From contig CM037588.1 of the NCBI GenBank assembly GCA_021018995.1, positions 138,877,725 to 138,941,724 of the forward strand: a DNA stretch of 64,000 nt. The letters run 5' to 3'. The notes beneath the pieces were generated by a model. The model saw nothing but the letters and a program-made list of their open reading frames with translations. It was not told the origin of the DNA and searched no databases. This stretch comes from Chloranthus sessilifolius (Eukaryota > Streptophyta > Magnoliopsida > Chloranthales > Chloranthaceae). Each line of letters starts with the position of its first letter. The first letter of the stretch is position 1. Below are positions 1 to 64,000 of this stretch, one piece after another. The position numbers and the translations under genes are program-made.

Positions 1-424
1 ATAGTGGTTGTGACTATAGCTATTAGCTTAATGGACATATTCACCGATTTGGTGATATGTGGATTTTCATGCTTTATGATGGAGAAATTGGCTGAGGATA
101 AGTTCAGTCTTTCGTGGTGAACTCAATGTGGATAGTAATTGAATGATTCTAGGGAATACATTTTTTCATTCCGGGTGCATGAGTTATTTCCTCATGGTGG
201 GTAAGTTCTTATCAACGGGAATCATAGTTCGTGAGCTAGCGTTCGGAAATGTGGTCATCAATTTTAGGCGAAAATCTCCATGGAGGGAAGAATGTAACAA
301 CCTCAAATGTATTTGTGTGTAAATCGATTCGTATCTGGGCGTGAATATTTAACTTGATGCACGTGGAAAGATCGGATTACTTAGGACAATTTTCGAGGAC
401 GAAAATTTTATAAGGTGGGAAGAA
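1..424 (+). mobile_element. 3' end of internal region of Tekay/Del-like Ty3/gypsy element (partial)
   Basis: No open coding sequence remains here. The assignment rests on the junction at its right end: a TTTTCGAGGACGAAAAT-type stretch (about 392-408), then a purine-rich AAGGTGGGAAGAA tract and TGTAACAGCC. This is the usual order of gag-pol 3' end, polypurine tract and 3' LTR in plant gypsy elements. A second, similar junction (GGAGGGAAGAA then TGTAACAACC) lies at about 282-302, 130 bp upstream. The rest of the element, including its 5' LTR, would lie left of the window. The stretch 1-280 shows no recognisable domain. Confidence 0.6.
412..424 (+). other. polypurine tract of element A
   Basis: AAGGTGGGAAGAA lies directly before the TG that opens the LTR. 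It is the expected primer site for plus-strand DNA synthesis and nearly matches the tract of the Tekay-like element at 54380-54392 (AAGGTGGGGAGAA). Confidence 0.7.
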
Positions 425-1430
425 TGTAACAGCCTGAAAATTTTGACTTTGAATAGTGTATCCCGGGATGTATGCCCGACTTTGAACAGTGTACCTCGGT
501 GCGTGTCTGATCGGTCACGTGCTCGATTTTATGAAATTACTTACGTAAGTTAAATTGGGTTGGTCTTGAGTGGAAAAAGACCGATTTAGATTGTGTGTTG
601 AGCATTAGGTGGTTTCTTATGCACCAAGCTTTGGTGTATGGGCTCAACACCGGGTCCGATTAGTGGATGGTTTGGGTGTGTAGGCCTACACCTAATCAAA
701 GAAAACTATTTTGTTATGAGATAACACCTAAATAGGTACGTTCGTTTCACACGGGAGCTAGATCCTTAGATGAGAACTAATACGCCCAAAGACAAGTATA
801 TGTGTTTTGTATGGGAACCGATCCCATTTAGTTAAAGAAGGCAATTCCTTCTTTTGGGAGCTAACACCCGGTTTGCACAAGGTTTTTTTAGGTTTTGGGT
901 TTTTGAGGAGAAAAGGAAGAGAGAAAGAGGAGGAGATGAAATGAACGTGTTGAATCCATGAGTGCCGAGCCTTAGATTTGTGCGAAAAACATTTGTGAGA
1001 TCGTCTAAGGGGAAGATCGTCGTCAATTTCGACGTTTGGTTGTGGTTTTATGGGTTTTGGAGCCGTTTGGGGGTTTTGAAACCCTCTTCTTGCCAAGAGA
1101 TCGTGGGTTTTGATCCGCAAATCGTAGCGTGAGTTTGCGTGAAGTGTGTGTGGAAGGATTGCCGTTAATTTCATGGGTTTGGTTGTGATCTTGGAGCACG
1201 GAGATGATCGAGGTGGGTTTAGAAACCCTTTTTGTTTAACGAAGAAAACGGTCTGATCTACGAGTAGATCGCCGATTTAAAGAGGTAAATAATGCAATTG
1301 TTCCATGTATTTAATTAAATATATGTTGCTTAGATGTGTGCAAAAGATTAGGATCAAAAGGATTGAATTTTGATGAAAAAAAAATGGGTTTCAAGGTTCA
1401 AACCCGAGAAGTGCTCAGAAACTGCCAAAA

Positions 1431-1975
1431 TCGATTAATCGATTTTGAAACTCGATTAATCAATTTTTGACAAGAGATAAATTCAAGAAGAACTTCACGA
1501 AATCGATTAATCAAAGAGAATTTCGATTAATCGATTTTGAAATTCGATTGATCGATTTTGAAAATCGATTAATCGAGTTTGCCTGGGCTTACTGACACTA
1601 CCGTAGTATTTTGGCCATAACGTTTTGTGCCGAATTCTGATTGACGTGATTCTTGTTGCGTTAGAAAGAAGACATCAAGGCCTACAACTTTCATGAATTG
1701 ACCAACTTGTGAATCAATCTTTTTAAAGGTCAAAATTTAGTAATAAGTTAGGTAAATTTTTTATTTTTGTCGAGAAACGAAACCGATTAATCGAGTAAAA
1801 TCGATTAATCGATTTTTGAATTTCGATTAATCGAAATTGGGTCGATTAATCGACTGGCCTCAAATAGTGAATAAGATTTTTTTGGCTCTTTTAAAATCGA
1901 TCAATCTAGAGAAAATCGATCAATCGACTTTGGAAATTCGATTAATCGATTTTGAAATCGATTAGTCGATTTTGT
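1431..1975. repeat. two clusters of palindrome TCGATTAATCGA in LTR A
   Basis: The 12-bp palindrome TCGATTAATCGA and close variants recur many times at 1431-1580 and again at 1779-1975, separated by a unique stretch holding the first copy of the core motif. Half-sites such as TCGATCAATC and TCGATTGATCG show decay from a common unit. The arrangement matches the palindrome clusters of the other LTRs in this window but uses a different palindrome. Confidence 0.85.
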
Positions 1976-2799
1976 TTGAGTTTGCCAGTGCTGCTTTAGT
2001 ATTTTGACTATAACTTTCTACTCCGACCTTCGATTGATGCGATTCTTGAGGCGTTGGAAAGATAACAAAGAGATCTACAATGTTTGTGTTTTGACCAACT
2101 TATGAATCTAAATATTTAAAGGTAAACATTTAGGAGAAAGGTTACATCAATTTCTGTGTTGGCGCGAACTTGCCCGTTCCGACTCGATTTTTTTAGAAAA
2201 CACTTAAACAGTCTAAGTTATTAGTGGTTGGGGTTAATCCTTGATGCATCATTGTGTGCTTGTAATGTAGATTAAGGGTGAACGGCCATCGATAGGACCT
2301 TGCTTGCTTCGAGGTTAAGGTAGGGGAAATTTAATATTTGATTATATTTTTGAAATTGATTCATAGATGCCTTAATTTAATTAAATGAAAATGATAAGTG
2401 TGATTTGAAGTTTTGTTATTTAAAATCGATGCTTGAATCTAACTGGACATGTAGGGGAACTTCAACACAAACTTACATGTTTAACTTTGATTCATTGTTT
2501 CCTTGAGGTATTTATATGAAAAAAATGATAAGTTTTCTTGATGTATTTTGATGTTAGTTTGATAGATATTGGAATTATAACTTGAACTCCTTGCAAAATA
2601 GAAATTTAAAATCCGTGAGTCGAAAATGGTGAATTTTGAACTTAACCTAGAATTTGTACTATGGTATTCGATTTTTAAACTTGATTTTTAAATGGTGAGT
2701 TTTAAAACCTTTTAAGCAAGAATGTGAGCTTTGGATCGTGATTTAGAAATCTGAACTAGAATGTGAACTCGAAATCTTTGAGTCTTGTAGATTTGTGAG

Positions 2800-3500
2800 A
2801 AGGTACACCCTTGGACCGCTGTGGCGGGATTTATGTACACCCTTGGACCGCTGTGGCGGGATTTGTGTATACCCTTGGACCGCTGTGGCGGGATTTATGT
2901 ACACCCTTGGACCGCTGTTGCGGGATTTGTATATACCCTTGGACCGTTGTGGCGGGATTTATGTACGCCCTTGGACCGTTTTTACGGGATTTTACGTACA
3001 CCCTTGTGCTTATATACGCCTTTGGACCGTTTTACGGATTTTACGTACAACCTTGGACTTGTTGTGCTCATGTACGCCCTTGGACCGTTTTACGATTTTA
3101 CGTAGACCTGTGGACTTGTTGTGCGCATGTGCGCCGTTCGACCGTTTTTACGGGGTTTTACGTACACGCTCAGACGCGTTGTGCTCATGTAGGCCCGTGG
3201 ACCACTTTCGCGAGATTTTACGTACGCCTTTGGACCTTTGTTGTGAGTCATATGCGCCTTTGGACCGTTTTACGGATTCGTACCTTAGATTTCGATGTAG
3301 TCATGTACGCCCTTGGACCGCTTTTGCGGCATTTTATGTACTCTTTGGATTATACTTCGTAAATCAAACCATAAGTCGTGAGATTAAAGTGGACCGCTAT
3401 GGGCGGATATTGTGCATGTGGACCGCTATGGGCGATTATATGTATGTGGACCTGGGCGGATTATGCTTATCGTGGACCGCTATGGGCGCAAGTACCATGT
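2800..3500 (+). repeat. tandem hairpin repeats in LTR A
   Basis: A field of about 32-bp units reading roughly GTACACCCTTGGACCG..GCGGGATTTAT, strongest at 2800-2970 and more degenerate and wider spaced to 3500. Each unit holds a small inverted repeat, CCGC-TGTG-GCGG, later GACCGCTATGGGCG. The tandem copies lack stops in several frames and so generate spurious open frames. Confidence 0.85.
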
Positions 3501-4226
3501 GGGCGGCGGATTTGAAATCAGTTTTGATAAATAAATGTTTTGAAATCACTTTTGTGTGTAAAAGGAAATCAGTTTGAAATCAGTTTTGTATGATAAGGAA
3601 ATCACTTTTGAATCAGTTTTGTGAAAAGGAAGTCGATTTGAAATCAGTCATGTGATAAGAAAACAGTATTTGAAATCAGTCTTTGTTGATAAGAAAAAGT
3701 ACCTTTGAAACGAGTTTCAGTTTTAAATAAGAAAAGGTTTGATTGTGACATTGAATCTATGTTTCCTTATGATAAGATGTGAATGAGTATTGAAATTTCC
3801 TCTACTGAGTTAGGATGTAGCTCACCCCTTCGACTATACGTCACAGGTATAACTTCTAAGTGGACACCAGACTTGCAGATTGAGGAATTGAGGAGGGCTA
3901 TGATATTCGGGGTCGTAGATTGAGTACTTTGTGGAGATTGGTGAGTTCAGACTTAGTACCCTTTGAACTCGTATATAATTTTATACACCACTGTTTGGTG
4001 ACGTTGGTACATCACTGGTGGCCATTGTTAGTTATTGTAATATTAGATGTTAGAATTATAGATTTATTCATGTCATATGTATTATCTGCTTTGATTTCTG
4101 CATGCTAGGTTTTGTACCAAGCATTCTGTGTTCGGAACGTGTTCTATGACCCGACGGTCCGGGATTTCCCATTCGTGTTTGAAAAAAAAAAAAAAAAAAA
4201 AATATGTCTCAAAATTCGGGTTGTCA

Positions 4227-4268
4227 GAAAAATTTTCTTAACAGCAAGTGCCACTAAAAGAGCTTATT
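4227..4268 (+). mobile_element. LINE fragment left of solo LTR B
   Basis: A 42-bp remnant between the end of LTR A and the start of LTR B. Its reading frame continues, across the TTATT target duplication, into the LINE frame at 8158, and the encoded residues (VPLKELI) fit the linker before the LINE RT domain. One in-frame stop lies at 4239-4241. The LINE therefore probably extended leftwards before LTR A inserted. Confidence 0.5.
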
Positions 4269-4989
4269 TGTGACAGCCCGAATTTTTCCCTTCTCGTAAA
4301 TGGGAAAGGTCACGCCATCGAATCACCTAACATGATCTTGTCATATAAGGGCATCGCGTACAAAGTGTAACATATGCAGAAGCGAATTGAATTAACTCTG
4401 ATATGTAGAAATATGGAAACAACTTATATTCATTCATTTATCTAAAGCAGCAAACTGAACAGGAATATAAACATAAACCTATACTTGAAGTAGTAAATAA
4501 TCTTAAACCACACTATTGTTTATACATGTTTAATGTTTATACACAAATCTCTTTCTCTCTCTCTCAAACCTCTCAAGGAAAGAAGTCCTCAGCAGAACCT
4601 TCCTCCTCGTCCTCCTCAGGCTGGTAGGTAGGTAGGAACAGCCTCGTGCTCAGGGTCTTGAACAGTATTTGCAGCTAAGACATAAAGTCGTAGGATGAGC
4701 TATCATCGAAGCTCAGTAGGGACAATTAAAATGCTAATTTATATGAGAGCTAATCAATTCATATCTAGATGTAAAATAAAATAAAGTACATATCATCTTA
4801 TATTATATCTATTCTAGCATCAATATATCCTAGCAGTATATCACAGACAAGCACTAATTCATGAAATTATTATATCATGCTGACATATTCATGCTGACTA
4901 AATAAGAGGAATTTTACTGACAAGGCATCATGTGAGATAATTTTAAGGAATCATGCTGAAATAAGACATGTACAAGAACAAGAAACAAA

Positions 4990-5250
4990 AAATCAAGCTC
5001 CCGATTTAGCGGGATCACTTGTCAAGCTCCCGAGTTAGCGAGATCACTTGGACCGAGAAAGTCAAGCTCTCGAGTTAGCGGGATCACTTTTCAAGCTCCC
5101 GAGTTAGCGGGATCACTTGGACCGAGATATTAAGCCCCTGAGCTAGGTTAACAGGGTCACTTGACTCAAGAAGTCAAGCCCTTGAGCTATGTTAGCAAGG
5201 TCACTTGACACGAGACTGGTCAAGCCCCTGGGCTAATGAAACAAACGAGT
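4990..5250 (-). repeat. tandem hairpin repeats in LTR B
   Basis: Repeated units of about 34-50 bp, plus-strand text CAAGCTCCCGAGTTAGCGGG followed by ATCACTTG. Each has an inverted repeat TCCCG-AGTTAG-CGGGA, drifting to CCCTGAGCTAGGTTAACAGGG in later units. The position within the LTR corresponds to the hairpin fields of LTRs A and D. Confidence 0.8.
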
Positions 5251-6349
5251 ATCAAGAATCAAGACGTGACCATGTACGAGAACAAGCAGGCGAGAACATC
5301 ATGCACATATATATTAAAATCACATGCTTGCATAGCTGAGCATATAACAGAGTATAACTTAAACTAAGCTATGCATGTAACTAAGCATAACTGAAGCATA
5401 TAGCTGAGCCTAACTAAACTTCACATGATTGTATATACGAAAACTAGCATACTCAAACGTAGAATGGTCGTATCCACTTTATTCAGCAAAACTAAGCTAA
5501 CCATTTATTAAAGCTGAATTAGCAACTAAACTTATCAAAGCTTATCTCTAACGTTGCACTATCAAACTCACTTATCAAAACAAGCATACTGAAAACTAGC
5601 ATAACATGGTCATACTAAGCATGCAAGCATACCCTATCTACCAAGTTATCAAATCCGAAATTTCACAGCTGAACTCTCAGAACTATCCACACGAGCATAT
5701 TCAAAATTGACCTAGCATGGTCCTACATATTCAGCAAAATTGAGCTAACAAGTTATCAAACTGAACTTTCAAAACTAAATTATCAACTCTCAAAGTTGTC
5801 AAAACTGACATAGCATATCATACAACTTCATCCTTCTTCAACTAGCAAATTGATTTAAAAATCAGGTCTTACATTGGAACACACACCTCTAAACTGATAT
5901 CTATCACTTGATGAACATAACTAGCATATTCATTCTTAACTGAAACTGAACTGAACTTCAAATATTTCTTTATCATCATTCATGTCAAAAACTGTTATGC
6001 GTATAGGTCTACATATGCTTATATCAAATGTTTGCTTAGCTTAGACATAAATCAGAACTACCACATAAATTAGTAAGGTAATTTCCCTACTTGCACAGAC
6101 GCTTACGTAAATCTGTTGGTAAGGGTACTCATGCATAAAAGAACACCGCTATTATATCAATTTCTCAAAACGTCTCATGTGCAACAAGTTGCATCTATAG
6201 TGTATATAAATGGAGTTTAGTATACCCAATGGAATATAGGGTCACCTGAGACCCAACACACATGTTTTATACTGTTTACAGCTTGTAGAGTCACCACACA
6301 TATGCCAAATATAGACGAAGGGTCATTGAAGCAAAGACGGTAAGCAGAC

Positions 6350-6660
6350 ATAGGCTTGCCTCGGCAAGCCATAGGGGTTGCCGCGGCAAGCAGCCCTGTT
6401 GAACACCTTTCTACAACTTATCACTAACTTTTGACCCTTTAAACGTTTGATTCAGAACTTTATTACTCATAAAAGTTGTAGGGCTTGTTGTTCCCTTTCC
6501 AACGCATTAAGAATCGTACCAATCGGAGTTCGGGGTCAAAAGTTATGACCAAACTACCGAGCAATGGTCTGTGCACCATGCTTGTCGCGGTAAGCCTGAG
6601 CACCTTGCCACGGCAAGCCTGTAAAGTTGCCACGGCAAGCCTATCAGGCTTGGCTTGCCA
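6350..6660. repeat. palindrome cluster TTGCCGCGGCAA, proximal, LTR B
   Basis: Repeated inverted motifs of the form CTTGCC(A/G)CGGCAAGC at 6352-6392 and 6577-6660. They lie on both sides of the conserved core motif (6472-6545, minus strand), the same layout as in LTR A. Confidence 0.8.
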
Positions 6661-7459
6661 GGGTATTTTTTGCTCCACTTTGGCTTCTTTTACTCAAGCA
6701 ATTGGCTGGTTCTTTTGTATACATATAAAGCTAATATATTGTGTATATATATTGCACCAAAATATTGTTTACGACATACCTTTTGGTGTGCTTGTAATTA
6801 CAACGAGATGACGCTGAACGCACGTCGGTGTCGAGTTTGCCGAGCTCGTACAAACTAGGGCTGTAATGACTTTTCTGAGATTTAGCAATCGCTTTCAGAA
6901 TCCTCTTGATTTATCTGCAGGTTACCTTGTGCTTCTAGGATCTGAATTTAAGGTTGAATTTAAGAAGTTTACAAGAGAATGGTTTGAGAACGAGTGTGTA
7001 TAAAAGATCTTCTCTAGTTTTTAATGGCTGTGTAGATTTGAATGGGTTTGGATTTTTAGCATAGCTAGTACACAGGGTCTAGTTTGCGAAAGAATGGAAG
7101 GAGGAAGAAGGAGATGTGTTGGCAGACGCTTTGTAGTGTTTTCCTACCTTGCGTGCATGAGAGTCAAGTATGACTCATGTAGTCGTGGAACTAAGCTGTG
7201 CAAGAAAACAGCTTATAAGTTGTTCAGGGATGAGATCCGTTCTCAAGTAGATACACCCTCGCATGGTGTAATAGCAGACAAGCCAAATGTGGCTTTAGCT
7301 TAGTATAACTCTAATACACCTTTAAGTGTATTAGGCAGCTGGTATGTAAACAGCTATTAGCCAACAACTGGCTGGTATTTAAATAGCTAATGTTAAACAG
7401 TTGATGCGTGGCTTGAGTATATTTTCTTTAACTAAATTAGTTGCGGGAAAGTTGGCGAG

Positions 7460-7629
7460 GAAACCTTGTATTGCTTGCCTCAAGTGGCTGAGGCAAGGTA
7501 CTTGCCTCAAGTACTGAGGCAACCATACTTGCTTGCCTCAGGTGCTATAGAAACCTCTTGTTTTGTTGTCACTGATACATCATTACCTAATTAGTGTGCT
7601 GTGCTATCGTAGTATTTCAGAACTGTTTG

Positions 7630-7683
<54 letters not shown>

Positions 7684-7830
7684 CTTTATATTTGTTTATT
7701 TATTTGTAGGCTTGCCTCAGTTGCCGAGGCAACCATTTAGGCTTGCCTCAGGATGCCGAGGCAAGGTGCTCGCCTCAAGTGACTAAGGCAACCTATTTCA
7801 CTTGCCTCTATTGCCGAGGTGAGGCCATTA
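7460..7830. repeat. palindrome cluster TTGCC-GAGGCAA, distal, LTR B
   Basis: At least eight imperfect copies of TTGCCTCA..TGAGGCAA or TTGCCGAGGCAA, interrupted by an (AT)n microsatellite at about 7636-7680. This is the same palindrome family as 6350-6660 and is not found in the other LTRs. Confidence 0.8.
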
Positions 7831-8157
7831 GGCCTTGGTTGGTATTTTATTCCATGCACGCCTAGGTTTTGGGTCAAAGAATTGACACCTCTCAGTGCCT
7901 ACCAGTCTACTAGTCCTATGTATTATTTAAAATTGTGTTACGCAAATTTTCATCTTTAGGAGGGCTCCGAATATTTTAATTTCTACCTAATTCATTGTTT
8001 CAATTATTAATATTGGCCCACTAAGGTTCCACTATTTAACAATCATCATTAACCTTCTAAATCAGTTCTTTGTATTACGTTTTTGACACAAGCCTGACCC
8101 TACTCGAGTTCATACCTGGTATTGTCAGGATAAAAATGTGGCAGATGTTACATTATT

Positions 8158-11100
8158 TTTGTAGTGGAAGTAGTGATTAGCCTCAATAAGGAATTCACTA
8201 TTGAAGAGAGTTTTGTTCGTCAGAATGCTAGAGTTCAATGGCTTGAAGCTAGTGACTTGAACACAAAGTTTTTCTACTCCACAGTCGCTTCCCGGATTTC
8301 CAGTAACACTTTCTTCGAGCTTCTTCTCCCTTCTGGTGAAAGAATCATTGATCCTCATCGTATAGGTGATATTGCGATCAAACACTATCAAAATATCTAT
8401 GCTCCTTCATCCGAGGATCCTATTCCTCTTATTCCTTTCAAGAACAAACTCAACCCTATGCAAGCGTCTATTCTTTCGCGAGAGATTTCAGTTGCGGAGA
8501 TAAAAAATGTTGTCTTCCATTCTCCCAAGAAAAAAGCTCCAAGCCCTGATGGCTTCTTTGCAGAATTTTTTCAATCTTTCTGGGATATTGTTGACACCGA
8601 TGTCATCAGTTCGGTACGTTGTTTCTTTGTCAAAAGACGTCTCCCGAAATCTCTGAACTCTACTTTTTTTAAGTTTATTCCCAAAGAGATAGGATCTAAC
8701 ACCATTGATAAATTTCATCCAATTGCTTTATGTAATTTTCTCTATAAGTTGATTACATAATTTTCTCTATAAGGTGATTGCAAAGATCATTTCTACTCGC
8801 CTAGCTTTGGTGCTTCCCTCTCTTGTAAGCTGGAACCATCGACTTTCATCAAAGGCCGGAAAATTATCGAGAACATCTTGACGGCTCACGAGTTGGTTAG
8901 AAATTTCCACCTCAAATCTGGACCAAAAGCCTTCTGTGCAAAGATTGATCTTCAAAAGGCTTTTGACAAAGTAAGATGGGAATTTATTATTTCTATCTTT
9001 CATCAACTGGGCTTCGATGACATATGGCTACAATGGATCAAGGAATGTATTACTACTCTGATATTGTCTCTTCTAATCAATGACACCTCTCAAGGCTACT
9101 TTGGAAGAAGTTGCGGTATTCGATCTCGAACTTAATATTTGCAGATGATTTATTTATTATTATGAAGGAGGACATCCCATCGGCTACGACCCTTCGGAGT
9201 CTCCTTGATAGCTTTTACCTCATTTCAGGACTTGAGGTGAACGATTCGAAAAGTACCATCCTATGTAGTGAAGCTTGCTTCCTCCAAATCCAAATCATCT
9301 CTGCGCTTCACTTTCCGAAGGAACTCTACTGATCAAGTACCTGGGTCTTCCATTGGTTTCTGGCAAGATGTCCTCCTCTACTTGCACTCCGCTCATTGAT
9401 AAGGTTCAAAATCGCCTAGTTGGTTGGAAAAGTAATCTTCTTTCTTATGTCGGATGGATTGAGCTCATCAAATCTGTTCTTAGCAACTATCAGAATTACT
9501 GGTCTGAGGCCTTCTATCATCCAAGGAAAATCATTCAAAAATTAGAGCAAATTTTCTATAGATTCCTCTGGAAAGGTCCTTCTATGGTCCATCCCATTAG
9601 TTGGAACCACATTTGCAAACTGACTAATGAAGGGGGTCTTGAATTGCGTAGAATTGTTGATTGGAATAACGTGGGCCTTTCAAAGCTCTTTTGGAATCTT
9701 GTTTCTAGAAAGTCTTTATGGGCTAACTGGTGCATTGCAAGATATATTCTTCCTTCTAATGTCTGGAGTTGCTCTCTCCCTAATAGTTGTTCTTATGCTT
9801 GGAAAGGTATTATGAGGGTTCGAGATACCATAAAATCACACTTCCGTGTAATCATTGGTGATGACTCCTCTACCAAATTTTGGATTGACCTTGGCTTGAA
9901 AATGGTACTCTTATCCAAAAATATGGCCAACGCTTCATGGTTCAATCGGGTATCACTGAAGATGCCTTGGTTTTGGATCTCTATGACATCGGAGGCTGGT
10001 CACTCCCTAACCCGTATACTAGAAGACTGAAAGATGCTTGGAAGGATTTTTTGAGCACTGTCTTTCAATGGCCAACACCGAAGACAAGATTATATGAAAA
10101 TCTACTCCATCTGGTAATTTCTCTCTCAAAGCTATTGGGAAATGCTTCAAAACGGAATAATCTATTGTTCCTTGGTAGTCTTTCATCTGGCACCCACAGA
10201 AATTTCCTAAACATGCCTTTTGTGCTTGGTTTGACATCCAAGGAAAACTTCCTACCATTGGTAGTCTTGTTAAAAGAGGCCTTGCCATTCCTTCGAGATA
10301 TGTCTTATGTTGGTCTCATTCGGAAGATCATAACCATCTCTTTCGGTTGTTCTTTCACTAGTTGGATATGGCGCTCTATTCTCCATAGGCTTCGAATTGC
10401 GAAAAGAACAATAAAATTTTTTCAGATGAAATCAATTATTGCATTGAAATATATAAAAGTAATGATAACCATGCCTCGCTGATAAGGATTGCCTTCGCTG
10501 CAACAATTTGGAATATATGGAAAGAAAGAAATAGTCGCATATTTGAGAACTTGATTTCGCATAAGCAGGTCATCTTGAAAAGAATTGTTGAGGATGTTTC
10601 GATTAAAAGTCATAATACCAACATTCTAGAATCTTGCACCTCCACCCAATGGATATGTGCTCCAAAAAGTCCTAATGTTCCTGTTCTTTGTCAATGGACC
10701 CGTCCTCCTATTGGTTCTATAAAGTTAAACTCTGATGCCTCAATGGTGGGAGATAGATATAGCATTGGTGGCATTCTGCGAGATCACAGTGGTAACCATA
10801 TTGCCAGTTTTCATGGCCCAACTATGGCCCACTATATAACATGTTGAAATTAATGTGTTCCAACAGGGACTTCAGCTTGCGACTTCTCTTCAACTTACAA
10901 ATCTCATAGTTAAATCTGACTCTCTGCTTGTCATTCGTTGTATCACTAATTGTTACACAATTCCATGACATTATACATTCACTCTGCGGAAGGTAAAATC
11001 TCTTGCCCAACACTTCTAATGTTGCTCATTTCACATCATATGGTGAGAGATGAATTATAGCACTGATCTCCTTGCTCGAATTGGGCTGGATGTAAATGAT

Positions 11101-11191
11101 GTTATCCGGTGGTTTGATTCTAACGGTTCTCCCCTTCTTCACTCTCGCGTGAGAGAAGATTTGATTTATATCCATTATCGTATGTAATCTT
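8158..11191 (+). pseudogene. L1-type LINE ORF2 remnant (RT, zf-RVT, RNase H)
   Basis: A broken non-LTR reverse transcriptase polyprotein. The frame from 8164 to 8760 shows the RT N-terminal region (LRQ-like VRQNARVQWL, APSPDGFF) and ends in a stop. Downstream blocks hold KIDLQKAFDKVRWEFI (8941-8988) and the catalytic FADD (9138-9149). Between them, near 9115-9125, the usual QGDPLSP segment is missing, so there is an internal deletion. The region 9275-10030 matches the RT thumb and connection (LGLPLVSG, YRFLWKG), 10030-10480 the zinc-finger region, and 10690-10850 an RNase H start (KLNSDAS, GGILRDHSGN). The endonuclease domain is absent, left of LTR B or lost. Frameshifts and stops are frequent. 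The LINE resumes after the copia element at 41664. Confidence 0.9.
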
Positions 11192-11630
11192 TGTTGGGTA
11201 TTTGTGACCCACACAATAACTTTACCCTTTTCCTAGTTTAATTAAAATGTGATTGACTAAAGACTTTGGGATTTCATTGGTAACGCGATTCCACTCCACG
11301 CAACTTTAGGAGTCGGTTTCGACATGATTGGTTTGTGGTAAGCCAATCCCTATTTTTTAGTGATACACCTCTCCCTTGAATCCTTGATGGGTTAGGATTC
11401 AAGGGCATGTTATAAAAGAGGACAATGTCTCATCTTCATCTCAACTCAATGAACTTGTACCCATCATATAGAGGGAGATAGAAGTGAGGTAGCATTGTCC
11501 TCAAATCGGTAATCACGCGGCTCATCGGAATTCTCCGATGAGGATCATTCTTGGTGGCAAGGTATGTTCTAACCTTGCATTAAATTGTTGATGATTGAAA
11601 TCAATTAGCCTTCATTAATATTATATAACA
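11192..11630 (+). repeat. copia 5' LTR
   Basis: A 439-bp LTR that opens TGTTGGGTATTTGTGACCC and closes TTATATAACA. It matches 41222-41658 with scattered differences. A TATA box lies at 11411-11418. The primer-binding site follows 2 bp after the end. Confidence 0.95.
11411..11418 (+). promoter_or_regulatory. TATA box, copia 5' LTR
   Basis: TATAAAAG in the middle of the LTR, conserved in the 3' LTR at 41441-41448. It is the likely core promoter of the copia transcript. Confidence 0.75.
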
Positions 11631-11632
11631 AT

Positions 11633-11645
11633 TGGTATTAGAGTC
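11633..11645 (+). other. copia primer-binding site
   Basis: TGGTATTAGAGTC follows the LTR by 2 bp. It differs at a few bases from the usual initiator-tRNA-Met complement TGGTATCAGAGC, consistent with an ageing copy. Confidence 0.75.
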
Positions 11646-12301
11646 AGGTTAAGGCCGATTTATTTTCAATCATAAATAATAATAATAATAAAATCGGATT
11701 GGTTTGCAGATGCCGTGATTTCGCCTGTGGCTGTGGTGATTAGGTTCATAGTGATTTCCCACCGCCCAATTGGTGATCTCTCCAGTCCCCACTAGCTGGC
11801 CCTTTAAGGGCATTGCATAATAAAAATAAAAAATAAAAAAAATAGAGGAGTTCTGTGGGAGAAAATGAAGGTAAGATCTCTTTTACCTAACCTTCATCGG
11901 TCCGCCTCCTGAGCTCACCGGACGGCCACCGGTCAACTTGCCTCGTTGGCACCGTCGAACTTATACCGGTGACCGTCGGCAGTTCCACGGCCGTGATCCA
12001 TGACCCGGTCCGACATCTTTTACCTGGAGCGGCTATAACTAGAAGCACCAAACTATAACAAAGCAGGGTTCCTGTTTTGTTTCTTTACTTTTAAGCAATT
12101 TGATTTGATACGTTGTTATTCTTTACTTTACAAAAGGGGAAGCTAGAGTGTATATACAGAAGAACCAAACTTAGTGCTTTTATGAGTACTTATCCCATGT
12201 GGAGCTTAAGCAAAATATCTAGTGCTTCCCAACTATAATTAATTAATTAATTAAATTTATTTGGGCCATAGAATCTGATCTGAACCTGTCTAGACCAGAT
12301 T

Positions 12302-12345
<44 letters not shown>

Positions 12346-13442
12346 AAAAAAAGGTTTTTCTAAGTTTCAGAAAGCTTATTTGCAGTCTGTTTTTTGTTCT
12401 TTTCCTGCTAACTGCAAGTATCAGTTTAATTCTGTAAACCTGTTTCCACCACCACATTGAGCCTAATTTAGGCTCACCTTTGGAATGTAATATCTGGAGA
12501 TATATAACTCTGATTTATACATATGACCTATCGTTTTCAGTCTACTCGATGAGCTCTACCCATTGGACTCTTTGTTTAGACTGGTTGAGACTGTTTTGGA
12601 CCTGAAAATTTCAATTAAAGTTCATTAAAATTATTTTATACAATTATACCTATTTCCTTCATATAATACAGAAAATTGTTGAACCTTTTCTACTTGCTGC
12701 TCTTATACTATCATTGTTCATAGTAAAATCATGTGCAATTTTCTTGTTAATGAACCTATTATATATAAATAGATCACATACATTGTCTTTTACCATGAAC
12801 TTTCTTCATGAAATTAAATTTAATCAAATTAGTATGTGGGCATTCTTTTAGAATAAAAATATGAACTATTTACATGATAGAATGCCTAGGGAGCTTTAGT
12901 TCTATCTATAAAGGGGTTTAGGTAGAACGGTAAAGCAATCTTTTAGGGATACGTAGCCAAAGTAGGTTTGTAGTCTGTCCAAAGGTGACCGACCCATGGA
13001 GGACAGGTTATCCTTAAATTTTGAAATTCAATTTTATTAAGATAGCATGTGCATTCGTCTGTGTGAACTACTATTTCTGGGCAAAGCTGATTTAGAAAAT
13101 TTATATAGATAGAATGAATAGAATAGTCATGTGTGTCTAGGTGAAAGAAGAATGATACTTTTAGCCTAAGCTTATGGATAGCTTCGATCAAACCAAAAAC
13201 ACATCTGACTAGGTCTATGTGTTCCTAAACACAACTTAGGTAGATTTATGATAAGTCAAAGCTTCTGCCCAAAGGTGATGCTGAGACAATGAGTGAAGTC
13301 TATCCCTCAAAGTGAATGTTCATTTGCACATGCTTGTTTACACTCTGATTAATTCAACCTCGACCTCGAGTATGAATTTTTATTTTATAAAGTTCTAATT
13401 GAACAATGTGCTGATAGTTATTCTTTTTCATATCAGCTATAG
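11646..13442 (+). other. copia leader before gag
   Basis: About 1.8 kb without recognisable coding domains. It holds a short (AAT)n run near 11680, an (AT)n microsatellite at 12303-12340 followed by poly(A), and a TTAATTAATTAATTAA run near 12240. The open frame at 12943-13191 on the minus strand shows no domain. Such leaders are long for copia, so part of this may be another decayed insertion. Confidence 0.5.
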
Positions 13443-14249
13443 ACAAATCAACTTTACATCAACAAATGGTCAGTATTGAAAAACTTAATGGCACCAATTA
13501 TAACACCTGACGAATGGGTCTTGATTTGACCCTTGGATATATAGACTATGACTTTATTCTCACGGAGGACAAGCTAACTTTACCGTCTAACGCCACTGAA
13601 ATTCAAAAGGCCCAATACGCTTGCTGGGATAAAGCAAATCGTATGAAAATGATAATCATATGTGCTTCTATTACTGAACCCATTAGAGATGGCAGTAAAA
13701 CTACCGATACAGCCAAAGAATTATTGAAGATCATCCAAGACCAGTTTGTTGGAATAGTAAGATCCCTACAGTACGACTATTTAGTGTAATTTGTCAATAT
13801 GCGATATGATGGCAATGGGAGTGTGTGAGAATTTATTCTTAAAATGTCCATGTTGGCTATCAAGCTTAAAAAACAAAAAATTACAATCGAAAGATGCCAT
13901 AGTGCATTTAGATGTTGCTTTTCTTTCTAAGCAATTTGATACCTTTAAGGTGAATTACAACGCTCAGAAGGATAAATGAGATTTGAATCAATTGATCTCA
14001 ATGTGCGTGATAGAAAAAGAGAGGCTTCGTGGAAAAAAAATCGAGTCTACTAATTTTGGCCACAATCCTCCCTATAATCTAGCTTACAAGCCATCTCACA
14101 AGAAGAATTTCAAGAAGGGTCAGAATCACTACAACAACAGTAAGGGGATTAAGAAATATTCCAAGCTAAAAGCAGTTGAGGTCAACGATGATGACGGTTG
14201 CCACTTTTGCAAGAAAAAAAGTCATATCAAGAAAGATTGCTACTTGTGA
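13443..14249 (+). pseudogene. copia gag remnant with zinc knuckle
   Basis: The nucleocapsid/coat part of the copia polyprotein, spread over three frames (13443-13789, 13791-13979, 13983-14249). The opening residues (SIEKLNGTNY) match the start of copia gag proteins, and KELLKIIQDQF matches their middle. Near the end, CHFCKKKSHIKKDC is a CX2CX4HX4C zinc knuckle that binds RNA. Two frameshifts and several stops break it. An early stop follows the opening motif at about 13508. Confidence 0.85.
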
Positions 14250-14329
14250 AAAAATATTATAAAGAAGAAGCAGCGAGGAGGTATTAACTTTGCACATGTT
14301 TGCTTTGAATCAAATCTAGTAAATATTTC

Positions 14330-14672
14330 AGAAGGTTCGTGGTGGGTTGACTCAGGTGCCTCTGTGCATGTTTCTCATACTTTACAGGGGCTAATCAGAA
14401 GGAGAAGCCCAAGACCGAATGAAAGGCTTTTCCTCATAAATGAACAAGCGATTAAAGTTGAGGCCGTTGGGACTTACCACCTTGTCTTAAACTCTGGACA
14501 TATTTTGATACTGCAGGATGTTTATTTTATTCCTTCATTTCGACGGAACCTTATTTCTATATTTACATTACTTGGTCATGGATATTGTTTCAACTTTTCT
14601 GGCGGTGATTTATCTGTTACTCTACATTCTGATTTAGTAGGACATGGTTTATTGCTAGACGGGTTATTTTAA
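14330..14672 (+). pseudogene. copia aspartic protease remnant
   Basis: WWVDSGASVHVS (about 14340-14375) carries the DSG catalytic triad of retroviral-type proteases that cleave the polyprotein. The following DVYFIPSFRRNLIS matches the conserved copia protease segment. The frame runs on to a stop at 14670-14672, where the GAG-pre-integrase segment should continue. It is directly downstream of gag, as expected. Confidence 0.85.
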
Positions 14673-14759
14673 CTATCTCTTGATATTGATTCTACTTCTT
14701 CATTAGTATATGTTTCTTTCACCTCATCCAGGTCTACGCGTGCGCTTTTGGCAAAAAAT

Positions 14760-15480
14760 TCTTCCATGCTTTAGCATAGACGGTTAGGTCATGCATCAAG
14801 AAAAAGACTAAAGACTGGTCAAAAATAATATTCTTAAACCTCTCGATTTTAGTGATTTTGAAACCTTTGTTCAATGTATTAAAGGAAAAATGATAAAACA
14901 ATGCAATTTTGAAGCTTCAAGATCATCTGAGTTACTGCATCTCATTTATACTGACATTTGTGACCCTTTCCCTACTCCTTCATGTGGTGGGCAGCGTTAC
15001 TTTATCAGCTTTATAGATAATTTCTTATAATATGCATATGTGTATCTAATTCATCATAAATTCGAGACACTCGACATGTTCAAAGTCTTTCAAACTGAGG
15101 TAGAGAATCAATTAGATAAAAAGATAAAGAGTCTTAGATTAGATCGTGGAGGTGCATACTATGGGAAAATAGATAAAGATGGTGTAAATCACGGATGCTT
15201 TGTCGAATACCTAAAGGAACAGGGCATAGTTCCTCAATACACTGCTCCAGGTACACTACAACAAAATAGCATCATTGAAAGGAGAAATCATACATATCAG
15301 GATGCCATACGGAGTATGATAGTCTTCCAGATCTTCCTGAGAATTATGGGGGAGAAGCTCTCAATACAACAGTTTATATTATAAATAGGATACCTTGTAA
15401 AGTAGCTCCTGAAACCCCTTACAAAATTTGGACCGGTCACAAGCCTAGTTTGAATCATCTCCATGTGTAGAGATGTTTAG
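14760..15480 (+). pseudogene. copia integrase remnant
   Basis: Starts with the LHRRLGH-like zinc-binding segment (LRRLGHAS near 14775), followed by the catalytic core. The first aspartate lies in YTDICDP (14949-14969), the second in LRLDRGGAYYG (15133-15165) and the glutamate in IIERRNHT (15272-15295). Stops at 14770s, 15028 and 15380s plus frame changes disable it. Integrase inserts the cDNA into the genome. A further integrase C-terminal/linker block continues at 15507-15797 in another frame. Confidence 0.88.
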
Positions 15481-15799
15481 CTAAAGCAAAAATTTATAAT
15501 CCTGAGTTGAAGAAACTTGATCCTCGCACCGTCACATGCTACTTTATAGGTTATCCAGAGTGCACTCGAGCCTATAGATTTTATTGCCCTTCAAGACCAC
15601 TAGAGATTGTGGAAACTTCAAATGCAAAATTTTTTGAAGATAACATTTTTAGTGGGAGTCAAAAGAGGAGAAACATTATCTTCGAAGAAGACCATAATAT
15701 TGATTTACCTATTCCCATTGGACCTTCCTTACCTACTCTTTCTATAGCTCATATTCCTGTTGGACCTTCAATATCAGTATCTATTCTCAAGACATAGGG

Positions 15800-16053
15800 A
15801 CATCGAGTGCACCCACTATGGCTCCATCTGCTTCTAAAGAGCAACCAATTACTTTAAGAAGATCCTCTAGAGAGCGAAGATCTGTCATACCATCTGATTA
15901 TGAAGTCTATTTACAAGAGAATGACGATGTTGATCTAGATTTTAATGACCCTCCAACCTTCCGCGAAGCTATGGAGAGCAACAAATCTCAATATTGGTTG
16001 GGGGCCATGAGAGAGGAGTTGCAATCCACGGAGAAGAACCATGTTTGGGAACT
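15800..16053 (+). pseudogene. copia reverse transcriptase, N-terminal part (interrupted)
   Basis: Residues RRSSRERRSVIPSDY and FREAMESNKSQYWLGAMREE match the linker and start of copia RT. The reading ends at VWEL where the Tat element begins. The rest of RT resumes at 38888. The 5-bp sequence GAACT occurs at 16049-16053 and again at 38888-38892, marking the insertion site. Confidence 0.92.
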
Positions 16054-16777
16054 GTGCAACCGTAGGATTTGTGACGATCCCGTCGTGGCAATGCGCTCTC
16101 TTGTAAAAAATATAGAGTCACCACCCCGAGCTTTTGGTGTCCCGGGATACCTATATCATTTTTATGAGCACCGAAGTGTTAAAAACTATGACTCTGAATT
16201 CGGTCCACAGCAAAGGTTCTTGGGTAGGGGCTTCAGCTATCGATTTGGAAGGTGTTAGGCATACAATCAACCCGCTTAATGTGGTCTCTACTAATGGTCA
16301 AAATAAAAATAAAGTAAAAGAAAAGAAAATGGCTTCCTCTTGCCCAAAAGGGCTTAGAATCCTATTTGTGCCCCTCCGTTCCTACCAAAAATTCGGCGGC
16401 GTAAGGGCACAAATGGGAGGATGAGAAGAGCCAAAAAGAGATAGGAGAAGAAAGGGGAGAGCCGGAGCCCTCGGGCCCTTGTAGCACCGTAGGAGAGCCT
16501 TGTGTGGCTTGCTTTGATGAGCTCTTGAAGGCTTTGTATGGTATGGAATGGGGTTCTAACTCCTTAAGCTTGAAGCTAAGAGGTAGAGAACGAAGGCTAG
16601 GGGATCACACACACCTAACCTAGAGGCGTTTCATGAAAGACAAGGGTGGGGAAGAGGTTTTTGAATTCCGATTTTTGTATGGGAAGTGTGCACTAAAGGG
16701 AGAAAGATCTTCTTACTTTAAGTTCTTTCTCTCTTAGGTAAAAATTCTCAACCCCTAAACCAAGGGGTGGGAGTCTC

Positions 16778-16785
16778 TATTTATA
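16778..16785 (-). promoter_or_regulatory. TATA box, Tat 3' LTR
   Basis: Minus-strand TATAAATA, conserved in the other LTR at 37886-37893. It lies downstream of the palindrome array in the direction of Tat transcription. Confidence 0.7.
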
Positions 16786-17070
16786 GGAAATAGGTGGATT
16801 AGGAGATCACTTAAGAGCTAAATGGGTTTAGCAATTAGGTAATCTCAAATCTAAGATTTTTTAGGGTTTTTGGAGCCTGAAATGTGTGAGAAAGTCCTCC
16901 AATGGTGGATGATGGGGTGAGGCTTTAAGCCACTTGAAGGGTTGCAAATAGGTAGGGAATGGGTGCAACAGAACTAGCAAAACACACCCTAAAGGTCAAG
17001 GTGGTCAACAAGTCAAACCTCAATCACGATTTTTGGGGCAAAATCAAGAGGTTACTGTTTATATGTTTAG

Positions 17071-17319
17071 TGCAACTAATAGTTGCGTTAGGCAAATGTA
17101 TAGTAAAACAATGTTAAAACAGTGTCTGGAAGTTAGCTCACGGGGGTGGGGTCCACAATTTATACTGGCGCAACTATTAGTTGCGCCAGACTTAAATCCT
17201 GGGAGAAGTGGTCTGGCGCAACTAATAGTTGTGCCAGGCAAAATTTTCACTAGCGTAACTATTAGTCGCGCCAGGACATTTCTGGGGAGAAATATCCTAG
17301 CGCAACTATTAGTTGCGCC
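17071..17319. repeat. 21-bp palindrome array, Tat 3' LTR (5 copies)
   Basis: Copies at 17071-17087 (shortened), 17167-17187, 17215-17235, 17252-17272 and 17299-17319. The unit has arms GGCGCAACTA and TAGTTGCGCC around one A or T. Arms are usually extended by CT..AG. Spacing is about 20-50 bp of unrelated sequence. Confidence 0.95.
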
Positions 17320-17379
17320 AAATCCCTAGGGGGGCCCACTTGATTTTACTCTTATGCCCTCCGGGCTCGATTTGTCATA

Positions 17380-17450
17380 TCTTTTGATATATACCTCCGA
17401 TTGGGGCAATTCTTGGACTGTTGGAAAGATGACGACCTCTACTTTTCAAT
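17380..17450 (+). promoter_or_regulatory. shared LTR core motif, Tat 3' LTR
   Basis: CTCCGATTGGGGCAATTCTT, then TGTTGGAAAGATGACGACC and CTCTAC. This is the same motif as in Tekay-like LTRs A, B and D, but here it is antisense to the element's own transcription. A copy occurs in the 5' LTR at about 38536-38586. Function unknown. Confidence 0.75.
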
Positions 17451-17745
17451 GTTATGAGATTCGATCATAGTAGAGGGCTATAGCTAGTTTCGGTGCACCC
17501 CTCCTCAACCATTTGCTTGATAAGGTTAGGTTTAGGTTCAGAACGGGTTATAAGGGTCGGGATTGATTTCTAATGGTTCGAGTCAGGTTCTTAAGAGATC
17601 TAGGGTGATTCGTAAGGGTTTGGAAAGGTTCCTAAGGATTTTAGGGGGGTTCTTAAAGGTTCCATACATGTCATCAAAAGCTCAGAATTGCACCTCTCTC
17701 GAAAGGTGTTTCAATCAGGCCTTGGGCTAAATTTGGGTGTCTATA

Positions 17746-17766
17746 GATGCCCCTCTTTGATATTTG
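17746..17766 (-). other. polypurine tract of Tat element
   Basis: Minus strand CAAAGAGGGGCATC directly before TATAGACACCC, the typical Tat tract that primes plus-strand synthesis. Confidence 0.8.
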
Positions 17767-19420
17767 ATCACTAATGATCGAATGCCAAAGAAAAAGAGAC
17801 ATCCAAAGAGGCCCAAGGCATTACTGACAGGTCCGCTGCATTCAGAATGAACTTCAAACATTAAATGAGTAACACGGTGAGAAAATAAAAGCCCTGGGAT
17901 GCCAGGCTAAACATTGGTTTCTTGAGGTAATCGATTCCCAAGCGCTTAGTGATATTACTGGGCATAACTACGGTGGAATGAGTTGCGAGCTCCCTATAGT
18001 CGGGAAAGATATTCGCTTCTCGGGATGATTTTGAAGGTATTTGATGTTTAAAATTTATTCTGAATGCAACAACTTCGTGAGTAAAAGGGGGGGATCGACT
18101 CACATTCAAAGATAGGCATGAAGTAAGCATACGCAAGGCTCCATAGTTTGCGTTCAATCCTACGAGGCATTTGATAGCCCCATCTGACTGTTTGCCGGTG
18201 CCCCTGGTGAAAGTGGGGTTCGAGATCTTTGGGCGAACCCATCGACCCCAAAGTTTATTTAGCATGATTGCTTGAGCGAAGTGAATAGATGTCACAACGC
18301 TTTTTAGGAGTGCGTGCCATTTTCGAAAGCATGCCTTAGATTAACATGGCCTAGAGCAGCCAACTTTGATTACCTTGAACAGATCCAACCAAATATTGGG
18401 GTATCTCCATGAAGGGACATCTAATCCTGGTCTTTGCTAATAATGATCATAAACTTCAATTAACTATGCATAATCATGCACCCATCAGGGGCAATAAGCA
18501 ACAATAAAGGCGATAGAAGCCCCGACTCGGACCCGCCCGGGTATAATTTACGGGGGCAAACGACCATCATATTGATACATAGACGCATGACGTACACTTT
18601 ACAGGGATACCGCTGCCCATACAGGTTTTAAGCCTACATAAAATAAAAAGGGAAATGAACCCTTCTGAATGCATGGTTGCACATAGTTTGATTGACACGT
18701 AATCTCATTCTCAACAGGTTGGTCTCAACCAACAATTGACCTTTTTCAATGGAGAATCTGAAGCTTAAGACACTTAAGTTCACATGAATCTAAAATAGAA
18801 CGCTTGTCGCAAATATTTAGCCGTGGAGCCAACTCGATCGAAATATTGACTGTTTGACCGGGACCGATACTGTTGCTCCTTCCTTAAAGTAGGATCCAAA
18901 AATCCGAGGCGAATCTCCGACTTAGGACTTATGCTTGTGCGTCGTTCTGTGGGAAAACACTTGCAGATAAACTATTAACATTTTATCACCTTATGCTTGT
19001 GCGTCGTTCTGTGGGAAAACACAAATCTATTTTTGATTTTTCCATCATTTTATGTGATTTTTTTAATTTTTCAACTGTTATTTTATGTGATTTTTTTTGG
19101 AGTTTTGAAGTTATTATTTTATGTGATTTTTTAGAATTTTAAACCTATTATTTTATGTGGATTTTTCTTGTGAATACTTTCGACTTCTCTGTGGGAATTT
19201 GTTTTTAGATTTTTCTTTATATTTTTCTGTGTAGGACCGGGGTGCTCATTGATCTTGATCTACTTTTATTCTAGCACGACTCTCTTGGCAAGTCGAAGGA
19301 TGGTTGAAATGCCGCCTTGGGAGTGCGTGCATCTATCGAGAGCGACAGAATAAACAAAAAGAGTGGGGGGACCGGTCTTCCCATCTGGTCCGTACCAGGC
19401 CCAAGACCTAGCCTAAGTGC
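17767..19420. other. Tat spacer between 3' LTR and antisense genes
   Basis: About 1.65 kb without a recognised domain. The minus-strand open frame at 17861-18295 has no family match that I recognise. A 33-bp direct repeat (CTTATGCTTGTGCGTCGTTC and on) occurs at about 18927 and 18989. A TTTTATGTGATTTTTT unit recurs about four times in 19048-19165. Confidence 0.5.
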
Positions 19421-19422
19421 CT

Positions 19423-19491
19423 GGTGCAACTATTAGTTACGTCAGGCCACTAGGGGCCTCAAAATAGCCTGGATCAACTAATAGTTGCGCC
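19423..19491. repeat. two 21-bp palindromes upstream of antisense gene 1
   Basis: Copies at 19423-19443 and 19471-19491, slightly degenerate. They lie about 180 bp before the first putative splice donor (19675) of antisense gene 1, so in its promoter or leader. Confidence 0.9.
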
Positions 19492-19493
19492 AG

Positions 19494-19852
19494 GCTTGGC
19501 TAGGGGAAATCTAAACAGCCCGAGTTTGGGCTGGGGGCTTTATTTCGAATTTTTCTCCCCCTCCTTCCTCTTTGAAATCGAAAATTGCCTCAACGCGTGT
19601 CCCATTGCCGTTGCTTTGCTTGTGCGGATCGATCGTTGGCTCACGCTAGATCAAGACCCCTTTTCTCTCTAAAGGTAACCATTAAAACCCATTTTCTTTG
19701 ATTTTTCTTGCTTTTTCTTGTAGATTTGATCATGATCTTGTATTCTTTGATGAGTAATGATTTATTTATATAGTGTGTATGTTTATTGATGAAGTGTGGA
19801 TGATTCTTCATGAACAATGCCCTATTTTGTTATTTCATGGATTGATTGGTGC

Positions 19853-19926
<74 letters not shown>

Positions 19927-22900
19927 TTTTGTATATGGAAAGGGATTTTTTGGTTCATATTTTTTGCAAAAAAAAATTTTGTTTTAGTTTTTATTAAAAT
20001 AAAGCAAAGGATTTTTTTGTTTTATTTTTTCGGTTGATTTTTTTTATTTTTGTAAGTAAAGGATTTCTTTTTCGTTTTTGTTTTTATATTTGCAAAGTAA
20101 AGTGAGGAGAATTTTTTGTTTTTGATTTTTACTTTTTATTTTGACAAACAAATTAAAGGATTATTATTTTAATTTCTTTTTTTTTTACTTTTGTGAATAA
20201 GGTAAAGGAAAGAAATTTTTTTGTTTTTTGCTTTTTTGTTTTTAGGAACACGAAGAAATGACTGCTTATTTTTTCTTTGGGACCAAAGGAGAAGAGAAAG
20301 ATTTTTTTGTTTAGAAGCGTGATGATGATTTCTTTCTCTCCTTTTTTTTTGCTTTTGTTTTCCTAGACATAAAGGGAGGATTTTTTTTGTTTCTCTAGGT
20401 GTAAAAAAAGGGTCCTTTTTATTATTTTTTTAGAAACATAAAAGAATGATTTTATTTGATTCTAACTTGCTTTATTTTCAAAGATAGGAAGGGGAAATTT
20501 TTTTTTTTGTCATTTTCTGAAGGAAAGATTTTTTTTGCATTTTCAACCTAAAAGGGATCTATTTTTTTTGTTTAGGCATGTGTATATCTCATTTCTGAAA
20601 ATACGTGAAAAGAAAGGGGAAGGGTGAGCATGCTTACCTCCCTTTTGCAGCATAGAATATCATGGCTCTTTATCATTGATCTACTCTGACGTGATTACTT
20701 TTTGTTGCCCCAGAATGTCGGGTAAGGAGGGGCCCGAGATTGTATACGGCTCACGGGGGGAGCAGTTCATCTAGGTAGATCGGAGAGCGGGCCCGTGGCT
20801 CGAGATGTAAGGCGAGGCCGCCCGAGTCGGCCTCCTTCACTAACAGCATACCCACATTTCAAATTTCGGGATAGCGGGCAAGGTAAAAGAGAAGTTCACT
20901 TCATTTCCATTATGCAGTTTTTGCTTTGCCCCTATGATCTGATGCGCATTTTCTTAGGTGCAGGACCTGCCCAACATTGTATTCTGTGGCGGGTTGCTCG
21001 ACTTCCAAGATTTCTACCTCTACGTCCCTCCCGTAGTAAAGGTTCTTCTGGCACAGGTGGGCTTCAGAGAATTTCTATCTTGCCCCTCCATGAGGGCCAA
21101 CGCTGCCTATCTGAAAGCCCTGATTGAACAGTTTCACCCCGAGATGATGACCTTTCACATGTTGTATGCAGAGATGACTTTGACGCCCGTCAATTGGGCC
21201 ATGATTACTGACATCAAGATAGGGGGGATTCTGATATTTGATCTCCCGATGCTGAGTCGAGAGGACATCATTCGATTGATTGGGGTCTATCCTCCTAACG
21301 GGCAGACACATGGAACCGAGGTCAAGATGTCTTGGCTGACCTCACTTTATACCCCTGATGAGTTAGTGGATCTAGGTCAGCCGAACAGGGTGTTGTACAT
21401 CACACCGGAGCGGGCGATCATCCTAGCCTGCATCACTCTCCTGGTCCTGCTTGGTAAGATGCTTTTTACCAACGTGAGTGGTGGCCGAGTCAGCCTAGCC
21501 TTGCTGAGTGTGATGGACAACTGGGGTGACGTCCATAGGTATGACTGCGGAGGGGCAGGGTATGTATGGCTGATGTACAACTTGGCTCGAGTCACGACCG
21601 GGGATTCAAAGTTTATTGTTGGTTTTTGGGCCGCCCTGGAGGTAATTCCTCATTCCTTTGCCATTGCCATTTTCTTTGAATGACTTTATATGCTACAGAC
21701 CTGCTCTTATGTACTGCCCCTTTTTAGGTATGGGGATATCACCACTTTCACCTTGGGCGCCCACTTCTTCACTCGGAGGAGATCACCTATCCTTTACTCA
21801 GCAATTGAAATCAGGCCCGGCGCCGTGACGCAGGCCTAAAGCACTTGGAGATGGGTCTGAGGTCCCAACTCGACCTGATGGTTCCTGAGCAGGTAAAATT
21901 CTTTTTCAACTTTGTTTGTTCCAGCTCGGAAATCTCCTTTTATTGATGTGCTAACTGCTTGGCCCCCCTCTTTTTTTTAGCTTGGACAGATCCTCCTTGA
22001 CCCATACCTTACATCCCCCTTCTGGGACCGAGCAGCTGTAGGCCCCTCTCGCCTTTTTAACAGTCGCCACATCATTTTCTTCTATAGAGCATGGGCTGAG
22101 GTTTATTATTTGGGAGAGCGAGTGGTGCACCAATTCCAGTGTTACTATGCCATACCTATGAACCCTCCGGCAGATGTTTGGTATCCTGTTGGCAGTATCA
22201 AGGAGCTTACGACGGCCTTCTTCAATAACAGGCTCCCCATCTAGGCTCTCCATGTGCCTGGGGACTATCATCTTTGGTATGAGTGCCTGCCATACCGGTT
22301 TATCTTGCCGCGCTTTGTACCTAGCACCAATTTTCTTGCATTCGATGGCCCACTCAGGCAGGTAATTCTTCTTAGCTTGGATTAGTTCCCTTTATGCTTT
22401 AATTCAGCCTTTGTCCCTTCTAAGCGGATCTTTATTTTGTTCACAGTTTGTTCCAGGGGATGATTTACAATGTGAAGGCGGGACGAGTGTAGCTGATATG
22501 TCAGGGGAAGATCCCTCCGGTGCTGGCCCTTCTGGTGTGGGTCCCTCGGGCAAGGGCTCTTCGAGTGCTGGTCTGTCAGGTTCCTCTTTATAGGACCTTC
22601 CAGTGCCTGGATGACAGCTTCCTTTCGGGCCTCTGCACAGATGTGGATCGACAAGCGCGGCTTTTTGCTAAGGTGGCCCGTGTCCCTCCTCCTGAGGTGG
22701 TTCCAGGGGTAAGTCTGCTAACGGCCCAATCTCTTTCCGTTTCAGCCTCCTATTGCACATGCTTTAAGATTGCCCTGATAACTAATGTTATGTCGTTCTA
22801 AACGTAGGACTTCAACTCGGCCATGGAATATGCAGAGTATCATCGTCATCTTGCAGAGCTTAGAGAAGTGGAGACTGTGAGTACCTTGCCGCTCTACTCC

Positions 22901-23100
22901 TCTCATTCATTTTATTATCATTTGTCCCTTAACTGATCCTAACTCTTGACTTTGATTGTGCCTTGCAGCGTGCCCGTGCTAAGGAGTCGCGTTCTTTGCT
23001 CAGTAGGATCTCACAGGTGTAGTCCAGGGTGGGGGACATTCGGACCTTCCAGAGCTCCTCTCGCCGTCGCAAGAAATCAAAGGGCGCGAGCAAGGAATAG
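19494..23100 (+). pseudogene. antisense gene 1 of Tat element: intron-containing plant mobile domain (PMD)-like protein
   Basis: Runs opposite to gag-pol. A series of GT-AG junctions fits a spliced gene: leader intron 19675-20713, ATG at 20715, then introns 20883-20963, 21642-21727, 21893-21980, 22362-22445, 22709-22807 and 22877-22968, the later ones 81-99 bp. Most exons stay in one phase. Exon 20964-21641 holds the PMD core (GFREFLSC, EQFHPEMMTFHM, EMTLTPVNWAMI). Exon 21981-22361 has the downstream PMD block (YYLGERVVHQF, DYHLWYECLP). The last exons are charged and helical and end in a basic, NLS-like RRRKKSKG. In-frame stops at 20772, 21806, 22242, 22591 and 23020 make it a pseudogene. PMD proteins occur in plant genes and transposons; biochemical role not known to me. 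The exon model is mine and needs transcript support. Confidence 0.75.
19857..19932. repeat. (AT)n microsatellite and poly(T) in leader intron
   Basis: A long TA-repeat followed by a T-run, inside the first putative intron (19675-20713) of antisense gene 1. The whole intron is T-rich on the plus strand, as plant introns are. Confidence 0.9.
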
Positions 23101-23466
23101 GCTTTTAGTTTTTATTTTGAAAACTCAGTACTCTTTGGAATTTGATTTGGATTTGTTTAATCATTTTGGGGATGGTTGATGTGATACTTTGGATCATTAT
23201 TTTTGAAAAATATTTTTAGCATTTCTGCTTTGATTTTATGCCATGATCTCTTTGCATCGGACCTGTTTCTCTGCAGGATGTGTTTGCTCAAAATGTTCTC
23301 AAAAAGCGACTCCTTGGGCATATGCTTTGATGTAGGATTAGTCCTGCATATGAATAAACAAAATAATTGCCAAATTGTTAGTGAAAGGAGGTGTGTGAAA
23401 AAACAAAAGGGGTGTAAGTCCCCATAGTTGGGTCTCGGGTTGGCTGAAGAGGGGGGACTGTAGTGT

Positions 23467-23606
23467 GGCGCAACTATTAGTTGTGCCAGGTTGAAATCCT
23501 AGAAAATATGTACTAGCGCAACTGGACCAAAATGTGCTTGCGCAACCAATAGTTGCGTCAGGCTCAACCTGATGGAGAAAACACTGGCACAACTAATAGT
23601 TGCGCC
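23467..23606. repeat. 21-bp palindromes upstream of antisense gene 2 (3 copies plus a half-site)
   Basis: Copies at 23467-23487, 23539-23559 and 23586-23606, with a half-site near 23514-23522. They end 29 bp before a TATATA box and about 170 bp before the ATG of antisense gene 2, a promoter position. Confidence 0.92.
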
Positions 23607-23634
23607 CTGTTTAAACTGGGGAGCAGTGGGTCCT

Positions 23635-23640
23635 TATATA
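23635..23640 (+). promoter_or_regulatory. TATA box candidate of antisense gene 2
   Basis: CCTTATATACCC lies between the palindromes and the ATG at 23776, leaving a leader of roughly 100 bp. It is a plausible independent promoter for the plus-strand gene. Confidence 0.5.
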
Positions 23641-23775
23641 CCCGAGTTAGTCCAAAAATCACTTCTTCTTTGTTTGACTTGGCCCTTTTGACCGGTTCTT
23701 TTTGTTCTTGCTTTTCCAAGGCGGGTCCATCACCATACATCGATTTTTGTCTTCACAAAAGATCTTCGTACATTC

Positions 23776-25275
23776 ATGGACCCGCTTTCTAACCCTCCCT
23801 TACGTGGAGGGCCTGGAGCCAATTTACCTCCTTCCTTAGGCCTGTGGTCTAAATTTCTAACAGTCTTGTTTGGGAGCTTGAATGAGGATGAGCTCGCCGA
23901 CTTGGAGCGCCTTAGGCTATCTCGCCATCCTTCCTTTCTAGAGGTTCCTCCACGGTGGGAACTCCTTTACGCTGCCGCTTCATCTTGGGATGTGAATTTC
24001 CATGTATTCCATTTTGGGAAGCGAGAGCTAACCCCAACCCTCGAGGAGCTATCCAATCTGTCTGGCCTAAAGCTTCACAGGGGTCTTGTAAGAGTCACGC
24101 CTCGGTCGGGCTATTCCAAATCCATCCACCTTACTCTCGGTTTGAAGAAACTTGAGTATGAGAAAAGTCTCATCGAGGGGCCCACAAGGTGTTCGCTAAA
24201 ATTCCTCAAAGAACTTTTCAGTGACGAAAGTCTCCGAAAATTGCTGGTTAGGAACATTTTCAATGTGAAAGCTCTAGCACTCAGTCTCATCTCTGAAATC
24301 CTCTTTTTTATCGGGGGGGAGAGCTTCTCCTTGGCAATTTGCGACATTTTGACTAAGCTGGAGGCGGGCCGATCCATGATGCATTTGGTGCTCGTGGAGC
24401 TGTATCGAGGCCTTGATTCATTTACTTTGGGCAAGGTGGAGAGCCTTTAGGGGTGCCCCTTGTTGCTTCAGGTCTGGTTGGGTGAGCACCTCGCTATCTT
24501 GGGGCCTGTGCCCCACTTTTATATTGCTCGAGGTGAGGTGGCTCAGTGCTTTCTGGGTAGGTGCCATTTTCTTCCACAGGGCGAAGTGTCATCTCTGAAA
24601 CTTTGGTTGACCGATGCCGAACTGACATGGAGGCTTCCTTGGTTGGACCGGACCTTCCCAGTAGTTCGCTCTAGAGACCATGAGGGCATCACCCTCCTAG
24701 GATTGATTGGCAGTACCTTCTACTTCCCATTCTGGGTATTACGCCAATTTGGTTGTCCTCAGCAGGTGCCTTGAGAGACCAAACCCCCTCTATGTGATTT
24801 GATCTTTTCTAGGGGGTCCTCTGGAGACATAGCTCGGATTGTTGCTCTTTGGGAGACGCGTCAGCCGACATTGATGTGTGATTTTGAGCAGAGAGATTTG
24901 GTTAGAACTTCTTTTGAGTACGAGGTCTGGCTATTGACTGAGCGGCCTGCTGCTGATGGCCCAGATTCATCAGAGATCATTGACACTAGAGGCCCCTGGC
25001 CAAAGAAAGAGACGACACTCCGAGCCCACATCGAGTTACTGGTGGATGAGAAGAGGGTCCTGCAAGAACTTTTGGCACATAAAAAGGTTAGAGCAGAAAT
25101 AGTAGAAAGCGAGGTCCTCTGTTTGAAGGGATCACTTAGCGTTGCTTTTGGAGCCGCCGACTCTTCTCAGAAGAGGTATAAGAGCCCGCATGGTCGCTGG
25201 CTGACTGAGCGGAATGTCCGGGAAGATGACCTTCATGCTGAGATTAGCGCATTGAAGTGCGAGCTGGGCCGCTAA
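23776..25275 (+). pseudogene. antisense gene 2 of Tat element: PMD/DUF7745-like protein with coiled-coil tail
   Basis: Plus strand, opposite to pol. The frame from ATG 23776 runs to a TAG at 24448-24450 and continues in the same frame to 24777. Residues such as FGKRELTPTLEELSNLSGL, LKLWLTDAELTWRLPWLD and FPFWVLRQFGCPQQVP match the DUF7745/PMD-like family as I know it. A second frame, 24799-25275, holds a charged, coiled-coil-like tail (ELLVDEKRVLQELLAHKK, then ISALKCELGR). The two parts may be joined by an intron or separated by a frameshift near 24766-24812; a 47-bp GT-AG stretch there is short for a plant intron and the phase does not fit. Palindromes and a TATA box precede it. One nonsense codon and this break suggest a recent pseudogene. 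Confidence 0.75.
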
Positions 25276-26640
25276 CTCCTTCCTGCACACTGAACTTTTT
25301 GCATAGATCAAATACACAGAAAAGGGGCATAAAAACCCTTTATAGATACACACATTTTTTTTGTGTACATATTTTCTTTATGTTTTTGTTTTTATTGTTA
25401 TTTGTAAAAAGGGAAGCACGCTAGTCATCACACCGGCTATTTTTTGGGATGTGGTGTAAGCGGTGCATTTTGTAAATGAAAGGTAGTTTATTATATATAT
25501 CTACACAGATCTTTTGATTTTTTGGTTTTGTTTTGTATATATTTTTTGGTGTGGTGCCTTAATCACCTTTTGAAACCCCAGGTCCTCTTTTGAGCATGGT
25601 CGAACCCCTCTTTGACTGGTTGATTCTGAAAGAGTTTCAACAGTCTTACCAAGGCTGGAACGTCCATCCCCTTGGGTCGAGTCAAACCTTTCTCCCTACC
25701 TTGAGTCATACATTTGACAAAGCAATTTTATGAAAACAATTCTGGTCGGGACTCGATTCGAACTAACATGAGCGGCCCCTAAAAGAGGTCAGGGAGAGTA
25801 ACCAAGAGGGCTCCTTAAACATTCACTCATTCCAAACCCCTCTTTTCTTTTACTTTTTCTCTTTTTTTTTTCTTTTATTTATCTCTCATTTTTACCCGTG
25901 GCGCCCTTTCAAGTTTTCACCACGTCCATGAGTTTAACTTTCTTACCCCAAGCGCCCTTTCAGGTTTTCACCTGGTCCGCACAAACTCACTGTTTTTACC
26001 TGTAGTGCCCTTTCGGGTGTTCACTACGTCCATCTTGCTTTGAGCTTGTATTTTTATTTTATTTTATTTTTTTATTTCTCCTTTTTTTTTTTTTTTAAAT
26101 AGCCACGACAAAGACGCTGATTCCATCATAGCCGGCTGGATGGGGTTCTGGTTTTATTCACAACTCGGCTTGTGTTGACTTAACAGATGCTATGACTGCT
26201 TGTGAACCTACAAAGAGGGCTTCCTTCAGGGTGTAGCTTGGCCATAGGTTTGGTTAGGATTTGAAGGTATGCTGGGCTAAAAGGGTTTCCTTGATACGGC
26301 TTCAGTTTTCTCAACATACTTTCTTCCTTAGGGGTTCAACTGTACATGCCCCTGATTCTTTATTTTTATCATTTTATTTCAAGCAATCTCTTTTTGAGGT
26401 TTTACTTTTATGATTTTTTAGATTTTGATAGTAATTTCACTTCTTTCTTTTTTTGTGTATGTACATACATACATTTTGTTTTGGGAGAGGGGGTGATTGA
26501 AAGAAAGGCCCAGGCTCGAAATGGGGTAACAAAGGATATCATCTTTTTTAGGGATACTTTTTGGCTACTGTGTTTAGAATGATGTCCTCTTTTGGGTAAT
26601 TCTTAAGCAGTAACGCATCTGTTTCACTAATACTTACCTT
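25276..26640. other. Tat spacer between antisense gene 2 and integrase end
   Basis: No coding domain seen. T-rich, and holds three tandem units of about 60 bp at 25898-26040 (GCGCCCTTTC..TTCACC), each inside a small inverted repeat. As the two genes converge here, both polyadenylation regions would be expected in this spacer. Confidence 0.6.
25898..26040. repeat. three tandem hairpin units in Tat spacer
   Basis: Units share GCCCTTTC(A/G)(A/G)GT(T/G)TTCA and are flanked by inverted arms: CGTGG with CCACG in the first, TGTAG with CTACG in the third, and a weaker CCAAG with CCTGG in the second. The arm changes are largely compensatory. Confidence 0.75.
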
Positions 26641-27770
26641 ATCACAATAGACTAAGAGTAGAACCGTCAGACGTATCCAGCGTTGATGAGCTCAGGAAGA
26701 TGATCTCCAACCATGGTGGCGAGGCGGATGGCATATCCCAGTAGCACTTCTCGAACGACTTAAGGCCCCTCCCAGATCGGCTTAAACTTTCCTCTTGGAT
26801 CAGCGTGGAGGGATGGAAAGATCTTCTTCAGCACAGCGTCTCCTACCTTTAAATCTTGACCGTGAACACGCTTGTTGTAAGCGCGTGCGATTCCCTCCTG
26901 GTACACCTGAGTGTGACACAAGGCTAAGAGTCTCTTCTTATCTAATAAGTTCAATTGTTCGAAGCGAGATCTCTCTCTTTCTGCTTCAGGTAAGCCTGAT
27001 TCCATAAGGATTCGGAGCAAGGGTACTTCAACCTCAACTGGTAGGACGGCCTCAGTTCCATACACAAGGGAGAATGGTATTGCCCTTGTAGCGGTACGAA
27101 TTGACGTTTTGTAGGCCTACAAAGCAAATGGCAACATCTCACTTCAATCTCGGTAGGTGATGACCATTTTCTCAAGGATGCGGATGACCGTTTTATTCGC
27201 GACTTGCATGGCTCCATTAGTTTGAGGTCGATAAGGTGATGAGCGATGGTGCTTGATCTTGTATTACTCGCAGAAGGCTCAGATGCGCTTATTCACAAAA
27301 TTTATGTCGTTGTCTGTGATGATATCTTTGGGTACTCCAAATCGGCACACAATATTACTCTTGAGGAACTTCTCGACGTGACTGGCCGTGATGTTGGCAT
27401 ATGACATCGCTTCTACCCACTTGATGAAGTATTCAATGGCGATGAGGATGAATCGATGTTTGTTCGATGCTTTTGGATTAATCATTCCGACGACATCAAG
27501 GCCCCAAGTAGTAAATGGCCAAGGAATGGTCATGCAGTGTAGATCGATAGCCGGAGCGTGTATCAGACTGGAGTGTTCCTGACACTTATAGCATTTCTGA
27601 ACGTGTTTGTAGCAAACTGATTCCATAGTGGTCCAAAAGTATCCTTATCGCAGAATTTTCTTAGCAAGCATGTGACCGCTGACGTGGGCTCCACATACTC
27701 CTTCGTGGATCTCCTTCATGATGTTGGTTGCTTCACTTTCAGTAAGGCACCTTAGTAAAACATTATTGTA
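26640..27770 (-). pseudogene. Tat integrase remnant
   Basis: Minus strand, C-terminal part of pol. It begins with the zinc-binding segment (EIHEGVCGAHVSGHMLAKK, CYKCQEHS). The core follows: WGLDVVGMINP holds the first aspartate, DIITDNDINFVN the second, and the region NGAMQVANKTVIRI the position of the glutamate, which appears changed. Further on, YGTEAVLPVEVEVP and VLKKIFPSLHADPRGKFKPIWEGP are typical of Tat/Ogre integrase ends. Stops at about 27640, 27275, 27125 and 26760 break the frame. It joins the cDNA to the host chromosome. Confidence 0.9.
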
Positions 27771-28009
27771 GGATCGCTTGTAAAGGCACTCCCCATAAAT
27801 GACGTAGCCTGCTGCTAAACGTTGAATGGTTCGCCGATCCGTCCTGGACGTACCCTCAGGGAAAGTTAGTGTTTCAAGGAAGTTCATGATATCTGAGAAC
27901 CAAGGTGGCTCATCATTAGGCTTTGTAGGTTCATCAATCTGGAGGCAAAAGGTTGGCTCATTCCTCTGCTCGATCATGATTGGCTTCATCTCAACACCAT
28001 ACGGGATTT

Positions 28010-28400
28010 CTATCATTGATGCCAACATTGCTAGTGCATCGACAAAGCGATTCCTTATTCGTGAGACATAGGAGAATGTCACATCTTCAAAACAAGCTAT
28101 CAGATCCTCAAGGTGATCATGATAGGAGATCAGCTTCTCATCTTTTGTCTTCCAGTCACCATTCGACTGGCATATAATCAATTACGAATCGCCAAATACT
28201 CGAAGGTGAGTTACATTCAGATCGAGAGCCGCCTACAGACCAGCGGTACAAGCTTCGTACTCAGCCATGTTGTTTGTGCAAGGGAAATTGAGCTTAATAG
28301 AGACCGGTACATGGGATCCTTTAGGCGAAATCAGAATGGCGTCAACTCCCTGACCTTCGGCATTTGCAGCCCCATCAAAGTGCATTACCCATGATTCCTC
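28010..28400 (-). pseudogene. second (archaeal-type) RNase H of Tat element
   Basis: Residues WVMHFDGAANAEGQGVDAIL, NNMAEYEACTAGL and VDALAMLASM carry the D-E-D-D pattern of an RNase H fold, separate from the RNase H attached to RT. An extra domain of this type between RNase H and integrase is characteristic of Tat elements. A stop after CTAGL (near 28232) and another shortly after break it. Confidence 0.9.
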
Positions 28401-28489
28401 TGCTTCCTCAGTATCGTCTTCCGTCATAAATAAGATGTCCTCATCAGGGAACTCAGTTCTTAAAGGTTCATAATCATGCAAAGGATTAT

Positions 28490-30038
28490 CGACAAGATGA
28501 TCAGCAAGTGTCCGCCCCTTAATCGACTTCTGAGTGACATACACGATGTCAAACTTAGACAATAATAACTGCCATCGTGCAGTCTGCCCAATGAGAGCTG
28601 GCTTCTCGAAAAGGAATTTCAGTGGGTCCATTCGGGCCAAAAGTAGAATGGCCTGGGATAGCAAGTAATGGTGGAGCCTCTGAGTAGCCCATACAAAGGC
28701 CAGGCATGCTTTCTCCATATGAGAATAGTGCGTCTCATAATCAGTAAATTTCTTGCTCAAATAGTAGATGGCCTACTCTCTTCTTCCCATCTCGTCATGC
28801 TGACCTAAGACGCACCCCATTGAGACCTCCGTCGTGGAGAGATACATCAAGAGTGGTCTCCCTGGCTCAGGTGGTACCAACACAGGTGAGTTAAGGAGGC
28901 AACTTTTGATTTTATCGAATACTGCCTGACAATCATCATTCCATTCAACGGGTGAGTTCTTCCTTAGTAGCTTAAAGATCAGCGTGCAGATGGGCGTTAG
29001 CTGTGCAATGAGCCGACTGATATATTGTATTCTGCCCAAGAACCCTCTAACTTCCTTCTCAGTAGACGGTGGTGGCATTTCAGCGATAGCTTTGACTTTG
29101 ACTGGGTCGACCTCGATCCCTCTCCGACTGACAATGAATACTAACAATTTTTCAGACAGCACCAAAGCACACTTCTATGAACTCAGACGTAACCTATACT
29201 TTCTCAGCCTCTCAAACAGCTTATGAAGGTTTACCAAGTGATCGCTTCGCTCCGGTGACTTGGCTATCATATCATCGATGTATACTTCAATTTCTCGGTG
29301 CATCATGTCGTGAAACAGCACAGTCATAGCTCTTTGGTATGTTGCACCGGCATTTTTCAGTCCAAATGGCATGACTCGGTAGCAAAAGGTTCCCCAAGGA
29401 GTAATGAATGCAGTCTTCTCCCGATCAGCTTTTGTCATCTTTATCTGGTTGTATCCTGAGAATCCATCCATAAATGAAAGCATCCTGTGCTTAGCAGTGT
29501 CATAGACCAAGATGTCGATGTGTGGTAGTGAAAAATCATCCTTCGGGTTTGCCTTGTTCAAATTTTAAAAATTGATACACATGCGGACCTTTCCGTCCTT
29601 CTTCGGCACAGGCATAATATTGGCTAGCCACTGTGGTTATTTAGATACCATGAGAAACCCCGCATCATACAGCTTGATGACTTCATCTTTGACTTTCAAT
29701 ATCCACTCGGGTCGGAGACGTCTCAGTTTCTGCTTAACCGGCTTCATATCGGGGTAGAGAGGCAACTCATGCTCAACCAAATCGGTGTCCAGACCAGGCA
29801 TGTCCTCGTACGACCAGGCAAAAATGTCTTGGTATGACCGAAGGAAGTCGATCATGCTTTTCCTTTCTTCAGGAGAGAACAACATTCTGATTTTGGTTAT
29901 TCTGGGAATCTCCTCAATCCCAAAATTGACGTCTTCAGTTTCTTCGACAACGGGGGTAGGGCCATGCTCAAAGTTGGCAAACTGATCAAGGAGCTCATTG
30001 GGGAGCTCCTCCAAAGGACTATCCTCATCCAGACTCAT
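28490..30038 (-). pseudogene. Tat reverse transcriptase-RNase H remnant
   Basis: Minus strand. The N-terminal block at 30038-29637 (LEELPNELLDQF, IFAWSYEDMPGLD) leads into RT. The fingers and palm follow: NLNKANPKDDFSLPHID, MSFMDGFSGYNQIKM-like, and the catalytic VYIDDM near 29275. The connection GIEVDPVKVKAIAEMPPP and the RNase H segment with MEKACLAFVWATQRL follow to about 28490. Stops at about 29635, 29562, 29172 and 28770 disable it. The RT copies the RNA into DNA in the particle; RNase H removes the RNA. Confidence 0.93.
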
Positions 30039-30297
30039 AACTCCTACCTCTTCTTGTATTTCTACAAGAAAGTGGGCGATTTTATGTGGGAAGGGTATTT
30101 TGATTAAGGCATCATTTTGCGGGACCTTTTTTAGAGTTCTAAATGACGATATTTTTGGACTTTGGATTTTTTCAATGTTTTTAGGATTTTATATTTTTCC
30201 ATGTTTTTGAGATTTTTATTTTCTTCGGAGAAGGACCCTTGGCAAGGCGGGTAACTATATATACAATGTATTGCCTGCCAAGGGCTTATCTTACTTT

Positions 30298-31760
30298 TTA
30301 TAGGTTGTTTTTTTTAGGGAAACAAGTGACAAACTTTAGGCCACTCTCTGCTTCCAGGGTTTGGGGCAAAGATGCCCAGTTACGTACCTGAGGGGCCGCT
30401 CCTTTACCTGTTGGGATGGAGGGTGCTGACTGGTATGGCTCATTAGAGTCAGCTTCCTTCATGTTGATCCCTATTTCGTCTGAGATGATGTCCTCAAATG
30501 ATAACTCAGTTTTGTGGTAATTTATCACAGGGGGAGTTTGTTCAGGTACTGGCCATCGTTCCTCGAAAAGGGACAATGCGGCCAAATCTATCTCCAAGCT
30601 ATGAAGGGAGATATGGGGATTGGTGGGATGTATTAGGGCTATGGGTTTGTGTGGGATCAAATGGGTCACCCAATTTCGGTCGATCTTTATGACCCCTGCG
30701 CTGATGAAGGATTCCCTGATGTGCAGCCTAGGGCAAGGTTTCTCTTCTATGTTGAATCCTCGAGCTCTTACTGCTGCAACAACCCTGGCTTTCTCTTTGT
30801 CCTCTTGGACCTCTTCCTCTGTGGGCTTGTATCCCAGCCCGAATCTGACCTTCTACCCCTTAGCAACAACTGGCTCTCTTCTGCCTTGTAATCTGGGCTC
30901 GAGCCGAGCCTCGGCCTTTCTGATAGCCCCACTTTTGAAGCATAGCCACCGCCGCTATCATACCGCCTCCTATTTTAGGTATGATGCCCTCAATGGGCTC
31001 CGAGAGTATCGCTAACACCTCATATTCAAAACTGTGGAGGTCGACATCCTCAGCAGTGTGTGGTATATCCAACACATTGGGTTTTTCGACGATATTGGCG
31101 GTTTTTTCTTTCTCGTCGTGCCCCTCACCAATGATTGTAATAATTTTATGCCCAGATACTAACTTGAGTTTCTGGTGCAAAGTGGAAGGTATGGCTCCGA
31201 CCTCGTGAAGCCACGGGCGCCCCAACAATAGATTAAATGAAGATTTGATATCCATGACTTGAAATAAGATGGAAAAGGTCATTAGCCCTATCAATAGCTC
31301 AAGATCAACTTCTCCCATTATTACTCTCCTAGTATTGTCATGTGCTAGTTCTGGTGGGCCTCAGCATGCATGGATCGACTCCAATCTCAGTGGCGGTTCT
31401 TAACGGGCATATGTTCAATATAGACCCATTATCAATTAAAACTAGGGGAATGACCATATTTCCAGACTTAATGATTATATTTAATGACTTGGAGTGGCTA
31501 CACCCTTCTTCAGATAAATCAGCATCAGAGAATGAAATGGCATTCGGAGCCATTACTTGCCCAATTATCTGCCCGACTTCATCTGGGATAACTTGGAGTG
31601 ATACATGCGCATTTTTTAACGCCCCCATTAATGCTTGAAAATGGAGTGGGGACGTCATCAACAGATCCCAGACAGTTATATGGGCGGGCATTCTTCTCAG
31701 TTGAGTCTCTAGTATATGTTCCCGACTCATTTTTTTGAAGGGGTTCACAGCGCTGTCTTT
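30298..31760 (-). pseudogene. Tat protease region with G-patch-like segment
   Basis: The frame 31748-31338 carries the protease motif as LIDNGSILNICP (normally D-S/T-G; here the middle residue is asparagine, so probably inactive), preceded by the conserved RMPAHITVWDLLMTSP. The frame 31318-30860 continues with SSFNLLLGRPWLHEVGAIPS and then MLQKWGYQKGRGSARAQ, a G-patch-like stretch known in Tat protease-RT linkers. The region to 30298 is a charged linker. Frames shift twice. Confidence 0.85.
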
Positions 31761-32571
31761 CTTCCCCTCTGGTTGGGCCTGTCTTTATTCTTTGGTGCAC
31801 AGCGGCTTCGATATCCTCGGGCCGTGTGACAAAGTCCACTGCCCCTTCTCTGCTGCTGCTATCGGTATTGACATCTGTTTGCTCGTAGCTTAGCAGGACC
31901 TGATGAGGGTCATAGGTTGGTCCCGAGAGCTGGAAAGGTATAACAACCGGTACTTGAGGCACTTGCACTGCCGGCTCAGGAGGTGTGGGCAACACCTGAT
32001 TTATTTTAGTGGTAACAGGTTGGGTGAAAATTTGGGCCAGATAGGGGTGGTGAAGCTTGAGGGTGGTGGCATTGGAGGGAAGGAGGTAAAAGTAGGCCAT
32101 TGATAGCTGGTGGGTGCTGGCAGGAGATGGGTGGTCTGATGGGTAGTTAGGTAATTGATCGGGGTGGTGGAGTTCGCAGGTGAAACTTGGGGTGATGGGA
32201 TGGGCGCAGGCCATTGATAACTGACGGGTGCGGGTGTGGGATTGGGGGCTTGATGGTTTATTGGGTAATTGATGGGGGCGGTGGAGTTTGCCTGTAGTTA
32301 AACTGGGGGAAATGGGGTGGGTGAGGACATTGATAACTGGAGGGTGCGGGCGTAGGATTGGGGGCCTGTTAGCTCATCGGGTAATTGCTGGAGGTGGTGG
32401 TGTATGGTTGGTATGCATTGATATGTACACAATTGACGGGTGTGGTGGATGGAAAGTATGCCCTGAGATCTAAAGGTTCAATTTGTGAGGTCAGGTTAGA
32501 GAAATATTATGACAAATTTAGGGGTTCAATTATCCCTATATTCCTCTCTTCCATGTTTCTTGACAATGGTG
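31761..32571 (-). other. degraded gag-protease linker with G-rich repeats
   Basis: No intact domain. The minus-strand frame 32214-31579 is proline-, histidine- and threonine-rich. On the plus strand the text is a repeated GGGTGTGGGATTGGGGGC..TTGATGG pattern at about 32080-32450, a duplicated block of roughly 120 bp in two to three copies. This repeats part of a low-complexity gag C-terminus. Confidence 0.6.
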
Positions 32572-33760
32572 CTATATAACTCTCCCGATCACTAATATAA
32601 TCGGATGGGTCAAATTAAACTCCTCCTCATCTTCTATCATTCTGATTGTGGGTCTGGGACCTGCTCCTCCGGTAGGATGTGGGGGTAGTGGAACTTGGTG
32701 AATATTAACATGCTGAGAAGTTACAGGGGGAATGATTTTTTTGGTGTCGATCAAATCCTGGATTGCATGCTTCAATGGGAAGCAGCGATCAGTTGGGTGA
32801 CCCGGACCCTGATGAAAATTGTAGTGAGTATTTGGGTTGTAGTTCTTTAGGATTGGATGGGGAGGAGGTTGCGATTGACGAATAGTGACTAATCCTTTTT
32901 CCACTAACAAAGGGAGAAGTACACTCAACGATTGCCCTAGGGGTGTGAAAACTCAGTCGTAGTGGGCTCTCCTCTGCTCCGAAGTCATTTGCATTCCTTG
33001 CCCATTCCCTATTCTCTGCATCTGCTCAGGCCTAGCTGGTGCTAGTGGGGTAGCCTGAAATTGAAATGGGGTTGTATTGTTATTGGGCCTGGTATTGGCA
33101 ATGTTCTGGACATTGCTCCCTATTCTCTTATCGTTCCTTTGCTCTGAAAATCTCCTAACCCCACTGGGTCCACTTGGCATGTTCTTACTCAGACGACCCT
33201 CCCTGATGGCATCCTCACATCGGTTAGCATTTCTCACTAGATCAGCAAAGCTGGACTGCTACTAGTACACCAAAAAGTCTGAAACCACTGGCAGAGTATT
33301 CTTCAAGATCATCTCAATCAGCTCATCATCAGGTATTCTATTTCTGACATGAGCTGCCAGGGCTCTCCAGCGTCCCAAGTAGTCATTGAAGGTCTCGTTC
33401 TGATTCTGTTTCAAGCGGGCCAAGTCTGACTTTCGCGGCTCAATATCTATATTATAGACATATTATTCTTGAAAGAGGTGTGTCAAGTCCCTCCATATTT
33501 TTATCATGTATGGTTCTAAAGATGTGAACCATCTTAAAGTCGGACCGATCAGACTCTTCTGAAAGACTTTTATTAGTAGTCTTTTGTCTCCTCCGTATTG
33601 GCACATGTCCCCACAGTAGGACTTCAAGTGTGTGATTGGATTGACAGTGCCATTATATTTGTCGAAGGCAGGCATTGCAGGGGGACCTCGACAAACAGAC
33701 ACAAATCCGTGAAATCGATGGCATGGATTTTAGCACCACCCATCTTTAACAATTGTTTTT
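32572..33760 (-). pseudogene. Tat gag core with zinc-finger-like end
   Basis: Minus strand. The retrotransposon gag domain starts at PPAMPAFDKYNGTVNP (about 33685) and continues through HLKSYCGDMCQYGG, SLIGPTLRWFTSLEP and WRDLTHLFQE. After a stop near 33462 it continues in the same general frame to 33240. The segment 33237-32953 is hydrophilic. The segment 32928-32572 holds HYNFHQGPGHPTDRCFPLKH, the Tat-type finger in which the first cysteine is replaced by asparagine. Gag forms the particle and packages RNA. Confidence 0.88.
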
Positions 33761-33794
33761 AGATCTTGTCTAGTTGCTCCCTTAACTATTCCGA

Positions 33795-35786
33795 TTATTT
33801 GGACATGGGGGCCATTTTTTCAATAGCTGGCCGAGACTCGCTCTGTGCTATTGGGGGTGAGATTGCTACCGGTGGAGGATTAATAGTGGTCACTGCCCCG
33901 ACATAGGCACCAATGTTTCTGATCTCGTCCTCCTCATACTGCTGATCTATGTAGGGTGCAGTGAGGATGGTGTTCTCATACTGTTGTTGCATGGACTGGA
34001 TGGGATTGGATTGGATGTGGGTTGGGTGAGCCCCTTAAATATAAGGGAGGTGTTGGGGGTGATGGGATGAGTAGTGGTTTGGTTTAGGGGTGGGGCCTGA
34101 TGGGGCCATTGGATATGGGAGAAGGTTTGGATATTGTCTTGGGGTATGGGGCCATGAGAAAATTGGGTCTGAGGTATGGCATGGGTTTGACCTGGTTGTG
34201 AAGGTTGGGGTGTGGGTGAAATTTTGGGGTATTGTGGAGGGTAAGAGGTGGGGGCTTAGGCGATGGGCCCGGGGTAGGTTTGGGCCACAAGGCCTTGATC
34301 AGGTTGGGTTTCGGTAAAGGGCATGGGATTTGGGGGACCTTGGCCTATTAGGCCTTGATGGGTATGGCCCATTGGGCTTTGGAGGGCTTGGGCCATGGGC
34401 CATTGGTGGGTATGGGCCTGGGCCAGATGGGTCTAGGCTGTAGGCCCTTGGGGTATGTGGGCCTGGCCCACTAGGTTTTGAGGGGTATGGGCCATTGGTG
34501 GGTATGGGCCATGGGCCCTTGGAGGGTTTGGGCTTTGGCTAAATGGGTTTAGGCCATGGGCCCTAGATGGGTTTGGGACATGGGCCCTTGGGTAAGGGTT
34601 TGGGCAATGGGCCCTTGGGGTTTGTGGGCCTGGACTAGTGGGCTTTGAGGGGTATGGGCCATGGGCCATTGGTAGGTTTGGGCCATGGGTCTTTGATGGT
34701 TTTGGGCCATGGGCCCTTGAAGATTTTGGACCATGGGCCCTTGATGGGTTTGGGCCATGGGCCCTTGGGTATGGGTGATGGGGTGTTGGGCCATTAGGCC
34801 TTAGAGATCATGGGTGGTGGGGTGGTGGGCCAATGGGCCTTGGGGCATGTGGGAGATGGGGATTTGGATGGTGTGAATTATGGGGGGTTGATGGGGATCA
34901 TGGGAGAGTGAAGCATGGAGATTGGCTAGGGTATGGGATGGGTCCATGGATATGGGGTGTGGAGGAGAGGGGGTGTTTTGAGAAGCCTTCCACATGGAGT
35001 AGGCTTGGACCTCCATCATGGTCATGGAAGGAGGATTGGATGTGGGTGGTGGAGAGGGGAAATTGGGCGTGGCCCTGGTGTGATTGAGCATGGCCATGAT
35101 AAGAGGTGGGATATGGGGTGGATTGGAGAGTTGAGGTGGGGTAAAGGATGGGGAGGGATTAGGGATGTTTAGGGATGGTGGTTGGTGGGGTGTGGATGTT
35201 TGGAAGAAACCAGGCATGGCCCCGGTAAAAATGGGCATGACCCTGGTAGATGGGGGGATTTGTGGGGGGTCGGATAGGGTGGAGGTGACATAGGTAAAGG
35301 ATGGTGGATTGGGTCTATATGGGGAAGATGGAAAATGGGGCATGGGTGCGGATGTGGAAATTTGGGTTGGGTTCATCATGGATGGGGGTGGGAAATGTGT
35401 TGGGTTTTGAGGGGATGTGGATGGAATGGGTGGTTGGTTTGGCATGGATATGGGGGGACAAGTGGCTTGAGAAAAAGATGGGGGAATGAGGGGGTTGATT
35501 TTGGATGTTTTGGGAAGTGATGGTTGGGAAAATGGGGGCTCCAAATAGGTTGGTAACGGTAAAAGGGGATAGGGTGATGGGGATGGATGTGAAGGCTTCT
35601 TCCGAATGGGAGTGGGTTGGAGAATGTGGCGGGATGAGTCGGGATCGACATAAGTCGGGTCCACAATCCATGACATTCTACGAGAACGGGTTGGGTATGG
35701 GTGCCTTGGATAAGGCCCAAAAATTTTCCTCCTTCTTCCCCTACGGGAGGATGGAGGGCAAGATGATGTCGTTGTGCCGGCACCAC
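33795..35786 (-). pseudogene. proline-rich N-terminal gag extension with QGPMAQ-type repeats
   Basis: Minus strand, upstream of the gag core. Frames 35786-35376 and 35676-34801 encode an unusually proline-, histidine- and serine-rich sequence. The frame 34794-34549 and its neighbour 34669-34433 encode a tandem repeat built on QGPMAQ-T/N-H/Q, visible in the DNA as GGGCCATGGGCCCTTG units over 34270-34830. I do not recognise a domain. Two or more frameshifts break it. The plus strand is strongly G-rich here, and its long open frames are shadows. Confidence 0.7.
34270..34830. repeat. GGGCCATGGGCCCTTGG tandem repeat field
   Basis: About fifteen degenerate units of 20-40 bp, each with the palindromic core GGGCCATGGGCCC or GGGCCATTGGGCC. 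It lies inside the proline-rich gag extension and encodes its short peptide repeat on the minus strand. Confidence 0.85.
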
Positions 35787-36156
35787 AAAGGTTCTATTTT
35801 TTTAGGTTTTTTTATTTTTTATTTTATTTGAAATTATTTTTTAAAATAAAGGTTCTGAGGCCTTGGAATTCCTTTCTTGGGTGGCTTTCGCACCTTAATT
35901 CAAGAACCACGACAACAATTCCGACGCACTTCTGAAGAATCGAAGGAGAACCTTCGGTCTATTGACGGCAAAAAATCGAGGCAAACAACCCGATCTCTCG
36001 GAATGAGCCAAAAAAAAGTTGCCCTCTTTTGACCAATGGGGGCGTATTGGGTGTCAGAAATGGTGAGGCCTAAACAAGGCACTAAGCACACTGATCGGGG
36101 GACTCAGGAGGTGAAGAAGGCCACAGATTCGGGCTGGTGTGCTGTTAAACAGACTT

Positions 36157-36319
36157 GGCGCAACTAATACATGCGCCCAGGTTGCAGGGCACCTTTTTAA
36201 CACTGGCGCAACTATTAGTTGCGCCAAGGTAAAAATTTGGATTTTAAAGCTGGCACAACTATTAGTTGCGCCAGTTATAAATTCTAGTTTTTTGCACTGG
36301 TGCAACTAATACTTGCGCC
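36157..36319. repeat. 21-bp palindromes in Tat leader upstream of gag (4 copies)
   Basis: Copies at 36157-36177, 36205-36225, 36252-36272 and 36299-36319, at a regular spacing of 47-48 bp. They lie about 370-530 bp upstream of the first gag-extension frame. Confidence 0.95.
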
Positions 36320-36814
36320 AGGCAAAAACTGATGCTCCAGAACTGATGACAGCAGGCACCAACACTCGAAATGAGTCACTTTTTTTGGTTTTTGTGGAAG
36401 CTAGGCTTCCGAGAACTAAGCTATTTTTTGGTGATCGATTCTCTCCTTACCGCACCTAACAGGTTTGAGTCCGGTATAACTCGCTAGCGCGCTCCCCTAG
36501 GGTTTTAAGCTTCGGAATGGGAACCCACCCGATATACCTCCGGCGTAAGTGCCTTCTCAGATACTAGGTGGGCTAGGACTTTTCTGGATCATCACTAGGG
36601 GCTGCCGCCATACTAAGACCCGGGTGGTTGTGTGTTTGCCGAATCCCAACCCTTTTAAAATCTATCCCGTAAAAAAAAATTAATTAAGCTCCCTAACTCG
36701 GTTCAATTTTAATTTTTTTTCAAAGCTTTTCTCTTTGTTTTAAAAGTTTTCTTTAGTTCAAAGACCGGGGGTGATGACCCCGTGCCATACGGGCCAACGT
36801 CCACTGTTGGGATA

Positions 36815-37010
36815 TGAGTGCACAAGTAGGCCCGCCAATCGGCTAAGGCACTTTAAATGACAGGAAAGTAAGGAAATTAAAAGACAATGCCCAAGTAGGC
36901 CCGCCTATCGGCTAAGGCACTTAAAATGATGGAAAAGTAAAGAAATTTAAAAGACAACGTGCATGTAGGCCTACCAATCGGCTAAGGCTCGTAAATGACG
37001 GAAAAGTAGC
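36815..37010. repeat. 66-bp tandem repeat, three copies, Tat leader
   Basis: Three consecutive copies of a unit beginning with AAGTAGGCCCGCC(A/T)ATCGGC, running into TAAGGCAC and then AAATGA..GGAAAAGTA; the last copy is shortened. Confidence 0.9.
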
Positions 37011-37140
37011 GGTGAGTAAAATAACTTAATCGGAGTGGTGAGTAAAAAAATAGCAAAAATAAAATTAAAAAAACAGCAATAAAATGTTAGAAAAATATAA
37101 ATAAAGAGGCCTAGGTCATGGGGAAGCTCTACTAGCTACT

Positions 37141-37157
37141 TCCCAGCAGAGTCGCCA
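37141..37157 (-). other. Tat primer-binding site
   Basis: Minus strand TGGCGACTCTGCTGGGA, four bases from the LTR end. This sequence is used by Tat/Ogre elements and matches the 3' end of a tRNA-Arg type. Confidence 0.85.
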
Positions 37158-37885
37158 TCTTTGTAACTGTGGGATTTGTGACGATCCCGTCGCGGTGATG
37201 CGCTCGCTTGCAAAAAATATAGAGTCACCACCTGGAGCTTTTTGTGTCCCGGGATACCTATATCATTTTTATGAGTATCGAAGTGCTAAAAAAGATGACT
37301 CTGAATTCGGTCCACACCAAAGGTTCTTGGGTAGGGGCTTCGATTATCGATTGGAAAGGTGTTAGGCGCCCAATCAACCCCCTTAACATGGTCTTTACTA
37401 ATGGCTAAAAACAAAAATAAAGTAAAAGAAAAGAAAATGGCTTCCTCTTGGCCAAAAGGGCTTAGAATCCTATTTGTGCCCCTTCGTTCCTACCAAAAAT
37501 TCAGCGGCGTAACCACACAAATGAGAGGATGAGAAGAGCCAAAAAGAGATAGGAGAAGAAAGGGGAGAGATGGAGCCCTCGGGCCCTTACAGCACCGTAG
37601 GAGAGCCTTGCGTGGCTTGCTTTGATGAGCTCTTGAAGACTTTGTATGGTATGGAATGGGGTTCTAACTCCTAAGGCTTGAAGCGAAGATGTAGAGAAGG
37701 AAGGCTAGGGGATCACACACACATAACCTAGAGGCTTTTCATGAAAGGCAAGGGTGGGGAAGAGGTTTTTAAATTCTGATTTTTGTATGGGAAGTGTGCA
37801 CCAAAGGGAGAAAGATCTTCTCACTTTAAGCTCTTTCTCTCTTAGGTAAAAATTCTCAACCCCTAAACCAAGGGATGGGGGTCTC

Positions 37886-37893
37886 TATTTATA
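37886..37893 (-). promoter_or_regulatory. TATA box, Tat 5' LTR
   Basis: Minus-strand TATAAATA, about 290-570 bp downstream of the palindrome array in the direction of transcription. It is the likely promoter for gag-pol RNA. Confidence 0.75.
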
Positions 37894-38177
37894 GGAAATG
37901 GGTGGATTAGGAGATCACTTACGAGCTAAATGAGTTTAGCAATTAGGTAATCTCAAATCTAAGGTTTTCTAGGGTTTTTGGAGCTTTGAAATGTGTGAGA
38001 AAGTCCTCCAATGGTGGATGATGGGGTGAGGCTTTAAGCCACTTAAAAGGTTACAAATAGGTAGGGAATAGGTGCAACAGAACTAGCAAAACATACCCCA
38101 AAGGTCAAGGTGGTCAATAAGTCAAACCCCAATCACGATTTTCAGGGTAAAATCCAGAGATTACTATTCATATGCCT

Positions 38178-38461
38178 GGCGCAACTAATAGTTGCGTCAG
38201 GCAAATATACAGTAAAACTATTAGTTACGCCAGGCAAATGTATAGTAAAATAGTATTAACATAGTGCATGAATGTTAACTCGCGAGGGTGGGGTTCATAA
38301 TTAATACTGGCGCAACTATTAGTTGCGCCAGGCTTAAATCCTGGGAGAAGTGGCCTGGCGCAACTAATAGTTGCACCAGGCAAAATTATCACTAGCGTAA
38401 GTATTAGTTGCACCAGGCCATTTCTAGGGAGAAATAGTTTGGCGCAACTATTAGTTGAGCC
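38178..38461. repeat. 21-bp palindrome array, Tat 5' LTR (6 copies)
   Basis: Copies at 38178-38198, about 38215-38233 (left arm decayed), 38309-38329, 38357-38377, 38394-38414 and 38441-38461, in U3 of the Tat LTR. Confidence 0.95.
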
Positions 38462-38887
38462 AAATCCCTAAGGGGGCCCACTTGATTTTACTCTTATGCC
38501 CTCCGGGCTCGGTTTGTCGTATCTTTTGATATATACCTCCGATTGGGGCGATTCTTAGACCGTTGGAAAGCTGACGACCTCTACTTTTTAATAGTATGAG
38601 ATTCGATTATAGTAGAGGGCCGTAGCTAGTTTCGGTGCACCCCTCCTCAACCATTTGCTTGATAAGGTTAGGTTTAGGTTCAGAACGGGTTCTAAGGGTC
38701 AGGATTGATTTCTAAAGGTTTGGGTCAGGTTCCTAAGGGATCTAGGGTAATTCCTAAGGATTTGGAAAGGTTCCTATGAGTCTAGGCAGGTTCCTAAAGG
38801 TTTCATACATGTTATCAAAAGCTCAGAATTGCACCTCTCTCGAAAGGTGTTTTGATCGGGCCTTGGGCCAAATTTGGGTGTCTACAA

Positions 38888-39645
38888 GAACTCTCTGCTC
38901 TTCCTGAAAGTCATAAAGAAATTAATGTAGATGGCTTTTCAAAACTAAAAGTGACTCAGAGGGAAATATTGAAAAGAATAAGGCAAGACTTGTTGCCAAG
39001 GGGTTTACACAGAGACTTGGCATTGATTTTAATGAAACTTTCTTTCCGATATCATCAAACGATTCACTACGAATCATCCTTGCAATCATTGCCCACTATA
39101 ATCTCGAGTTGCACCAAATGGGCGTTAAAATGACATTCTTGAATAGTGATCTGGAAGAGGAAATTTGTATGTATCAGCCAACGGATTTTATTGCACATGG
39201 ACAAGAGAATCTTGTTTGCAGACTGAAAAGATCTATTTATGGATTAAAACAAGCTTAACGACAATGGTATTTAAAATTTGATAAAATTATGACACAATTT
39301 GGCTTCAAAGAAAATATTATGGATCCATGCATTTACATCAAAAGGGTTAAAGCACGTTTCATCATTCTTGTTCTTTACGTCGATGATATACATCTTGCTA
39401 GCAGCGATTTTCTCTCAAAGAGTTTTGATATGAAAGATATGAGAAATGCTCAATATATTCTTGAAATTAAGGTCCATAGAGATAGAGGTGTTGGACTTTT
39501 AGGCTTATCACAGATAGCTTATATTGATAAAGTTTTTAAAACATTTCATATGGAAAATTGTGCGCCCGGTGATGCTCCTGTTGTTAAAGGTGATATTTTT
39601 AATGAAAGTCAATGTCCAAGAAATGAAAGCGAAAAAGCGTAACTA
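38888..39645 (+). pseudogene. copia reverse transcriptase, C-terminal part
   Basis: Resumes the RT interrupted at 16053. LPESHKEINVDGF follows directly on the upstream VWEL, then the MKMTFLNSDLEEEI-like palm segment around 39130-39170 and the catalytic LYVDDIHLAS near 39370-39400. Frameshifts at about 39000-39130 and a stop at 39256 break it. Confidence 0.92.
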
Positions 39646-40312
39646 AATGTCTCTGAATATGCTTCTGTTGTTGGAAGCTTAATGTATGCAATGGTATGCT
39701 TACGACCCGATATCACGTTTATTGTTGGAATGCTTGGAAATTTTGAACGAAATCCTAGTATTACTCATTTTAAAGTCATGAAGAAAGTCTTACGATACTT
39801 GCAAAGAACTAAGGACTTCATGCTAGTTTACAGAAGGTCGAGCGAGCTTGCGATTGTCGGATACACAGATTCTGACTATGTTGGATGCTTGGAAGCTCGA
39901 AAGTCTACTTCGGGTTTCATCTTCAAGCTTGTTGATGGTGTTGTATCTTGGAGGAGCTCGAAACAAAGCATAACCATCGATTCCACCATGTTTGCAGAGT
40001 TTGTCAAATGTCATGAGGCTACTCGCCATGTTGTGGTTGAAAAGCTTTATTGGAGAATTAAAGATTGTGGATTCTATTGAAAGACCTATTATAATCTATT
40101 GTGATAACAAGGCTGCTACAGATTTTGTCAAGAGTGGGAGGATTACCAAGAATAACCGACATATTAAAATTAAATACCTTATGATTCGTGAGAAAGTGGA
40201 GGAAGAGATTATTAAAATTTCTCATTTTCCAACTTAAGAGATGATTGTTGATCTTCTTACCAAAGGATTAGCTCCAAAAGTTTTTAAGGCGCATATGATC
40301 CGGATGGGAGTG
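39646..40312 (+). pseudogene. copia RNase H remnant
   Basis: YTDSDYVGCLEARKSTSGF (about 39860-39916) and VSWRSSKQSITIDSTMFAEF contain RNase H active-site residues typical of copia; a conserved glutamate position reads as phenylalanine (MFAEF). The end YCDNKAATDFVK, HIKIKYLMIREKVEE and a final ADxLTKGL-like VDLLTKGLAPK runs to about 40310 over a frame change at 40000-40080. Confidence 0.92.
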
Positions 40313-40315
40313 TTA

Positions 40316-40555
40316 GGCTGCGTTTAGGTAAACTCTTTTGGGGCAAAGAGCAGCTCTTTCACTTTTTGGCTCCGGCAGAGAACTACTTTTACATTTGGTA
40401 ACACAGCTTCTTGCTTCATTTGCTCTGGCAGGGAGTTGTTTTAAGTGATAAAACTACTCTATGCCTGCTCTATCTCAAAGCAAATTCTATCTGCTTTGAC
40501 AGAGAGCAGGTAAAGAGCTGCTTCTCCTCTTATAAGAGCTAACCCAAACACAGCC
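40316..40555. mobile_element. Tourist-like MITE copy 1 (240 bp, TSD TTA)
   Basis: The right end GAGCTAACCCAAACACAGCC pairs with the left end GGCTGCGTTTAGGTAAACTC. TTA flanks it at 40313-40315 and 40556-40558. Subterminal AAAGAGCAGCTCTTT and AAAGAGCTGCTTCT add internal pairing. A 240-bp copy with the same sequence lies at 63618-63857. The TTA duplication and GG..TGTTTGG-like ends point to PIF/Harbinger. It inserted just after the copia RNase H. Confidence 0.9.
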
Positions 40556-40558
40556 TTA

Positions 40559-41210
40559 GAGACACTCGAGTACACTATTTGAGTGGGAGTTTCTGCTCTT
40601 ACAATGCATTATTCTTTTTTATAATACTTTTATTGTAAATATTATGCTTTATTTAATTAACGCATTTATTTTAGTACCATCATTATTATTATTATTTGTG
40701 CATATGTAATTGCCTGGGAGCATAAGTGCTCAAATAAGGTTGCTTGAGCTATCATGATTAGGCACCATGATTTGTGTAGCTTTTGTCCTGATAGGTGGGT
40801 GATGGTTTTCACATGGCGCATGTCATAATATATCAGGACAACATACCTTAGGGTATCAAGCAGGACGAATGAGGGGATATACACAAGAAGTTGCATTAAA
40901 GTTTATATTTCCTGGTATCACTAAAACCACAATGAGCTCTCCAGTTTATTAATGATATTAGTATCTTGACCATGGAACTGTCATAATAAGATTTGAAGAA
41001 ATGATACATTATCAGCATTCATAATCCGACATTAAGATTGCTATCGAACTTGGGAGAATATGTGTTACATCGAAGTCTTGAAAGTCAATGTTTTACAAAC
41101 CTTTAAAGGATGGCCTTCCATTTTTGAACTAAGTCAATCATGATGTTTTGCATTTCTTTCTACTTTGTTTTATTAAAAAAAAATATATTATTAAAGTTAA
41201 TGTGTGGTTC
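40559..41210 (+). other. copia 3' untranslated region
   Basis: Noncoding sequence between the MITE and the polypurine tract. An (ATT)n run is near 40680. Nothing else recognised. Confidence 0.6.
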
Positions 41211-41221
41211 AAGTAGGAGAT
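41211..41221 (+). other. copia polypurine tract
   Basis: AAGTAGGAGAT directly before the TGTTGGG start of the 3' LTR. Confidence 0.85.
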
Positions 41222-41658
41222 TGTTGGGTATTTGTGACCCACACAATAACTTTACCCTTTTCCTAATTTAATTAAAAGGCTATTGACTAAAGACTTTGGG
41301 ATTTCATTGGTAACGTGATTCCACTCCACGCAATTTTAGGAGTCGGTTTTGGTATGATTGATTTGTGGTAAGCCAATGCCTATTTTTTAGTGATACACCT
41401 CTTCCTTGAATCCTTGATGGGTTAGGATTCAAGGGCATGCTATAAAAGATGACAACGTCCCCTCTTCATCTCAACTCAATGAACTCGTGCCCATCGTATA
41501 GAGGGAGATAGAAGTAAGGTAGCATTGTCCTCAAATCAATAATCACACAACTCATCAAAATTCTCTTGTGGATCATTCTTGGTGGCAAGGTATGTTCTAA
41601 CCTTGCATTAAATTGTTGATGATTGAAATCAATTAGCCTTCATTAATATTATATAACA
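41222..41658 (+). repeat. copia 3' LTR
   Basis: A 437-bp partner of 11192-11630, with the same ends and a TATA box (41441-41448), followed by the ATCTT duplication. Confidence 0.95.
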
Positions 41659-41663
41659 ATCTT

Positions 41664-41722
41664 CTCTTTTTTCAATGAAAGGGTAGGGTCCCTCCAACTC
41701 CATTAATTATTAAAAAAAAAAA
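41664..41722 (+). mobile_element. LINE 3' end with poly(A)
   Basis: After the copia target site the sequence reads CTCTTTTTTCAATGAAAGGG, then CCCTCCAACTCC and an A11 tail (41711-41721). This is the usual plant LINE 3' UTR style and continues the LINE segment that ends at 11191. Confidence 0.85.
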
Positions 41723-41787
41723 GTCTCATTTGACTGGTTGAGGTTTTGAGTGGGTGTTTGAGAAGACGGCTATGGAAACAAGGAAAG

Positions 41788-42349
41788 TGTGAAGACTCAG
41801 ACCCACATGCCACAATATTGTCTGGTTCTGGGCTTAGGTCCCTGCCCTGATTTTGTTTTTGGCATGGGCTTAAGTCCCCACCCAAAACGCGTCATGACAT
41901 ACAGCGTCCGCAATCACATGTAGCCTAGGGTCAGGATTTTTCCCTATCTTATGTGGGACTATTACAATCCCCCCACCTTATAGAAGAGCCATCCTCGACT
42001 CTGATACCATTTTGTGACGACCCAGACCCAAATGCCACAATATTGTCCGGTTCTGCGCTTAGGTCCCTGCCCCGATTTTGTTTTTGGCATGGACTTAAGT
42101 CCCCACCCAAAACGCATCATGACATACAATTTCCGTAATCACATATAGCCCAGGTCAGGACTTTTCCCTATTATAATATTCCCACATCGGATAGGGAAAA
42201 GTCCTAACCCTGGGCTATATGTGATTGCGGACGCTGTATGTCATGACGCATTTTGGGTTGGACTTAAGCCCATACCAAAAACAAAATCGGGGCGGGGACC
42301 TAAGCCCAAAACCGGACAATATTGTGGCATGTGGGTCTAGGTCTTCACA
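41788..42349 (-). mobile_element. miniature LTR element (TRIM-like) with extra inverted LTR, TSD GAAAG
   Basis: Three LTR copies of about 160-180 bp: 41788-41966 and 42013-42171 in the same (minus) orientation, and 42172-42349 inverted. The first two enclose only 46 bp (41967-42012) that hold, on the minus strand, a primer-binding site TGGTATCAGAGT (41998-42009) and a polypurine tract TAAGGTGGGGGGAT (41967-41980). The second LTR lacks about 20 bp at its outer end where the inverted copy starts. The whole 562-bp unit is flanked by perfect GAAAG (41783-41787, 42350-42354). It encodes nothing. Confidence 0.88.
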
Positions 42350-42354
42350 GAAAG

Positions 42355-44969
42355 TCTTTGCCTTTGGTTTGTGATTAGAAGAGGGTGGGGTAATTGAATT
42401 CGGGGAGAGAGCTTGATTGGAATGTGGGCCATCTGGGATAGGGTCCAGAGTAGGGTCATCTTGGGTCTGGGCTTTTGGCTTGGCAGGGTTCAATACATGG
42501 GGTTGGTTAATCTGGGCAGCCTCATGATGTGAGGAGAGAAGAGAGCTGTATGATGTGAGGAGTGAAGAGAGCCGTCTTTTACTAGAGAGTTGCATGGGGC
42601 ATTGTAGGGATGCGTACCAGAATTGGAAGAGAGATGAGAATACACCAAGTTTGTGTCCTTAAAAGGTGGGATAACAATTGGGAACATACCGAGATTGTTT
42701 CCTTAAAATATGAGAACATACCAAGTTGGATTCCGCTACATAGTACACTCGTCTCTTGTTTAGAGAGAGAGAAATGGACAAAAGTTTAGAACAAGAGATT
42801 AGAGATGAAGACCTGGGCATAGAGAAGGTAAGTGACAACTATATATATTACGTTCTATAGTTTTTAATAAATATATCTATAATCTCCATTAAAAATGATA
42901 TATTTTTCATTTTAGTTCACAGTAAAATCTAGCTCTAATCTTACTTTTCATCATAGTATACCAATAGCCATTTTTTTACAAGTAGGTAGTTTGGGCTCAA
43001 AAATGCGATCTTGAGTTTGCAATATTATGAGAGAGTGAGAGCAAATATATAATTTTTTATAAAATTTTATTTTTTAAATATTTCTGAGTTAAAAATTAAA
43101 ATTAAAGTTGACTTTAATTATGGTGAATGAGTAATCACTGATTCAGTAGATCATATTCATATTTGTTTAAGTCGATCTTTCGCCTCAAAAGTTGAGTTGT
43201 ACATATTTTGGGGGCGATGATATCTGTTAATGCCAGCTTTTAACATGTAATAAATAGCCTTTAATAAATTATTACATAGTGTTCTTTAATAAGATAAGAA
43301 AAGGTCTAATATCAAGGGATTAAAATCAGTATTGGTCTTGGTTATCGGTTTGCCTGGGGTCGATACGGATCAACCGATTAAAATCAGTCGATTTTGTAAA
43401 AATAAAAAAATAAACTGTCTCGGTCGAAACTGAGACGTATCGGCCGATACCCGATACGTATCGGCGATACAGATAAGTATCGGTTTGGCCGAAAAGCGAT
43501 ACGTATCAGTATCGGCCAATTTTTTATACCTTGTCTAAGATACAAAAACCAATATGTAATCTGAGATGCTTGCAGCTGCAGATCTCTCAACGTCCACATG
43601 GCATGGCATATGACTCACATACCGAGTCCCAAAATGTTACGTGACAGACATATGTGATCATTCTATATCATCCAAGTGGGAATCCATCATTAATATATTT
43701 CAGCCAAATAATCATACCGATAAGTGAATGTGAATCATCCGATTGGTGAACTTCATTATCGTCTATTGAAAACTAAGAACAACGACGGAGGCAGAAACAT
43801 TCATGGGAGGGGGCCAAAGTATGAACAAAAAAATATCGAGATAGAAGAGCTAAAGAATGAATGAGATATATATTCTGACTATAAAGAATAAAAATAGCAT
43901 TCATTCATGGTTAACAAATTATAAATAAAAAAATAATTATTTTTTAATATATTTAAATTTCAACTCAATCACCTAATATATTTTAAGGCGTAACTGCCCC
44001 TTTATTTTCAAAACTATCTTATAAAAGATATTAAAAAAAAAAAAAATCAAAAAATTATGCCTGCACTCGCCCCTTCATGACTTTACCACTGGGCCATTAG
44101 GGCTAGTGTGCCATAGTTGGGGGGCCATATTAATTGGGCTAAGTCCAATCTTTAACTTTTAGGGTCCTTTTTAATAACATGGTAGTAAAATGGAGGATTT
44201 GAATTTATAAATCTGATGAATTCCTATGCTTCATGAGGTTGTAGGAATTTCGAGAATTATTTTATTTTCCAATATTTCAATGGCCTAATCAAGTGTCTCA
44301 AGAATATTTGCAAAGTGACATTTGAGAAAAATGGAAAGAGTGAGAGAAAGAGAGTTTTCTTAGATATGTTTTGAGATGAGAAGTTGTAGTAGGGTGGTTT
44401 AACTGTTGGTGCTAAAAAGTACAAGTGAGTGAAATAGGGTGTTTGGTTGAGGCACCTAAAAGATAGGAGAGAGAGAAAGAGAGAGAGATTCGTGAGATAT
44501 AGTTTGAGAATACTTTTATTTTTTCATCAAAGATTCCTCCTTATCAACCAAGGTTCTACATTCTTAAATGGTTGACTGACTTATATGCTAGGGATCATTG
44601 TTAGTCTCAGTGTTTGATGCAATAGATCTTGAGATCATGCTTCCAAAATTAGAGGGTCGGATTTTGATTTCATGCATTCAACACCCCAAAAAGTAATATG
44701 AGAATAACGTTTATCTACACCAATGTGAGTTACATGGAACAAAATTTGACCCGTCTGATGATAGGAGCATGATCGTAAGATCTATTATAGCAATCATTGC
44801 GACGAATAACGATCTTCATCGTCTAATTCAAAGTGGTCAACTATTTAATCACATGAAACTTGAGTTGAAAAAAAAGAATCTTACGTTCTATAGAAAAGGA
44901 CCTTTGAAAAAGGTGGATGGGGCCAATTAGTTTGGCGCCTCAAAAATAGGTAAAATATAATAGAGAAAA
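42355..44969. other. unassigned sequence between TRIM and LTR D
   Basis: No confident gene. The minus-strand frame 42595-42350 (proline- and serine-rich) has no domain I recognise. Palindromic GTATCGG clusters lie at 43330-43530. AT-rich and purine-rich runs (GA repeats near 44465) occur, and a GGAGGGGGCC segment at 43808. Confidence 0.5.
43330..43530. repeat. cluster of GTATCGGCCGATAC-type palindromes
   Basis: Repeated GATACGTATCGG, TATCGGCCGATACC and CGATACGTATC units over about 200 bp. The element type is not identified; no LTR ends are seen nearby. Confidence 0.7.
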
Positions 44970-45004
44970 TGTGACAGCCTAGATTTTCCCAACCAGAAAT
45001 TCCT

Positions 45005-45061
<57 letters not shown>

Positions 45062-45757
45062 CTTTTTTTTTTCTTTTTTTTCTTTTTTTTTCTTAAACTA
45101 ACTTACTAAATGAGAAAACCCGGACCGCCAGATCGTAGATCACAATCTGATACAGAAAATCTTGGTACAACAAAGCGGAACATAAACTCCAGTTCTACAA
45201 TGAAAGAACAGTAATTAAAATAAATATATACAAGTATATTAAGAGAATTACAAACTAAACATACCAAAGCTCAAATACAGATCTACGATCCCAAAATCTT
45301 ACTACTTCTCCAATCCTCAACCACGAAGCCCGTATCCTGATAATTGCCAAACCTGTGACGTATAGTCAAAGGGTGAGCTACATCTACGCTCAACAGAGGA
45401 AAGACAACATAAAATCATATTTTAACATCGAAAACATAGAATTTAATCCAAAAGTAAAACCATCATAAAACTCAGAATTTCAAAGCCTTAATCATTTCCT
45501 TCCATTCAAAGCAGATTTACAAAACATTCATCACAACTTTCCATTCTAAACTTAACCTTAAATATTTACTTTCACCACAGTTACATCCAACCGAACACAT
45601 ATAAAAAAGCATCATAATTAAGAGTGTCCAAGATTCACACACATTTACAAACAATGTCGAATTTGCAAACACACACAACACAAGGGTGTCCAATAGTGTT
45701 CCAAGTTTCCAAAGGTGTTCACAGTTCCCAAAATGTCTAAGGGATGCAATGATATTC
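44970..45757 (-). mobile_element. LTR D, left part (minus-strand Tekay-like LTR, split)
   Basis: On the minus strand this is the 3' end of a gypsy LTR, closing GGCTGTCACA at 44970, with an AGCTC..GTAGATG segment (45370-45400) like the other LTRs. An (AT)n and T-rich stretch lies at 45009-45095. It is cut at 45757 by the Tekay-like element; the remainder is 56938-58777. No convincing target duplication (GAAAA left, AAAAG right). Confidence 0.82.
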
Positions 45758-45955
45758 TGTAATGTCCCTGAGTTTTGACCTATGAATTGCATGCCTAACG
45801 AACCGTACGTCGAGGTCTGTACCGATAAACTATGTAATGTCTATATATCAAATCCGACGGATCGGATTTCGTATAGATAGGTTAGGTTATGAGCTATTGA
45901 ACCGCGTAGACCCAACCTTGGTGTAACCGCTTTGTACCATAGCCTAGGGCTTGGT

Positions 45956-45962
45956 TATAAAT
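45956..45962 (+). promoter_or_regulatory. TATA box, Tekay-like 5' LTR
   Basis: TATAAAT about 200 bp into the LTR. The 3' LTR copy reads TGTAAAT at the matching place (near 54606). The palindromes lie 400-900 bp downstream, so in the transcribed leader. Confidence 0.6.
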
Positions 45963-46339
45963 GGGATTAAATACCCTCATTTAATTTGCATTCAAAACCC
46001 TTCTTATTGCTAATCATTGAAGTTAAGAAGAGAGAGAGAGAGAGAGAATCTTGGGAGTTGAATGAGGACTAAATGTGTGATTGATTCGTTCACGAGGCTT
46101 ACTGTTAGGGTTTGGAGCGACGAACATCAGTTGTTCGCTTGGTGAAACCCTAATTCGATTTTGAAGCAAGGATCGAGGATTCAGATAGAATCAAGGTATG
46201 AAATTAAGGATAGGTTGTGAAATTTTGTTAAGGATAGCTTTTATTCAATTTCAGACCAAGAAATCAAAAGGATTGAGGTCTGAATTGGGAAAGAAAAGAG
46301 AACATGTGCGAAAACCCAAGAACAGATGAAAGTTATTCA

Positions 46340-46860
46340 TTTTGATCGATCGAAATGGACTTAAAGAGGAAGAATTCGATGTTTGAGTATTTCGATCGAA
46401 CAAAGTGTGTTTCGATCGATCGAATTCCACACTCGATCGATCGAAATGTATAGAACAGAGATTTTGGAAAAGTTTATTATGAGAATTCGACCGATCGAAA
46501 TATCCTCGATCGATCGAATTATGTGATTTCGATCAATCAAATTATTATTTATTCGATCGAACTGTGTTAATTGTCATTTAGCTCCTGAAGAATTCGACCG
46601 ATCGAAATAGTTTCGATCGATCGAATTATGTGATTTCGATCGACCGAATTAGGATTCGTTTGATCAAAATGCGTTATAGTCATTTGGCTCTGTGAGGACT
46701 CGACCGATCGAAATTATTTTCAATCGATCGAATTTATGATTCATTCGATCGAAATGGCAGAATCGTTCGATTGAACTAAGAAATGATATATGCTTTGAGG
46801 AGTTCGACCGATCGAAACAAGATTCGACCGATTGAAAATGGGTTTTGATCGATCGAAATT
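46340..46860. repeat. palindrome cluster TTCGATCGATCGAA, 5' LTR
   Basis: More than fifteen imperfect copies of TTCGATCGATCGAA or TTCGACCGATCGAAA separated by 10-40 bp. The matching cluster in the 3' LTR is at 54995-55565, another precedes the extra ORF at 52115-52500, and LTR D has the same motif at 57930-58160. Confidence 0.92.
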
Positions 46861-48226
46861 GCCAGATTTTGGATTTTGTTAAGTTTGGACTGTGAGATTT
46901 TTAACGAAAGTTGTCAGAGTATGTTTAGTATAGTTCTAATGTTACCATAGAATTTATATGTTTAGGTGACCTGGCATTGTGTAACGAAGAACAAGCCCAA
47001 ACGGCGGATTGAGCACGTGCGGGTTAAGATTTTGAGATAGGGAACACTCGATATCATGTGCATTTACTATATTAGCATGTGTTATGCCATGATGCAAATT
47101 TGGATTCAATCTTGTGAATTTCGTTTATAACTTCAAATTAAAAAGGCATGTGCATCATTACATTTCCGAATTGTGCAAGTGTTATGGAATCTTTCGAGAT
47201 TCATTCCGATTTATGTATGTGGGTGTGACCTTCACATTTCGTTCTGACATTTGATATAAACTATAATTATCACTTTACACGGCGGTAAGTCATATGTATG
47301 CACAACGATTTAAGGTTATGTGAATACTCGACCAGTACGGCGGCTAATCTGTACGCCTTTGTGCTATGTGCTTTGTGACTCCTACCGTATAACGGTAATT
47401 ATGTTCAACCAAGTGTCCACCTTTTTGGGACCTTGGATATATATGAAAAAAGGTTCATATGAGCGATGATGGTGGGTGTTCCATCGGGGGCTTGAGGCTA
47501 TAGTTCCTCATTCTAATATTTTAAGTAAAGCACTTTAAGTTTTCTTTTCATATGTAGGAATGAAATGAGAGCATGTGTATGAATTTCAAACAAGCATTGT
47601 ATGTGCCTTTCATGTCATGATAATCACATAGTGCATAAGTTCTGATAAATTTTATTTCATTATGCCATAAAAGATATGTTGATGTTATAATAAGCATGCT
47701 ATGAGTTTTTCCCTACTGAGCTTGGATGAAGCTCATTCCTCGACTAAATGTCACATGTTCAGGTGAAGGCATTGGAACAGAGATCTTGGAGAGGGAGGAT
47801 CCTGAGTTATCACCTGGTGAGGATCTAGAAGAACTTCCCCCTGAGTGTTGTTTTCTTTGTGTAATGCCAAACATAGTTGGCCTTAGGTTGAGAGAGTAGT
47901 ATTTTGAGACAATGTGAAGAATATTGGTTTTAGATGATAATTGTAAATTAATTCTTTTAGGTGAACCATGTTTCGATAAGGAATGGTCCTTATCGGTGGT
48001 TCTCGTCGGTTCTCTTTCCATAAGTATTCATATGGAATTAGAACTGTCTTTTTGAGTTTTTGTGGGATAGTACTAGTTCCATTATATTGTTATGATAGTT
48101 AGTTAGCATGGTTCTACTTTGTTTCTATTGTGCAAAGTGAGGCTGTTTAATGAGTTCAAGTTCGACCTTAGCGCTAGCCCACTGACGATGCGGGTTTCGG
48201 GGTACCGAAATCCTGGTTGTCATAGT

Positions 48227-48238
48227 TGGTATCAGAGC
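48227..48238 (+). other. Tekay-like primer-binding site
   Basis: TGGTATCAGAGC, the initiator-tRNA-Met complement, two bases after the LTR end. Confidence 0.92.
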
Positions 48239-48349
48239 AACGGCTTTAGAGACGTCTGACAAGTCTTAGACCATTTAGAGATTTGAGATTTTATTGAATA
48301 CTAGGGACCATCTGTTAATAAGACCGTTGTTTCATTGTAACAGATTCTA

Positions 48350-49671
48350 ATGGACCAGAGAAGTAGAGGTCGGTCTAGAGGAGGTCGCCAGAGGAGTGTG
48401 AGGAGTATTGAAGATATTCCTTTAGGTTCCGGGGGAGAGCAGAGACCACCTCTTGAGGCGGAGAGGGGTCATCGCGATGAGTCTACAGATAGGATGGCCA
48501 GGGCTATGGAGGCCATAGCCGCTGCTATGACTCAACAGACCCAGCAGACTGCTCTTTTGGCTGAACAGACGGCGTGTTAGCCGCCAATAATGTCAGTCAT
48601 CAGCAGCAACCACCACCACCACCACCTCCTGCATTGTTGCCCTCATCCTTTGTGGATTTCAAGAGATTGAGACCTCCGGTATTCCAAGGGCAGATTGATC
48701 CGCTTGAAGCGGAAAAATGCTTAAAACAGATAGAAAAGTTACTAGAGAGACTCTAGAGCCCTGAACATGAGAAAGTTGGTTGGGCCTCCTTCTAACTTGA
48801 AGGCGACGCCGATGCTTGGTGGAAGTCGGTGTTAAGAAAGAGGGAAGTCGAAGGTCTACAAGACCAATGGACATGGGTGGAGTTTGAAAGGGAGTTTAAT
48901 AGGGAGTATTTCCCTAAACAAGTTAGAAATCAGTTGAAGAAGGATTTTACTAACCTTGAACAAGGGAGCATGACCGTAAGGGAGTATGGTAATGAGTTTG
49001 TGCGATTATCATGGTTTGCTCTGAAATTAATAACCACAGAAGAAATGAAGTCTAGTAGATTTAAAGAGGGCCTTAGATCGAATATTCAAGAAAGGGTATC
49101 AATATTTGAGCTTGAAATGTATGCTGACGTGATGGGGAAGGCCATCATGGCAGAAAGGGATATTAATAAGAGACGAGACTGGAAGAATAAGGTTAATCCG
49201 GGGGGAGTGAGTGACTACGACTCGAGGAACAAAAAGCCGAGGTTGTCAGCACCTACTCCAGTCTCAAGACCAGCCTATACAAGTTATCAGAGGCCTAATA
49301 CATTTACTCCTATGAGATCGTTTCGCAGAGAAGGCCCTACTTAGACTCCGGCATTTGGGGCATTGGTCACCCAGGGATCTTCGAGAGCAGCATCTTCAAG
49401 TCTGCAACTGAAATGTGCCCATTGTGGCAAACCGCATAAAACGTCGGACTGCAGGCAAGACATGAGAGGCTATTTTAAATGTGGAAAAATAGGCCACAGG
49501 ATACGAGACTGCCTCGAGATGAGAAAGGAGGGCATTGTTTCTACTGTTGTGGCGCAAAGGCCGACACAACCTACGAGACCTGTAGTCCAAGGTCGCGCTT
49601 TTATAGTAACAGCTGAAGACGCCCGTGCAAGTAATGACGTAATTAAAGGTATAATTTTTTTTTATGCTTAA
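48350..49671 (+). pseudogene. Tekay-like gag remnant
   Basis: Starts at the ATG 48350 with an arginine-rich opening, then a glutamine- and alanine-rich segment (MARAMEAIAAAMTQQ). After a stop at 48578 it continues in another frame with the gag core (FKRLRPPVFQGQIDPLEAE, WTWVEFEREFNREYFPK, FTNLEQGSMTVREYGNEF). The end has two zinc knuckles, CAHCGKPHKTSDC and a second reading YFKCGKIGHRIRDC with its first cysteine lost. Stops also occur at 48754, 48797 and 49342. Gag builds the particle. Confidence 0.92.
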
Positions 49672-49773
49672 ATTCAATTACTTATTTTTCTAGACGAAGA
49701 AAGCGCATTGATAGGAAAAGATTTAGGTGCATCTGGGTAATTGTGTAGAAATGACATGCATGTATGAAAATTA

Positions 49774-50450
49774 GTGTATGTATTAACTCATATAGGTACA
49801 CTACAACTCTATCGAGAAAACGACGGCGATCGTCATGTTGCATGGCTTCTGATAGACCCAGAGTCTACCCACTCATATATAACTCCAGAATTTGTGGCGA
49901 AATTGAAAATTGTACCCGAGGAGTTAGATTTTATTTTGAACGTGTCCCTTCCTACTGGGAGTGCAGCAACCGCGGACATGTGCTGCCGATCAGTCGTTGT
50001 TCAAGTGGAGGATCAAGAGACTATAACGGACCTCATTTTGTTGAACATGCAAGGACTTGATGTGCTCCAGTGTTTTGCTATTTATAGTAATGCATCGTAT
50101 GGTGGTTTGGGCTATGTTTTGAATCAGAATGCCAAAGTCATAACTTATGGATCAAGACAGTTGAAAGAGCATGAGAAGCACTACCCGACGCAAGATCTAG
50201 AGTTAGTCGCGGTAATTTTTATGCTTAAGATTTGGAGACATTACCTGTATGGTGAGACCTTCGAGATTTTCACGGATCACAAGAGCCTCAAATACTTGTT
50301 TACATAAAAGGAATTGAATATGAGGCAACGAAGATGGATCGAATTTCTTAAGGACTATGACTGTACTATACAATATCACCAAGGTAAAGCAAACGTCGTG
50401 GCTGACGCGTTGAGTAGAAAGAATGCGGCTCAATTGACTAGTCTCATTAT
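49774..50450 (+). pseudogene. protease fused to RNase H; reverse transcriptase deleted
   Basis: The protease part ([16 protein letters not shown], near 49850-49900; the active-site DSG reads as DPE) runs to QGLDV at about 50065. The next residues belong to RNase H ([48 protein letters not shown]) in the same open frame. The whole RT between them is absent. After a stop at 50305 it continues with RQRRWIEFLKDYDC and KANVVADALSRK to about 50450. The first RNase H aspartate appears as asparagine. Confidence 0.9.
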
Positions 50451-51790
50451 GGGACTTCGACGATGGAAATTATTGAAAGACCTTTCTTTGTATGACAAGA
50501 ATATTGAGGTCAAGGATACTGGGGTACTGTTGGCAAATCTCACAATCAAACCAACCATTTTCGATCGCATTAATGAACTCCAGATGAAAGATGCAGAGCT
50601 CTTAAAGATTAGACAAAGCGTGACTGCCAGTACAAGTGCAGAGTTTTGCATCAAAGAGGATGGATCATTACTATTCTGTGGAAGGTTATGCATACCTGTT
50701 GATGCCGAGCTGAGGCAGACCATATTGGACGAAGCTTACAAGTCCAAGTACACCATTCATCCTGGTGGTGCTAAGATATACCAGGATTTGCGAAAGAATT
50801 ATTGGTGGAGAGGGTTGAAGAAAGACATCGCTGAGTATGTCTCTAAATGCTTGGCGTGTAAACAAGTAAAGGTGGATCACAGACATCCAGCCGGTCTATT
50901 GCAACCTCTGCCAATACCGGAATGGAAATGGGAGTCCATTTCTATGGATTTCATTGTGGGATTACCGAGAACGGTGCGACGCCACAATGCCATATGGGTC
51001 ATAGTGGATCGACTGACGAAGTTGGCACACTTTTTGCCCTATAACACAACATACACTGCAAGCAAGTTGGCAGATTTATATATGAAAGAAATTGTCCGAT
51101 TGAACAATATTCCTACAAGTATCGTGTCCGATCGTGACCCCTTGTATACATCAATATTTTGGCAAAGATTTCAAGAAGGGTATGGGCACGAGATTGAACT
51201 TCGGTTCCGCATTCTATCCACAGACTTAGAGAGTTAATCGGATTATTGAAGATATGCTTTGAGCGTGCATGATTGATTTTCAAGAATCGTAGGATCAGCA
51301 TCTTTCATTGATAGAATTCGCGTATAATAATAGCTTCCACCAGAGCATTGGGATGGCTCCGTATGAAGCATTGTATGGATGGAGGTGTAGGTCTCCAATC
51401 AACTGGGAGGAAACAGGCGACAAATTTGTATTAAGATCGAAAGTCATAAGGAAAAATGTCAAGACCGTTCGTATTATATGAGAAATAATTAAGAAGGCAT
51501 AGAGTCAGCAAAAGAGCTATGCGGATATTAAGCGATCGACCATGGACTTTCAAGTGAGGGATCACGCGTTCGTGAAGCTATCTCCAATGAAGGGTGTGAT
51601 GCGCTTTGGGAAGCGCAGAAAGTTGAGTCCTCGCTATATTGGACCGTTCAAGGTATTAGGAAGAGTGGGTGAAGTTGCATATAGGGTTGCATTACCCCCG
51701 CAACTTGATCGAGACGTATTTCACATCTCTATGTTATGGAAGTACGTGCAAGACCCAACTCATACCTCAATGCGCCGCCAATTGAAGTCT
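50451..51790 (+). pseudogene. Tekay-like integrase remnant
   Basis: The zinc-binding segment includes HPGGAKIYQDLRKNYWWRG and CLACKQVKVDH (50760-50880). The core has SMDFIVGLPR (first aspartate, 50941-50970) and SDRDPLYTSIFWQRF (second, 51127-51171). The glutamate region follows at 51240-51420, broken by a stop at 51235 and frameshifts. The C-terminal GPY/F-type module is in 51542-51802 ([22 protein letters not shown]). Confidence 0.9.
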
Positions 51791-51796
51791 ACAGGG

Positions 51797-51966
51797 ATTT
51801 GACGGTCATTGAAGAACTAATGTAAATTTTAGACCAAACCGAGCAAGTGCTACGCACGAAACAAATTTCCTTGGTGTTGGTTCAATGGAAGAATCACTCA
51901 AGAGAGGAGGCGATGTGGGAACGTGAAGCCGAGATTCGTGCCCAGCATCCTTCCTTGTTTTTGTGA
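51797..51966 (+). pseudogene. chromodomain at integrase end
   Basis: Residues ILDQTEQVLRTKQISLVLVQW and EEAMWEREAEIRAQHPSLF are the chromodomain found at the integrase end of chromoviruses, thought to steer insertion to chromatin. A stop at about 51821 separates it from the integrase end. It ends at TGA 51964-51966. Confidence 0.88.
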
Positions 51967-52114
51967 TTTGGAGAGGGAAAGGACTTGTAAAGGTCCATTG
52001 TGATCCCAAGAATATGTTACCAATTTGAATAATGAATGAAATGGGTGAATTTAAGGTTTAAAGCTCAGAATTGTGAAAGAAAACTTAAAAATACAACAAT
52101 GAAGTGTTTTCTGA
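51967..52114 (+). other. pol 3' flank
   Basis: A short noncoding stretch between pol and the extra-ORF module. Nothing recognised. Confidence 0.5.
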
Positions 52115-52500
52115 TAATTTCGATCGATTGAATAGTATTTCGTCCGATCGAGATGTAAATCGACCGATCGAAATGTCCTGGTAGAAAATGGACATTTTCT
52201 AAATGAAGACCTGTTAAATTCGTTCGATCGAATTCATTTTCGATCGATCAAATTTTGATTTCGACCAAACGAAATTTATTTCGTTCGATCAAAAATTTTG
52301 GGAGCCTGAGAAGTTCGACCGATTGAAAAAAATTTCAATCAATCGAATTCTGAATTTCGATCGATCGAATTCAAATTCATCAGATCGAAATGTGGGGTCC
52401 AGTTTTATGCTAAGCCAATTTCGACCGATCAAAATTTATTTCGATCGATCGAAATTGAGGAGTATTCTTTATAATGTGGATTTTGATCGATAGAAATTGC
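52115..52500. repeat. palindrome cluster TTCGATCGATCGAA upstream of extra ORF
   Basis: At least ten copies or half-sites of the same palindrome as in the LTRs, placed about 220 bp before the extra-ORF ATG (52724) and inside the internal region, well away from either LTR. Confidence 0.92.
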
Positions 52501-52723
52501 ATTTTTTAAGTTCAAATTTTTGGAAATATTTGGGGGCTCCGTTAGGGTTTTCGAGGGTTTTCGTCTTGGGGGATCAAACAACCGGTTGATTACGCGTGGA
52601 TTCTCCAAAGGATCAAATCTAAACCTCATCCAACTTGTAAATCCCTAAATTTGAGTTCTTAATTTCATATTTTGAGCTAAGATTTTTGGGATTTAAGTAG
52701 AAACCCTATTTTGAGATTTGACC

Positions 52724-54139
52724 ATGCCTCCAAAAACGAGATTAGCTTCTAAAACCCCTACATCGAAGAAGCCTAAGACGGTAGCGGGTTCTTCGCAACC
52801 CAAACCCGCCACGGGATCTTCGCAACCACCACCATACCCTCCACACAAACCACTGCCGAGCAACCAACTCCTTCTCAAGTGCCCCAATCAGACCGACCAA
52901 GCAAATGGTGGATCGAGAAGGGCCTTGCTTATGAGTATACCATTGATCCAGCGCTTTTCGAAACACCCAATGTGCCCGGCATTGATGCTTGGGCACTTGA
53001 CTATTTGGGTAAAGTTGATTTGGACAATATTTTGAAACCCATTCATCCGAACTATTATCCGTGCCTCGTGCACTTATTTTATCAGAACATGTTTGATGGC
53101 CCTAACCCTACAAACACCATCTACACCAAGATCAATGGGAAGACATACGTTTTTACCCATGCGATGGCCTGTAAGGCCTTGGAGTTTTTTTTGAAACCTA
53201 TGGCCCGGGAATTGATTTGTTGCCACCAAACCCTCCAAATTTGACCCATCTCTATGTAGCGGAGAGAATGACTCGAGGGCGAGTTACACCTGGTAGAGCG
53301 ATCAAACTAGCGGATCTACCGAGCTATATGTGGATGCTCGATACAATCTTCAAGTGCAACCTATACCCAATCCGCCATAAGACTGAAAGATTAGGAGTGT
53401 TGATAGAAGTGCTATTTGTCTCTTTTGAGGGCAAATGGTTTGACGCGGTTGCGTTGGTTTTTGAGGGAATAAAACATGGGAGGAAGAAACTGTTAGCGAG
53501 AGCGGAAAAGCCCGAGGATTACATTCCTTATGCAAGCTTTATCTCTGCGATGTTTGATGAGTATTCCGCAAGTTTGATGCATAAAGTTTCTTCGAGGGAG
53601 CCTAAAGCCTCCGATATTGAGATCTTCTATACCTTCAAACACTGGAGGAAAACCTTCAATCGGCTGAAACCACACCTTCAACCAGCTCCTCAAGTACCTC
53701 CTATTCTTCCTCAACCTCAAGAAGAGCCTGCCCAGGGTGACAATAAGACCAACCTGCTCCGGATATGCCTCTTCAAGAGCAACTTAAGGTTATCCCTCCA
53801 GTACATCAGCCCGCTGACATACCGATACCACCCGACCATCAAGCAGCTCCGATCACTAATGAGGCGTTGGGTATGCTCATCTAGGAGAGTAATCGCCAGC
53901 TCAATCAGCACCTTGATTACTATGAGCTGCTCGTGGAGGACGTGTTGCACGCCATGTACCCTACCAACTATGCCCAGAGGATTGCGGCCATGCGTGCGCC
54001 GGTATTCGGCGCTTCTATGACAGACGCTGCTGCTAAGGATCCATGGCCTGATGAGGCGGCCAATGGGGATCACGCCGACGAGGCGACGGAGGATGTGGCG
54101 GCTGATCCTGCTGGAGCGGCGGGTGGGGCTGATGCATGA
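52724..54139 (+). pseudogene. extra sense ORF: putative plant transposon protein-like
   Basis: Between chromodomain and polypurine tract, where Tekay elements usually have nothing. The ATG is in a good context (ACCATGC). Four frame blocks follow: 52724-53035, 52879-53244, 53217-54020 and 53933-54139, so at least three frameshifts. The opening is lysine-, serine- and proline-rich. The second block holds YYPCLVHLFYQNMF and INGKTYVFTHAMACKALEF, which I read as the putative plant transposon protein domain family found in many plant repeats. Its partner block has LADLPSYMWMLDTIF and MHKVSSREPKASDIEI. The tail is alanine- and acid-rich. Function unknown; family match by eye only. Confidence 0.65.
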
Positions 54140-54379
54140 CAAGTTAGTTTAAACTATGGTGGCATGGTTTCCACGATGATCTAAATTTTGATATGCTAAT
54201 TTTTTTATATTTAAGCATGTGTTTGATTGGCATTAACTAGAATTTATTATGTGTGGACTGCGTATGTGTGATGGGATTTTATAACGAATTGGATTGTTTA
54301 GCCATGTGTGGTGCCTTATGCGGCCACCCTTCTTGTGCCTAACCGCACGTTGGATCAATTTTTGAGGACAAAACTTCCT
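54140..54379 (+). other. internal 3' end before polypurine tract
   Basis: Noncoding. Contains AATTTTTGAGGACAAAAC (54357-54374), the usual last segment before the polypurine tract of gypsy elements. Confidence 0.6.
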
Positions 54380-54392
54380 AAGGTGGGGAGAA
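54380..54392 (+). other. Tekay-like polypurine tract
   Basis: AAGGTGGGGAGAA directly before the LTR. Confidence 0.9.
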
Positions 54393-54674
54393 TGTAATGT
54401 CCCTGAGTTCTGACCTATGAACTGTATGCCTTGGTATGCGTGCCTAGTGATCAATATGTCGAGGACCGTACCGATAGACTATGTAATATTTATAGATCAA
54501 ATCCGACGGATCAGATTTCGTATAAATAGGTTAGGTTATGAGCTATTGAACCGCGTACACCCAACCTTGGTGTTACCACTTTGTACCATAGCCTAGGGCT
54601 TGGTTGTAAATGGGATTAAATACCCTCATTTAATTTGCATTCAAAACCCTTCTTATTACTGATCATTGAAGTTA

Positions 54675-54708
<34 letters not shown>

Positions 54709-56932
54709 CTTGGGAGTTGAATGCGGACTAAATGAGTAATCGATCAATTCTCAAGGCTTGATGTTAGGGGTTTGGAGCGACAGACAGCAGTTATTCACTT
54801 GGTGAAACCCTCATCCGATTTTGAAGCAAGGATCGAGGATTCGGATAGAATCAAGGTATGAAATTAAGGATAGGTTGTGAAATTTTGTTAAGGATAGCTT
54901 TTATTCAATTTCAGACCAATAAATCACAAGGATTGAGGTCTGAATTGGGAAAGAAAAGAGAACATGTGCGAAAACCCAAGAACAAACGAAAGCTGTTCAT
55001 TTCGACCGATCGAAATTTAGTTCGATCGATCGAAATGGACTTAAATAGGAAGAATTCAATGCTTGAGGGAATTCGTTCGATCGAAATAATTTTTGATCGA
55101 ACGAAGTGTGTTTCGATCGATTGAATTCTACAATCGATCGATCGAAACGTATAGAACAGAGATTTTGGAAAAGTTTATTATGAGAATTCGATCGATTGAA
55201 TTATGTGATTTCGATCAGTCGAATTAAAATTCGTTCGATCGTACTGTGTTAATTGTCATTTAGCTCCTGAAGAATTCGACCGATCAAAATAGTTTCGATC
55301 GATCAAATTATGTGATTTCGATCGACCGAATTGGGATTCGTTCGATCAAAATGCGCTATAGTCATTTGGCTCTGTGAGGACTCAACCGATCGAAATTATT
55401 TTTGATCGATTGAATTTATGATTCGTTCGATTGAAATGGCAGAATTGTTTGATCGAACTGGGAAATGATATATGCTTTGAGGAGTTCGACCAATCGAAAC
55501 GAGATTTGATCAATCGAAAATGGGTTTTGATCGATGGAAATACAGATTCGATCGATCAAAATTACCAGATTTTGGATTTTGTTAAGTTTGGACTGTGATA
55601 TTTTTAACGAAAGTTGTCAAAGTATGTTTAGTATAGTTCTAATGTGTGAACCATGGATTCTATATGTTTAGGTGACCTGGCATTGTGTAACGAAGAACAA
55701 GCCCAAATGGCGGATTGAGCACGTGCGGGTTAAGATTTTAAGATAGGGAACACTTGATATCATGTGCATGTACTATATTAGCATGTGTGTTATGTCATGA
55801 TGCAAATTTGGATTCAATCTTGTGACTTTCGTTTATAACTTCAAATTAAAAAGGCATGTGCATCATTACGTTTCCGAATTGTGCAAGTGTTATGGAATCT
55901 TCCGAGATTGATTCCGATTTATGTACGTAGGTGTGACCTTCACATTTCGTTCTGACATTTGATATAAACTATCATTATCACTTTACACGGCGGTAAGCTA
56001 TATGTATGCACAACGATTTAAGGTTATGTGAATACTCGACCGGTATGACGGCCAATCCATACACCTTTGTACTATGTGCTTTGTGACTCCTACCGTATAA
56101 CGGTAATTATATTCTGCCAAGTATCCACCTTTTTGAGAACTTAGATATATGTGAAAAAAGATTCATATGAGCGACGATGGTGGGTATTCCATCGGAGGCT
56201 TGAGGCTATAGTTCCTCATTCTAATATTTTAAGTAAAAGCCTTTAAGTTTTCTTTTCATGTGTAGGAATGAAATGAGAGCGTGTGTATAAATTTCAAACA
56301 AGCATTGTTTGTGTCTTTCATGTCATGATAATTACGTAGTGCATAAGTTTTGATAAATTTTGTTTCATTATTCCATAAGAGATATGTTGATGTTATAATA
56401 AGCATGCTATTTGTTTTTCCCTACTGAGCTTGGATGAAGCTCATTCCTCAACTAAATGTCACAGGTTCAGGTGAAAGCATTGGAAAAGAGATCTTGGAGA
56501 GGGAGGATCCTGAGTTATCACCTGGTGAGGATCTAGAAGAACTTCCTCTTGAGTACTGTTTTCTTTGTGCGATGCCAAACATAGCTGGCCTTAGGTTGAG
56601 AGAGTAGTATTTTGAGACGATGTGAAGAATACTTGTTTTAGATAATAATTGTAAATTATTTCTTTTAGGTGAACCATGTTTCGGTAAGGAATGGTCCTTA
56701 CCGATGGTTCTCGTCAGTTTTCTTTCCATAGGTATTCATATGGAATTAGAACTATCGTTTTGAGCTTTTGTAGGATAGTACTAGTTCCATTATGTCGTTA
56801 TGATGGTTAGTTAGCATGGTTCTACTTTATTTTTGTTGTGCAACGTGAAGCTGTGTAATGCGTTCGGGTTCGGCCTTAGCGCTAGCCCACTGATGGCATG
56901 GATTTCAGGGTATCGAAATTCAGGCTGTCACA
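54393..56932 (+). repeat. Tekay-like 3' LTR
   Basis: A 2540-bp partner of 45758-48224. The GA-repeat (54678-54706) is longer than in the 5' copy and the palindromes are at 54995-55565. It ends GGCTGTCACA followed by TATTC. Numerous point differences from the 5' copy indicate an old insertion. Confidence 0.94.
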
Positions 56933-56989
56933 TATTCTAATGGATGTAAGGATGTTGCAAGGGTTTCAAAGGTGTCCAATGATTCCAAG

Positions 56990-57215
56990 GGGTCTCAGTG
57001 ATGCAATGTGTTTACGGATAGGCCGCCGTACCGACCCAGGGGATGCAATGCAACATATGTATGAATGCGTGCATGGATAGGCCGCCTTGTCGGCCCAAAG
57101 GATGCAATGCAACGTAAGAATGCATGTACAGATAGGCCGTCGTACCAGCCCAAAAGATGTAATGCAACGTATGAATGCGTGTACAGATAGACCGCTGTAG
57201 CGGCCCAAAGAATGC
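56990..57215 (-). repeat. 60-bp tandem hairpin repeats in LTR D
   Basis: Four units of about 60 bp, plus strand GGATAGGCCGCC..GGCCCAAAGGATGCAATGCAAC. Each has a small inverted repeat such as GGCCG-CCTTGT-CGGCC. The spurious overlapping minus-strand frames here come from the repeats. Confidence 0.88.
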
Positions 57216-57774
57216 AATGCACATCTGTAAATTCTAAGCATCGTCGTCTTCATGACAGTTCCAAGGGTCACGAGTTCACATTCCAAAGGTGTCAAAACGA
57301 AACACGAGTATCACAACTATCTCAAAGTCTTACTTTCAAAACACGAATCAAACTTACACAAAATCTAAGGTTATCTAACATCAAAAATCATCACACGCAT
57401 ATTCACACTTCAAGATCTCATGAGTATATTCTAAATCATAAATTTCCAATCTAATAATCCCACCATAATTTACTTATCTACTAATCCAACCACAATTAAC
57501 TCATCGCATTCAATTAACACATCTAAGACTATGAATCAAGTCAAACATATAAATTTAGGTTGAATTTCCCCTACCTTAACTTCGAAGCTGCGCGAAGTCC
57601 AGTAAAGCTCTATCTATGGCCTTCCGCCCTCAATCTACATCACAAACATACAATATATTAATGACCAACTCTAGTTACTAGAAACTTAGACATGTTTAAA
57701 TGTTTCCTCAAAACTGAGGTGAAAACGGACAAGTTCCTGCTAATCTGAAATTTAACGTAACTTCTCACAAACTT

Positions 57775-57910
57775 TTGACCTTTAAATATTTGGATTCATG
57801 AGTTGGTCAAAACATAAAATTTGTAAAGCTCGATGTCATCTTTCCAACGTAATAAGAATCATGTCAATCAGAGTTCAGAACAAAATAGTATGGCTAAAAT
57901 ACTGAAGCAG
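57775..57910 (-). promoter_or_regulatory. shared LTR core motif, LTR D
   Basis: On the minus strand GAACTCTGATTGACATGATTC is followed by TTATTACGTTGGAAAGATGAC and later TTGACCAACTCATGAATC. It closely matches 2021-2110 of LTR A. Function unknown. Confidence 0.8.
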
Positions 57911-57929
57911 TATTGGCATGCACAGTCAA

Positions 57930-58160
57930 ATTCGACCGATTGAATTCTAATTTCGATCGATCGAATTTGAAACTCAATCGATCGAATTCCAATAGAAATC
58001 CTTACTACTTCCTGTTCTATACTTTTTGATCGATCGAGTTTTCAACTCGATTGGTCGAAACACATTTCGATTGATCAAATTTAATTTCGATGGATCAAAA
58101 TCCTTCAAAAATCGCATTCATAAACCTCAAGTCAATTTCGATCGATCGAAATCCACAGAT
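57930..58160. repeat. palindrome cluster TTCGATCGATCGAA, LTR D
   Basis: About eight copies and half-sites of TTCGATCGATCGAA, next to the conserved core motif. Confidence 0.9.
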
Positions 58161-58777
58161 TTCGCCCAATCTTGATTTTTTTCTCAAATTTTCCTCTTTT
58201 CTCTTCCTTTAATTAATCATTTAAACATTATATCGAAACTAAAACATCACACATATCATGGATTAGCAGAACCTTATCTCAAATCCAACGTATGATCGAT
58301 TCCACGACTTGAATAAAGAGTTGGGGTTCTTAGCTTTGAAAATCCCCAAATCACAAGCACCATCCATGGAGTTTAACGCGTTTTCATAGCTTACACGCAC
58401 ACTCCACGCATCAAATCTCCTTTCCTTTCTTCACTCCCTCTCTTCTTCTTCCTCTTTCTCTCACAAGAAAAACCCAGACCTTCAAGCCCTTCAAACAAAT
58501 GGCTTCTAAGAGAAGCCTCTTCTTCTTTATACTTAAAGAACCCGGCTCACCTGCAAAACACACATACGTATATAACGTATATATGGCCCAATCCAAGGGT
58601 TCTTATACTACACTAGTGTGCATTTTCACACCAAAACTAAACCAACCCAAGTCATCAAGTTGACTTCACTTGATCAAATAAGTGATCAGCCATGCACGCA
58701 TCCCGAGATACTCTATTCAAAGTCGGGCACACATCCCGAGATATACTGTTCAAAGTCTAAATTTTCAGGATGTTATA

Positions 58778-59113
58778 AAAAGGAGAAAAAACTAAATAAG
58801 AGGCTGAGGCTGTGGTCCCAGTTAGCCCTCCCTTGGCTCCGTCGCTGTAACAGTTGGTATTAAAACGTTCAGATCCGATGATTCAAACCTCCAAAAAGTA
58901 TAATTTTTGGGCTAGTTGCCCTTCAATCACTAATTTATCAGTTTGATGGCATGGATTACCGACATTCTAAACAATCAATTATATAAGATCATTTAAACAT
59001 TTATGCTGACTATAGTTCATATGATGCTAGCTTAAATATATTTATAGCTTTATCCCATTTATTTAAGATCATCTTTGTGAGTCCAATTTCTCTATTTGTT
59101 TATGATCAAGTAC
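58778..59113. other. unassigned stretch right of LTR D
   Basis: No gene or element recognised. It contains TTGGCTCCGTCGCTG at 58833-58847. Confidence 0.4.
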
Positions 59114-59116
59114 TAA

Positions 59117-59634
59117 GGTTCTATTTGGCATTGCTCTTTCGGAGAGTAGAAAAGAGTAGCAACAACTCTTTGTTATTGCAAAGAAATATGGAAAGAGAGA
59201 GAAGGAATGGAAGAAGATAAAAGGGAAGCTACTCTTTGGAATAAGAAAAACAACCATCTTTTTTAAAGAAAAGAATTAAAACAGCCAGTGGAATTTTATC
59301 ATGCTATCAGAGCAAGCCTTTCTCCACTCCATGCCACCCTGTCCAATTGTCCACGTGATTTGGCTTGGCTCAATCCTGCCAACACGTGCGGGGGTGTGTT
59401 AGAATAGTCCCACATTGCCTGTTCACTTGGAGGTCTTGGGCTATCTATAATTTGGGTTAAAAGAGCATGATTTTTCCTGCACTTTTAAAAAGGGATGTTT
59501 TTAATGTTTCAAAGAGAATCCTCCTTTTTTTTTCTTCCTCCAATCCTTCTCTCTCTCCCCCCTATTCATTTGCAACAACAAAAAGGAATAGTTGCTCTTT
59601 TCTACTCTTCTAAAGAGTAATACCAAACACAACC
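59117..59634. mobile_element. Tourist-like MITE (518 bp, TSD TAA)
   Basis: Long terminal inverted repeats of about 50 bp: GGTTCTATTTGGCATTGCTC at the left pairs with the right end ..AATACCAAACACAACC, and GAGTAGAAAAGAGTAGCAAC with GTTGCTCTTTTCTACTC. TAA flanks it (59114-59116, 59635-59637). The middle holds a TGTTAGAATAGTCCCACATT-like stretch. Noncoding. The 3-bp duplication and ends suggest PIF/Harbinger. Confidence 0.85.
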
Positions 59635-59637
59635 TAA

Positions 59638-61512
59638 GTTTCTTTAATTTTGTAATACTCCATGCCATTTCCCATTGCTTGTCACTTTAGGTCCTCAGGG
59701 GTCTTCCTATTACATACGTTACTTTTTTGTGTGTATGACGTCCCAACTTTTCATATAGAATTTGTTTTTTACCTTCAATGAACATGTCCAAGTTACTGTG
59801 ACATTTTGTTCTTTTATGTGTCATTGCCTACTAAGGCATTTGGTCCCATTCAAGCAGCCCACCTTTATTAGTTGTCATGCAACTGTCAAATTTTTCTTAT
59901 GTATATGCTTCGAATTTTATCCTTTCTTGTCACTCCATAAATCTATCTCAACATTTGCATCTTGGTAATATTTATTATATCATCTTGTTTCATTTTTGCA
60001 GAGTTACCTTCTGCACAGAATATTAAAGGTCTAATCGTCGTCTTATAAAAATGTCCATTAAATCTTAAGCGAAACACTTGGGTTGCAGACCGCTTGCTTG
60101 TCTTCATTTTATCCAACCCACATTAATCTTATTTAAAACTTTCTCTTTAAATTGGCCTCTTCATGGAGAAAGATATGTAATGTTTGACATAAAAAGTACA
60201 TTTCTGAATGATTTATCTATTAGAGTGAATGATAGTGACAGTGTACGTGTTATATTTGAAGTAATCGAAAGCCTAATTCGAAAAAGCCCACTCACCTGTC
60301 ATATACATCCAAAATAGTGTTTAAATGATCTTACACCTTTAATAATTTAAGATGTTGATAATCATATCGTCAAGGTGGTAGATCACACATTGAAAGGCAA
60401 TAAACTAAAAAATATACTTTTTAGGAGATTCGAACCATCCAATTTATGCACTTTCATTATCAAAAGACGATGTTAGTATTTGGCCAAAGTCAAAAAGATG
60501 TTGGCCCACTTCATTCGCCAAGCGAATGATCTTCTGCTGCACAACAAAAAAAAGTTTAAAAAAAAGGTTCTACTGCTTTGAATTAGAAGATGGAAATCGC
60601 TTTTCGTTCCAATCTTCCTACAATTAATCTTGAGATCATGAGCTTATCATCAAACAGTCAGATATTCATTACACATAGGACATCCAAAATTAAACATAAT
60701 CATGTTGTAGCATCAAACATAATTCTCGTGCACTTTTTGGGTTGTATGCCCCATGGAATAACTATTATGCTCTTTGATGGGAAGCTCATGATCTAAACAT
60801 CTATTGTATGAGAGGTTTGGATGAAAAATGATCTCTATAATTTAAGTCAAAGCAGTCAACAAAATTTTTACTTTTGCTTAAGTGAGCTGATTGTAACATA
60901 AAGTGGTGTGGCACTAACAACGACCAAAAAGAAAAAAACTATTGTTGTTAATTTTTAATGGTTAATATTAAAGTTTACCATCCCAGTCATTCACATCCAC
61001 TTATAAGTACGAGATTTTGGTTGAGACATGTTGTAATGATGGCTTATCATTTGGACGATTTAGATTGATCAATGTAAATTGTGCACCATATGACGTAACA
61101 GTAATCCGGACAATGTTATATGGAGGATAGATTTTATGTAGACAAAGTGTAAGTGGCTGATGTGGCGTGACGTGTGCAATTGGTTGCATGTGTAGTGGGG
61201 CTCAATTAATGTAGGTCGGTGCAGCCAGTCATGTCACGCCATGTCAACCGCCTGCACTTTGTCCTCAACAAATATGTCCTACACTTATAATTTTCCTAAT
61301 AGTTCACACTTTAATGATATAAGATCAAAAGTCTAATATAATGGTGTGCGATCATTTAAACTCCTGTTCTAGTGTTTAAATGTCGCTCATGAGCATCATT
61401 CCATGACATGCATTTTGTGTTGTCGTCTGATTAATGTAGCATGATCAAGCAATCTTACTATGTTTATTTTTTCTTTAATTATTATTGTTAATGTTATATA
61501 TATATATATATA
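59638..61512. other. mostly unassigned sequence upstream of permease exons
   Basis: AT-rich, no recognised gene. An imperfect inverted repeat pairs 61136-61175 with 61230-61268 (GACAAAGTG..GTGGCGTGACGTG against CATGTCACGCCATG..CACTTTGTC). The first permease exon could lie here but I cannot see it. A TA microsatellite (61494-61511) ends at the putative splice acceptor. Confidence 0.5.
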
Positions 61513-61854
61513 GGGACTGTGTGAACGGCAACGACACATATAGTAACAACGGTGATCGGGTCAGGGGTGCTAGCATTGGTTTGGAGTGTGGCTTAATTGG
61601 GTTGGGTTGTGGGGCCCATCGTGCTATTTGCCTTCGCTTTAGTCACCGGTTACACTTCTACTGTCTTAGCAGATTGCTACAGGGCGCCTCACCAAGTAAC
61701 AGGATACAGAAATCTAACTTATATCAGTGCCGTTAGAACATACCTAGGTGCTTTTTTTTAAGTGATCCACTCAGCTGCTCGTGGTTAATTGGATTATATC
61801 AGGACCACTCATTTATATGCCATGGGGCTCTTATTTTGATCTAGGGGTGGAAGT

Positions 61855-62000
61855 TTGGTTAACCGAACTGAACCCAAAATTTTGGTTTCGGTTTCAGTTT
61901 AAGGAAACCTTCCACCCATTGAACTGAAACCGAAGCAAACCGAAAGCAGTCGATTTCGGTCAGTTCAGTTCTGTTTTCGGTCTTTAAAAAAGAAAATTAT
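61855..62000. repeat. CCGAAAC/GTTTCGG-rich simple repeat
   Basis: Repeated AACCGAA and TTTCGGTTT words on both strands, in the first permease intron. Low-complexity. Similar words recur near 62320-62400. Confidence 0.6.
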
Positions 62001-62005
62001 TAATA

Positions 62006-62182
62006 AAGACAATGGGAATCTGCCCATTATGAGTGGACCTCGCAGGCTGCATGTGATCCTTGTCACTGTCGACTTGCACGGGCTTCCAAGCTTCCAATGC
62101 ATGGAAGCCCGTGCAAGTAAGAGAATCACGGGACATGTGGACTGTGATGTGCACTCATGATGGGTGGACATCCATTGTGACT
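62006..62182. repeat. fold-back repeat (MITE-like) in permease intron
   Basis: Two arms of about 80 bp pair imperfectly around a short loop. The inner 16 bp are perfect (CTTGCACGGGCTTCCA, 62073-62088, with 62102-62117). Outer parts include CCCATTATGAGTGGAC against the complement of 62145-62165. No clear target duplication. Confidence 0.8.
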
Positions 62183-63617
62183 AATTCTCCTTTTTTGTTT
62201 AAAGAGAGAGAGGTAGGCATGGGCGGTATCGGCAGGCTGGGCCTGAGCTTATAGGGTCTGGGGCAGGTCTGTGCAGCCGGTGAGTTGGATCTTGGCCGGT
62301 TTTCTTAAAACCAAAAGGGTTCGATTCGGTTTTGTTTAATGGTCAATTTTCGTGTCCGAATTGTCGATTTGTACTTCGATTTTAATTAATGTCGGTTTCT
62401 GGCACTCAAAATCGAAATTGATACCAAGACTCAAACCCACGACCTATCCAACAAATACAGAGTTGATGGCCTGCTCACCATTGGCGATCAGGTCAATCAC
62501 TGAATATTAGCTCTGAAAAATTACATATTAACTAAAATAATATCTTTATATTAATGTGACTTCAAATTTTATACTCAATCATTTCCCAATTGATTGGACA
62601 GATGACCCCATGATTTCGTTAAGTGTGTTGTGTGATTAGAATATTATCTAAGAGTCTAAGAGGTCGAAGATGTCGAAGATGGGGCAGTGTACTAATATTA
62701 ACTCATGTTGATGTCCAATTCATATTATTTTGTAGGTCCTAAAAGAGTATTTTTGTGTGGGGTTGTACAATATGCAGTTCTTTGGGGCGCTGCTGTGGGC
62801 TATACCGTAACTGCTGCTACCAGTATTATGCAAGTCTTTTAATTTGATCTCTCTGACTTAACTTATTCTATGAGTTGGCATTAGGTGTCCTACCTGCGCA
62901 CCACAGTTAGTGCAAGGGTCACTCCTTTTCCAAACTGATCAAACATTGGGAGATGAAAAAAATATTTATATAAAACTTATGAATATTTGCACATCTCCTA
63001 AGGTTGGCAGAGGAAGCTTGAACTGGGCAGTGCTCCAAAATGAGGGGTTAAAAAAAAAGTTTCAAAACTGGTCGTCCTGATGGTACACTCATATTCTCGA
63101 GATCCATCGCATAATTTCACCTTGCAAGAACTCCAAATCATTCTCTTCAAGCTCATCATCTTTATGATAAATGATTTGCTTGCCTTTTATGTCAGAACAG
63201 GGTGGTGAAAAGAACAAACTACTTCCACAAAAACGGGCATCTCGCAGGCTGCCGGGGGCATCGGGGACTTTGGTGATGATAGTTGTCGGGGTCATAGAAA
63301 TAATATTATCACAACTTCCGAGCTTGGAGAAAGTAACATGGCTTTCGGTGGTGGCGGCGCCAATGTCGTTTTCTTACTCCTCCATTGGGCTCTGCCTGTG
63401 CGTAGCAAAGTGGGCGTCTCATGGCAAAATTAGAGGGAGTTTAACAGGGGTGAAGATTGGTTCTGAGGGCATCTCACCAACTGCCAAGATGCTCCGCATT
63501 GTCCATGGGAAAGTCTTGATCGAAATGCAGGTAATTTTTTAAGTCTCACTTCTTCATAATATAATAATAATTTGTTCCCTTTTTATGACCCAAGTGGCTT
63601 CTCCTGTAATATATTTT

Positions 63618-63857
63618 GGCTGCATTTGGGTTAGCTCTTTTGGGGTAAAGAGCAGCTCTTTCACTTTTTGGTTCTGATGGATAACTAATTTTACATTTGG
63701 CAACATAGCTCTTTGTCTCATTTGCTCTAACAGGGAGCTATTTTAAGTGATAAAACTGCTTTATGCCTGCTCTATCTCAGAGCAGATTTTATCTCCTCTG
63801 TGAGAGAGCAGGCAAAGAACTGCTTCTGCTCTTATAAGAGCTAACCCAAACACAGCC
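63618..63857. mobile_element. Tourist-like MITE copy 2 (240 bp, TSD TTT)
   Basis: Same family and same length as 40316-40555. Ends GGCTGCATTTGGGTTAGCTC and GAGCTAACCCAAACACAGCC. TTT lies at 63615-63617 and 63858-63860. It lies after the last visible permease exon. Confidence 0.9.
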
Positions 63858-63860
63858 TTT

Positions 63861-64000
63861 GGCTTTTATTAATGGATACCTCTATTTGAGCCCACCTGTG
63901 GGCGCCTATGCTAAAGCCCATTGACTGCTTGAAATCAGACAATGGAGATCGTTTATCAACCTCATCTTCGACACAATGGATCTTGAGTTCATGACACCCC
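63861..64000. other. unassigned window end
   Basis: No feature recognised in the last 140 bp; possibly intron sequence of the permease pseudogene. Confidence 0.4.

Follow-up and report, generated by a model that had tools for sequence, protein, structure and literature searches.

A palindrome shared by the LTRs and antisense PMD gene promoters of a Tat/Ogre-type retrotransposon as a candidate control site

One palindrome, with GGCGC arms around a CAACTA-W-TAGTTG core, recurs in arrays at the LTRs, the gag leader and the promoters of two antisense genes of a Tat/Ogre-type element, and we tentatively favor, with somewhat less than even confidence, reading these arrays as sites of a single dimeric factor, a common LTR/PMD switch whose factor would most likely be supplied by the element. 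New in this work are the motif of at least 23 bp, the pair of antisense plant mobile domain (PMD) genes with dN/dS well below 1, and a core that is 99% identical in 19 gene-2 promoters; precedents exist in the palindromic repeats of Sireviruses and in VANC targets. In the open-access literature we found no report of the palindrome in Tat or Ogre elements, and among the matches listed for the half-site letters none was on retrotransposons by title.

Distribution of the palindrome

The window, by which we mean the whole 64-kb stretch of DNA analysed, holds 20 palindrome sites at up to 5 mismatches, all inside one Tat/Ogre-type element and at five places. This agrees with the first-pass annotation, which had named about 20 copies at these places, and none lies elsewhere in the 64 kb. 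Five sites occupy the U3 of the 3' LTR (17069..17319; starts 17069, 17167, 17215, 17252 and 17299) and six that of the 5' LTR (38178..38461; starts 38178, 38211, 38309, 38357, 38394 and 38441). Four form the gag-leader array (36157..36319; starts 36157, 36205, 36252 and 36299), which has homologous arrays in other copies, two lie upstream of antisense gene 1 (19423..19491; starts 19423 and 19471), and three lie upstream of antisense gene 2 (23467..23606; starts 23467, 23539 and 23586). Seventeen of the sites remain at up to 3 mismatches, a level at which 100 shuffles gave none. In three sequences drawn from a first-order Markov model of the window, a search at up to 7 mismatches found matches at 6 and 7 mismatches only. 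The palindrome had been described as 21 bp long; it is real, but its arms are longer, and we put the motif at 23 bp or more because, of 178 sites, 94% have T at -11 and 93% have A at +11, two positions that the search pattern did not include.

The annotation was right on the 47-48 bp steps in the gag leader and on the TATATA of gene 2 (23635..23640, plus strand), which begins 29 bp beyond the last palindrome. No TATA is visible by eye at the gag-leader array, and a gag promoter of its own there is accordingly hypothetical; the LTR palindromes, also judged by eye, seem to sit far upstream of what is probably the transcription start.

All copies and counts come from one genome, in which the palindrome has 46,922 matches at up to 2 mismatches and a reversed-motif control has none. 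In 32 stretches fetched for containing a palindrome, all 130 sites map to one of four parts of the element (LTR 72, gag leader 21, gene-1 promoter 18, gene-2 promoter 19). Where stretches were instead picked by protein similarity, sites accompany gene 2 in 20 of 20 and gene 1 in 8 of 10; the two exceptions are a copy that lost its sites through deletion (L066) and one whose homologous stretch was not found (L067). Fourteen LTR sites, with a mean of 0.93 mismatches, persist in four derivatives that lack the PMD gene segment. Coding parts had been said to be free of the palindrome, and we likewise find none in the listed gag, pol and PMD reading frames of the window or in 19.6 kb of aligned gag-pol from the sampled copies. 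The annotation had proposed beforehand that its reading be judged by whether sites in other copies are scattered or as common in coding DNA; since the sampled sites are confined to this Tat family, at the same positions, and are absent from aligned coding DNA, that test does not refute it. No exact palindrome occurs in the prokaryote genomes or viral contigs scanned, which serve as negative controls only.

The host element and its antisense PMD genes

The element lies on the minus strand of the window, as do the features that follow, between a 3' LTR (16053..17745) with TG/CA-type ends and 89% identity to the other LTR, and a 5' LTR (37162..38886). A probable primer binding site adjoining the 5' LTR (37141-37157) was picked by eye in the sequence and may be of the tRNA-Arg type. 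According to the parts of PMC9289625 used here, tRNA-Arg is the primer of Ogre. The frame adjoining the leader (34801..35793) is putatively assigned to gag by position and gave no match in Pfam. Within the part of pol recovered (26763..30188, outer limits approximate), profile matches run in the order RNase H (28236-28772, RT_RNaseH), a second RNase H-like domain (27648-28181, RVT_3-type) and integrase core (27282-27644, rve), the last at 27 bits, under its cut-off of 32.6. Tat/Ogre elements as a rule have an additional RNase H placed between RNase H and integrase, and an extra ORF with a PMD is present in 57% of Ogre elements, in the portions of PMC6317226 available to us; here too, copies L014 and L049 have a PMD that scores above cut-off. 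The window also contains a second gypsy family, in which another palindrome occurs in the LTRs and ahead of the extra ORF.

Both antisense genes encode predicted PMD proteins. Gene 1 (20716..22600, plus strand; exon limits and end approximate, by eye) has its longest open part at 20958-21680, and gene 2 (23776..25275, plus strand; end approximate) is interrupted in the window copy, its product being about 499 aa in those other copies that have an open frame. Against the curated PF10536 cut-off of 34.9, the window copies fall below (28.8 bits for gene 1, 27.6 bits for gene 2), whereas L014 and L049 lie above (gene 1 at 60.4 bits and gene 2 at 58.3 bits, respectively). For gene 2, 404 pairs from 29 copies give a dN/dS of 0.26, and for gene 1, 8 pairs from 5 copies give 0.145; both values are lowered because copies were mostly picked by protein similarity. 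Searched with gene 2, the protein database gives no match at E up to 0.001, and at E up to 1 no relative of solved structure turns up by sequence. With 23% identity (E 1.2) between them, the two genes are no close paralogues. At E up to 1 neither matches DUF1985, the domain of VANC, or PF04195, that of TRP28, and on this search we see no kinship with VANC.

Candidate readings of the arrays

Neighboring sites are 47 or 48 bp apart in 85 of 123 pairs closer than 200 bp, and the spacers are unlike between positions (identity 0.31-0.46 vs 0.26-0.29 shuffled). In 13 of 20 other gene-2 copies the distance from the last site to the start of the TATA is again 29 bp. In a gapped alignment of 19 gene-2 promoters, the 12-base core reaches 0.991 identity, with 0.617 in the spacer and 0.813 in the leader; aligned ungapped from the TATA, the same promoters give 0.578 for the palindrome, 0.605 for the core, 0.46 for the spacer, 0.643 for the linker and 0.535 for the leader, and we rely on the gapped values, as the ungapped alignment is sensitive to indels. 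Measured at fixed positions against the window copy, LTR sites have an identity of 0.75 and the remainder of the LTR 0.78 and 0.77; for gene-1 sites in protein-selected copies the figures are 0.77 vs 0.84. LTR and gene-1 sites are thus no more identical than their surroundings, and site-by-site constraint is therefore shown only for gene 2.

The first-pass annotation had proposed operator-like sites of one trans factor. That reading fits because the core is near-invariant and dyad-symmetric, the spacing and the gene-2 TATA distance are fixed, and hairpin-type compensation is missing; protein binding, the dimer and common control are what we infer from the letters. The 23-bp palindrome would be a cis-regulatory site, arrayed every 47-48 bp and bound by a dimeric, sequence-specific DNA-binding factor. 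Arrays in the upstream part of the LTR and at each antisense PMD gene's own promoter could let gag-pol and both PMD genes be switched together. The element family itself would most likely provide the factor in trans, the first candidate being one of the two PMD proteins, acting directly or via a partner, and a circuit driven in this way would be autoregulatory and exploitable by deletion derivatives lacking PMD genes. The least certain parts are the identity of the factor and the preference for activation or anti-silencing over repression.

The arrays could instead be repeated enhancer sites bound by a transcription factor of the host, the element having spread host sites and encoding no factor for them, which we regard as quite possible though on balance doubtful. 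The palindrome's half-site TTAGTTG resembles a MYB type II site, and this counts for a host factor. So does the finding that Sirevirus palindromic repeats match stress-related entries of a plant motif database, as given in the sections of PMC2829016 consulted. Yet 23 bp is long for such a site, and all 130 sampled sites belong to the family, although the sample could miss a small share in host promoters. The proximity of the gene-2 sites to the core promoter would also suit autorepression, with the palindromes as operators of an element-encoded repressor that limits expression of the element as copy-number control; a family with 46,922 sites does not suggest tight self-limitation, however, and the LTR sites apparently lie far upstream of the probable start (by eye), so we consider a repressor improbable.

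That every array lies inside the element, and that three stretches show strong RNA folding (z -5.7 to -8.5), would be expected of RNA or extruded-DNA hairpins in genomic RNA serving packaging, dimerisation or small-RNA production. Any palindrome folds trivially, however, paired changes number 18 vs 16.2 expected, with no excess, and the constant TATA distance points to DNA, which makes hairpins very improbable. Functionless spread through neutral tandem-repeat turnover and unequal exchange could account for the duplicated units visible inside arrays and for the rapid change of the array regions (LTR flanks at 0.61 identity), but hardly for a core at 0.99 identity beside spacers at 0.62, for equal spacing at four places despite unlike spacers, or for the lack of sites in aligned gag-pol, and of all these readings we give it the least credence.

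Known systems and implications

The comparisons here draw on parts of the papers cited. Sirevirus RM boxes are likewise multi-copy, family-specific palindromes that lie in the LTR upstream of the TATA and cluster before an extra gene, ENV, where an internal promoter was suggested without a functional test (PMC2829016). Sireviruses are Ty1/copia elements with a CGG-CCG core and one env-like gene in sense, whereas here the gene order and PMD genes indicate Ty3/gypsy Tat, the core differs, and the two extra genes are antisense; the gag-leader array and fixed 47-48 bp spacing also set our element apart from Sireviruses as described in those parts (PMC2829016). Targets of VANC in VANDAL elements resemble the palindrome as short, repeated noncoding motifs near genes and rare elsewhere, in tandem arrays that gain and lose units, and in the proposed logic of an element-encoded protein with family-specific targets (PMC5735166, PMC10398659). 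However, VANC carries DUF1985 rather than a PMD, its motif is a non-palindromic 9-mer in one orientation, and its binding and demethylation have been demonstrated (PMC5735166, PMC10398659), whereas a factor for our palindrome is putative. Grande gene23 and Retand TRP28 share the antisense, pol-to-3' LTR position; such Tat accessory genes encode a nuclear protein with a suspected regulatory role, and that of Grande has its own promoter (PMC7264820, PMC11963269). The Retand gene has a TRP28 domain, in contrast to the two PMD genes here, whose palindrome is common with the LTR (PMC7264820, PMC11963269).

MAIN and MAIL1 share the PMD domain and are needed for expression of a gene set with the DOWN promoter motif, and the PMD-A clades are Gypsy-encoded (PMC5418596, PMC7156037, PMC9899485). 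They are host genes in silencing, unlike the element-encoded PMDs here, and the DOWN motif at MORC1, CATGCAGTTT, is dissimilar to the palindrome (PMC5418596, PMC7156037, PMC9899485). We reject a link between the two, as the DOWN motif occurs 4 times in the window at up to 1 mismatch vs 5.4 expected. PMD proteins contribute to transposon silencing in Arabidopsis; in the passages drawn on, they are not known to contact DNA (PMC7156037, PMC9899485), a point against a PMD protein as the factor, and whether transposon-encoded PMDs counter silencing is left open.

A motif with tens of thousands of copies at LTRs and both PMD promoters offers a concrete probe of both questions. A shared palindrome would be a simple means for a giant element to coordinate separate transcription units, and a possible route for gene-less derivatives to exploit the control circuit. 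It is conceivable, if rather unlikely, that gypsy-encoded PMDs are sequence-specific regulators or anti-silencers, with the palindrome as the cognate target of one, making them a functionally convergent counterpart of VANC-type trans-activation. If so, MAIN and MAIL1 would be host kin of element-encoded PMDs acting through promoter arrays, and each LTR-retrotransposon family may have its own palindrome code, as the second palindrome in the same window would suggest.

Element structure and palindrome placement

The retrotransposon carrying the palindrome occupies about 16053-38886 on the minus strand and runs from a 5' LTR (37162-38886, minus strand) through a leader, gag-pol and two plus-strand genes to a 3' LTR (16053-17745, minus strand), with 89% identity between the two LTRs. 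Its pol domains follow the order RNase H, second RNase H-like domain and integrase (the integrase match falling below its cut-off), an order described for angiosperm Tat elements (PMC6317226). The two antisense genes of the window, both interrupted, match the plant mobile domain (PMD) weakly (28.8 bits for gene 1 and 27.6 for gene 2; cut-off 34.9), and other copies match it clearly (60.4 and 58.3 bits). We call the element Tat/Ogre-type from its domain order and PMD extra genes, since extra ORFs with PMD are reported for 57% of Ogre elements (PMC6317226). Between the 5' LTR and gag, the leader also holds a 64-70 bp repeat in three tandem copies (36819-37021), and a G-rich run of GGGCCATGGGCC-like repeats of about 24 bp adjoins the gag frame at 34251-34799.

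Twenty palindromes occur in the window at up to five mismatches, and none of them lies outside the Tat element. Across the 2.17-Gb genome (32 contigs, the window being on contig C5), matches at up to two mismatches number 46,922, against 0 for the reversed control. Placement was sampled in 32 stretches (216.8 kb) covering 46 of the 70 distinct places among the 100 matches listed, all on contig C1; when stretches no more than 25 kb apart are counted together, 18 groups remain, so the independent elements are fewer than 32. The first-pass annotation had asked whether the palindrome is confined to this Tat family and to the same promoter positions, and in these palindrome-picked stretches it is: all 130 sites at up to five mismatches project to one of four parts of the element. 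The LTR takes 71, and a further one sits where two LTR alignments leave a gap; the gag leader takes 21, the gene-1 promoter 18 and the gene-2 promoter 19. Aligned coding DNA is free of them across gag-pol (19.6 kb), gene 1 (7.5 kb) and gene 2 (6.6 kb), as are the 12.7 kb aligned between gene 2 and pol, integrase included, other noncoding element parts and 106.7 kb of unaligned DNA.

Copies chosen by protein similarity were also examined. For gene 2, 150 of 10,675 candidate places were scored and 20 copies taken from these, all of which carry palindromes (three in ten copies, four in eight, two in one and one in one). The TATA begins 29 bp downstream of the last palindrome in 13 of the 20, 28 bp in two, 31 bp in two and 21 bp in one; no TATA was found in two. 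For gene 1 (10,528 candidates, 150 scored), eight of ten upstream stretches carry palindromes; copy L066 has a deletion at their expected place, and L067 neither aligns to the Tat element upstream of gene 1 nor contains palindromes. By eye, two further features lie downstream of the gene-1 palindromes (window 19500-19550) and recur in L064, L065, L068, L069 and L070: a TTTATTT-like box and another short inverted repeat (AGCCCGAG..CTCGGGCT-like).

Conservation and spacing of the sites

In a set of 220 sites, 110 of them distinct, the motif base is conserved in both arms at 97-98% of sites for pairs 1, 2, 4 and 5 (counted from the centre) and at 92% for pair 3; these percentages are biased upward, because the sites were picked for resemblance to the motif. 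Transitions make up 211 of their 310 changes, 107 of these at the two CpGs. Outside the search pattern, a flanking T at -11 and A at +11 are kept in 94% and 93% of 178 sites from the window and copies, with a weaker AT-rich preference at positions 15-18 either side of the centre.

When 19 gene-2 promoters (that of the window and those of 18 of the 20 protein-picked copies; L028 and L039 have no TATA anchor) are aligned with gaps, the 12-base palindrome core is 0.991 identical, the last palindrome 0.895, the preceding one 0.788, the spacer 0.617, the linker 0.788, the TATA 0.918 and the leader 0.813. Twelve copies picked for exact 48-48 spacing give 0.88-0.93 for palindromes versus 0.67-0.68 for spacers. 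Measured as identity to the window copy, gene-2 sites reach 0.81 versus 0.72 for the rest in palindrome-picked copies and 0.82 versus 0.78 in protein-picked ones. The corresponding gene-1 values are 0.85 versus 0.80 and 0.77 versus 0.84, those of the gag leader 0.85 versus 0.81, and LTR sites at fixed positions stand at 0.75, with 0.61 for their 12-bp flanks and 0.77-0.78 for the rest of the LTR. We read the low identity at fixed positions as array turnover together with CpG decay in the window copy, but constraint site by site is evident for gene 2 only. The genes themselves give dN/dS of 0.26 for gene 2 (404 pairs, 29 copies, a value lowered by picking copies mostly for protein similarity); for gene 1 the ratio is 0.145 (8 pairs, 5 copies).

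Neighbouring palindromes less than 200 bp apart are separated by 47 or 48 bp in 85 of 123 pairs, by 37-38 bp in 11 and by 97-99 bp in 9. Spacers at one position resemble each other (0.55-0.70), and those from different positions are almost unrelated (0.31-0.46, compared with 0.26-0.29 after shuffling). Unit duplication is visible within the arrays, and palindrome and spacing outlast the intervening sequence.

A candidate target for a factor acting in trans

The palindrome stretches fold strongly as RNA, but trivially so for palindromes, and paired changes across the arms show no excess (18 versus 16.2 expected). A DNA site bound by a dimer would fit better than an RNA hairpin, because the gene-2 TATA distance is fixed, the sites lie in LTRs and both gene promoters, the symmetric core is near-invariant and paired changes are not in excess. 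Four of the 32 stretches (L006, L012, L018 and L023) pass from 3'-LTR-side sequence to sequence near 25.6 kb or beyond, with no alignment to the segment holding both PMD genes and their promoters. They keep 14 palindromes, all in LTRs, with a mean of 0.93 mismatches, compared with 1.2 for 10 LTR sites in three copies where gene-1 sequence or its promoter is present. Retention of LTR sites in such PMD-less derivatives fits a factor that would act in trans.

Published accounts describe PMD-A clades as encoded by Gypsy elements only and suggest an anti-silencing role for MULE-captured PMDs (PMC5418596); in Grande, an antisense gene is reported to be driven by a promoter of its own (PMC7264820). 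In tea plant, PMD genes are reported to hold 175 phased siRNA loci (PMC10673657), a hint that they draw host silencing. As described in the sources, Sirevirus RM boxes are closest to the Tat arrays in anatomy (PMC2829016) and VANC targets closest in logic (PMC5735166, PMC10398659). However, the Tat palindromes have neither the Ty1/copia host nor the CGG-CCG core of the former, and neither of its antisense genes gives a DUF1985 hit at E up to 1. The system would work like Sirevirus RM boxes or VANC targets and belongs to neither.

A second palindrome in a neighbouring element

The second Ty3/gypsy element of the window (45788-56930; LTRs of 2.4-2.5 kb, 89% identical) has Pfam gag, protease, RNase H and integrase domains and an extra sense ORF (52777-54020) with no Pfam match. 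Both of its LTRs and the region before this ORF carry a palindrome unlike that of Tat, about AATTTCGATCGATCGAAATT, in arrays at 46347-46857, 52119-52453 and 55007-55554; it also occurs at 57952-58150. The window contains 49 instances of CGATCGAA, compared with 0-2 in five Markov copies. The LTRs of the second element account for 33 of them, the stretch directly ahead of its extra ORF for 9 and 57952-58143 for 5; of the remaining two, one sits in its pol (50560) and the other in the Tat element (18835). At up to two mismatches, the genome has 23,011 matches to a 20-base form of this palindrome (control, 4). Elsewhere, a third, related motif around TCGATTAATCGA clusters at 1400-1957.

Because the second gypsy element has its own palindrome at like places, it may be a general feature here that a family has a palindrome of its own in the LTRs and ahead of extra genes. 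Such generality would support a function for them, and would make the Tat case less singular.
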